A DNA stretch of 64,000 nucleotides from Branchiostoma floridae (lineage: Eukaryota; Chordata; Leptocardii; Amphioxiformes; Branchiostomatidae): positions 18,028-82,027 of the forward strand of contig NW_023365756.1 of the NCBI RefSeq assembly GCF_000003815.2. Direction: 5' to 3'. The position numbers were made by a program, and so were the translations under genes. The notes below the pieces were generated by a model. That model saw nothing but the letters and a program-made list of their open reading frames with translations, searched no databases and had not been told where the DNA came from. How positions within the stretch are numbered: position 1 is the first letter of the stretch; each line of letters starts with the position of its first letter. Shown here one piece after another: positions 1 through 64,000 of this stretch.

Positions 1-781
1 TCCTTCTCGTGACCTAGTGAACTATTGCTTCTTAATGTAGATACATTTTTATATTAAACTGAACTGTATTCTTTTTTATATTTTTTTCAGGGTGTATGTG
101 TATGGTGTATATTTTATACCTGCTCCGATCCACTACAATCCGGATGTCATAAAATCGCGTATCACTTATACTGTGCGTCCTATATAAACGTATATACGCA
201 TGTGGCCTATAGTTACCTAAATGAGTCATATCTTCCATTATAGATTGGGAGACTATACCGGCTGTGACAAGAGTCGGAGGCTGATACAAGCGGCGGCGAA
301 GTCCAAGCTGTTGAGATGCTGCAACCCCAAGTGTGGCAAACCAGGCTACAGGTAGATTTTCTGCTGACGGTTCCGCAGCAAAATGTTGTATTTCTACTTT
401 GTCAGAGAAGAATGTTTATCAAATGTTGGTATATTATAGAACCAAATAAATTATTTCCATTTGACTTTCTACAACAGTACTCTTTGTAGCCTACGAAATG
501 ACGTTCTGAACCCTGCACAGTCCCTAAATGGATTGTTTACCTTCTACAGGAAAACCCTGAAGCTGTGTGCCGGGTGCAAGCTGACCCGCTACTGCAGCCG
601 TGACTGTCAGAAACAGCACTGGTCTGTCGGACACAAGAAGTGCTGTGGGCATGACGCGTACACTGAAGAAGGGCCACATCCCATCGACAGAATGGAATCA
701 CATCCTAGCACATGTCCATGTAAACAAGAGAGGTTTAAATTTCCAAAGACGTCTGTAGTGAAACGGCTTTATCCTAAATGA
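1..781 (+). CDS. Ankyrin/MYND zinc-finger gene copy D, 3' part only
   Basis: Two exons are visible: 244-351 (enters needing 1 nt, leaves after 2 nt of a codon) and 550-781 ending in TGA. They encode the last ~112 residues of an ankyrin/MYND protein. The MYND finger is complete: CCNPKC, then CAGC, CSRDC, and HKKCC, matching the family's paired Cys/Cys and His/Cys zinc ligands. MYND fingers usually bind proline-rich partner peptides; no enzyme activity is implied. The tail after the finger (EEGPHPIDRMESHPS...) is nearly identical to copy B but eight residues longer, because B has small deletions that create an earlier stop. The window begins about 10 bp inside intron 3, judged by alignment to copy B from position 8108 on, so the ankyrin exons lie to the left. 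I cannot say whether the full gene is intact. Confidence 0.85.
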
Positions 782-1224
782 AGAACTGTTGAACACACGA
801 TGCGGCAACAGCCATATCAAATGAAGTCAAAAGATAAGTGGCAATTTGGAATGTTGGCAAATCCGGAATTTCTTACTTTGGTCAGTATGGATAAGCTGCT
901 TGTGTTTTTGTGTAACGTTTTATACAATAATGTTGTGTCAAATCTTTTTATTCACATATGTAGTCTGTAAAATTTTACATGGTTCTGTCAATAACTCGTT
1001 CAAGTTGGTTTATCTTGTAAAAGAAAGTTAAATTTGGAGTCAGAATGCAACAAATAATTAGAAAATGTTGCAGCGCCCCCATTTCCTGTCGTTAATGTTT
1101 TATGTTGGACGTTGTTGATGTTTACCAGTAAGCTGACAATCTGTTCATTTCACAATTACCCCCTCCCCCAAAATTAGATCTGAATTGTGATTAGTAATGT
1201 CCGAGCTAAAGTAACATTCTAGTG
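782..1224 (+). other. 3' flank of copy D, homologous to 3' flank of B
   Basis: No gene. The sequence from 782 to about 1090 aligns with 8849 to about 9130 downstream of copy B, with scattered substitutions and small indels. The duplication therefore includes untranslated and intergenic DNA as well as exons. Confidence 0.7.
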
Positions 1225-2142
1225 TACGATATGTTAGTGTTTTGGTGTGAATGTAATGCTATCTCAGTATCTGTTGTTATTCTATGTAAATAAAAGCAAA
1301 ATGAAAAGTGAACAAGTCTCTTGATAACTTGCAATTGCTTTTCCCTGTTCGTGTGTAAGTTCAATTGAATAACATGGCCAGAACATATCAAAACCGGAAG
1401 TTCCGTTGCACTACCGTATAAAGCCGCTAGAGGACCCATTACTGAACACCTTTGTTTTACCGACCGATACCCATACCGACTGTAATGTTTGATCCGCACA
1501 CACTGGGAATGGCCCTACTCGTGTTTTATGAGTGTGCTGGGTTCTTTTATACCCCTGTCACATTTGTAGAAAATCGATCGGACGACGATTTTGCGGCAAT
1601 CGCCCGATCCTCGCTTATAGTAATAGCTTTATTGCACAACAATTGTACGAGGTACAAAGTATGGCTTAAATGTAACAGGGAAAAAGTGAACAAGTCTCTT
1701 AATATACTAGTAATACCCCATCCCCTTTATGTTTTATGTTTGACCTTGTTGAGGTTTATTTCCCAGTTCCCAAGTTTTTTCCCGAAATTAGATTTGTGAT
1801 GTGATTCGTACTGTCCAAGCTTCGGGAGATCGTTACCTTCTTCTGACAAGAGTTAATCTATCTGCTATTATATTGTAGATGAATAAAAACAAATATATAA
1901 AAAGGTGTGTAAGTTGACCAAATATGACCAGAACATGGCATATCAAACCCGGAAGTTCCGTAGCAGTACCGTACAAAACCCTAGAAGACCCATTAGAAAA
2001 CTTGACTTTTGTTTTCCGATCTCTACCCACATCTTCTTCTTGGTTTTCGAGACTACTAACTTCAGCTGAAGAATCTATAGTCAATATACCGACTGTTAGG
2101 TTTGATCCGCTCACACCTGGAATGCCCACCACTCTTTTCTAG
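1225..2142. repeat. Dispersed repeat R1 (two diverged copies)
   Basis: Two related blocks (about 1225-1520 and 1830-2142) share the order: a segment with TATGTAAATAAA, then GTGAACAAGTCTCTT, then an ACCGGAAGTTCCG palindrome-like core, then GTTTGATCCGC. The same order recurs at 9265-9400 (first part only) and 13270-13700. A shorter related core (tail to tail of GTACCGTA and ACCCATT) appears in the 27480-28110 repeat. It behaves as a dispersed repeat that also tracks the 3' flanks of the ankyrin/MYND copies. No coding capacity seen. Confidence 0.65.
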
Positions 2143-2890
2143 TCCCTAGCCAAATGCTCCTTTTTATCTGAGGCAAAGGGGCAAAAGATCCGACAGAATT
2201 CGCACCTGTCGAAAATTGATAAGCGCGTGGATGTCATACATATTATCAAATCAACATGACCTCGCTGGGAAAAAACCACGCGTTACGTTTAGCATAAAAT
2301 GTCTAATAGACTAATTTTTGGATATTAGTCTAGTACCCACGAATCGGAGAAAGATCTATTAACATTTACTTTGTTGTGTTTGTTAATAACAGTCGGCGTC
2401 ACATTTCATTACCTAATCACATTCATATCACAACACTCAACAGACCATTCAGTAGGATGTTATTTTTTATTATACGAAACACGATTGAGGGAGAACATGA
2501 AACGTACCCGTGACAATTATGTTGCAACAGTGAGCCACGTTCTCAGTGATCTAACAACGGATACGAAAGGTAGAGTCCCGACTCCACATCTTACATTTCA
2601 ACTTGTTAACGTCCTGCGACAAGATAATCCAAGTAAAACGAGGTCTTTATAAACCACATTACTGTTCAAATAGAAACCAGTTGACAAAACAAACAAAACT
2701 TAGCGTTGTCTTATACCTACGTATATGGATACAAGCACCATAAGAAAGAGATAAATGTTTCAGGTTTGGCAACTTATTGTTTGCTATATTTCATATGCGG
2801 CTGTTGTCGTGTACTCCACAGTTCTTCGTATTGAATGATAAGTCGTCTCATGTCATCGTTAAAGATCAGAAGTAGTAAAAACGTTTAGAG
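2143..2890 (-). other. 3' flank of copy A, homologous to 3' flank of B in inverted orientation
   Basis: No gene. Read on the minus strand, about 2385-2590 matches 9110-9310, the 3' flank of B read on the plus strand (shared anchors: CGATTGAGGGAGAACATGAA here, the CGATCGAGG...GAGAATATGAA equivalent there). Near 2231-2275 is a fragment resembling the ATCAAATCAACATG terminal motif seen at 40043-41345. Confidence 0.55.
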
Positions 2891-5630
2891 TCACAATTCT
2901 TTTGCACGTGCACATGCCTGTGCTATTAGATCATCTGCCATGGACTTGAAGAATTTGAAGAAGGGGCTTGGTCCATCGTTAGTGTACGCGTCATGCCCAC
3001 AGCACTTCTTGTGTCCGACAGACCAGTGTTGTATCTGACAGTCACGGCTGCAGTAGCGGGTCAGCTTGCACCGGCCACACAGCTTCATGGTTTTCCTGTA
3101 GAAGATAAACAGGTAAAGATGCAATTGAGTAACTATGAAGAGCTCCGGAAGATTTTTTTCATTTTGTGAGCTACAAAGACTTGTAGAAAGTTCAATTCAT
3201 ATACCAAGTTGCACATCGGACAAAATTCGGAAGGGGTTTCTTTTCAAAAGTAATAACAGAATATTTCAGCTATGGAACCGTTAAAAAACCTACCTGTAGC
3301 CTGGTTTGTCACACTTGGGGTTGCAGCATCTTAACAGCTTGGACTTCCTCGCCTTTTGTACAAGCTGCATACTCTCGGTACTTAAGTTTCCTCGCCTAAT
3401 GGAAGATGTGACACATTAATGCATTTAGGGAGCCGCCAGGCCATGAGATATCAATACATAGATTTTTATAGGACGCAAGAACTAGTGATACAATATGACT
3501 TCAGGTTTGTTGCATGTAGATTGGAAGATTATGAACATTATACTAGTAAAACATACATGCACACCCCCCCTCACTCACTCACGCTTAAGAAACAAACAGA
3601 AACAAACTTTGTCAACCTCCGGTCAAGCGCTACATGGAAGTTTGTTTACACGAGAAGCAATCGTCCTTTGATTCTATAGTCTAATAGAAGGATAAGATAC
3701 TTACATTTCGTCTATATAGCTGTCTGGCAAATCAGGTCTTGCCCCAAGCTGAATCAGTCGTTTAACCGTGTCGACGTGGTTGTTGATGCATGCAGTCATG
3801 AGTGGTGTGTACTGGAAGCCGTCCTTTATTTCTAACGTTGCACCATGTTGGACCAGCAAATCCACCACTTCTGTGTTCCCTATGCACGAAGACACAGAAA
3901 TTACGTATTAAGTAAACATAGTATTTTCACGTTCCTGCTTTGTTTCTGCAATGTGAAACCTTAATAAATCATTGTGTTTACCTTTTGCGCGCTTCTTATC
4001 GCGCTTTCTTATTCTATCACATCTAGTACATGCTCTGCTTAGCCTATAGACATATCCGCTCACATGCATTTCTTTCCCACTACATGTACTAGCATTACCT
4101 ACATTGCAAAGTTGGGTGACCATGAGGCAAGAGGTGATAATATCATAGGAATATTTCGCAATGAAAATCGTATGTCAGTATTCAGCTTATAGCGTCTATT
4201 GGCTTTGTATTCAAACAGCATGTGTTGTGGATTGACCTACCATTGTGCGCTGCTGTGTGAAGAGGAGCAAATGCACTCTTGGATCTCTTCACCACAGACG
4301 CCCCCTTGCGGAGCAGGAGTCTCACTACATCTACATGTCCCCTGTTGGAAGCTAGGAACAGAGCTGTGCCAGAGCTGAAGACTTCACTGTTCACACGGTC
4401 GTAGTCGATGTCTGCACCTGCGTTTGGGGATTACAAGAGTGAAGCGTTGATATGATTTTACAAGTACAAGTGAGATACCAAATAAGTTGAAAACAGCAAT
4501 CACATATCAACTCACAAACTTGCAAAATATATTATGTATACCTAGTAGGTAAACAAATATGTTGCTCATTGTATGTGTTGGCGATGGTAGATTTGTCATG
4601 GGTGATCATGAGAAGTTTTTTTATCAATCCATATGGACTCACAGTTACGAAGAGCAATGACTTCTGTATAACGAAGTTCCTTTCGAAAAGACACACATAA
4701 TACACAGCACAAGGCTTAGGTATTATGATAGTTGATACGCACTATTTGACATGGTCTATTACGTTATCTAATATGAGACATTATTATATTCTTGCATACT
4801 TTGTGAATTGCAAATCTCCAGGGGAGAATTGTTACTTCCAATGACATAATTGTCATGCACGGTTAAATGGAACAACAGAATATACATAGCGGCACACATC
4901 AGTCGTATGCAAGTTGTCTGCATAGCATAAAACAAACAACAAACGGGCCGATAGTGTACTGTATGCACACAAGTGAGAACAACCTTTACATTTGAATAAT
5001 AGTGCACATTTGAGTATCCGCTTCAAAGCTTGTTTTCACATTCAGATTGATAAAAGAAGATTCTGGAATGTACGCAACTGCAAATATATAATATGAACAC
5101 TGAACACACAGATGCGAGGCATATAGGGATATTCAAAGCTAGCTACTCTCCAAGAAAAACGCCACGACCCCCACCAACCTCTGCTTGGAGAGTAGTAGTG
5201 GTCAAATTTATGTGGATGCTGTCTATAAAGCGAGCTGACTTCGTTTTAGGGGACGCTTTGACTTTGGTGGATGTGCAAATCACAAAATACCTCTTCAACT
5301 AGCAAAATTCGTGTTCAACTTCTTTAGATCACAGGTGACCGGCATTTGTCACCGGAATAAAAAGTTCTTCAATGATTTACGACATCGTGTCTGACACGAG
5401 TATAAAATTATCCAAGCATAGAGTAGATGGAGCATCTCGGTCACTTATGATAACCAGTCTCTACTATCTGCCGACTCAACTTTTGCTAGGACAACAGAGG
5501 ATACGTCTTTAATAGGACAGAGTTTCAATTTGTGCTTACCTGCTTTCAAAGTCATTTTAACGCCCTCGACTGAGCCTTCCCTAGCAGCATGCAACAGGAA
5601 TTCATTCACATCACAATAAGTTTCCGCCAT
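2891..5630 (-). CDS. Ankyrin-repeat/MYND zinc-finger protein, copy A (249 aa)
   Basis: Five exons on the minus strand: 5630-5540, 4417-4241, 3879-3705, 3395-3294, 3095-2891. All junctions are GT-AG and the joined length is 750 nt with no internal stop. Exon 1 (MAETYCDVNEFLLHAAREG) starts the first ankyrin repeat. Exons 2 and 3 carry the rest of it and three more, with the usual signatures GTALFLASNRGHVDVVRLLL, APLHTAAHNG and TPLMTACINN. Exon 4 is a short linker ending in CCNPKC and exon 5 completes the MYND zinc finger (CGRC, CSRDC, HKKCC). The acidic/basic tail ends AKEL. Ankyrin plus MYND implies a protein-binding adaptor in cytosol or nucleus; the partner is unknown. It is shorter than the vertebrate ANKMY2-type proteins I recall and may be a separate lineage. 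It is divergent from B with 298 bp between start codons. Exon 1 ATG is chosen because copies B and C align there. Confidence 0.9.
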
Positions 5631-5928
5631 TTCGTCAGGACCGCTGTTGTCGACACCTTGCGCGCGCGCTGTCTGGGCTTGAACTGATCAGTGGAGAATC
5701 ATGGGAGTTCGTAAGTTTGTCTCGTCACGTGATCTATTCTTTTGTCACGTGACTAGTGACATGGTAAGACAATGACAACTCACGTGACCAGACAACGTCT
5801 TCCCATAATTCTTCAGTTCAAACCTATAATAAGGGAAATTGGTCAAGGTCTTCTAACAAGACTGCTCGCTCGGAAGGTGTGGACAACAGCAGTTCTAGGA
5901 AAGCGTCAAGAACAGTGGTTACAACAAA
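5631..5928. promoter_or_regulatory. Shared divergent promoter of ankyrin/MYND copies A and B
   Basis: The 298 bp between the A and B start codons holds three CACGTG E-boxes (5726-5731, 5746-5751, 5781-5786), all in TCACGTGA context and one as GTCACGTGAC, the site type bound by USF/MITF/TFE bHLH-ZIP factors. The region is an imperfect inverted repeat: TTGAACTG...AGAATCATGGGA near 5679-5707 mirrors TCCCATAATTCTTCAGTTCAA at about 5801-5821. A matching block lies upstream of copy C (14690-14841). That makes it a conserved promoter module, copied together with each gene. No TATA box stands out. Binding is inferred from motif only. Confidence 0.65.
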
Positions 5929-8848
5929 ATGGCATTGTATGGAATTGATGCAAACTATGACCTGTTGTGTGCTGCCAGGTATGGAGAACTTGAAGACGTT
6001 AAAGCGGCTCTGAAAGCTGGTGAGTACATAATTATTGAATTATCTTTCCTAAAGCGTTTAACGTTATAATAATGACAACACAGGCGCAAAGTGTTGAAAA
6101 TGGAGTTTCTAGCGAAATGACGGAAGCCAAGTCTATGCGAATGAATTTCTGTTGTGTGGAGTTGAGTTTGGTTAAAATGGCTTTGAAGAAGGTAACCACA
6201 TAGTGAAATTATTTCATAAAGCGCAAGCACACACCATACAGCAAGGTGTACAAGTAGGCAAATTGTTGTAGGACTTTTGGTTTCGAATGCTGGTGGCCTT
6301 TTTCTGTGATCTAGTCTTCTGTTTACAAATGTATCCTACACGTCTATAAGACTGTGTCCCCTGATCTTCAGGTTGACAGGTGGCATAAGAGTTTAAAAGC
6401 AGTTCAGCCTTGATCCAACTGGCCACTGCTTTGGCTCCTTTGATACAATATTGTTGTTTTTATTCTATACAAGTGCTGGGTACAGCAGAAATGTAGTAAA
6501 TGTTGTAGTCTCCGAGTTGATGCTTTGGATCAGTAGATGAGTATTCAAATGTAAATTAGAAATAAGGACCCACGCACAAGTGCGCACACGGTACAATTGG
6601 CCTATGGGGGCACCTTTGTTCTTTGTTCCATGCTATGCAGACAAATTCCATAATGATAATGAGGCATTATCGATCGTGTTGTGAATTGACGCTGACGGTT
6701 TCGTCTGATTTTTGCTGAGTTTTTATTATGTAAAACACGGTATAATAGTGGTATAACCTTTGTTCTTTGTTCCATGCTATGCAGACAAATTGCATAATGA
6801 TAATGGGATATTATCGATCGTGAATCGACGCTAACGGTTTCGTCTGTTTTTTTGCTGAGTTTTTATTATGTAAAACTGTATGAAAGGCATGACTCGCATG
6901 TTAAACGTGGAAAACATGTTTTCAAGTTACACTAGTCGGCTAACAAAGTCGAGACACAGTGCCACCTAGAACAGCGCCACCTAGAATTTCACAAGACTTA
7001 TGCACTCATGTTATTACTAAACGCAGGTGCAGACATCGACTTCGACCACGTGGACTGTGAGTCCTCCAGCACTGGTACGGCGTTGTACAATGCTTGCATG
7101 AAGGGACACATCGACGTGATCAAACTGCTACTCCGCAAGGGGGCGTCTACGGCGAAGAGAGACAAGACTGCGTTTGCTCCCCTTCACGTAGCAGTACACG
7201 AAGGTAGGACAATCCAAAACAGATAAGCGTGTGTATATGACCGCCTGGATCATCCAAATTTGCAAGATATGTACTACTAACGAAACCCTCTTGATAGCCA
7301 GTACGTATAGCATGTGAGCGAAGAGGTCAATAGTACATATATATGCCAGGCCAAGACGTACTACACATACTACTAATATACTGAAAACATTCTCCTACGC
7401 AGAGGGACCACAGTCGTGTCCAAACTCCTTGTGTTTACCTCTGCTATCTTGTGCACTCAGACCAGTTACGGACCGCCCTGCTTATGAATATTAATGAGCT
7501 TACCCTGATATGGGCAGTCAGCCGTTGGGGTCGGGCGTAGGAGGATGGTGCTATGTGAGACGTAACATGATTGGCTGATAGCTTTCCAGCGGCCTTTGCG
7601 AGATGGCTTTCATGGCTTGCGTAAACAGAAAGCCCAAGAAATGCCTATTCTCTTATTGGCTAACAGCTGGTTTGTGGCAACAACCATAATAACCGCTGGT
7701 AGGCCATGAGATAGCAGGGCCACATAGGCTGAGTCAGGTAGCCGTTGGGGACCGTGCGTAGGAGGATGACTGAAAAGCACACACGCTATACTGATAAGCA
7801 CACACAATGAATCTGCAGTAACTTTTTATTACGACATGCCGCATTTGGAAGGGATGTGAAAAATACAAATACCCAATTTACAACGTTTGCTTGATTCATA
7901 TTTCCCGTTTCTCCTATCCTAGGAAGGGCAGAAGTGGTGGACTTGTTGGTGCAGCATGGTGCAACAGTAGACATACGGGACGGCTTCCAGAACACTCCAC
8001 TCATGACTGCATGCGTCTACAATCGTGTGGACATAGTTAAGCGACTGATTCAGCTTGGAGCAAGGCCTGATGTAAAAGATGGCTACATAGCCCAGAGGCA
8101 AGTATACGTCCTTCTCGTGACCAAGTGAACTATTGCTTCTTGATGTAGATACATTTTCATATTAAACTGGACTGTGTTCATTTATGTGTGTTTTTTAGAG
8201 TGAGTGTGTGTCTTTGTGTATAATTTTTACTGCTCCGACCAACTACAATCCTTATGTCAGAAAATCGCGCATCACTTATTTCCTCTTATACCGTGTGTCC
8301 TATTGATACGTATATACGCATGTGGCCTAGTTACCTAATTATGAGTCATATCTTCCATTAGACTGGGAGACTATACCGGCTGCGACAAGAGTCGGAGGCT
8401 GATACAAGCGGCGGCGAAGACCAAACTGCTGAGATGCTGCAACCCAAAGTGTGGCAAACCGGGCTACAGGTAGGTTTTCCTACTGACGGTTCCACAGCAA
8501 AATGTTGTATTTCTACTTTGTCTGAGAAGAATTGACCCAACCGAATTATTTCCATCTGTAATTTACAAGTCTTTGTAGCCTACAAAATGACATTGAGAAA
8601 AATTGAACCCTGCACAGTCCCTAAATAGATTGTTTACCTTCTACAGGAAAACCCTGAAGCTGTGTGCCGGGTGCAAGCTGACCCGCTACTGCAGCCGTGA
8701 CTGTCAACACTGGTCTGTCGGACACAAGAAGTGCTGTGGGCATGACGCGTACACTGAAGAAGGGCCACATCCCATCGACAGAATGGAATCACATCCTAGC
8801 ACATGTCCATGTAAACAAGAGAGGTTTAAATTTCCAAAGACGTCATGA
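5929..8848 (+). CDS. Ankyrin-repeat/MYND zinc-finger protein, copy B (250 aa)
   Basis: Five exons: 5929-6019, 7027-7203, 7923-8097, 8362-8469, 8647-8848; 753 nt joined, stop TGA at 8846-8848. Residues 1-~147 form about four ankyrin repeats (LLCAARYGELEDVKAALKAG, GTALYNACMKGHIDVIKLLL, APLHVAVHEGRAEVVDLLV, TPLMTACVYNRVDIVKRLI). Residues ~173-214 form the MYND finger. Two oddities: intron 3 has a GC donor (AG|GCAAGT) where A and C have GTAAGT, and the finger has lost two residues after its fourth cysteine pair (CQ-HW instead of CQxQHW), so the Cys-to-His spacing falls from 8 to 6. That may weaken the second zinc site. Intron 1 carries a ~144-bp tandem duplication and intron 2 an inserted element. 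Likely a cytosolic or nuclear adaptor; function unknown. Confidence 0.9.
6612..6883 (+). repeat. Tandem duplication (2 x ~144 bp) in intron 1 of copy B
   Basis: The block starting ACCTTTGTTCTTTGTTCCAT at 6612 is repeated from 6756, both ending in TTATTATGTAAAAC. Intron 1 of copy C has one diverged copy (from about 15442), so the doubling is specific to B. Confidence 0.8.
7515..7772. mobile_element. Short insertion with terminal direct repeats, intron 2 of copy B
   Basis: Near-identical ~30-bp ends (AGCCGTTGGGG...CGTAGGAGGATG at about 7520-7548 and 7738-7767) flank about 190 bp containing the GATTGGCTGATAG / TATTGGCTAACAG type motifs. I saw nothing like it in intron 2 of A or C. Class uncertain; no coding capacity. 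Confidence 0.45.
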
Positions 8849-9605
8849 AACGGCTTATCCTTATCTGTTAAGCACACGATGCGACAACAGCCATTTCAAA
8901 TGTAGTAAAAGATAAGTGGCAATTTGATATTTCTTACTATGGTCAGTATGGGTAAGTTACTTGTGTCTTAAGTTTGTATATACAGTACATGATAATGTTG
9001 TGCCAAGTCTTTTTTCACATATGTTTGAAATGTCAATTTGGTTTATCTTGTAGAAGAAAAGTTTAAAGAAGTTAGATTTGCGATGAGTCAAAATGCAACA
9101 AAGAAAATCTTACAGCGTCCCCATTTTCTTTCGTATCTGTTAGATTAGATAAATCTAGATCAATGATCGAGAATTTAACCGTCGCGATATAATCACAGAT
9201 AAGTTTCATATTCTCCCTTGCCTCGATCGTGTTTGTTTGATAAAAGTACCATTCCCTACTGAATGTTGTGAATGTAATAAGATAATGAAGTGTTAAGCTA
9301 TCTGCTGTTATTCTTTGTAAATTTCTATGTAAATAAACACTACAAAATGAAAAGTGAACAAGTCTCTTAATATAATGCTTCATCCCCTTCGTATGAACGT
9401 AAAACGTATGACGTAAAAGTTAGGGTTTATTTCCCAGTTAGGTGAAAATTTGTTCAGATCCAGAGGCCACACCAAGAACATAAAATACAATGTAAAACAT
9501 AATGACTCCATTTTCATAAGCACGTTTATCTCACTATTCTTCATATGATGTCATCCATAAAATTTACTTGCTGTGGCCTAGCAGTCCAAACGTAGATAGC
9601 AGGCC
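8849..9605 (+). other. 3' flank of copy B plus R1 repeat fragment
   Basis: No gene. 8849-9130 aligns with the D flank. 9265-9400 is an R1 repeat fragment (TGTAAATAAACACTACAAAATG). 9540-9600 (GATGTCATCCATAAAATTTACTTGCTGTGGCCTA) recurs at about 51295-51330 and marks the edge of the following LINE-related segment. Confidence 0.55.
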
Positions 9606-10692
9606 TGCCTACGCCTTACGGAAAAGAGCATGCAGACCCTCTTATCAGAATGTTGGGCTAGTTTTCTCCAAGCAGATGTATCGAGGGCAGTATCAGACTT
9701 CAGTAAGGCCTTTGATCTTGTAGATCACACCACGGCTATATGTCACCTTCTCGAGCTCGGAGTCCGACCGCAAATAGTGCCATGGATTGCCAGCTTTCAC
9801 ACTGACCGGAGTCAGAAAACCAAATACCAGGGAGCGCTCTCACAAGTGAAACATCTTACCTGTGGCCTGGCGCAGGGTACGAAACTCGGCCCTATTATGT
9901 TTATAGCCCATGTGAATAGGATCGCCGACAACATGCGGTCTCAGTCGTGGGGTTTTGTAGATGACTTAAACGTTATTGAAACAAGACTGATAGCCCACCC
10001 ATCCAAACTGCAGGATGATCATAACAACCTTTCTACATGGACTGAATCGAACAACAACTGAACTCAGGCAAGTGTAAGGCTATGCAGGTGTGCTTTGTCA
10101 GGAACCCACCCCCACCCCCTGTTCTCACCACTGGCGGTCGTGAACTTGAAGTAGTCAGTATTGCTAAAGGCTTAGGGGTAACCTTCCAGTCTGACCTCAA
10201 GTGGGTCACGCACGTCGTAGAAATGACTAAAAAAAGGGAAGCAGTGGTTGTACCTCCTATGTAGGCTGAGGCAGTTTCAGCTACCCACACAGGACTTGTT
10301 GCTTACAGTCTACACATGTTTTGTACGGCCGGTTTTGGAGTATGCAACCCCCATGTGGCATCCTGCCTTAACCAACAGCCAACGGAAGAAGATAGAGAGC
10401 ATTTAAGTGCGTGCGTGCAGCTGAGATCATCCTTGGCAACAACTTCCACAGTTACACCTCAGCCTGTGAAGCTCTACGACTCTAAACTCTCGAGGACCGA
10501 CGTGTCACGCTGTGTCTGAAGTTTGCACAGAAACTGTACAAGTCTGAACAGTACAGGCATTGGTTTCCACGGCTGCGGGGAGAAATAAGTGGTAGGGAAA
10601 CTAGACAGCACAAAAAAACTTGTCAATGGCCAGCCCGCACTGTACAATACTCTACAATCCCACTCCCTTACCTTGTACAGCTCCTGAATAGC
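9606..10692 (+). pseudogene. Decayed non-LTR retrotransposon reverse transcriptase
   Basis: The frame 9630-10061 reads like the palm/fingers of a LINE reverse transcriptase: FSKAFDLVDH (usual D-x-KAFD core), AQGTKLGP (usual PQGS-LGP) and FVDD in place of the catalytic YADD. The catalytic Asp pair remains but neighbouring positions have drifted. Past a stop at 10059-10061 other frames continue with typical downstream pieces (LGVTFQSDLKW near 10168-10202, then FVRPVLEYA-like and KLYKSEQYRHW-like stretches near 10310-10570). Several stops and frameshifts and no 5' ORF show that it cannot act alone. Jockey/CR1-like affiliation is inferred. A 3' tail follows (about 10690-10900). Confidence 0.8.
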
Positions 10693-10935
10693 ATATTTTA
10701 ACGGTAAACCAGAATATTTTAACTGTTCGTATATGTATATATATATACATACATGTTGATATGTGATTTTAGCCCATTATTAAGTAAGCCCGATTTGTCA
10801 ATGTACTTTTTAATGTACAAAACATGTAATTCAGCACTCTAGATCCCCCTTGGAGCTGAATACTGATGCATTGTATAACTTTATCTTTCTGAATCTAAAG
10901 TCCAAACATTATTGTTTAGTCACAGCTGTCTGAAT

Positions 10936-12290
10936 CTACGTATACAGTCCACCGGCGGCCCATGCCCGTCTAGCGATTATCATGTCCCTGAGGAGATTCC
11001 TTGCTTCTTCACCACTTGCTTCTTGACTGCCGTCCGTTATAGGTCGTACGTAGTACCTGTTGGTTCCGGGAACATGGTCCAACATGAGGACGGGGCACAC
11101 TTGCCATTTGGCCAACAGCAGCTGGCGACGCGTCAGTCTGGCGGGACGGGCTTGCGGTACAAAAGGTACCACAGCACTGCTGGTCGCCCCGCCCTCACTG
11201 GTTGCCTGTGGCGCCTCCCCCGGGCTGTCTTGTCCATCCAAATCGCTAGGGGTCTCGCTTACCTCGCTAGCGTCCTCCGTATTTGTGACCTCCATCTTCG
11301 GCATAAAAAATCCGGGTTCAACCCAGCAAAAACTTTCCTCCTTCTCGGTAGTTTTGTTGGGCTGTCCAGGTACGGGTGCAGAGGCGCTTGCTCCCGCTGT
11401 GATGTTTGGGCCGTTGTGGGTCGGGCCGTCAAGGTCTTCCTTCTCCACTTTCGCGGATGGAGTTTCGCTAACGTTGTTGAGGCCTGAAACTGTAGAGATG
11501 TAAAAATATGTAAAAAAAAGGATTTCGGGATCTATAATATTGACATGTTTATTCGATTATATGGATGGTATACGCACATATAAGTTTTCGTCCGTTTCTA
11601 CAAAATGATGCGCATAGAATTCTGTGGTTCGACTGCTCACACAGCGCGGTGTAAGATACAGGCAAATGTTCTAGAACAGCAAGGCCATTCGCTCTCCAAG
11701 AAAATGTGTTAAAAACTACATTCTCTTAAACCCACTTCTGTTTTTCTTAAAAATGATAACTTCTTTAGCCATGTAACCATACATGTAACGTTATGCACTA
11801 CTTCACGCCATGTTTATTTAGTCATATATAACCAATAGATATTGAGCTTACAGTTTTCTTATATCGATTTGCAACCAATTCAAAACAGTGGCTACTGTAT
11901 GTCTCATATCGCATTGATTTCTACAAACGTATTAATTTTTCCAATTGTCAACAATACTGCCAAACGGTTTACAAGTGCACGCAGGTCGACTGCCTTTCAT
12001 TCTTCAATACAACGTTATGTTATCGGAGTATTCATGAATACATTTTAGTGGCCTTGGATTGTCTTTGGACGAATGAAGGGAAAGATTTTCGTCCGTGGTT
12101 CATCCGCTGTCACGGTGTGGCACTGACCGTTCTTAGAACACTTACAAGGTCGTCTTGACCTGTCTAAGCTGACAGAAAGTATTATGGGGTTTAGAGAAGT
12201 AAACATGCACTCACCACTCTTCAGATAGCCGTAGAGCTTGTCTACAACCTGCAGCAACAATCCAGCATTGATCATAATCAAACCGAACAT
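10936..12290 (-). CDS. Unknown two-exon protein with hydrophobic N-terminus (209 aa)
   Basis: Predicted exons on the minus strand: 12290-12215 (start ATG, donor GTGAGT) and 11489-10936 (acceptor CTACAG, stop TAG). They join in phase to 630 nt without internal stops. Exon 1 encodes MFGLIMINAGLLLQVVDKL..., a short hydrophobic segment that could be a signal anchor. Residues ~26-120 are acidic and rich in Ser, Thr, Pro, Glu and Gly, probably disordered. Residues ~120-209 are basic and more ordered (RLTRRQLLLAKWQVCPVLML, then RYYVRPITDG and ARNLLRDMIIARRAW). I recognise no family. Exon 2 is more GC-rich than its surroundings, which supports coding. The opposite strand is also open over the same stretch but gives Cys/Ser-rich text without plausible exons. 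It could instead be a gene remnant. Confidence 0.5.
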
Positions 12291-13260
12291 GTTGATTCTA
12301 AACGAAGTCGAAAAATCAATCGAGAAACAATGTCAAGTTAGAGGAACGCAAAAACGCGTGTGATCACTTGTCTTCCAAATTTTCTCAACTGTAAATATGA
12401 TTATGACGTCATAGAGAAGTTACGCAGGAGTCTAAGGTGACATTTATGACGTCATAAAAGGTAGGTTGGTTTTCATGTTACATAAAAGAGCTATGTGACG
12501 TGTTTCATTTTCGTTGGCTGTTTCTTTACAGTGGTCTTGAATCTGAAAGGCCGACAAAGTACAATCTTCGCGTGTAGTAAATATTGAATCCGCAAGAGGG
12601 ACTCAGTACCCTAGACGACGCTAGCCAAGTCGTCATTTCTTAGGCCAAAAAGAGCAAAAAGATTGTTTTTTTCCCAATTTTTCGTTAAAAATGACCTCCA
12701 GTGAAAATACTTTTAAAGAAAAACAAAATAGCCGCGGACAGTTTTAACAAACAAGTGCTGATACTTCAAAATACACTAAATTTGTCAGCAATAATGCTAT
12801 TTTGACCGAGGCTGAAACCCATAAAGTTGACAATGCAAGTTGCTTCGCGAAGCTTCGGGCCGTTGTCAATCAAAGCTGTCGTTTTCCTGCCATTTTAAAT
12901 CGAACACGGTTCGGGCGGTACCATTATGCGGCTTCCGCGGGGGCCTTGTATTCTTAATCGCATCGAATTATTTCAATATTTGATAAAAACTTTATCAATA
13001 CCTAATACGGTTAGCACTTAGACGTCTTTCCAAAAGTAGTTAGTGTGCCCCATACAAAGTGAGTTCCTGTTTTCGAAATGTAACATAACGTTATGACATT
13101 GGACCGTTCTGAAAACTTGGCGGTCCTGCAGGTCACCTACGGTCACGGAGTGGTTCGAAATTCATGTTCGGTTCCATCACCCTGGTAACCTTGCGGGCCA
13201 CGCCCTTTTTTACTCCCCAGGGAGCTCTATCGAATCACAGGCCTTAAGTTACCCAAGTTG
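12291..13260. other. No gene recognised
   Basis: About 1 kb with no supported ORF and no repeat I can match elsewhere in the window. A GCTTCGCGAAGC palindrome at about 12842-12853 is the only local structure noted. Confidence 0.5.
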
Positions 13261-13269
13261 TCATGGATA

Positions 13270-13700
13270 CGTTCATATTCCACCGCAATCGTGTTTCGTT
13301 TGATAAAATTAAGATTCTACTGAACGGTATGTCAGTGGTTTGATGTGAATGTGAATGTAATGAGGTAATGGAATGTTAAACTATCTGTTTTTATTCTATG
13401 TAAATAAACACAACAAAATGAAAAATGATCGGGTCTCTTGATGTAATGTTTCCTCCGATTTGTGTGCAAGTTCAAATGAATAGAATGACCAGAACATACC
13501 AAAACCGGAAGTTCCGTCGCAGTATTGTACAAAGCCGCTAGAGAACCCATTACAAACTTTGCGTTCCCAACCCCCTTCTTCTTCTTAGTTTTTGAGACTA
13601 CTAAGTAAACTTAAACTTGCTTAAGAATCTTTAGCTTATATACCGAATGTAACGTTTGATCCGCCCACACTGGGAAGGACCCATCACTCTTTTCGACTAG
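13270..13700 (+). repeat. R1 repeat / orphan ankyrin-MYND 3' flank
   Basis: This segment matches both the 3' flank of copy B (GTAAATAAACACAACAAAATG) and the second half of R1 at 1900-2142 (CCGGAAGTTCCGTCGCAGTA, GTTTGATCCGCCCACACTGG). No ankyrin/MYND exon precedes it. Confidence 0.6.
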
Positions 13701-14689
13701 TCTGGTGGGTTCTTCCAGGGATTCTGGCTCTCCTCAGGCACAATCCCGAGGGACGTCCCTCAGCCAAAAGGCTCATTTTCACCTGAGGCAAAATATCCAT
13801 GACATGACAGCATTCGCACATGTTAGATCAATGATGATAGACTGACATAAAGAGCCACGGTCGTGTCTTATTTTCTCTCTCAGATAATCTTTCTTTTCTT
13901 GAAAATATTGGTCCAGATTGGGTACCTTTCTGCTATAAGGAACAGGTAGCCTTTCCAGTTCTCCAGATCTCTAAGCAGATCAATCGGGGCAAAACTGTTC
14001 AGCCCTTTGGATACTGTTTTGCCTCGTCAAACGAAGAATAATGCTGAGAAGCGGTAAATACAAAAACACAGTCGGTGTGGCCTGCAACGGAGGCTAGATA
14101 GATAAGTTTATTGCAAATTCTTGCCCGATGGCTAATTGCAGGTTACAAAAGAAGAAAAAAAGACAGGCAAATAATAGTAAGCACTAAAACAGTATAGTAA
14201 GCGACTATTATAGTCTAACTTAAAGATGTAACTTATTGGGTTTGACTTCTTTTTCTGAGACAGTGGAAGACGAAAGATCCCGCTTTTCTGTAATGTGTAG
14301 GTTTTGCGACGTTAAAAGGAGAGTAGTTTTCTTTTCGTCTGTAAACGTGGAGATATAAGGATAGAATGAAGTGGCTTATTTTAAGAGCCCTTTTGTTTCT
14401 TGATCATAGAAGGGCAGTTTGAAATAAAATGTGTTTCGTCTTCTACCATATCTAATTAACGTACAGTATTTACAAGTTCTTTTGCATTGCAAGACGCGTG
14501 TACCCCTCCCCCTCATGCGTGAATGATTGTATATGTGATGGTTCCGCATATGTTTGTACATCAATCACTATAACATGTCCTTGCATACGGAAATTTATTC
14601 TGAAAAAGGTTAACAAATTAAAAAAATCAGTTTCTCGATACATGTATTCATTTTCTAAACGTTCACGATTAGGAAATGACAATCTGGTC
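13701..14689. other. No gene recognised; LINE-tail-like fragment
   Basis: No supported gene. About 14098-14165 (AGATAAGTTTATTGCAAATT..., followed by GGCTAATTGCAG) resembles, on the minus strand, the AATAAA-bearing 3' ends of the LINEs at 16158 and 25005. Confidence 0.45.
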
Positions 14690-14841
14690 ATGTGACAATA
14701 CTTGTAGTTCATATGGCAAGACAATGATAGCTCACGTGACAAAACAATAGGTCACGTGATGAGAGAGCTGCTTCCCGTGATCCTACAGTTCAAACCCAGA
14801 CAGCACGCGCGCAAGGTGTCGACAACAGCAGTCCTGACGAA
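14690..14841 (+). promoter_or_regulatory. Promoter region of copy C with two CACGTG boxes
   Basis: CACGTG occurs at 14733-14738 and 14753-14758, and a near-match CATGTG at about 14691-14696. The order CATATGGCAAGACAATGATAG, CTCACGTGAC, CTTCCCGTGATCCTACAGTTCAAACC follows the B side of the A/B divergent promoter almost step by step. This module is the best candidate for shared regulation of the family. Confidence 0.6.
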
Positions 14842-17805
14842 ATGGCGGAAACTCGTGACGCAAATGAACTTCTGTGGCAAGCTTCTGAGAAAGGCTCACT
14901 TCAAGACGTTAAAACGGCTTTGAAATCAGGTAAGTACATATTGAAGTTCTTTCCTGAGACGTATAAAGTTACACGTTATCAGACAACAGGATGGGATTTT
15001 GGTTCTGCGAGCTGGTCGTCTGTTTCCATGATCTAAAGACGTTAAACACGCTTCTCTTTGGTTTATATGTATCCTACTCACTGCAGTCTAAGTCTCAACC
15101 GAAGCCAACTTCAAAGCCCCCAGGAACGACGTCAGTTTAGTCTACGTTTTATCAAGACCTCCTTGGTTTGTGGACAACATCTTCTTATCTCAGAACATCC
15201 CACCACGACGCCTACGTATACTGAAACTGTTAAAAGCACAAGTTTAGGTAGTATTTGCAGTGACGTACCTTTTATGATTCTTGTGTTGGTTACAGCATAA
15301 ATGTAGTACTAGTATACGTTTTCGAAATTTCTCTTAGCGTTGAATTTGAAAAGAGGGCTTTGGAGCAGTAAATGAGTATTCAGATGTAAATGTACAAATA
15401 AGGACCCACGCACTAGTGCGCACACAGTACAATAGGGGGCACCTTTGTTCTTTGTTCCATACTATGCAGACAAGTTGCATAATGATGAGGTTATTAACGT
15501 GTTTTAAATCAACACAAACTTTTGTTTGCTTATTTTTGCTGTAGTGATGAGTTTGCAGTGTAAAGCACTGAAAAAATCTGAATCTCACGTTTTGTGTGAA
15601 AAAAAACTCTTCCCCAAATTATCACACTAGATGGTACTAAGTCCGTACCAAGCGAAGTCCCTAAACACGTTGTTGTTTCATTTCACCTTGTAGCTAACGT
15701 TACGTGACCCATACTTTTCCGACATACTGAGCATACGGTAGTGGTTAGGAAACATCGATGTAGTTTCAGATGTGCTTCCTAATTCCTGTACTATTTTCAC
15801 TTATTTGAAAAATTGTATGAACGTCGGTGCACTCATGTAATCCCCAAACGCAGGTGCAGACATTGACTTTGACCACGCGGACTGTGAAGGATGCAGTGGT
15901 ACGGCATTGTACGTTGCTAGCACGGTGGGTCACGTCGACATAGTGAGACTGCTGCTCCGCAAGGGGGCGTCTTTGGTCAAGAGAGCCAAGACATCAGCCG
16001 CTCCCCTCCATGTAGCAGCGATAGAAGGTAAGTCAATCCACTAGAAATGCATGGAAGCTATAAACTCGAAATGAATACGATGTTCTCGGTGATATATTGT
16101 ATAGTCATTATGTTTTGGATCATGGCAATATCAAAATTGCACAATACTACATTTAGTGACAATGAAGTTTATTGCATATTCATGCCCCGTTGGGGCTAAA
16201 TGCAGTCAGTTTGGTACAAAAGGTAGTAAACGCAAAGTTATACAATTTCACATACTATAGTTTACATGCATCTTCTCTCTTCCTAAAACATTTGTAGATG
16301 AACTTACAGAGATTTTCTAGTATATCGTGGTCAGATGATGACATGAGATATTTGAACATATCTTCCTTCGTCATTTAGTGTAAAATAAATTCATGTGTGG
16401 GTGGTCTTACTATGCTGACTTACTATGCAAGGAAAGGCTGAGCCGAGGAGATATAGTAGTAGTCAGGAGATCTACTGTAAGAGTAAATTTCCCCGCTGCT
16501 ACAATATCTCCGCGACTCAACCTCTGCTTGGAGAGTATGCTGACCTCCATAGCAGGCTCATTTGGGCTTTATATTAGTCCATACCAGGATAGCCAACCTG
16601 CCCAACCACCAGGGCCAGACTTGCTACACTACAAAATTAAACTGAAAAGACACGAAACGTAAATTGCAATAACTTGATATATTATATTTTCCTATATAGA
16701 AGGGACGTGATGAAATAAATGTGGACTTGATGTGTATATCCCTGTCTCAAATCCTACCTAGGGAAGACAGAAGTGGTGGATCTACTGGTGCAACATGGTG
16801 CAACATTGGACACACAGGACGGCTGGCAGAAGACACCACTCATGGTTGCATTTAGCTATAATCGTGTCGATACTGTTCGAAGACTGATTGAGCTTGGAGC
16901 AAGGCCTGATTTAGTCACCGACGATTACATAGCCACGATGTAAGTGTCACATCCTTCTACCAGAATAAGTATATAGGACGCATAACTATTGTTTCTTATG
17001 CAGAAAAAACATTGGTCTTATTCGTCGGCTTGTGTTTGATTCTATTTCTTTCAGTGTGCGTTTTGAGAGATGGTAATTTTTGTTTCTTGTTTCATACTGT
17101 TCCGATCCGCATTCAAGAACACTATATGTCATAAAATCATGTATCACTTGAAACTTTTAAATTGTGCATCTTATGAAAAAAATCCTACATATATATGTCT
17201 CATGGCCTAGTTCCCTAAATTCATGTATTACGATTACTAGTATATACCATGGTCCAGTTCCCTAAACAAGTGACATCTTCAACTAGGTTGAAGTACCTTG
17301 ACTGTGACGAGAGTTTGAAGCTGGTACAAGAGGCGAGGCAGTCCAAGCTGTTGAGATGCTGCAACCCTAAGTGTGGCAAACCTGACTACAGGTAGGTTTT
17401 GCTGCTGATAGCTCCACAGCTACAGTAAATTGTTTTATTTTTAATTACTTGAATACTGTCATCGATCCTGTGTTCAAATGCTGGTATTGACCCGTGGAAA
17501 TTATATTCATCTGACTTTCTACAAATATTTGTAGCCTACAAAATGACCCTGAGAAAATTTCTGACCCTAAATAGATTGTTGACCTCATGGCGTGTTTCAT
17601 CCTCTACAGGTCAGCCCTGAAGCTGTGTGGCGGGTGCAAGCTGACCCGCTACTGCAGCCGTGACTGTCAGATACAACACTGGTCTGTCGGACACAAGAAG
17701 TGCTGTGGGCATGACGTGTATACTGGCGAGAGATCAAACGCCCTCCAAACGTTCGTCAAGCACCTTCAGGACAAATACCTCCAGAATACTACATCTAAAA
17801 CATAA
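14842..17805 (+). CDS. Ankyrin-repeat/MYND zinc-finger protein, copy C (246 aa)
   Basis: Five exons: 14842-14929, 15854-16027, 16762-16939, 17287-17391, 17610-17805; 741 nt joined, in frame, stop TAA. Intron phases equal those of A and B. Domains in order: ankyrin repeats (LLWQASEKGSLQDVKTALKSG, GTALYVASTVGHVDIVRLLL, APLHVAAIEGKTEVVDLLV, TPLMVAFSYNRVDTVRRLI), linker, then MYND finger with all ligands (CCNPKC, CGGC, CSRDC, HKKCC) and normal CQIQHW spacing. The C-terminal tail is specific to this copy (GERSNALQTFVKHLQDKYLQ). It stands about 6 kb from B with a LINE pseudogene and an unrelated gene between, and it is the most diverged copy. Intron 2 (16028-16761) contains a minus-strand LINE 3' end. 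Adaptor function is inferred from the domains. Confidence 0.9.
16158..16391 (-). mobile_element. LINE 3' end in intron 2 of copy C
   Basis: On the minus strand the sequence reads as the last ~37 residues of a LINE protein (KEDMFKYLMSSSDHDILENL... ending ACKL and a stop), followed by an untranslated tail with GCAATAAACTTCATTGTC, i.e. an AATAAA signal next to the 3' terminus. It is 5' truncated, as is usual for LINE copies. The closest relative in the window is 25005-25275. Confidence 0.75.
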
Positions 17806-17983
17806 GTGACTCCATTTTCATAAGTACGTTTGCAAATCGTCATTTTTAACAACGACATGAAGTGACATGTAGTAAAGTGACAGAAACCTTCAGCATTTAT
17901 CTATTTTGGACAATGGATATGGTGCTTGTGTCAATGTTTAACGGTTATTCTTGCTGCAAAGTGCCAAGTATTGTGTTCACACA
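17806..17983 (+). other. 3' flank of copy C up to assembly gap
   Basis: Noncoding. It ends at the gap; any polyadenylation signal of copy C is not obvious. Confidence 0.5.
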
Positions 17984-18766
17984 NNNNNNNNNNNNNNNNN
18001 NNNNNNNNNNNNNNNNNNNNNNNNNNNNNNNNNNNNNNNNNNNNNNNNNNNNNNNNNNNNNNNNNNNNNNNNNNNNNNNNNNNNNNNNNNNNNNNNNNNN
18101 NNNNNNNNNNNNNNNNNNNNNNNNNNNNNNNNNNNNNNNNNNNNNNNNNNNNNNNNNNNNNNNNNNNNNNNNNNNNNNNNNNNNNNNNNNNNNNNNNNNN
18201 NNNNNNNNNNNNNNNNNNNNNNNNNNNNNNNNNNNNNNNNNNNNNNNNNNNNNNNNNNNNNNNNNNNNNNNNNNNNNNNNNNNNNNNNNNNNNNNNNNNN
18301 NNNNNNNNNNNNNNNNNNNNNNNNNNNNNNNNNNNNNNNNNNNNNNNNNNNNNNNNNNNNNNNNNNNNNNNNNNNNNNNNNNNNNNNNNNNNNNNNNNNN
18401 NNNNNNNNNNNNNNNNNNNNNNNNNNNNNNNNNNNNNNNNNNNNNNNNNNNNNNNNNNNNNNNNNNNNNNNNNNNNNNNNNNNNNNNNNNNNNNNNNNNN
18501 NNNNNNNNNNNNNNNNNNNNNNNNNNNNNNNNNNNNNNNNNNNNNNNNNNNNNNNNNNNNNNNNNNNNNNNNNNNNNNNNNNNNNNNNNNNNNNNNNNNN
18601 NNNNNNNNNNNNNNNNNNNNNNNNNNNNNNNNNNNNNNNNNNNNNNNNNNNNNNNNNNNNNNNNNNNNNNNNNNNNNNNNNNNNNNNNNNNNNNNNNNNN
18701 NNNNNNNNNNNNNNNNNNNNNNNNNNNNNNNNNNNNNNNNNNNNNNNNNNNNNNNNNNNNNNNNNN
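17984..18766. other. Assembly gap (783 N)
   Basis: Undetermined bases. The gap abuts LINE coding sequence on its right, so it probably hides more of that repeat. Confidence 0.99.
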
Positions 18767-19443
18767 GGGGCAAATCGGATTAATGATAAGTCACCCATTG
18801 AACAAGTTCATCTGAAGTTTTGCAAGTCGTTATTAGGCGTAAGAAAAAACTCAAGTAATCTTGCAACAAGGGCAGAACTAGGCAGGTATCCTCTGTGGAT
18901 CGAAGTATATACTAGATTGTATTCATACTACAAAAGATTAGTTAAAGAAGTGCCAAGAAATAGTCTACAATTTGAAGCTTTTCTTGTACAGCAGGACTTA
19001 CACAGTCGCAACATACCATGCTGGTTTTCCAATGTTAGTAAAATCCTGGAGGAGTCTGGTTTTGCCTATCTTTTGATTAACAGTGATCGCAACACATCTT
19101 TCGCTCAGTCCGAAGTAAACCAAAGACTGAAAGACAACTTTGTTCAAAATTTTTACTCCGAAATGAATTCTCCTGGCATGAAGGAAAACCAAGGTAATAA
19201 GTTAAGAACCTACAGAAAATTCAAGCTTACTTATGAAAGAGAAAAGTACCTAGAGATAACAAATTTTAGTTATCGCCGAGCCATGACTAAATTAAGGATC
19301 AGCGATCACCCACTGCAAATTGAAGCTGGCAGATACACCCGAACTCCTCCTGACGATAGAATATGCATGTTTTGTAATAAGAATGTCAGATGTATAGAAA
19401 ATGAAATGCACTTTGTACTAGAGTGTTCTCTGTACAATGATAT
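18767..19443 (+). mobile_element. LINE ORF2 C-terminal segment between two gaps
   Basis: An open frame of ~225 residues runs without a stop from gap to gap. It reads as the region downstream of a LINE reverse transcriptase: VHLKFCKSLLGVRKNSSNLA, RAELGRYPLWIEVYTRLYSY, LEITNFSYRRAMTKLRISDH, EAGRYTRTPPDDRICMFC, then ENEMHFVLECSLYND. The last part gives a C-x2-C...H-x4-C zinc-knuckle-like motif typical of CR1/L2-related elements. The minus-strand fragment at 25005-25275 begins (DLRNAF...) about where this one stops, so both probably come from one family. The open frame suggests a young copy, but the gaps prevent judging whether the element is complete. Confidence 0.8.
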
Positions 19444-19950
19444 NNNNNNNNNNNNNNNNNNNNNNNNNNNNNNNNNNNNNNNNNNNNNNNNNNNNNNNNN
19501 NNNNNNNNNNNNNNNNNNNNNNNNNNNNNNNNNNNNNNNNNNNNNNNNNNNNNNNNNNNNNNNNNNNNNNNNNNNNNNNNNNNNNNNNNNNNNNNNNNNN
19601 NNNNNNNNNNNNNNNNNNNNNNNNNNNNNNNNNNNNNNNNNNNNNNNNNNNNNNNNNNNNNNNNNNNNNNNNNNNNNNNNNNNNNNNNNNNNNNNNNNNN
19701 NNNNNNNNNNNNNNNNNNNNNNNNNNNNNNNNNNNNNNNNNNNNNNNNNNNNNNNNNNNNNNNNNNNNNNNNNNNNNNNNNNNNNNNNNNNNNNNNNNNN
19801 NNNNNNNNNNNNNNNNNNNNNNNNNNNNNNNNNNNNNNNNNNNNNNNNNNNNNNNNNNNNNNNNNNNNNNNNNNNNNNNNNNNNNNNNNNNNNNNNNNNN
19901 NNNNNNNNNNNNNNNNNNNNNNNNNNNNNNNNNNNNNNNNNNNNNNNNNN
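19444..19950. other. Assembly gap (507 N)
   Basis: Undetermined bases directly after the LINE frame; likely repeat-induced. Confidence 0.99.
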
Positions 19951-20633
19951 CATACAAAATAGATTATGCCTAGCAAATTACAGTATTATATGCATATTCA
20001 ATGAGACAATTAGATGAGACAAAAAGTATTTGTGCGTTACACCCAATAACGAGGACATAGACTCTGTTGTGACATGTTTTATTTGTAGGTGTTTCAACAG
20101 TGACGGATTTACTTGCAGTTAATGTACGTAATGACGACTGGTACCCTCTTTCGCCATGCAGCTCGCCCGGAAGCAGGAGTTGCACAGCGTGTAATTTGAC
20201 CTCACCTTGCAACTTGCATGACGTACATAGAAAAAAAGTACAGACATTTTTCATCGCAGTTAAAAGATCGTGATGATTACTTCCACTTTCAGTCATGATT
20301 TTTTAATGATGACTAACAAATATAGACTACATCACTTTTAACCTTTTGTGCGGTAACCAGTCCAAATACCAGCTTCGGTTAAGACCTTTCAATACCTACT
20401 TCAATGAATAATTCCAAACCGTTCCGCCATTCCCTTCTTACTAATTCTCACGTCGCCAGTGTTTTTTTTAAAAACCACGCTTTTTAATATTACTTTGTAC
20501 CGCCGTTTCCATGCAGGCTCTAAAATGGCCGGCTATCAGAGAGGCCAGCAATCAGCGACCCAGTACAAAAAGAAATGACCAGCAAAAGTGCCAAAAAAGG
20601 CCATAGAGAGCCTTCTATGGAGGTTATTGCAGT
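19951..20633. other. No gene recognised
   Basis: No supported gene. Sequence after the gap may include the tail of the LINE; nothing else could be matched. Confidence 0.5.
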
Positions 20634-21650
20634 CTGTCAATACCCGTGACTGTGAATTTGAAACTCAGTGTGTTGTCTGATTCGAGTTGACCGACAATTA
20701 ACTCAATTATACATGCATACAAACATCAGATGTCTTCTCAGGTACGGTACTGGACTTCCGGTTTTTCAATACTCGTGACTGTGTATCTGAAACTTATAGT
20801 GTGTTCTCTTATTCAAGTTGGTAGACAATTACCTTAATTATACATTCCATACAGACCCCAAATGTCTTCTTAAGTGCAGTACTAGACTTAAGAATCTGTC
20901 AATATTCGTGACTGTGCCTGTGAAACTCACAGTGTGTTGTCTAATTCGAGTTGATAGACAATTGTCTCAATCATACATGCCATACATGAAGTCTTTCGAC
21001 ATTCGTGACGGTGCTTGTGGACATCATGGTGAGTTGTCTAATTTGAGTTGACAGACAATTGAGTTGACTTAATTCTAGATGCCATGCAGCCCTTAGAGGT
21101 CTTCTAAAGTACAGTACTAGACTAACAGTCTTTCGACATTCGTCACTGTGTATCTGGAACTCATAGTGTGCTGTCTAATTCGAGTTGATGGACAATTACC
21201 TCAATTATACATGCCATACAGACCTCACATATCTTCTTAAGTACAGTACTAGACTTAGAGTCTGTCAATATTCGTGACGGTGCCTATGAAACTCATAGTG
21301 TGTTGTCTAATTCGAGTTGACCGACAATAACCTTCATTACACATGCCATACAGACCTCAGAGGTCTTCTTAAGTACAGTACTAGACGTACAGTCTTTCGA
21401 CATTCGTGACTGTGTCTATGAAACTCATAGTGTATTGTTCAATTCAAGTTGACAGATAATCACTTCAATCATACATGCCATACAAAACCTAAAAGGTCTT
21501 TAAATTACAGTGCTAGTCTTTCGATATTCGTGACTGTGTCTCTGAAACTCATAGTGTGTTGTCTAATTCGAGTTAAAAGATAAGTCCTTTTATCATACAT
21601 ACCATGCAAACATCAGAGGTTTTCTCAGGCACGATACTATGGCACTATAC
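20634..21650 (+). repeat. Minisatellite, ~130-bp unit, about eight copies
   Basis: Units start at about 20634, 20764, 20896, 20992, 21131, 21261, 21393 and 21516. Each reads CTTTCGACATTCGTGACTGT, then GAAACTCATAGTGTGTTGTC, TAATTCGAGTTGACAGACAA, CATGCCATACAGACCTCAGA, CTTCTTAAGTACAGTACTAG. Unit 3 is truncated to ~96 bp. A further part-unit lies at about 21917-21983 beyond an inserted hairpin. Confidence 0.9.
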
Positions 21651-21722
21651 TAGACTTAAAGTGGGGTCACACATGAGTATATATTCAAGTCCGTTTGAGG
21701 TGCGTATGAAGCTCTTAGTCTC

Positions 21723-21908
21723 TACCAGCTGGCTCCACAGGTCGCGGGAAAAAAAGCACAAATTGGACAAACATAGATACATAACATGCCGGATTAGTTA
21801 GCTGATCGAGAGGTATGGTTAGGGACCCAGCTAACTCGTCTGACATGTTACCTGTTTACGTTTGTCCAACTTCTATTATTTTTCCAGCGACCTGTGGAGC
21901 CAGGTGGA
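21723..21908. mobile_element. Hairpin (MITE-like) insertion in the minisatellite
   Basis: The left arm (21723-21773: CCAGCTGGCTCCACAGGTCGC...GGAAAAA...TTGGACAAACA) is the imperfect reverse complement of 21853-21908 (TGTTTACGTTTGTCCAA...TTTTTCCAGCGACCTGTGG). Arms of ~50 bp enclose ~80 bp with no ORF. Confidence 0.7.
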
Positions 21909-22060
21909 GGCAAAAACTGAAACTCATGGTGTGTTGTCTAATTAGAGGAGACAGCTGGCAATTACCTCAATTATACAGGCCAGCGAATGACACTTCTAGG
22001 CTAATGAACCATTTACAATCATTTACTTGTGTGGAGAGAATACGAGAGTGGTTCAAGTGA

Positions 22061-22920
22061 TCTCTATAGGCAAAATGATTAGGTTGACATCTGCAGCTGA
22101 AGAGGCAATTTCAGATCACAAAATATTTTCTAACCACGATATAGCATTGTTGTTGTTAATCAACATTCACGGGTTTGAAGGATGATCTCTATGGCAATTA
22201 AAATCGTTCGGCATAACTAAAAATGACAGACAGTTACTTGAATACAGATATACAAAAGCTGGTGTGTTACACCTAAGGGCGGTTATACTATACTGATGGG
22301 TTGCCGATGACCGGACAGTGCCCTCTTATTGACGTTTATCACATCCAAATTTATAGCAAGCTTTATTGACACGACAAAAAGTACAATGGCTTTTGTATCG
22401 TCAAATATGAACTACAAAAAAATCAGATATAGAATATCACATGAGTAGTAAAATTAATCGTCATTTCCGTTGAGTCTACGGAATCTTAATGTTACAGGCA
22501 TGGTTCTGTGGGGGTATTCCCCGGATTTTGCTTAAAGATGTAGATTTTCGCCTCAAAATTGAAAATATTCTCTGCTTCTGATTTTAAAAGATAACGGATA
22601 TAGGTTACCCCGCGAAAAAAGCTGAACTAGATTTATACTTTCACTGTGAACGTTAAGCACAATAGTGAGCACAGGGAATCTCAGATTTTCTCTATATAAT
22701 GCAAAAATAAGGTTGGCAGGAAGACGAAAGCATGGCAAAGCAAAGTGTGGTGATTAATTAAGGGTTAATGACCCGCCCCGAGGTGTATATGGTGTCATAA
22801 CGCCTGGTCCTTTGGTGGTTGGAAATATTATAGGTAATTATATTTCAGCCATACCATAGGTATGGTGAAATATATTGTATTCGTAATGTTTATTTCTTTC
22901 TCCTGTCAAATCTTCGGAAC
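22061..22920. other. No gene recognised; LINE-tail-like fragment
   Basis: No supported ORF. At 22358-22420 the minus strand has GTGTCAATAAAGCTTGCTAT, resembling another LINE 3' end with an AATAAA signal, but its parent could not be identified. Confidence 0.4.
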
Positions 22921-23560
22921 ACGGTATCTCCGTTGTTCCTGAACCGATTGACTTGAAATTTGACACAAGGGTAGAGTGGGCCAATACCCCCAGACATTTT
23001 TTCATTTTTTTCATATCTGCCTTTAAAATGATTTTATTAAGGTTTTTTGGTCATCTTAAGACCAAAACTGTATATTTGGGCCCCCTGTACCCTGGTATTA
23101 TAACCGAATGAGCTGAAATTTGGCACAGATGTGCCTTGATAATTCCCCCATATAAATTCAATACCACTTTTGGTGTACAGTATAACGAAATGCTTATTTT
23201 TGCGATTTTTTGGTCATTTTTTTACCAAAAAAGGACAGTTTTGGCTCCTGTACCTTGGTTTTAGAACCGGATGACCTGAAATTTAGTATAGGAGTGCCCT
23301 AGACATATGCGCACATGGATTCATTAACAGTTGAGGCATACAGTACAACAAAATGCTTAATTTTGCGATTATTTGGCCATTTTATGACCAAAAAGTACAT
23401 TTTTGGCTCTTGTGCTCTGGTTTTAAAACCAAATGACCTAAATTTTGGTAAAATGGTGCACTAGATATTTATTCAAATGACACATGTATAGTTTTTGTCA
23501 TAGACTACGTCAAAATGATATATTTGGGGATTTTTTTGTCATTTTCAAATAGCCTGAGGG
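22921..23560 (+). repeat. Dispersed tandem repeat R2, ~120-135-bp units
   Basis: About five diverged units each contain CCTGGTTTTA(C/G)AACC, then GAATGACCTGAAATTTGGTA, then ATGCGCACATGGATTC, ACAGTACAACAAAATGCTTA and TTTTGCGATTTTTTGG. The same units occur at 36570-37095 in intron 8 of L1. Confidence 0.8.
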
Positions 23561-23834
23561 GTCAATGACCTTACTGGCATATATGTCTATTTAATCTAAT
23601 TAGATAGGTAACCAATCACTTAGCCTGAATCACTTATCCTAAAGAGGGGGGGGGGGGGGACAGCCAATCAGCGAGTCCAGTGTTATCTGGAAGAGTCCAT
23701 TCTTACACGGAGGGGTTCATTTTTTTTAAAAATTCATCCTCGGACTGGTGAAGTCTTTCAGTGGGTGTATTTTTGGACAGGTCTATTTTGCAGTTTTACA
23801 GAAGGGTGTGCCCTGTCTGGCGAGATTCCAGCAT
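23561..23834. repeat. R2-associated flank and G-run
   Basis: It holds a G homopolymer (about 23646-23659). Then 23700-23834, read on the minus strand, matches the TAGACCAGTCCAAAAATAC / GGACTCTTCC units of 37200-37760. The same repeat pair (R2 plus this flank) thus occurs at two places. Confidence 0.6.
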
Positions 23835-24258
23835 NNNNNNNNNNNNNNNNNNNNNNNNNNNNNNNNNNNNNNNNNNNNNNNNNNNNNNNNNNNNNNNNNN
23901 NNNNNNNNNNNNNNNNNNNNNNNNNNNNNNNNNNNNNNNNNNNNNNNNNNNNNNNNNNNNNNNNNNNNNNNNNNNNNNNNNNNNNNNNNNNNNNNNNNNN
24001 NNNNNNNNNNNNNNNNNNNNNNNNNNNNNNNNNNNNNNNNNNNNNNNNNNNNNNNNNNNNNNNNNNNNNNNNNNNNNNNNNNNNNNNNNNNNNNNNNNNN
24101 NNNNNNNNNNNNNNNNNNNNNNNNNNNNNNNNNNNNNNNNNNNNNNNNNNNNNNNNNNNNNNNNNNNNNNNNNNNNNNNNNNNNNNNNNNNNNNNNNNNN
24201 NNNNNNNNNNNNNNNNNNNNNNNNNNNNNNNNNNNNNNNNNNNNNNNNNNNNNNNNNN
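23835..24258. other. Assembly gap (424 N)
   Basis: Undetermined bases inside the R2-associated repeat. Confidence 0.99.
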
Positions 24259-24974
24259 AAACCTGGCATCACAGCTTGCAAAAAAATGTTATTTCATCTG
24301 CAAGTAGTGCTTAATTATAGTAAAGACATAAAATTAAAAGAGATCGTAATATTTGCTCTGTTTGCTTCTCAAAAGTACGTTTTTTTTCCCCAAAGTGCAA
24401 AGTGTCAAACATGCTGTCTTGTTCATTGTGATGTCATGACTGTTAAAGTCACTTTTTAATCTAATTACCTTGTGCGAAGAATCAAGAGCATGATTTTTTG
24501 ATGGGACATTGTTCAATAACATCAGAAAGGTGCATATTTCTGAAAAAGTCTATGTGTTATATGAATGTAATTTCAGGGAATTTTCAATTTTGATTTGGTG
24601 TCTTAAAGCACAAAGTACACACCTGGATATCTGACGTGTGCATACCTTGGTTTGGGTATAATTGATGCTGCTTTAGTCCATCTCCTTTTGAGTTCACTAA
24701 TTTTTTTGGTGTTCATAGTGGAATTATGAGAGTTGATATTACATAGATGTGGAAGAATTAAGGTCTTGTGAAATGTTGTGGGATGGTTGCAATCTTGTAT
24801 GTAATGAAGTAGTAGAACAGGTTGGTAGAACATAGGATAATGGAGTTTTCCTTTGGCTTTACACATATGGAACTAATGGAAGTCATGAGTGTGGTTCCAG
24901 TCAGTAAAGTCTTGCCTGCATACCTTTGCCTATCAGACATCTTCCTCAGAGCTGCCACAAAAGCGCCACCTATA
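24259..24974. other. No gene recognised
   Basis: AT-rich noncoding DNA; short ORFs lack domain signatures or splice context. Confidence 0.5.
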
Positions 24975-24984
24975 CATCGGCTAT

Positions 24985-25275
24985 ATAATGACAATGACAA
25001 TGACAATGACAATGAAGTTTATTTCATATTTATGCCCCATTGGGGCTAAATGCAGTCAGTTTGGTACATAGAAAGTAATCGGAAAGCTATACATATGCTA
25101 CAGTTTACATGCTTCTTCTCTCTTCTTAAAACATGCGTGGACGAGCTTACAGAGTTTTTCCAGTATATCGTAGTTAGATGATGACATAAGGTATTTGAAC
25201 AGATCTTCCTTCGTTAGGTGCGCATATTTTTTATCTATATCTGTGGCATTAGCAAATGCATTTCGCAGATCTTAC
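24985..25275 (-). mobile_element. LINE 3' end, minus strand, with (TGTCAT)n tail
   Basis: The minus strand encodes the last ~57 residues of a LINE protein (from DLRNAFANATDIDKKYAHLT through LFKYLMSSSNYDILEKL to ACKL and stop). An untranslated tail with GAAATAAACTTCATTGTC follows, and then the six-base tandem tail (plus strand ATGACA repeats, about 24985-25014). Microsatellite-like 3' ends are typical of CR1/L2-type elements. Confidence 0.8.
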
Positions 25276-27479
25276 AATGAACACTCTAGGACAAATATAT
25301 ATATATATATATATATATAGCGGCGAGAAGCACAATTCCAGTTAGAATCTCTGCAGAAGATGTCTGATAGATATAAAAAAAGGTAAGCAGGTCACAGACA
25401 TCACTAGTTGTGTAAAAGAAAACTCTGATATGTACTGAAGTCATGGTAACTACATATCGTAATTAAGTAAGTGTGAAGTTTTACTATTGAAGCCTTTGTC
25501 AGTGAAAACCCAAAATGAAGTGATGCTTTTGCCTGTAATATGATATTTCGTATTGACAAAATATTTTGTAGGGTCTTATAAATCATGAAATAATAAATAA
25601 ATGATGGCTCATCTACAGGCATCCCTGCACGTTTTTTTAATCTTATAGATAACAAAGTAAACTTTGTTATTTTGCATGCATGCAAAAATGTCTGTTAAAA
25701 AGAATTAATCTAAATGAGAAGTGAAAAAGTGGTAGAAGTCACTGATGTCTACTTCTGTGATTGTTGCTGTATGTGCTTAGGGCTACTACAGTTTGAAAAG
25801 AATATTAACATACATATATTATCATATAAATGGTATGTTAGCAGTGTTGCTGCATTCTTAATTGAATTTGTGGTACCCTTGACTTTATAATGGGACTTTT
25901 GTGCAAAGCCAACAAGTATGACTAAAATACATGAAAACGAGAAAGCGAAAAAGGAATTGTTTTTAATCAATGAAATTCGTTGAACTCTCTCAAATTGCTT
26001 GACCACAGCATAGCTGCCAATATACCACAGTTTCCACTTGATGCCACTAAAAGTGCCATGTAATTTGGGGAATAATTGTGCCATATTTGAAAAGATTGTA
26101 AGTATTCTTTTATTGATGTATACATTTAAATGACACATATCGATTACAGCAGGTTGCCTAGATTTTTTTCTAACGGAAAAATACAAACAATATTGATACC
26201 TATAGAGGACACAACGGTTTTATTACAAGTTAGCATAGCTTTCATTGCTGATGATGTCTGCCTTGTGTCGTTACAATCAAATGTGATGTATGGTAATTGT
26301 TTATGCTCTTCTCTGCAATAAAGATACACCTTTGCATGTAAGTATGGTATGGTTTTGTAATGTGGTATCTATATAGTGATGGTGATAGTTATAATGTTAT
26401 CTACACAATGTACATGTATTCCACAAAGAAGACAAATGCAAGGTACAGTATATTCATTGTACCAAGGAAATTTGGTAAAAGTAGAGGTATGGGCTTCCCT
26501 TTGAAAGTATAAATGCCAAACTTTCAATCTTTTTTAGATATTTTTACTGGTATCCCCATCCATAAAAATGATGGCCAAAATAACAAATATTGATCAAGGT
26601 ATATAAAATGAGGTCACCAGTCCTTCTAGATTGATAGGTCAGTGTTGATAAATCTAGGCCAATCTTTCAAGTAATAGTTCTGAATTTTTGGTTGAAGACA
26701 GAAAAGAAGACCCCCCTTAAAAACAAACCTGTAGCAAAACCTATTGGTGTCTTAAGACTCTTTTTAATGTGTTCGTAGCATGAAGTAGGGAGAATAAGAA
26801 GATTCACGGTTCTGAATCCGCATGAGAAAGGTCTTAGGTGAAAGCCTATACACAAAACATGTCTGGTTAATACAAACTAGAGTTCATCGAACACATCCCT
26901 TCGCCAAATAATCATGCCTTTATTAATACTTTAAGGTCTTTTTCATGTATTACTAAATAGTACCTACCCCAATAGCAAATGACTGCATGAACTTGTGTTC
27001 CTTACAAACCCACAAATGCTACCAAAGATAACCTTCTTGGCCAACTGGTGACAATGGAATTATGTACACTGTTGTGATACTTTCTAGCGCAACTTTAATA
27101 ATCATAGTGCTTTATTAAAGTCATGTAGTCTCTACCAGACTCCAGCCTGGCCGAATAGTATTGATGATAGGGGGCATTGGACTGTGACCAAAGATGACCT
27201 CAGTGGTAGCATCCCTGGTCAATCAGAATTTCATGCTTGTCAAGAGGATTTTCACAGTGTTAGGGCGTCCAGGTCACAAGGCTTCTCATGCAAAACATCT
27301 GGCAAACAGCTGTGTCCTTAAATGTAGGTCAAAATGAGATGCATCTGTATATAGAAAACACTGTTTATTTCTGTTAATTGCATAACTTTCCCTAAGTAAT
27401 TATATCAAATAGATGTTGATAATCAACCAAAGTACCTAGCTACCAAAAACAAAAAAAATATCCATCAATCTCCTCTGCA
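25276..27479. other. No gene recognised
   Basis: About 2.2 kb of AT-rich DNA. A (TA)n run lies at about 25296-25318. The longest frame (25749-26186, minus) lacks domains and codon bias. I see no host exon here. Confidence 0.55.
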
Positions 27480-28110
27480 GTTATCCTTCTTAAAAGCTAC
27501 AAACTATAAGACCCACTGCAGTTCCAAACAAGCTGCTAGGGGGCCCAAAATTAGACCATTGACTCCTAGTACCAACAGCTATCCACCATTAAAAAATCAT
27601 GAACCTGGCACTTCTGGAAAATTTAGGCGCAAACTTTGATGCTCACTTGCAGTACCAAAACAAGTCGCCAGGAGGCCCATTATCGAACTTGACCTTCCTT
27701 TCTGTGTCCCCTACCTATCAACCAAATATCATTAGCATCCATCAAGAACATCTCGAGTTATCTTGCATACAGACAAACGTACTTACATACAAAGCCAGCT
27801 ACAGCACCATAGGTAAAAGCTAGCTAAATCATTCTCGCAAATGACAATCCTTTCCACAACCGCTAAACACCTGCCAAATATCGTGGAAATCGCCCAGCTA
27901 CATTTTGACTTATGCTTCCCGAAAAAACACCAAAAAAAAAAATACCAAGCTCGCTGCTGTACCGTAGGAAAACGCCAGGTAACCCATTTTCGAACTAGGC
28001 ATGCCTTTCAACAACCGCTACACACCTGCAAAAAATAAAAAAGTTCCATCCACAATTTCTCGAGTTATATCCTGTTGACCTACATACAGACCCAAGTCAG
28101 GCAAAAACAT
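27480..28110 (+). repeat. Degenerate repeat R3, about four units
   Basis: Units contain the string TGCAGTACC(A/G)...CAAG-CGC(C/T)AGG-GGCCCATT, then CTACC(A/T)AATATCAT...CATCCA, then CTCGAGTTAT and a run of ACAGAC. Related sequences lie at 30625-30900 and 55330-55530, each upstream of an LRR gene, and weakly in R1. Noncoding. Confidence 0.6.
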
Positions 28111-28139
28111 AATCTTCTTGGCGAAGCTAAATATGTACC

Positions 28140-28870
28140 CTATACATTTCAATGTTGGCAGTAGTGAATTGCGGTACAACTCCGATGTACTTAGCTAGGA
28201 GGCGCTTCAAAGTCGCATACTACACCGTATGTCTCAAGTATCTTTACTAGTACCCCCTGTGACCTACTTGGTATCCAGTACATTGTATACAATGTATTCA
28301 ACTTTCAACCGTTCATGAAATGAAGAAATACAAGAAATGATAATCCTACAGATAACCTCTCTTTTCCACATGGCATATTTCTAAAAATGAAAATCAGCTC
28401 ATTACACAGGATTTAAAGGTGGGAGGGGCCTAGGGGGCTGAATCTGTTCAATAGTGCCATTGTTTACATCGGAATTTGCCGAACAACCTCCCAATATGTT
28501 GCCAAACCTTGTCCGCTTGACTGAACTAATTCAGGAAATGACTCCTGAAGCTAAAGTCTTGTGTCGTGTGTAACTCGTGTGATCTGTCGTATGCAACCCG
28601 TGTGACAAAGTGCACCACACAGGAATAGAAGGTGGGGGGCGGAGCTAGCTGCATCTGTTCAATAATACCATTGTTTCCATCAGAACTTGCCAAACAACCT
28701 CACATTCTTGCCAAACCTTGTCCGCTTGAGTGAACTAATTGTGAAAAAGTGAACAGGATATGACTCCTGGAGCTAAAATCTTGTGTCCTGTTCAACTTGT
28801 GTGATCTGTCGTGCGTACCACAGAAGTTAGAGACAGCACCAGGTAAATCACGTATAATACTACACTGAGT
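28140..28870 (+). repeat. 5' repeat units of LRR gene L1 (possible 5' UTR exons)
   Basis: Two units share GAACTTGCC(A/G)AACAACCTC, CCGCTTGA(C/G)TGAACTAATT, ATGACTCCTG and CTGTCGT(A/G)(T/C)G. They match the arrays at 51840-53060 (inverted) and 53190-54400. The second ends AGAGACAGCACCAG|GTAAAT, a plausible splice donor. Because the first coding exon of L1 opens with an acceptor (CAACAG at 31257-31262), a noncoding upstream exon must exist, and these units are the best candidates. Confidence 0.5.
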
Positions 28871-29548
28871 ACTGTTTGTATATTCCTTAATATGAGACTG
28901 GTTTTCGGAATATTTGTGTTTTTATCTTTGAATGTGATTTAAGATTGGGAAGGGGCAGAGTACCATTATTACAAGCCTTTACTTATAAAGCATATCTGTT
29001 CTTACATTTTCAATATTACAAAGAAACGAGAAGAAGCCGAATGTACGCAGTAGAATACGATCCTTGAGTAGTGTAGATTCATTGTATCATTATATCATGT
29101 TGTATCATTTGTTGTGACCTGTACTAAACCCAGTGGGTATGAATGTACAATAAAGGTCTTCATTCATTCATTCATTATAGAAAAGGGGTTTTAAACCCTT
29201 AAAAGTATGTTTTCGTTTAATTCTAGCCTACTGCTGTCCACATCATGTACACTTTGTGACTGTTATAGTTTTTAGATCGAACCCATGAAAGGTTGTGTAT
29301 TTTCCCTTGTCAAGTCGACGGTTCTGTCACACCCTCAGGACATTTACCTTAAACAACCCCGTATCGAGGTCAGCACTGGGTGGGGAGTACTTGTGGAATC
29401 TATCCTGTTCTAGCTCCAATTGGCTCCGTAGGTAGCTGTGAAAATGTGATTATAAAAATTAATTCTAAAGACTAGTACTAAGTAGTAGGCAACCTCGCTG
29501 ACCAACCCCAAACACATATGATCTTGTTCAGTTCTAAACCCACAGTGT

Positions 29549-29604
<56 letters not shown>

Positions 29605-31268
29605 AGGGGGGGGGGGCGGTATTGCATGACCAGCTAGCTATATTGTGTGTGACAGGGACTTGAAAGGTTTATCATTGGCCTACTTACGGCTGGAACCTCA
29701 TTGTGAACACCACAATAACAACACGTACAATTCGGAGGCCGCATTTCTCCATGAGATTTTCTGATTATGCAAATGACTTCTACATTTACACAATCTATTC
29801 TTCGCTACTCTAATCGATTACTGTGATAATTTAGACGAATTATGGCACTTTTGCATTGATTATGCAAATTTAAATAATTTGAATAACATGTATCTAATCA
29901 TGTTCCACCTGCCACAACTGAAATATGAAATATGTAAGTCCTGCATGTAAGTCCTACATGGAAAGTACTGCAACTATAGATTTTCCTCATTCGATATGCA
30001 AATTAATTTACATAACCTACAATTCATTAGGCCACATCAAGTAAATTTTATGGATGAAATTCTATGCAGAGTGCAAAAATGATAAGATAGGTAAAAACAG
30101 CAAGATGACATTGTCAAGTTTTTCAAAATAGACACCATAAACACTGTAACAAGAATTGAAGTGACAAAGTATGGTGTCATCACAACCAACAAGGCATTCA
30201 TTCCAGTATTCAAGAATAGTAGTAAAGGTAATACTACTGTGGAACACTGGTATCACTAACCATGTTTACAACTACACTCATGGCTTCCGTATTGGTGCCA
30301 CTCATAACTATCAAATTGTAAGTTTCACTCCTGCAACTTCATTCAAGGCTATCTCTCTAGTGTCAATGCTACATACAATTACTTGGTTACAGCACAACCT
30401 ATGTACACATTTTGGTCTATCTGAACATGCCTGAAGAAAAAAAAATGTTTTTTTTTTCTGGAATAAGGCGAAAAGTAATGAGCGCACGGATTTCATCCAT
30501 AAAAATTACTCGCTACATATGGCTTTATGTACATCTCTGTCTATTTTACCTGCCTACCAAAAATCGTTGATATCCGTTGTTCCTTTGTTCGGTTATTGTC
30601 GTTGGAAAATTTTGACTAAAATACCCCTGCAGTTGCAGAGTAAGCTGCTAGGGGGGCAAACATAACCACTTCATTATATTACAGGCTACCTGTCACCAAA
30701 AAGCCAAGAACACACCATGTCTGGGTCAAAAGAAACAATAGACGAAAGTTGACCAAAATTAAGCTTGAATTACGTGTTCACAATACCCCATACCAGATAT
30801 CATCACAATCCATCCAGACGGTCTTGAGTTATGGTGACTACAAACATTCGGATGCACAAACAGACACACACACAATCACAGACACACCGACACTCCCAAA
30901 ATAACACTATTTCATGGAGTAACTATGTAAAAATGATAGATTTATGTTAATACTTTACGTTTGGGACTACATCTATAGGTAGCGACACCTATGCTGCAGT
31001 GCAATGTGAACCAGTCAGAATTGCCCTGACAGTCGGTCACCCAAACGTCTGTGGAATAAAGCAATAAGTTGTGTACAAAGGATATTGTTATTCAGTGACT
31101 TAATAACGTAATGAAACTATTCATGCATTCCTATTATCTTTAGGCATTTACAGCAGTGTGCAAAGTATACAGACGATTACTGTTGATTCATACCGTCTCG
31201 TTGTATATAAGGGTTGTATGACAATTATCTTTGTATCCAATATCTTTTTTGCTTGTCAACAGCTGGAT
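28871..31268 (+). other. Upstream region of L1 with LINE tail, (GT)n and R3
   Basis: No coding exon. About 29040-29176 is a plus-strand LINE-like 3' end (ATGTACAATAAAGGTC followed by CATT repeats). A (GT)n run with a trailing G run is at about 29545-29616. 30200-30430 matches, inverted, 50900-51190 upstream of L2. 30625-30900 is an R3 unit. 30975-31020 carries a half of the GCGACACCTAT element found at 47106 and 58866. Confidence 0.55.
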
Positions 31269-34200
31269 ATGATGGCGTGCCTGATGCAATATGCGCACGT
31301 GCTCGCAGTCGTCATCAGTGTGGTGTCTGCCCAGTCCTGTGCACCTCAATGTCGATGTGACGGTACGTTGCATAGTACTACCAGAAAAAAACCTACCAGT
31401 TGACATTCCTAATATGTGTTGGAGTAGCTAAACAAATCTTAGTATATTATGATACAATTTTAATATACACAGCAGTAAAGCCCTAATTTATAATTACCAA
31501 CAAACTTTCGGTCAGTCCTCTGATACTTTTCAAGTTGTAATGACCCAAAGCCTATATCACACATCCAGACCAGAAGTGTGACATCGAGAAAGGGTCAAAG
31601 GTGATTGGAAGTCGGTTTCGGCCCCCGCCTTGATTGAGGTTCATTACAACTTGAAAAGGATCAGGGGATTGATCGAAAGCTTGTTGATTTATCTACAGTT
31701 AGATTTTCTAACGTTTCTAGTTGAACTCTGTATAGATTTCTTTACCAGTTAGCATACAAGTAATGATATGCAGTATTGTGATTACTCTACAAGCAGCGCG
31801 AGACATCAAAAACAGTTAAAAATAGAAAAACCCGATAAAATGCCTTAACACATTTAAAAAAAACTGCCTTGAGACTATTTTGATGACATTTGTCGGGTTT
31901 ACATTCGCGTTTTGAGTCAAATTAGAGCCAACTCAGCGACTTCGACTCCAAAAACACGTGTGTAAGTCCAATCGTAGTCTTTCATGCTGAATATATTAAA
32001 AGTACAATTAAATTGAATCCAAGGTACCACCATGGACTGCAGCCACGGAGCTCTTCCAGGGTTCCCAGTAGATGTACTCATACCGTCTTCAACAGAAATC
32101 GTCGTGATGAGCGACAATCTGTTGACAAGAGTTAATCCAACTCCTGCCTTTCCAAACCTGCTGGAACTGAACCTGGAAGACAACTTCATCACTGAACTTA
32201 CACCGACTTCTTTCCGTTTGCGACCAAATATCCAGATACTTCGTCTTGGAGGCAATAAGATCATTGATGTCACCAATTCTGCTTTCGATGGACTATCCCA
32301 ACTGGTGAAACTGTATCTGAATCGTAACAACATCGAAACGATAGAAGCGTTTGGAAGTTTGTCTGGTCCAAGTAGTTTGGAGATGCTGGACTTACAGAAA
32401 AACAAACTCACGTCTATATCGATCGGCACGTTCACAGGGATCCCGCTGCTTACGGAGCTCAACCTGTCGTCTAACAACATCTCAAAGATAGAAGATGGGA
32501 GCTTTGGTCATTTTAAGAAGTTACGTGTCCTGTATCTGCATTCCAACCAAATCCTTCAGCTGACCAACGCGACATTCTTTGGTATGCCCTCCTTAAACCG
32601 TCTAACTTTGAGTAACAACAAGATACAGAATCTGCCAGATATGGCCTTCAAAGGTGCCGGGTCGCTGGAGTTTCTGGACCTGACATCTAACAGCATCCCC
32701 ACAATCACCCAGGCAGCATTCTCCGGGTTGTTGAATCTTACTGCTCTGTCTCTTAGTTCAAATAATATCAGCACTATTGAGGACGGCGCGTTTCGAGATC
32801 TGATCAAACTACGCGAATTGTCTGTGTGGGACAATATGCTGCAGGAGATCTCAGCGTCAACTTTTGTAGGTCTTGCTCCGGAAGATAGAACAGACAACAC
32901 TGGGCTAGAGGTGAGTATTCAGCGTTTGAGTATGATTTAATATCTCAACAATTGTATATAATTATATGGAACGTTTCCCTGCCCTGTACCCCCCCCCCCC
33001 CGTTTACTAGTTGACAAAGTTTTACCTCATCGAAAAGGTAAGTCGATTTAGTGAAATTTTTGCTTTTAGGTAATGTTTATTGTTTTTTGTTTACTGACTT
33101 CTTTAGTTGTTGACAGCTTATCTTGTGATTGAAATATGAATGTCAATCATGATGTACCTGAATTGAGGGCAAAAGAGAAGATACAGTATAGGTAAAGGAT
33201 AACGTTGTTGCTTACATGCATATACTTACCGTACTCTGGTTTCTTAAAGGTGCTGTACCTCGCTGGCAATCGCCTCACAACTGTCACAAAGGACGATTTT
33301 GCCAGGCTCACAAAACTGACGTTTTTGACGCTTTTCGTAGGTCGAACGAATTTTTCCGTGATATTTTATTTCTCTGAAACGTTATTACATGTCACAACCC
33401 ATCGCACGTAGGGAAAGAAAACAATGTGTTTCAAATTCTATATCAATTAATTACATACATGTATTATGTAGAAAACAAAGTTCACTAACATATAGCAAGA
33501 CTAACATATAGCAAGTTCTTGTTGTTAAAGCACGATGAGACGGATAGAAAATAATTGATAGTCATTATCAATTACAAGAGTTGGAAACAAGCAATGTTAA
33601 ACGGAAGTTGACCTTAATTCGTATATTTACTTCAATATTGAATTAATGTTAATGTATTCATCGCGCACTAGTTTTACCGTCGTTTTGCCCTGTAAACTGT
33701 CAAGACTTTATAAATAATACATGTCAAATATCTAATAGCCTATTACCTTTTGTAACTCATAAACAGCGCAACGATATTACAAGTGAGGGACTCGAAGATG
33801 GTTCATTCGCCAATCTTGGGAACCTTGTCTATCTAAGTCTTTACGCCAACCCACTGACCAACATTTCTTCAGCCACATTTGAAGGTACATAACTTATATA
33901 TCATTCATTAGATTCATTACGAACGAAATTTGTCCTCAGTGACAATGACATAGCATAGTATTAGTGTAAGTTTAGAGACTTTAAAAAGGTAACCTGGAAT
34001 CCAGTCTCTAAGTGGCACGGTCTACCGTAGTTAATGTAGGCTCTCTACGGGGCCAGTGCAGCTCTCAGCCGCCGGGGTAATAGCTAACACTCGGTAGGAT
34101 TTTCACGCTGCAGGACTTTGCCCAGTGGGAGTTAATTCCGGCGCCGAGGACTGCAGACATTAGTATTTCCCCTTGTGGCCGGCAATTAATTCCCAATGGG

Positions 34201-37200
34201 CAAAGTCCTACATTTTGTCACTTTCAGGGCATTGTGAGGGCACGACCGGTACCGGGCTTCAGGCACAACCGGGGCTATACCCCCTACGGGCACCTGTCCA
34301 AATGTGTCACACCTTTGTAATAGCCACGGCTAGTTGGGTGGGTGACCTTGGATGCCAAACGATTGACTAAATAAATAAACAAATCAGAATGTGCATTATA
34401 TGGTGCCAGTTAATTAGTGCTCATTATCATCCCGAAGTTCTTGTTGTAAGATTATATTTTCTCTCATATTTGGTCTCTATATAACATCATATTCGGTGTT
34501 CTCGGAACCACCTGTATTCAATGCTGGACATGCTGCGGTCGTATTTTCATAGGGTTGGTGTCACTGGAGTCATTGGGTCTTGGAAACAACCAGATTCAAA
34601 ACTACCCACCGTTTGTTTTTGCCAACATGCCATCTCTAACAACCATCAACCTATCCAAGTAGGTATATATTGATCAGTACATGTTATAGACCATGTAAAA
34701 TGTTAGAAAGAATACATGTGTGAAGCTCTAACCATGTTCCCTAGACAATTATAAAGAATATACATTTAAGAAACTGCCAAACTAAATTGAGTTGATTTTA
34801 GACAAGTATTGGTCAAGTTATCGAATTCCCTCGCAAAGCAATATAAATAAGAATGAAATCATCGGCAATAGAAATAAAAACAGAAAAAGATATAATCGAA
34901 AAAAAAGAATAAAAGAAAGAATAAAAGAAAGAAAAAGAAAGGAGGAACAAGATAAAGACAAAAAGAGAAAGAAAGTCAGAAAGAAAGAGAGAGAAAAAGA
35001 AAGAAAGAGCACTAAAACATTGTGTTTTTATGTGCATTAGCTTTAGATCCTTTAGCTTCACCTTGCATCCTGATACGTTCGGCAACCTAGCGGCACTCCG
35101 TAATCTTAATATTGCTGGTGTAACGAGCGTCTCGCCGGGTATGAATTTACAATTTATTGCTTTTTACTTTGTCTGTAGATATCCATCATTTCGAAATGGA
35201 TCATATTCCAGTACAGGAAAACTAATGCAAAAATTATCTACCTATTTATACTTTGCAAAATTACGAATTTTTGCTTTGTTTTACGATTGAATATCTATTC
35301 TTGATTTGAGTATCCTGTTTTTTTTTTCAGTATACTTAACCTACGATAAGTTATGTTCTACCTTTAGGTGTGTTTCGGCACCTTCCTTGTCTCCAAGCAG
35401 TATGGATGGGGGGCTTGCTTACCTGCGATTGTGATATACTTGATCTAGTGACATGGCTGAATAGAACAGGTACATGCTTCCGTCAAATTAATTTTGCTTT
35501 CATGATAACATTTATTGCATTATGACCCCCCCCCCCAACCAAACCATCTTTAACATAAAGCAGACATTGTTACAGTCCCGTCGTGGACACATGTAAAGGG
35601 TGCAGGTTAGACTCCTGCTATTTCTCGCTATCTTTGACAACTAAGTACAGAACCTGCCGAACGTACTTTTGTTTCTCTTTTGTATACAGCTGTGACTGTT
35701 CGACCGTTTGAGACCTCGTCAAACCCTGTAGTCTGCTACAATCCAAGTCACTTGATGGGTGTGCCTCTCTTGAGCTTACGAGAGGAAGACTTGCGTATGA
35801 CGTGCCCAGCGACAACCGAACCACCATCAACACAATCTACTGTTCAGATCTGGTAAGTATTTAAGAGCTGATGTCTGTAAAAACCAAGCAAAATCAGAAA
35901 AAGTTAGCCAAACTAAAAAAAAATCGATTTTCCTTAAATTTTGTGTGGTGGTAGGGCCTTGGTCCAAACCTACAAAAATGGCAAAGTTTTAGATCTGCGG
36001 TCACCGGTTGCCATGGCAACGGCCATGTTTCAAAATGGCGGATTTTCACCAAGGGAAGGCCTTGGTCGCGTCCAAAATAGGACTCCTTTGGACTCCTGTA
36101 GCCCCCAAAAATTAACAGATATTTTATTGGTTCTCGGATATGTTATTACCCATATTCTAATGAAAAATGATATATAGTGATGCTCAAAATGTTTTTGTAG
36201 TGAGGTGCAGCAGATGTTTGAAAATGATGTGTATTCGTGAATTTCCAAAATTGACAAAAATCAATTTTTTGAGCATTTTTATTGACCATTAGCTCATTTA
36301 CAGGCAAATCAATTTGCTTGATTTTTGGCACATTTATTGTTTGAACCTTTGTATACATCATATGTAAAAAAAGTTTGGGACTTCCACGTATCGGACCGTG
36401 GTGGCCCAGAGAGTAAACCAATATTTCCATGTCAAGAAAATCGTAACCATAGAATTATTCCTGGAAAAACAGTCATAGCTTACCAAAAATGAATCTCAGT
36501 TTCATTTTATGTAGCAGAGGAACTTACCTATCACTTATAAAAGCAGGGTTGTTCTAGATTTTTTTTATAATTGCCTTTAAAATGATTTTATTTTTTTGGT
36601 CATTTTTAGACAAAAAATGTATATTTTGGCCCGCAACCAAATGACCTGAAATTTGGTATAGGAATGTCCTGGACATGTACACACATGGGATAACTGGTTT
36701 GCCATATAATAGAACAAAATGCTGAATTTTGTGACTTTTTGGGGCATTTTTGGCCCCCTACCCTGGTTTTACAACCAAATGCCCTGAAATTTGAAATAAG
36801 AATGCCCTGGACACATGCGCACATGGATTCCATAACCATTTTTGCGTACTGTTCAACAAAATGCTAAATTTTGTGATTTTTGTTAATTTTTTTCCCAAAA
36901 AAAAACGACATTTTTGGCTCCCCTACCCTGGTTTTACAACTAAATGACCTGGAATTCGGTATAGCAATGCCCTGAATATATGCGCACATGGATTGCATAC
37001 AGTACAACAAAATGCTTAATTTTGAGATTTTTGCCATTTTGTTACCAAAATCATTTTTTTGCTCCTGTTCCCTGGTTTTTCAAGTAAATAACCGGTAACT
37101 AGAAAGGCCGACATTTGCTTGAGAGCAAATACAGCATATTTCAGCCATCTCCCTCCCCATGCAACAATAGGCTATTTCAAAATCACCCATTTGAAAAATC

Positions 37201-40018
37201 ACTTTTACTAATGACGGTTTAACCCAAAAATGAGTCTTACAAAATTCCCCCGTTCAAGAATGGACTCCAGTGCACCCTATGTGAATTTGCACAATAGACC
37301 AGTCCAGAAATACTCCCACTGAAACCTTGGCCTTTTGAATAAGAAACCAAATCCAAAATTGAATTTAGCAAAAAAGGTCCCAGTGCATAAAAAGGTATGA
37401 TAGACCAGTCTAAAAACACTTCCACTAAAATTGAATTTTGAATCATCACCCGTTCAAAACTGAATTTGAAAAAATCCCCCTTCCGTGTGCAAAAAATGGA
37501 CTCTTCCATGTAAAGTAGAGCAGTCCAAAAATACATCCGCTAAAATAGGACTTTGACATAATCACTGAAGTCCAAAAAATGGATTAAAAAAAAGCCCCCT
37601 CTATGCAAGAATGGACTCTTCCAGAACACCCATGTAAAATTGCAAATTAGACCAGTCCAAAAATAACCCTACTGAAAGACTTTGACAAACTAGAAGTCAC
37701 CAAAGTCCAAAATATGAATTTTGAAAAATCCCCCCGCCGTGCGAGAATAGACTCTTCTGTAAAAGTTTCATGCATACACATGTTGTCTTAATGTTGATTT
37801 GAACCGTTGAAAGAAAAATATTACCAATGAAAGCTTTGATTTTTAAAATTCATTACAGACTTTTACATGACTTTCCTCACTACACTCAGGTGGAAATGAG
37901 TACCTAGCTTCGGTTAGAGCCATCCACCAATAGAAATTTAAATGGATGTCCTGTGTTTGCCACACCTCGAGCACGTTCAAGAACTCCAATTATCGAAAAG
38001 AGTAGGGGTTCATTCTTAATGTGAGTGGATCAAAACCAACAGTCCTCTGGCCGCACCTTAGGCTAATTGTCGTATTGAGTTCACCAGAGGTAGCGCCGAA
38101 TGACAGCCGTTCCCTCGCATTTCAGCCAGCGTAGAGAGAGTTGTCGACCCACGCAATAACATAACACATAACAACAATATCTTAATGGTTGATGAATACA
38201 AATGTGTTCTTTTCTATCATGCTGTCTCTCTCTAAACATGCGTACTGCTTCATCTTTTGTACAGCCCAACACCCTCTCCTACGACTGAAGCTACGACGGC
38301 TCCTCGTCTTGCCACAACTCCAAGGCCAACACCACCACTTCCCTCGTCCTTTAAAACTGCACAACCAGGAACCTGCCCCGGTCCACAGGACGTCACCATC
38401 CAAAACGTACAGGACTCTCGTACCGACATTCAGTGGTCTCACGGAGGTAAAGCCGTTAGTACGGACCTGACAGGATTCGTCATTCAGTACCAAATCTTTG
38501 GTCACCAGTCGTGGATGACAACACAAAAGATTCACTCGGATGGCCGTCACTTCACCATAAATGATCTCCTTCCTGACACTCCTTACCAAGTCTGTGTGGC
38601 CGTTCTCTGCAAGGATGAGCTGGTACAGCCAGGACTGGACCACTGCGTGTCATTTATAACGAAAAGCGCATCTCCTGTGACATCTCAGCTATCACAGGCA
38701 ACAGTAGTAGGCTTGGCTGTTGGCATCCCGTCGTTGCTCATCATCCTAGGCCTTTTGGCAGCAATCTTCTGGAAGATGAGAGGGCGATCCGGATCCTCTT
38801 CAGAAGATGAGGCCGGTTACGTATTGCCTGAACGCCCTCACCGCCAGGTAATGTTGTTTGCAATTCAATGAGTGTCTTTCCTTTTCTTTTGTCTTCCTTT
38901 CTTTTCTTTTCTTTTTCTTCTCTTTTCCTTTTTTTCTTACTCTAGTACTGTCCAGTACACTATGAAGCCCCTTCCCCCCAAAAAGCTTTTGGCATCATTG
39001 TGAGTTGTTTTGAGAAGTACCAAAAGAAGCTCAGGATTCTTTGACTTTGACTTGACCTTTGACCTTGCGTATGGGTACTTACAGGAAGCGGATCAAAACA
39101 CGGCTGGCTGTGCAGTTGATACTCAGGTGAATGAGTACCAAACCTCACCATTCTCCGGAGAGTCCACAACAGGCAGTATCACCAGCTCGTATCTGGACTT
39201 GGGCAGAGCTGCGGACATGCTGAACTCAACAGGTTTGTCTGTTGCTCCTTTTATTGTCTTTTTATCATAAATCCCTCTGGAGGAAAATAAACATGTATCC
39301 GCCACTCTTTCTAGAGTTCTCTACTAATACGATAATGTGAATGCAACTTTCTTCTAAAAATCACAAGTTGACATACTTATTATATAAATACTAACAACGC
39401 CTTGCGCATATCACACTATTTTCTATTAATAATATTTCAAATTGAGTTGATAATCGCTATAAATATTATCATGTCACAGGGGGCAGAACAGAGAGTTTGA
39501 AACTACGAAAGCTCAGTATCACAGATTCAAAAATATGTCGGTTATTACCAGTACCACAGCAGACAAGATGATTTGTTGCGCTTCTATTGTTTTGTGTGTA
39601 TGTCAACAATTTGAGCTTGAGAAACTGAAGAAAGATCCGTATGATATGTGTCACATGGGTACTTGTCAATCGTTTATTATGTCCCTAGCGGTTCTCCATG
39701 GTACTGCAGCTTGTGGTTTTTAAAATCTGGGCATGTTTCAGTTTTGATTTTTTGGTAGTAGAAGAGATATTAAAGGTATTTCGTTATTTACCTTTTTCAT
39801 ATTCTATTCTAGATGCAGACCATGATCACTATCCACCAGCTCCTGTCCCACGCCAGGACCCAACTGTCTCCTCAAGCTCATTCAACAACACTGCGTACGC
39901 CCCTGACAGTATGAACGACAATATCTATACTACAGTCGACGACGACGCACTTGAAGACGGAGCAGATGCTAATATGTCATCTACAGAGGACGACGTTTAC
40001 ATCCATGTCATCGGTTAG
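31269..40018 (+). CDS. LRR-fibronectin III transmembrane receptor, copy L1 (863 aa)
   Basis: Eleven exons: 31269-31362, 32024-32910, 33250-33336, 33767-33884, 34553-34658, 35041-35138, 35368-35469, 35690-35852, 38265-38847, 39085-39232, 39813-40018; all GT-AG, 2592 nt in frame. Signal peptide 1-21 (AHVLAVVISVVSA|QSC); LRRNT 24-50 (C-x3-C-x-C...C); about 17 LRRs of ~24 residues to ~490; LRRCT with CDCD and MTCP; Pro/Thr-rich stalk 552-586; one FN3 domain ~588-684; membrane helix ~698-721 followed by KMRGR; tail of ~140 residues. Tail tyrosines: SSYLDL (Y782) fits the ITIM consensus, with NIYTTV (Y834) and DVYIHV (Y858) as Y-x-x-V sites. The layout resembles LRR-FN3-TM families such as LRFN/FLRT/ELFN, but orthology is not claimed. 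Probably a cell-surface adhesion or recognition receptor; ligand unknown. Confidence 0.92.
31492..31690. mobile_element. MITE-like hairpin in intron 1 of L1
   Basis: Arms of ~50 bp (31492-31543 and 31641-31690) are imperfect inverted repeats: ACTTTTCAAGTTGTAATGA against TCATTACAACTTGAAAAGGA. Intron 1 is 661 bp in L1 but 403 and 372 bp in L2 and L3, so the insertion explains most of the difference. Confidence 0.8.
33985..34378 (+). mobile_element. Short interspersed element in intron 4 of L1
   Basis: A GC-richer block ends in ACTAAATAAATAAAC, a SINE-like A-rich tail. Its GGGCACGACCGGTACCGGG... and CCCTACGGGCACCTGTCCAAATG core matches, inverted, 47490-47620 in intron 4 of L2. Relative to the gene both have the same orientation. 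A tRNA-like head was not found. Confidence 0.55.
34860..35020 (+). repeat. Purine-rich (GAAA-type) tract in intron 5 of L1
   Basis: About 160 bp of nearly pure A/G on the coding strand, 20 bp or so before the exon 6 acceptor region. Corresponding tracts lie in intron 5 of L2 (46671-46832, perfect tetranucleotide) and of L3 (about 59450-59510). Confidence 0.7.
36570..37095 (+). repeat. R2 tandem repeat in intron 8 of L1
   Basis: Four ~130-bp units with CCCTGGTTTTACAAC, AATGACCTGAAATTTGGTAT and GCGCACATGGAT, the same family as 22921-23560. Intron 8 is 2.4 kb here and 730 bp in L2, largely because of this array and the next. Confidence 0.8.
37200..37760 (+). repeat. R2-associated ~100-bp tandem units in intron 8 of L1
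   Basis: Five or six units with AGAATGGACTCTTCC, AATAGACCAGTCCAAAAATA and CTCCCACTGAAA. They match 23700-23834 on the opposite strand. Confidence 0.7.
37860..38110 (+). mobile_element. 5'-truncated tRNA-type SINE in intron 8 of L1
   Basis: ACTTTCCTCACTACACTCAG, GTACCTAGCTTCGGTTA and GCCGAATGACA match the body of the complete SINE on the minus strand at 45180-45550. The tRNA-like head is missing here. Confidence 0.6.
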
Positions 40019-40042
40019 TCCAGGACATTGTTGAGGTTAAGG

Positions 40043-41345
40043 CCAAGTTGTTTGATTATATGGATGACATCTTTGGGTAATCCCAAAATGATGTAAGCTT
40101 GCGAGTAAAAGATAAGTTTGGCAAAAAAAGTTCACTTTATTATGAAATTTGAGGGGTCAGAATTTTTGAACAAATGACTATACATCCAGAGTATGGTATA
40201 CCAAGTATTAATTTTTTTTTACCTTGGAATTCATTTTATCATTTTATGACATCTAACGCATACATTTGCTAATTTTGCAGCTGTTTTGTACGATTGGTCA
40301 TTTATGGTTGAATTTTTTAATGGAAACTGCTGACAATTGTTTACCCCCGCGGATGCCATTATTATATATAATCAAATCAACGTGGCCGAACAAGGCAGCA
40401 GACATTGATCGTAGTGAAGAATTTTGTTAAAAACACATGTATTTGTGGATATCAAGATGGTGGACGGTAGTTTTGAATTGTAATAAGGCCATGTTGATTT
40501 GATTATATGGATGACATGCGCTCTCGCACCAATTTTCGGCCATTTCCAACAAAAAAAAAGTTTGGACCACACAGTAAATTGTGCAAAGCAGCTGTAAAAT
40601 GAGCACAAATATTCCGTAGATTGAAAAAAAGTATCAGAAAATCGATAACTGATGCCATAGAATGCCAAAATAAATCTCAAAAGTCAAAGAATAAAATGTG
40701 AAAGGACAGAAAGAAAAAAAGTATTTTTGGTAGGGGTTTGTACATGTACCAGTAAATTCAGGATAGGTCCCGTTCAGGTGGACGTGAACCTGGACCTGAT
40801 TGTCTGTGGAAACTTGAGAACTGATAATACTCAAAACAATGGTAATTGGTCAATTTTGCTACAAAGGAATCTATTTGGTGGATCATTGGACTACCACTGG
40901 CATTTTAAAATCCCATCTTCATGTAATAAAGGCTAGCTGTCTCTGTACCTGCCTGTAGAAACTTGGTACAAGTGACTATAACTTCTACTCACTTCGCTAT
41001 TGTCTTCTTGGCCCGGTAAGACCCCAAACACCCGCCGACATAGTGTGTCCATTTTGCAATTAGCGAACCCCGTTCGTCTGATTTTTTTTCAGGTCTGTTT
41101 ATTTCAGATTGGTCCAAGAAGAAAAAAAATGTATTGCACCCGTATGATGTACTGGTCTCAACATCTAACTGTTGGTATACTATACTATGTGTTTGTAGTC
41201 CTATATGCAACCTTCCTGGCCACATTGATTTCATACTGAAGCCAACTTTTTTTTGGCCAAACTTTTTTTTTTTCGCTCGCTCGCATCAATTTTGGAGTTC
41301 CCAGAGGATGTCATCCATATAATCAAATCAACATGGCCTAAATGG
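40043..41345. mobile_element. DNA elements with GATTATATGGATGACAT terminal repeats
   Basis: The motif AGGCCA-GTTG(A)TTTGATTATATGGATGACATC occurs forward at 40047-40072 and 40485-40512 and inverted at about 40369-40392 and 41307-41336. They pair as two elements: ~350 bp (40047-40392) and ~850 bp (40485-41336). No transposase frame lies inside, so they look non-autonomous. Fragments of the same end occur near 2231 and 11559. Confidence 0.65.
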
Positions 41346-41874
41346 AAAAAAATATTGCTGTTTAAAGCCACCGTTTGTCGACTTGTTTACCCCTCCCCCC
41401 AAATACCCCAGTTCTTAAAGCAATGGATATAGGTTACCTTGCGGATAAAGGTCAACTGGCGTTGCTCAAGCCCACGAGCAGGAATTATTTTCTCAGAGAC
41501 CACATTTCTACGAATACGAATCCAAGCAAATTTCGTAAATTTGCATATCGACAACGAAATGCATGTATTTTCTTTAAATGACTTTGTTCTCTCTATTTTT
41601 GAGGTTGATACTTAAAATAGCAATGAAAGTCTGATTGAAAATGTTTTACGGGCGTCGATGAAGTAGTTTTTTTGGGGGAAATCTTAATATTTTCCAACAA
41701 TGACTTCAACCATTTGCGCAGTTTTAAGTTGGAATATCATAGATATACTACGTTACATATTAGCTATTTAAGGAAGTCTTTTTGATGATCTGTTTATGAC
41801 AGATATCGATACCCAGAGGTAGGAAGTCACCGTATCACGCCAATCTTTTTTTTTTCAAGATTTTAATGTGTATC

Positions 41875-41923
<49 letters not shown>

Positions 41924-41952
41924 ATATCGAGTTTATATCAATCAAAGGCCTA

Positions 41953-42130
41953 GCTGCCATCCGTCCTTACTGTGTTTGCGCTTGTCAGCCGTCGCCAACC
42001 AATCACACCGTCGCCTGCGGTCAAGAGGAAACGTGATTGGCTGGAGACTTTTCCTCTAACAATTGGATGGGAGCATTTCATTGGCTGACGGCTGGCAAGT
42101 GCTAACGAATCGTGAAGGACGGATGGCAGA
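41953..42130. mobile_element. MITE-like hairpin
   Basis: AGCTGCCATCCGTCCTT at the left end is complemented by AAGGACGGATGGCAGAT at the right, and CTTGTCAGCCGTC further in pairs with GACGGCTGGCAAG. The centre has paired CCAATCAC / GATTGGCT motifs. No ORF of note. Confidence 0.75.
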
Positions 42131-42331
42131 TCAGTACACGTTATCGGCGAGTCTGACATAAGAGGATGCTATTAGTATGTATGTATATATATATATCACC
42201 CAGCGTTGGAAGTCTATGATAACGGTGCGCTGAATCTACAATTTCTTATGATAGTAATTATACTGACTAAGATATGGAAGATAAGGTTATTTCCCTGATG
42301 TACACCTCATTGCAATTTACGTGTTGTTAAT

Positions 42332-42655
42332 GATAGATTCCTTAGTCGAAGCTACAACATTTTACGCGTTATAAGTATAATGTTATACTAACTATAGTAC
42401 ATTTATGATAAATTCCATAGTCGAAGCTGCAACATTTTACGCGTTCTAAGTGTAAGGTTATACTAACCATAGTACGCTTATGATAAATTCCATAGTCGGA
42501 GCTACAACATTTTACGCGTTATAAGTACACGGTTATACTAACCATACTACACTGATTATAAATTCCTCACTCGAAGCTACAACATCTTACGCGTTATAAG
42601 TATAATGTTATACTAACCATAATACACTACATGAATTCCTTAGTCGAAGCTACAA
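42332..42655 (+). repeat. 75-bp minisatellite, 4.3 copies
   Basis: Units begin at 42332, 42407, 42482, about 42557 and about 42630: GATAAATTCCATAGTCGAAG, CTACAACATTTTACGCGTTA, TAAGTATAATGTTATACTAA, CCATAGTACA. Copies differ by a few substitutions. Confidence 0.9.
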
Positions 42656-43328
42656 TGTGCATCATACACACACATGTATCACCAATGTTTTACACGTATT
42701 AGTCATTACTTTAATTATAGCGCAAATGGCTTGGGTTTTCTGATATTGCCATTCTAAACTTAATGGATATGATGTTAAAATTGCTGTTTTGACCTTAAAC
42801 TTGTAATCAATGACAACAGAAGGGTTCTTGACAAAATAGAGATTAAATGATCTGTAATACATTTCTATGCTTTTTAACACTTATTACCGATAACAATTTT
42901 TATGTTGAATAAAGTTATGATATACGGCAATATGTATCGTGTATTTCCTTATATTTGCAGTACTACTATTGTTAGTCAGTCTATACACATATATAAGCTA
43001 CGCAAAAAAAGCAAAAATCACGATAAAAAATATAATCAGCAATATATCTATAAAATAACTAGACAAGTCAACTTCTCTAGCTTCGTAACAGACTCTACGG
43101 GGCGGGCTTTACTTGGATTAGGGGGGGGGGGGGGCTTACATTGTGCTTTTTTTGGGTAGTATATCAGTTCTGACTGTAATTAGATTTTAATTAGACAGAA
43201 ATCAAAACACGCTTTCATCATCATTATTATCCATCGGTATTCACCACTTTATAACTCCATTATTAACCAGTTCTACGTCTTGAAGTGAGTTGCCGTCGAC
43301 TGTACTATAGATGTTGTCGTTCATACTT

Positions 43329-50553
<7,225 letters not shown>

Positions 50554-51839
50554 GTCCAGCTGTTGACAAAAAAAGATATTGGATACAAACTTGAATATAT
50601 TTCATACAGGCCATATATGCAACAAGGCGGTGTGAATCAACACTAATAGTTTATGGTTTGCGTACTTTTTAGATTATAGGAATAGCGTTAATACAGATAG
50701 CTTGTGATTTAAAATAGTGGTTATGTCTGGCCCCCTAGCAGCTACCTTTGGAACAGCAGGGGTACTATTGTAAAACGAAGGAAACGGGACATTTAATATG
50801 TTTTTAGTATTCAGGAAACATAGACAGAGGTGTACATAAGGCCATAGAAAGTAAATTTTATGGTAAAATTGTAAGTAAATTTGATATCAACCAATCTAAG
50901 CCTAATTTCAGAAAAAAAACAATAATTTGTTTTCTTCTTCGGAGATATTTTGATAGACCAAAATCCGTAAATAGGTTGTGTTGTAACACAATAATGAAAT
51001 GTAGAATTGACACTAGAGAGATAGTCTTGATTGTAGTTGCAGGAGTGAAACATGCTGACACCAATATGGAAGGCATGAGTGTAGTTGCCAACATGGTTAG
51101 TGATACCAGTCTACCACACTAGTGTCACTTTTACTGCACCTTTTAGATACACGAATAAATGGTTGTGATGCCATACTTTGTCACTTGAATTCTTGTTATA
51201 ACATTACGGTGTCTCTTTTGGAAAAACAAAAATTTTCATCTTGTTTTTTATCCATTTTGTTTGCCCTATCTCATTATTTTTGCAGTCTGTAAAAGATGTC
51301 ATGCATGCAGTTTACTTGCTGTGGCCTAATGAATTGCAAATTGACCTTTCCCCGGCCTTCTCCAGACCTTAGTTGTGGTGCCTGTGGGTTTAGACCTGGG
51401 CAAGGTCATTTGAGTTTTGGAGTCGGTCGGCGTGATTGTCCGCTAGTCTTTGAAATTATTTTTATAGCTACGAACCATTAAGAGTCAGAACAGGATTAAT
51501 CCCACGCTACTCCCTACCAAAAACTGACCTTGATGTGTGAGTGTGTGTGTGTGTGGGGGGGGGGGGGTAGGAGTAAGTCATATTTATGACAGGGGCTTAG
51601 AACAGAAAACCTTCCATGGTTTAAATATGAAACTATAGCTGTCACTAGGTATACGTGATATGGGCGACAGTAGTCTAGAATTCAACGAAAAAATACTTAA
51701 TAAACCCTTCTCTTGCGTTTGTAATGTCATATGACCCTTCACAACCTTAATTAAATTACATTCAACATCAAATATACAACACAAATATCAAGTTCCTAGA
51801 ACCTGTTTGACCTTGAAGACCAGTACTCACAATACTATT
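50554..51839 (-). other. Upstream region of L2
   Basis: No coding exon. 50900-51190 matches the L1 upstream region 30200-30430 in inverted orientation. A (GT)n/G-run microsatellite lies at about 51537-51567, in the place corresponding to the (GT)n/G-run upstream of L1. Confidence 0.55.
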
Positions 51840-53060
51840 ATACGTCTTACCTGGCACTGTCTCCAACTTCTGTATTACACAGGTTACATACGACAGATCA
51901 CACGAGTTGTACAAGATACAAGTTTTTTAGGAGTCATTTCCTGAATTAGTCTGGTCAAGCGGACAAAGTTGTTTGGCAAGTTCTGATGCAACCAATGCCC
52001 CCCTCCCACTTTTTAATCCAAGTTGTGTATATTTAGTGCACTTTTAGAAATATGTGGAAAGGATAGGTTATCTGTTAGATTATTCTTTCTTTTATTACTT
52101 CATATCATGGTACTGTTGAAAGTTCAATATACGGGATACTAAAGGACTCTCATACTGTAGTATGGGAATTTGAAGTGCCTCCCAGCTAAACACATCGGAG
52201 TTGCACCAACTATAGCAGTCGCCAGGTATGCATGAAATGGGCAACACCAATCTAGAATAAAACGAAAAAAATACTTAATAATCCCGTCTCTTGTGTTCGT
52301 AATGGCCACAATCTTAAATTACATTTAGCATCAAAGATACAACACAAATAATATTACTAGAACCTGCTTGACCTCGAAGACCATATAACAGTATTCACAA
52401 TAATAGTATACGTCTTACCTGGCACTGTCACCAAGTTCTGAGTTCTGTATTACACGGGTTAAATACGACAGATCACACGAGTTGTACAAGACACAAGTTT
52501 TTTTATTTTATCGTCAGGAGTCATTTCCTGAATTAGTCTGGTCAAGCGGACAAAGTTGTTTGGCAAGTTCTGATGCAAACAATGCCCCCCTCCCACTTTT
52601 AATCCAAGTGGCGTATACTTAGTGCACTTTTGAAAATATGTGGAAAGGATCGGTTATCTGCAAAATTATTCTTTCTTGTATTACTTCATATCATGACACT
52701 GTTGAAAGTTGAATATACCGGATACTAAAAGACTCTCATACTGCACTGTAGTGTGCGAATCTGAAGCGCCTCCCAGCTAAACACATCGGAGTTGCACCAA
52801 CTATAGCAGTCAATAGGCATACATGTGCATGATATGGGCAACACCAATCTAGAATTAAACGAATAAAAATTTAAAAATAAACCCGTCTCTTGTGTTCGTA
52901 ATGGTCATCTGACCCTTCACAATCTTAAATTACATTCAACATCAAAGATACAACATTTCCTGAATTAGTCCAATCAAGGGGACAAAGTTGTTTGGCAAGT
53001 TCTGATGCAACCAATGCCCCCCTCCCACCTTCTAATACAAGCTGTGTATACGTAGTGCAC
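51840..53060 (-). repeat. 5' repeat array of L2, about three ~560-bp units
   Basis: On the minus strand the units read GGGAGGGGGGCATTG, GCATCAGAACTTGCCAAACA, CCGCTTGACCAGACTAATTC, GATCTGTCGTATGTAACC, and two end in AGACAGTGCCAG|GTAAGA or its GACAGTGCCAG|GTAAGA twin (51840-51853 and 52417-52428), good splice donors. The third unit is cut short near 52955. This supports alternative noncoding first exons for L2. Confidence 0.55.
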
Positions 53061-53189
53061 TTCAATTAAATGTGGTTATTTTCCTTTTAGAAGTATGACA
53101 TGTGGAAAAGAAAAGTTATCAGTAGAATTATTATTCATTTATTTATTTATTTACGGCCTACAAAACATGTCTGGAAAATGCATAACAAC

Positions 53190-54400
53190 CGACGGAGGCT
53201 GAGTGGATATGTACCGTATTCATTTTGATTGATGAATGGCCTTGCAACTCCGACGTACGTAGCTAGGAGGCGCACTCTAAAGTTTGAGAGTCTCAATTGG
53301 TTAATCTTAGTATCTCGTATATTCAACTTTCAACCGTGTCATGATATGAAGGAATACAAAACTTTTGCAGATAACCTGCCCTTTGCTCATGAGATACTAG
53401 TATTTCTAAAAAGAAAATTACCAAATTGTCATTCAATTGAAGTGCATTACGCAGCTTGTATTATATAGAAGATGGGAGGGGAGCTGGATCTATTCAATAG
53501 TGCCATTGTTTGCATCAGAACTTGCCAAACAACTTTGTCCTCTTGACCAGACTAATTCAGGAAATGACCCCTGAAGACAAAAACTTGTGTCTTGTGTAGG
53601 CTTGTGATCTGTCGTATGTAACTCGTGTGATACAGAAGACAACCGACGGAGGCTGAATGGATATGTACCGGCGGATTCATTTTAATTAAACAATGCGGTG
53701 CAACTCCGATGTGCTTGGCTAGGTGACACTTTAGATTCACATACTGCAATTGATATATGTTAGTATCTCGTATATTCAGCTTTTCACCGTGTCATGATAT
53801 GAAGTAATATAATACTTTTACGTTTTATTCATTCTACAGCTAGCCTGGTGTTGTAAACAGCATGTACTATTTTATGACATGAGATATGCACAAAAAATAT
53901 CCAGACAATGCATAACAACCGACGGAGGCTGAATGGATATGTACCGGTGTATTCATTTTAATTAAACAATGCGGTGCAACTCCGATGTGCTTAGCTAGGT
54001 GACGCTTTAGATTCACATACTACAATTGATAAATCTTAGTATCTCGTATATTCAGCTTTCCACCGTGTCATGATATGAAGTAATATAATACTTTTACAGA
54101 TAGCCTCTCCTTTCCTCATGGCATATTTCGAAAAAGGAAAATTACCAAATTGTCATTTAATTGAAGTGCACTACACAGCTTGGATTAGAAGGTGGGAGGG
54201 GGGCTCAATCTGTTTATCAGTGTCACTGTTTGCATCAGAACCTGCCAAACAACTTTGTCCGCTTGACCGGACTAATTCAGGAAATGATTCCCGAAGACAA
54301 AAGACTTGTGTCTTGTGTAATTCTTGTGATCTGTCGTATGTAACTCGTGTGATACAGAAGTGGGAGACAGTGCACCGTAGAGGGTATAATACCACTGTGA
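53190..54400 (+). repeat. 5' repeat array of L3, three units
   Basis: Units begin at about 53190, 53640 and 53910 (ACAACCGACGGAGGCTGA, ATGGATATGTACCG). The middle one lacks its 3' half. Full units end GTATGTAACTCGTGTGATAC, AGAAG. The last unit has GACAGTGCACCGTAGAGG where L1 and L2 have a GTAAA/GTAAG donor, so the L3 donor here is weakened. Confidence 0.6.
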
Positions 54401-55796
54401 GTACGCCCTATGGTCTTCAATATAAGACAGATTTAAGGCCGGCTATTTGTGTTATAACTTTGGTGTTGAATGTAATAAGATTTAATAAGATTGTGAAGGG
54501 TCAGACGGCTCCAGGATAAGTGTTTGAGTATGCTTTTGTCTTATATATTCTAGTCTGGTGTTGTACACATCATGTACTCTTTTATACATGTAGTAACTGT
54601 CATAGTTTTAGAAACCATGAAAGTTTTGGATTTTCTCTTGTCAAGTGGAAGCCCCTGTCACATGTTACCCCACGATTGACCTTAAACAACCCCAATTCAT
54701 CATGTCTAGCTCCAATTGGCTCCGTAGCTGTGAAGAATGTGAATATAAAGATTAATTTTAAAGACTAGTAGGCAATTTCGCCGGCCAACACCAAAACACA
54801 GATAACCTTGCTCAGTTCTGAACCCAAAGGCACCCCAACCATGGTCTAGAAAAGCTCGGGGGCAAATTAAACTAGCTATGTGTGACAGGGACTTGAAATG
54901 TTTACGTTTGGTTTACGGTTGAGACCACATTGTGAACACCACAATAACAAGAGTTCGGACAGCTCTCGTCTCCACCAAATATTCTGACTATGCAAATGAC
55001 TTATACATCTACATTGGTTATGTACACATTTAACCAACTTATACAGGCCAAATCATTAATACTGTACCACTTATTAGAAATAGACTCATTTGTAAGGTAT
55101 CAAATAATGTTTCATTTGCCACAGTCAACATATGAAACATGTATTTGAGTCCCATAATGGAAAATGCTGCAAGTATAGATTTTCCTCATTAAATATGCAG
55201 ATTTATTTAGATTGAGAATCAAATTACACTTCATTACATGTATGTACATCTGTCCATGCTACCTGCATACTAAATATCATTAATATCGTCGTTTGCCTAG
55301 CTATGGTCGTTGTCAGAGTGTGACAAAAATATCCCTGCAGTGCCAGAGCAAGCTGCTAGTGGGCCCAAACAAGATCCCTTCCTTCCATAAGCTATCTGTC
55401 ACGTACACCATAGCTCGTCCTGGTCAAAAGATAAAATGAACGGAAGTTGTGCTGCAGTACGTACCAAGGTCAACACCGGGGGGGGGGCAAACATTGACCT
55501 TAACCTTTATCTTCCAAACATCTATCTACATAATAAATACGATCGTGTGAGTACCCAGACGTCCGGGGAATAAAGCAATCAGTCGAGTAATCTTGTTATT
55601 CAGTGACTTAACAAGCTAATGAAACTATTCATACAATTCCTAGTCTGTTTTGATGATTAAGCCATTGTATGTAATAGTGCAATGAATAAAATACACAGAC
55701 CATTAGCTATTAGTGTTCATTTATACCGTCTTGTTGTATATAAGGGCTGTATGACAAATATATTTGTATCCAATATCTTATTGTCAACAGCTGGAT
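54401..55796 (+). other. Upstream region of L3
   Basis: No coding exon. 54530-54790 matches 29220-29480 upstream of L1. R3-type sequence lies at 55330-55530 with a short G run near 55480. The 55640-55790 stretch before exon 1 (CCGTCTTGTTGTATATAAGG) matches L1 at 31190-31215 and includes a TATATAAGG TATA-like sequence. Confidence 0.55.
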
Positions 55797-58700
55797 ATGA
55801 TGGCGTGCAGGTTGAAGTTTTGTCTGATGCAATGTGCGCACGTGCTTGCAGTCGTCATCAGTGTGGTGTCTGCCCAGTCCTGTCGAACTCAATGCCGATG
55901 TGAAGGTATATTGCATAATACAAAGAAACTACCAGTTGATATTCCTAATACAAATCTGCGTTAAGATTGCAATATGAACTGATTTCGTTTGTTAGTGTCT
56001 GTTTTGTTCCAAGTTGGCATTTCAATGCCTTCTCTAAACGTAGTAGTATGCCAAACTTGGGGGATGTTTTAATGTCATCCTCCGTCTACAGGTAGGTTTC
56101 CTAACGTTTCTAGTCGAAATCTGTATAGATTTCTTTACCAATTAGCATAACAATATGCAGTATTGTGATGACATTTATCGGGTTAACATGCGCTTTTTCA
56201 GTCGAATCTGAGCCGACTCAGCGACTTAGAGTCTGTCATACTGAATGTATTACATGTGCAATTTAATTGAATCCAAGGTACCACCATGGACTGCAGCCAC
56301 GGATCTAGGCAAGGGCTCCCAAGAGATCTATTCATACCGTCTTCAACAGAAATCGTCGTGATGAGCGACAATCTGTTGACAAGAGTTCCTCCAACTCCCG
56401 CCATTCCAAACCTGCTGGAACTGAACCTGGAAGATAACTTCATCACTGAACTTACACCGACTTCTTTCCAATTGCGACAAAAGCTCCAGATCCTTCGACT
56501 TGGAGGCAATAAGATCATTGATGTCGCCAGTTCTGCTTTCGATGGACTATCCCAACTCGTGAAACTGTATCTGAATCACAACAACATCGAAACGATAGAA
56601 GCGTTTGGAAGTTTGTCTGGTCCAAGTAGTTTGGAGATGCTGGACTTACAGAAAAACAAACTCACGTCTATATCGATCGGCACGTTCACAGGGATCCCGC
56701 TGCTTACGGAGCTCAACCTATCGTCTAACAACATCTCAAAGATAGAAGATGGAAGCTTTGCTCGTCTCAAGAAGTTACGTGTCCTGTATCTGCATTCCAA
56801 CAAAATCCTTCAGCTGACCAACGCGACATTCTTTGGTATGTCCTCCTTAACCCGTCTAACTTTGAGTAACAACAAGATACAGAATCTGCCAGATTTGGCC
56901 TTCAATAGTGCCGGATCGCTGGAGTTTCTTGACCTGACATCTAACAGCATCTCCACAATCACTCAGGCAGCATTCTCTGGGCTGTTGAATCTTACTGGTC
57001 TGTCTCTTACCAAAAATAATATCAGCTCTATTGAGGATGGCGCGTTTCGAGACCTGGTCAAACTACGCGAATTGTCTGTGTCGGACAATATGCTGCAGGA
57101 CATCTCAGCGTCAACTTTTGTAGGTCTTGCTCCGGAAGATAGAACAGACAACACAGGTCTTGAGGTTAGTATTCAGCATTTCCGTATGATTGAATTTCTT
57201 ATATATAATTATATGGAAAAGTTTTGGTGTACTGTAGCTGTATCCCCAACCCCCACCGTTTCTAGTTGACAAAATCTTACCACATCGAATAGCTGTCAGT
57301 TTTGTCAAAATTTCTCTCGGTGTGATTGAAATATTACCGTTATTCATGACTTACCTCCACTGAGGGCGAATAAAAAGCAAAAGATTAATATTCCATAGTT
57401 ATATAGGATAAAGTGGTTGTTTACATGCAAAATGTACTGTGGTCTCTTAAAGGTGCTGTATCTCGGAGACAATCGCCTCACCACCATCAGGAAGGATGAT
57501 TTTGCCAGGCTCACAAAACTGACGTTTTTGACGCTTTGGGTAAGTCGAACATATTACAAATACTTTTATCCATGTAAAACAATGATAAAGCACACATTGC
57601 TATGACGTATAACTAAAATACAACACGATGCATTCCGTATCACCTGAGGTACAAACTTGACCGCGGGTCGGTTCGATGCCCGAAGGTCGGAGAGTGAACC
57701 GACCCACGGGAAGGCTGAGATCGAGGGTGATGCGTAACACACGGTGTTGCATTTATTATGTCGTACCCTCCTGTAACAACAATATTGCGAACATCCGAAA
57801 ATCGGCATCAAAATTTTTGACCCGAATTGCGTTCGAATTATGCCATGGAAGCACCCATTCGAACGCTATCCCGGACCAGGTATGACATAATAAGAGAAAA
57901 TAATAGCAACTTCTTGGTTTCTGGTTTCAAGAAGAGTAATATTTTCTCAGCTCAGCTGTTTTTGCTGTGGTTAAGCGTTGTGAATGTAGTTTACAACGCC
58001 CCCTGCGGTTGTTAACTAAAGGCATTGGCGCAAATAGCAAGGTTGTTCCCGTTGTTAAGGCACGATGAGAGAGCTAGAACACAACTGTTAGTACCAATTA
58101 TCAATTATAAGTATTGTAAAGAGGCTTTGTTTATACATGTATGTTATATGGAAGTTGACCTTTATTCATATATTTATCTCAATATTGAATCAATGTTTAT
58201 TCATCACGCACTACTATTACCGACCGTTTGCCCTACGAATTGTGAAGACTATATGAAATATCAATTTACCAAATATGCTAATAGCTTATTACCTTTTGCA
58301 ACTCATAAACAGCGCAACGATATTACAAGTGAGGGACTCGAAGATGGTTCATTCGCCAATCTTGGGAACCTTGTCTATCTAAGTCTTTCCGAAAACCCTC
58401 TGACCAACATTTCTGCAGCCACATTTGAAGGTACATAGCTTATACATAGTTCATTAGGTGCACAACAAACAGTATTTGTCCTCGGCGACGATGATGTAGC
58501 ATAGCATAACTCACGTTAGGTTCAGAGACATTTCTGAAAATATGGGGGTACAGTAGAAGTCAGTTATTATCAATTAGGTCCAGTGTATCTGTATAATTGA
58601 CTTTGTCTAATTTTTATTTTGTTTGTTTTGTAGTTTTGGACTGTGTAACATTTGCCTTCATTCATTAACACACCAATTCAAGTCTAAGCCACTGACAAAA

Positions 58701-61700
58701 GGTAGCGGATGCTACCTGAAACATCTTAAATCTATCCTGTTGCATGGCTACATGTAGATGTTCTCTTGCTAATCTGATGCCAGTTATCATCTTTATTGCA
58801 CAGCCGTCGTTTTAAGTCTGTCGGCTTCCACAGGGCAATTCTGCCTGCTTTACAATGTACTGAAATATGTGTGTCGCTGCGCACAGATGCAGTCAGGAAC
58901 TCAAAGAACTTTGCGTTTCTGACCGCATCTGTAGGCAGCGACACCTATGGTATCAATATTTGTTATATATGCCTTGGCAATACAAAGATCAAGGTCTTTG
59001 TTGATCCTACCTAGCGGTTATCGTTGGTAATACAGAAGAAACACCTGTTTCTGTATCCTATTCTGGACATGCTGTGGTCGTATTTTCATAGGGCTGGTCT
59101 CTCTGGAGTCATTAAGCATTAGAAACAACCAGATTCGAAACTACCCTCCGTTTGTTTTTGCCAACCTGCCATCTCTAACAACAATCAGGCTATCCAAGTA
59201 TGTATATATTTATCAGTCATGCCATAGACAATGTAAAATGTTGAGAAAGACTGCACGTGTGAAGCTCTAACCATGTTCCGTAGACATTATCAGGCATATA
59301 CATTAACCATTTAAAAAACCATTTACGTACTCGCCACGTTGTCGAATTCCCTGGCAAAGCAACATACTTCGTGTGGACTTTGTTATGACTGTTCATTCAT
59401 TTTAGGGCACATAGCATAACTCAATGTCACGTCATGGAAAACAGAAAAATCAAATAGGAAGAAAGAAGGAAAGATATAAGGAAGAAATTAAGAAAAATAG
59501 AAAGAAATAACACTTGAACATTGTGTTTTTATGTGCATTAGCCATAGATCCTTTGGTTTCACCTTGCATCCTGATACGTTCGGCAACCTAGCGGCACTCC
59601 GTCATCTGAATATTGCTAATATAGTCAGCGTCTCGCCGGGTATGAATTTACAATTTATTTCTATCCATTTATCTGTAAAAAAACTTTTCATGCTTTTAAC
59701 ATGTATCAGTCTCTTTATCTTTCTCCCCCCTCTCTCTCTCTATATAAATATATTTATATATGTATGTGTATGTGTGTGTGTATTCTATCTCTCTCTATGA
59801 CGTTCTGATAAATTATATACGTATTTATAACTACAGGAAAAATAATGCGAAAATGATGTACCTTTAACGTTGTACTTAGCAAATTAGGAAATTGTTTCTT
59901 GTTTTAGGTTTGAGTATAAATTTTGCATTGGAGTATCCTGTGTTGTCTTTTTGAAGTATGGTTATGCTTTACCTACGACAAGTTATTTTTTTCCTTTAGG
60001 TCTGTTCCGGCACCTTCCTTGTCTCCAAACAGTATGGATTGGGGGCAGTCTTACCTGTGATTGTGATATACTTGGTCTAGCGACATGGCTGAATAGAACA
60101 GGTACAGGCTTCACTTCAATGGATTTTGCAAAGGCTTTTAGATAACATTTATTGCATTATGACCCCACCCCCACCCCGATATAAAGCCGAAAATATTACG
60201 GTCCCGTCGTAGACACATGTACAGGTTACAGGTTCGACTCCTGACATTCCTGACTAGAATTGTGATGCGAATTGAGGTTTCCTAACAAGAATTTTAATTC
60301 TTTACTTCAGCCAAGTGTAAGTGGGTATATGACTTCTGGAAGTGAAAACAGTGAACGTTGCGTAAGGAAGGAAATGGGCTCCACATTGTCCAAGATAGGC
60401 TACTCCTGCCTAAGTGTTTAGGCTAGGGACTGGCTCCTTGCTTGCCTCCATTAAGTTTTTCCCTTACAGGATCAAAATGGATATTTACCGTCAACTAAGT
60501 AGAGCACCTGCCAAAAGTGCTTTTGTTTCTATTTTGTATACAGCTGTGACTGTTCGACCGAGTGAGGTCTCGCCAAACCCTGTAGTCTGCTACAATCCAA
60601 TTCACCTGAGGCGAGTGCCTCTCATAGACCTACGAGAGGCAGACTTGCGGATGACGTGCCCAGCAACAACCGAACCACCATCAACACAAACTACTGTTCA
60701 GATCTGGTACGTTTTTAAACCGTGAAGACTTTATGCGTCTTAAAGCTTTATATATTCTTTAAGTTAGAGTCTCAAATCAAAAGATAAGCATTGGCACACA
60801 TGATTGATGTCATGTATATGTCACAGTGGAGATCACGATCCAGGAGAATCGCCGATCCTCCTAGGAGAGATCGCGATCGGAGTTTCTCCTAGGAGAAATC
60901 CCGATCGCAATCTATACTAGGAGGATCGGCGATTCTACTAGTATAGATTGCGATCGGGAATTCTCCTAGGAGAAACTACGATAGCCTGATATAAGAAACA
61001 GATCCCGATCGCAATCTGTACTAGTAGAATCGGCGATTCTCCTAGTACAGATTGCAATCGGGATCTCTCCTAGGAGAAACTCCGATCCAAACTCAAACGA
61101 TGCTAAGATGTATGAAACAGCAATAATTTTTTTGATAAACAATGATTTTATTCAGTTTCAAATGCAAACCTACTAACTCATTACCAACTACACTCAAGCC
61201 TACTTCTGTACTTCTACAATGTTAACTTCACCGAAGACTACCACACTTGAGTCACTTCTGCAACTTTACTCAATGCACACTTCTACTCAATGCTACCTCG
61301 TCTGACTAGTAAATGTACTCAATAGGTGTGAAATTGTTAGTAATATCTTGAAACTCTGCTTGATATTTTGACACCTGTTGATCACTTAACAATGGCTATT
61401 GTTCTCCCAAAGCTGTGAAATGATTGAGTACAAGTCTGACTAGTGAAATGTACTCAATAGGTGTGAAATTGTGAGTAGTATCTTGAAACTCTGCTTGATT
61501 TTTTGACACCTGTTTGACAACTTTACAGTTGTTATTGTTCTTCCAAAGCCGTGAAATTTGCATACTAACACATTGTTTGATCACCTGTTGGTGTCTTTCA
61601 CATATTATAAGATTTTTGCCACTACTTTAAAAGAAATTACTTTATCAGAAATTGCTTTATCAGAAAACCGGAAATTACCAGAAAATTTANNNNNNNNNNN

Positions 61701-64000
61701 NNNNNNNNNNNNNNNNNNNNNNNNNNNNNNNNNNNNNNNNNNNNNNNNNNNNNNNNNNNNNNNNNNNNNNNNNNNNNNNNNNNNNNNNNNNNNNNNNNNN
61801 NNNNNNNTTGAGTGTAGTTGGTAATGAGTTAGTAGGTTTGCATTAATACCGAATAAAATCATTGTTTATCAAAAAAATTATTGCTGTTTCATACATCTTA
61901 GCATCGTTTGAGTTTGGATCGGAGTTTCTCCTAGGAGAAATCCCGATCGCAATCTATACTAGGAGAATCGCCGATTCTACTAGTACAGATTGCGATCGGG
62001 ATCTGTTTCTTATATCAGGCTATCGTAGTTTCTCCTAGGAGAAACTCCTATCGCGATCTCTCCTAGGAGGATCGGCGATTCTCCTGGATCGTGATCTCCA
62101 CTGTGACATATACACATGTGTTGAATTAACGTTGATTTAAATCTTTAAAAGAAAAATAATACTAATGAAAGCTTCAAAATTTAAACTATTCTATGGAATA
62201 AGAAATTTGTGTAAGATACGTTGGGATGTGTGGCGTAAAGGCAGTATGTTGTATAGCCTGTAACCCAGAGGACCTGGGTTCAAATCCGTTGATATGCCAC
62301 CGATCTTGTGTCCCTGGGAAAGGCAGTTTACACGACCACAGCATGTCGAGAAGTTTTTTTTGCTTTGCGTGGAACCAGACGCCCGCTTGAAGAAGGCCGT
62401 CTCAGCGCATAGGTGACTTTGGGCTCCAGACGACGATTTCCGCATCACTTCATAACGTAGAGCTATTGGACAACCAGGACAAATACATGTAGGGTACGAA
62501 TTAGCAATTCATCAGCTTGGGTAGTGACAGTGGTCGGCCCATCCGATAAGACAGCATCGTAATGGATCGAAGAAGACTTTGAATACTTATGTGCTCTCTT
62601 CTGTCATGATTGCTGTCTTTCTCTTAACACATGTGCTGCTTCATCTTTTGTACAGCCCAACACCCTCTCCTACGACTGAAGTTATGACGTCTCCTCGTCT
62701 TGCCACAACTCCGAAACCAACAGCACCACTTCCCTCGTCCTTTAAAACTGCACAACCAGGAACCTGCCCCGGCCCACAGGACGTCACCATCCAAAACGTA
62801 CAGGACTCTCGTACCGACATTCAGTGGTCTCACGGAGGTAAAGCCGTTAGTACGGACCTGACAGGATTCGTCATTCAGTACCAAATCTTTGGTCACCAGT
62901 CGTGGATGACAACACAAAAGATTCACTCGGATAGCCGTCACTTCACCATAATTGATCTTCTTCCCGACACGCCCTACAAAGCCTGTGTTGCTGTTCTCTG
63001 CAAGGATGAGCTGGTACAGCCAGGACTGGACCACTGTGTGGACGTTACAACCGGTACCGGATCAGCATCTCAGCTATCACAGGCAACAGTAGTAGGCTTG
63101 GCCGTTGGCATCCCGTCTTTGCTCATCATCCTAGGCCTGGTGGCAGTAGTTGTCATTTTTTGGAAGATAAGAGGGCGCTCCTCTTCAAAAGATGAGGACG
63201 GTTACATAATGCCTGAACGCCCCCATCGCCAGGTAATGTTACAGTAATGTTATGCCATTAGTGTCTTTCCTTTCGTTTTCTTTTCTCTTCTTTCTTTTCT
63301 TTTCTTTTCTTTTTTTCATTACATGTGTAACACAAACTAGTACTGTCCTGTACACTATGAAGACCCCCCCCCCCCAGTGGCAGTTTGTGGCATCATTGTA
63401 AGTGGTCTGGAGAAGTACCAAAAGAAGTTCAGGATTCTCTGCCTCTCTTAGAATTACTCGAATAGGAGCTCATAATTCTTTTTGTCGCAAACGAAACCAG
63501 TAATATAGACTTCAATACCATGATAACCAACAGTTCTAAAATCTGACCTTAGACGGATATAAATAAACAGGGTGGAAATATTTCTGCATACGCATGCGAA
63601 AGGTCAAAGGTAAAGGATTTCTACATATCCATCCTGCTTTCGTCTGTATTGTCAAGAGATGGTATGTTTACGTCACAGAGGCCTTCACATTTGACCATGC
63701 GTATGCGAACTTAGAATCGCGAATCTCCTTATTCTTCTGATTTAGAGAGCATCTTCTTACTAACGAGTTTCCATATGCATCTATAGCAAGCAGATAAGAG
63801 CTCGATTGAAGGTGCAGTTAGTAGTATTGATGGTCCAGACATGTTTGTTTATGACTCAGGGGCCCTTACCTTTGACCTTGCGTATGCATACTTAGACTTT
63901 TCAATCTCCTTATTCCCTTGACTTCGAGGGAATCTTCTCATTCACATTACTAAGGAGTTTCCCTCTATAGGAAGCGGGTCAAAGGGATGCGAAATTCGAA
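55797..64000 (+). CDS. LRR-fibronectin III transmembrane receptor, copy L3 (runs off the window)
   Basis: Exons 55797-55905, 56278-57164 (donor GTTAGT), 57453-57539, 58313-58430, 59092-59197, 59542-59639, 60000-60101, 60544-60706, 62656-63232 and the start of exon 10 at 63971-64000. Joined in frame they give 759 codons so far. Order as in L1: signal peptide (AHVLAVVISVVSA), LRRNT, ~17 LRRs, LRRCT, Pro/Thr stalk, FN3, membrane helix (GLAVGIPSLLIILGLVAVVV), then RGRSSSKDEDGYIMPERP in the tail. Differences from L1 cluster in LRRs 7-11 and in LRRs 15-17. Introns 3, 4 and 8 carry private insertions; intron 8 is enlarged to 1.95 kb by a foldback element. The exon 10 acceptor is ambiguous: the last 400 bp contain repeated acceptor-like segments. 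The rest of the tail lies to the right. Confidence 0.88.
57753..57893. mobile_element. Hairpin insertion in intron 3 of L3
   Basis: TTATTATGTCGTACC (57753-57767) is complemented by GGTATGACATAATAA (57879-57893). It lies next to a second inverted pair (GCGGGTCGGTTC / GAACCGACCCACGG at about 57662-57710). Not found in intron 3 of L1 or L2. Confidence 0.65.
58866..58948. mobile_element. Small hairpin element in intron 4 of L3
   Basis: ATGTGTGTCGCTGCGCACAGATGC...  pairs with CCGCATCTGTAGGCAGCGACACCTAT; same family as 47106-47195, but the left arm has diverged. Confidence 0.75.
61304..61560 (+). repeat. Tandem duplication inside the foldback element
   Basis: Two ~130-bp copies starting CTAGTAAATGTACTCAATAG (61304) and CTAGTGAAATGTACTCAATA (61437), each containing ATCTTGAAACTCTGCTTGAT and TTTGACACCTGTT. 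Confidence 0.8.
61690..61807. other. Assembly gap (118 N) inside the foldback element
   Basis: Undetermined bases near the centre of the inverted repeat, where assembly of a palindrome is expected to fail. Confidence 0.99.
62225..62450 (+). mobile_element. tRNA-derived SINE in intron 8 of L3
   Basis: TGGCGTAAAGGCAGTATGTT...GGTTCAAATCCGTTGATATGCCA folds like a tRNA: GGCGTA at the 5' end pairs with TATGCC at the 3' end and the B box is intact. The body CTTGTGTCCCTGGGAAAGGC is the type seen in deuterostome tRNA-SINEs. It is not a functional tRNA: the anticodon arm is not convincing. Confidence 0.7.
63590..63990 (+). repeat. Tandemly duplicated exon 10 acceptor region of L3
   Basis: The motif TTTGACC(A/T)TGCGTATGC...CTTAGA...TCTCCTTATTC...GAGTTTCC...CTATAG occurs twice (about 63690-63786 and 63882-63970), each ending in a usable AG. 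L1 has one copy just before exon 10 (39050-39084). The frame after the first AG (CAAGCAGATAAGAGC...) recalls the exon 10 start EADQ of L1. Confidence 0.6.

Follow-up and report, generated by a model that had tools for sequence, protein, structure and literature searches.

Lancelets are an early branch of the chordates and are studied to ask how vertebrate immune recognition receptors arose. In Branchiostoma floridae, a stretch of 64,000 nucleotides (hereinafter the window; bases 18028-82027 of contig C198, which is 201,194 bases long) carries three related genes for leucine-rich repeat (LRR) receptors with a fibronectin type III (FN3) domain, which raises the question of whether these are diversifying recognition receptors, adhesion proteins or ordinary young duplicates. 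Combining an analysis of the genes in the window with searches of the assembly (513,431,437 bases in 431 contigs), we favor, with a probability of roughly 0.55, the first of these answers, namely that these type I membrane proteins form a young family of few members, acting as tyrosine-signaling recognition receptors that diversify by duplication and gene conversion.

Three paralogous receptor genes in alternating orientation

The three genes, A (forward strand, 31269-40018), B (reverse strand, 50553-43329) and C (forward strand, from 55797 to beyond the window end), follow one another in + - + order. The longest inverted and direct repeats joining their regions span 300-1051 nt at 90-95% identity, and each gene has nine homologous exons, placed by homology and clean AG/GT borders, that form open frames of 2238 nt in A and 2247 nt in both B and C. 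Given these repeats and shared open exons, the paralogy and the alternating order are real and far beyond chance, as the preliminary description had held. Its further statement that all three genes are nearly intact stands for A, which is complete with 11 coding exons, and for B, which is complete with a shorter tail; it cannot be carried over in full to C, whose last tail exons lie at or past the window end.

The nine shared exons encode a signal peptide, LRRNT, 17 LRRs, LRRCT, a Thr/Pro stalk, an FN3 domain and a membrane helix, and are followed by two tail exons. The first ATG of A lies exactly at 31269, and its 863-residue product ends at 40018. Exon 1 (31269..31362) supplies the start codon, the signal peptide (seen as a hydrophobic N-terminus) and the first part of LRRNT; exon 2 (32024..32910; Pfam and homology) the rest of LRRNT and LRR1-11; exon 3 (33250..33336; AG/GT borders) LRR12 and the start of LRR13; and, delimited by homology and borders, exon 4 (33767..33884) the remainder of LRR13 and LRR14, exon 5 (34553..34658) LRR15 and the start of LRR16, and exon 6 (35041..35138) the remainder of LRR16 and LRR17. 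LRRCT is divided between exon 7 (35368..35469; cysteine pattern by reading) and exon 8 (35690..35852; by reading), and exon 9 (38265..38847; fn3 E=1.6e-9, hydropathy) holds the stalk, FN3, membrane helix and juxtamembrane tail. The tail continues through exon 10 (39085..39232; AG/GT borders), with the ITIM-like SITSSYLDL, to exon 11 (39813..40018; homology), with NTAY, DNIYTTV and DDVYIHVIG before the stop.

On the opposite strand, B encodes 825 residues and ends at 43329. Its exons 1 (50445..50553), 3 (48782..48868), 4 (48461..48578), 5 (46961..47066), 6 (46507..46604), 7 (46038..46139) and 8 (45761..45929) were placed by homology and borders; exon 2 (49155..50041; Pfam and homology) encodes LRR1-11, and exon 9 (44460..45030; fn3 E=1.7e-8) the stalk, FN3 and membrane helix. 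By homology, the tail of B comprises exon 10 (43980..44115), with SYQDF where A has the ITIM-like motif, and exon 11 (43329..43423), a short tail end with YASI, FKNPAY and an early stop. In C, on the forward strand, exons 1 (55797..55905), 3 (57453..57539), 4 (58313..58430), 5 (59092..59197), 6 (59542..59639), 7 (60000..60101) and 8 (60544..60706) likewise rest on homology and borders, exon 2 with LRR1-11 (56278..57164) on Pfam, homology and a structure prediction, and exon 9 with the stalk, FN3 and membrane helix (62656..63232; fn3 E=2.9e-8) follows an assembly gap between exons 8 and 9. Exon 10 of C, recognized by likeness to A, is represented by its first bases (63971..64000), since the window stops there, beside an assembly gap, and exon 11 lies past the window. 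No tRNA genes were found in the window.

Domain searches agree with this anatomy. LRR_8 and fn3 exceed the Pfam cut-offs in all three copies; with the whole A protein, LRR families and fn3 are above cut-off, LRRNT is below it (E=0.002), and at E 0.1 there is no LRRCT, Ig, TIR or WSC match, so that the assignment of the LRRNT and LRRCT caps rests on their cysteine pattern. Hydropathy places a hydrophobic segment at the N-terminus of A and the membrane helix in exon 9. The signal peptide, stalk, FN3, membrane helix and tyrosine-containing tail of the preliminary description are thus all present, and its approximate count of LRRs comes to 17 whether counted by motif or by eye. For exon 2 of C, an AlphaFold model (mean pLDDT 78, pTM 0.81) has 11 evenly spaced strands after one short strand and appears as expected for an LRR solenoid; that of A exon 9 is poor (pLDDT 45), and we draw no conclusion from it. 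Foldseek searches with the C exon-2 model retrieved generic LRR solenoids (LGR4/5, TLRs, Nogo receptor and LRIG1), among solved structures LRIG1, IGFALS and LGR4 match the LRR exon best by sequence, and a PDB sequence search with exon 9 recovered generic FN3 domains (Dscam and contactin), the sequence relatives in both cases indicating likeness at the level of the fold only.

A small family with a young cluster and older paralogues

The cluster extends past the window to about C198:123.5 kb. Two genome searches combined give nine family sites: A, B, C, D, E and X on C198, F on C8, and G and H on C4. Searching with the LRR exon gave 250 matches at E ≤0.001, nine rows of which correspond to at least eight loci at ≥62% identity; in this search 125 of 2032 candidates were scored, and generic LRR genes are thus undercounted. 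With the FN3-membrane exon, for which all 27 candidates were scored, there were nine matches, namely eight family loci and one at 24% identity. The genome-wide count proposed in the preliminary description therefore yields a small family (eight loci by the LRR exon, eight by the FN3 exon and nine sites together). We reject a large expanded family, since identity in the LRR exon falls from 62% to 39% after the eighth locus among the matches listed.

The outlying members differ in completeness and age. D consists of 5' exons only and X of 3' exons only; the two share an orientation and are separated by gaps of 2 and 5 kb, so that a single gene may underlie both. Exon 9 of X is without its first 120 bases. 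It adjoins sequence running in the opposite direction that reads as a TIL cysteine-rich domain (Pfam 25.8 bits, cut-off 24.5). The frame of F is broken by a 17-base deletion in exon 2. In G and H, which are older paralogues than the C198 copies, the parts corresponding to exons 1 and 2 are read through as a single exon.

Of the copies on C198, three (D, X and E) are fragments or contain gaps. There is about an even chance that the assembly is in part artefactual here, with D and the 5' half of E being the second haplotype of B and C, a possibility that is compatible with our main reading. A 9.3-kb block (C198:65766-75074 versus 107432-116732), whose aligned pieces are 90-97% and mostly 96% identical, holds the 5' halves of B and C, which recur in D and E, and the E pieces are bordered by 100-N gaps. 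In exons 1-2, dS between B and D is 0.038, which falls within the heterozygosity of 3.2-4.2% given for lancelets in the available portions of two reports (PMC12500494, PMC12862219); a third, likewise available in part, gives 4.39% SNPs for Branchiostoma belcheri (PMC4284660). From the block, the B-D distance and this heterozygosity, D and the 5' part of E may be the other haplotype. Against a purely allelic origin, the 3' part of E differs from C beyond the allelic range (86-92% in exons 5-9), and A, B, C and F are independent of the haplotype question. As a weak further point, for the flank at 26300-29900 of the window no second copy was found outside a mobile element among the 40 of 5047 candidates scored. 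The C8 locus was also considered as a haplotig and rejected, as its identity of 73-90% (matches ≥250 bases, C198:1-152000 versus C8:3195001-3265000) is too low for alleles.

Two kinds of cytoplasmic tail

The tail of A contains seven tyrosines, the last two of which (834 and 858) are 24 residues apart. Its C-terminus matches that of the C4 paralogue H over 36 residues (42%, E=1.5e-5 in a 20-kb search), including a DN[IV]YxxV and a terminal VYIxx motif. SITSSYLDL from exon 10 of A, and DNIYTTV and DDVYIHVIG from exon 11, correspond to SITSCYLEL, DNVYNKV and DNVYISIVG in H, with their order kept. The first of these takes the form SxYLDL in A and F, SxYLEL in H and SxYLDV in E, and is not at that place in B, X and G, while in C the exon is missing; G has SNPYLEL, and a search for its last tail exon found none. 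The exon-11 motifs of A are common to C, E and F. B and X have SYQDF in place of YLDL and HYASI in place of HY[PVA]PAP, and stop soon after an NPxY-like motif. Aligned by eye, the B tail has apparently been shortened by a one-base insertion in the last exon, and the resulting early stop would account for its lacking the last two tyrosine motifs. Hence, the family has tails of two kinds, long with tyrosine motifs or short (B and X), and on C198 the tail type follows the strand, long tails being on the forward strand (A, C and E) and short ones on the reverse (B and X).

The broad form of the ITIM is [S/I/V/L]xYxx[I/V/L], and the serine at -2 of the SxYLDL-type motifs of this family fits that form only. 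A report on another amphioxus receptor gives, in the part available, the form I/V/LxYxxL/V (PMC8211107). By our own estimate, one ITIM-like match by chance in a tail with seven tyrosines is not unlikely; accordingly, we place the weight on conservation of the motifs in H.

The copies are exon-scale mosaics

The relationships among the copies change along their length. For the four copies A, B, C and F, each of the three groupings that can be drawn is backed by informative sites (32, 27 and 19 of them), with 32 switches between groupings along the sequence against 50.9 expected (p=0.0002); among A, B, C and E the groupings number 43, 14 and 8, with 22 switches against 32.5 (p=0.001). These counts treat neighboring sites of the same codon separately, and with one site per codon the p-values are weaker (32 versus 45.4 switches, p=0.001, for A, B, C, F; 22 versus 28.0, p=0.027, for A, B, C, E). 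The closest pair varies by exon, being C-E in exons 1 and 2 (99.1 and 97.3%), B-E (99.0%) and C-F (96.9%) in exon 6, and E-F in exon 8 (95.7%). Along E, introns included, the nearest copy is C, then B, briefly A and then F, and the E stretch bearing exons 3-9 (C198:116833-122400) is gap-free. As A, B and F have no gap within the gene through exon 11, and C has gaps only between exons 8 and 9 and at exon 10, the A, B, C, F mosaic was not made by scaffold joins. The copies are therefore mosaics on the scale of exons, a pattern that fits gene conversion or unequal crossing-over as the mechanism.

Taken together with the tails, the mosaic could be given a more specific sense. In vertebrates, KIR, LILR and SIRP are paired immune receptors built of Ig domains, and they too form clusters of recent paralogues whose ectodomains are related and whose tails signal in different ways; they differ from the present family in having Ig domains where an LRR solenoid is found here. 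We regard it as distinctly improbable, but worth stating, that the cluster is an LRR-based paired-receptor system, in which recombining solenoid ectodomains sit on long (A, C, E and F) or short (B and X) tails, and gene conversion would reshuffle which recognition face carries which signal, with tail type tied to orientation on C198.

Divergence and selection

Pairwise comparisons of A, B and C give dS of 0.129-0.162 and dN/dS of 0.49-0.52, the latter amounting to moderate purifying selection. For exons 1-2, dN/dS was computed for 15 pairs of A, B, C, D, G and H: the eight comparisons between a cluster copy and either G or H give 0.25-0.33 (dS 0.98-1.18), five of the six cluster pairs 0.50-0.58 (0.35 in the other, B-D) and G-H 0.45. 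This contrast between cluster and C4 comparisons is soft, as estimates of dS are poor at values near 1 and dN/dS tends to be higher in recent pairs.

Amino acid variation is unevenly distributed. As the preliminary description had noticed for part of the LRR array and the tail, it is concentrated in LRRNT-LRR1, LRR10-12, LRR16-17, LRRCT, the second half of FN3 and the tail. Concave positions of the LRRs, chosen by the usual LRR geometry as positions 3, 5, 7 and 8 of LxxLxLxxN, vary across six copies at 27 of 68 sites against 57 of 256 other non-core sites (Fisher p=0.005) and 8 of 85 core sites, a contrast that is not clean because the class of other sites also holds structural positions. In sliding windows over A, B and C, pN exceeds pS in several places, including codons 37-84, 205-228 and 421-468, and there are zero silent changes at codons 145-180 (LRR4-5) and 601-648 (first half of FN3); the longest run identical among the three is 73 nt, against a shuffle-derived 95% limit of 61 (p=0.014). 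The sequence of LRR6-7 is well kept in G and H also, and constraint as well as homogenization may hence act in the middle of the gene.

Site tests comparing M2a with M1a, in our own implementations rather than PAML, used six copies without G and H and took D without exons 5-9; columns inserted relative to C were dropped, and, part of E exon 2 lying in a gap, two edge codons were masked, a masking absent from the by-site topology clustering above. On a single tree, 2dlnL is 66 for the whole and 29 for the LRR region. Many of the top sites form blocks shared between copies, and we accordingly read this result with caution, the exon-scale mosaicism explaining much of the apparent selection on sites. 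When each of 11 segments is given its own tree, the values add up to 36.9 with 22 degrees of freedom (combined p=0.024); the best segments are exon 8 (p=0.011), exon 1 (0.044), exon 6 (0.056; M0 dN/dS 1.67) and the first third of exon 2 (0.075), and none of the 11 survives correction for 11 tests. Positive selection is thus weakly supported once recombination is allowed for.

This weakening of the signal on splitting the tree (2dlnL 66 before, combined p=0.024 after) is one of several features that would sit well with neutral young tandem duplicates under relaxed constraint, in which concerted evolution makes the mosaic, some copies decay and there is no special role in recognition. Divergence in the introns, at 0.16-0.19 over their aligned parts (1646-1876 bases of 3.8-5.3 kb), is close to the dS of 0.13-0.16; moreover, F is frameshifted, D and X are 5' and 3' fragments and the B tail is shortened. 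We nevertheless consider this explanation unlikely, as A and B, and C through exon 9, retain full open frames and splice sites, dN/dS is about 0.5 gene-wide, tail motifs are kept between A and H, and variation is enriched at concave positions. The terms young and diversifying used in the preliminary description are supported by the low dS, the dN/dS of about 0.5, the concave-face enrichment and the mosaic copies.

Relationship to known LRR receptors

Several vertebrate membrane proteins, namely LRFN/SALM, FLRT, ELFN and TRIL, have LRRNT, LRRs, LRRCT, FN3 and a membrane helix, from all of which the present family differs by its 17 LRRs, the absence of Ig, the tail with tyrosine motifs and the tandem mosaic copies. 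In LRFN/SALM the order is LRR, Ig, FN3 and membrane helix, and the family does not belong there, no Ig being found at E 0.1 in the whole A protein. FLRT has about 10 LRRs with FN3 and a membrane helix; the 17 LRRs here set the family apart from it, though the FN3 and helix are present. Likewise, Toll-like receptors have a cytoplasmic TIR domain, of which there is no match at E 0.1 in whole A, and VLRs are LRR-only with a Thr/Pro stalk and somatic assembly, which does not describe complete germline genes with FN3, membrane helix and tail.

The family might instead serve adhesion or guidance, as lineage-specific relatives of the neuronal or epithelial LRR-FN3 proteins of the FLRT/LRFN/ELFN type, with no immune role. 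The order of LRR, FN3 and membrane helix matches that class, the copy number is low and the single weak further relative in the FN3-exon search is a gene on C10 with LRRNT, LRR, Ig and FN3, which on its predicted domains looks like an LRFN-like, neuronal-type relative apart from the cluster family. That gene is, however, separate, with 24% identity in the FN3 exon and an Ig domain that A lacks; furthermore, a dN/dS of about 0.5, mosaicism and concave variation are unusual for conserved guidance molecules, and the family has two tail types with tyrosine motifs. On balance, a role in adhesion seems to us possible but doubtful. A conserved neuronal orthologue is unsupported in this genome, given the moderate purifying selection and the separate LRR-Ig-FN3 gene on C10; these same two findings stand opposite to the strong purifying selection over all LRRs and one-to-one neuronal orthologue that the preliminary description had named as the outcome contrary to a recognition family.

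Among invertebrate receptors, BbLcLRR of B. belcheri is, according to the available part of its description, an LRR receptor with ITIM-like tyrosines that is bound by Lck, expressed in the gut and inhibitory, and carries a WSC domain besides one LRR and three typical LRRs (PMC8211107). Like the present family, it is a membrane LRR receptor of amphioxus that has LRRNT/LRRCT and a number of tyrosines in YxxV-like contexts in its tail (PMC8211107). The present family differs in having 17 LRRs, FN3 and other tail motifs; the words FN3 and fibronectin are absent from that paper (PMC8211107), and the family is not of this type, a scan of the whole A protein having given no WSC hit at E 0.1. The amphioxus LRR receptor FrLRR promotes phagocytosis (PMC10199209). 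CgLRFN of the Pacific oyster is reported to do so as well and to recognize bacteria (Huang 2018, cited in PMC10199209); it shares with the present family the combination of LRR and FN3. From B. floridae itself, for which 948 LRR-only models are reported, the VLR-like protein Bf66946 binds bacteria by its concave face (PMC4731796, available in part). It shares with the family the species and a solenoid capped by LRRNT and LRRCT, its ligand lying on the concave face, and differs in being LRR-only with few repeats, to which the present family adds FN3, membrane helix and tail. A survey of literature on amphioxus LRR with FN3 or fibronectin type III, by title and beginning of the abstract and largely outside subscription journals, contained nothing on this family, which is set apart from known LRR-FN3 receptors by its 17 LRRs, its two types of tail and the mosaic nature of its tandem copies.

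Proposed function and implications

In the recognition family that we propose, the ligand would be bound by the concave face and both ends of the 17-LRR solenoid, including LRRCT, with the FN3 domain and stalk seen in the gene anatomy predicted to hold the solenoid off the membrane. Judging from the motifs kept in the older paralogue, the tail tyrosines may be phosphorylated and recruit SH2 proteins, and long-tailed and short-tailed copies would then signal differently. The cluster probably grows by inverted tandem duplication, and exon-sized segments, visible in the mosaic, may be swapped between copies by gene conversion or crossing-over. The most likely role would be to recognize variable surfaces, microbial or otherwise, at an epithelium, e.g., that of the gut or gill.

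If this is a recognition family, it offers a tractable test, with few genes, of whether germline gene conversion makes receptor diversity, and of whether inhibitory or paired signaling predates Ig-based receptors. Were the paired-receptor interpretation true, an arrangement like that of KIR and LILR would have evolved on another fold in an invertebrate chordate. Should adhesion or neutral drift prove to be the explanation instead, the locus would be a clear case of concerted evolution in a young cluster.

Repeats and mobile elements around the receptor genes

We recognized a mobile-element-like stretch of 1.25 kb at about 26855–28138 of the window. It matches at least about 40 other places in the genome at 89–98% (among the 40 candidates scored), suggesting that the element was probably active recently. 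The window further contains a fragment of a retroelement, namely a reverse transcriptase segment at 9600–10061 (RVT_1; E=3e-10).

Repeats also occur within the introns of the LRR-FN3 receptor genes. Intron 8 of gene C has two inverted repeat arms of 243 nt (93%; window 60919–61161 and 61843–62085), both of which flank an assembly gap, with a 104-base tandem unit internal to the inverted repeat. Intron 5 of gene B contains 40 copies of the 4-base repeat GAAA (window 46671–46832), and the counterpart intron of genes A and C displays purine-rich tracts. Outside the window, the same contig (C198, record positions 142739–145350) bears a 2.6 kb array in which a short unit, a few tens of bases long, is repeated in tandem.

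Elsewhere on this contig (record 87400–88200, likewise outside the window), the 5′ end of the FN3 exon of copy X, which comprises only the 3′ exons of a family member, abuts sequence that encodes a TIL cysteine-rich domain in the opposite direction; this junction is a breakpoint or insertion.

An LRFN/SALM-like gene on a second contig

On another contig of the assembly, we found an open frame of 857 aa (C10:21483376-21483897) combining LRRNT, LRRs, Ig and FN3 domains and, by reading, a hydrophobic stretch; in this architecture it resembles LRFN/SALM.
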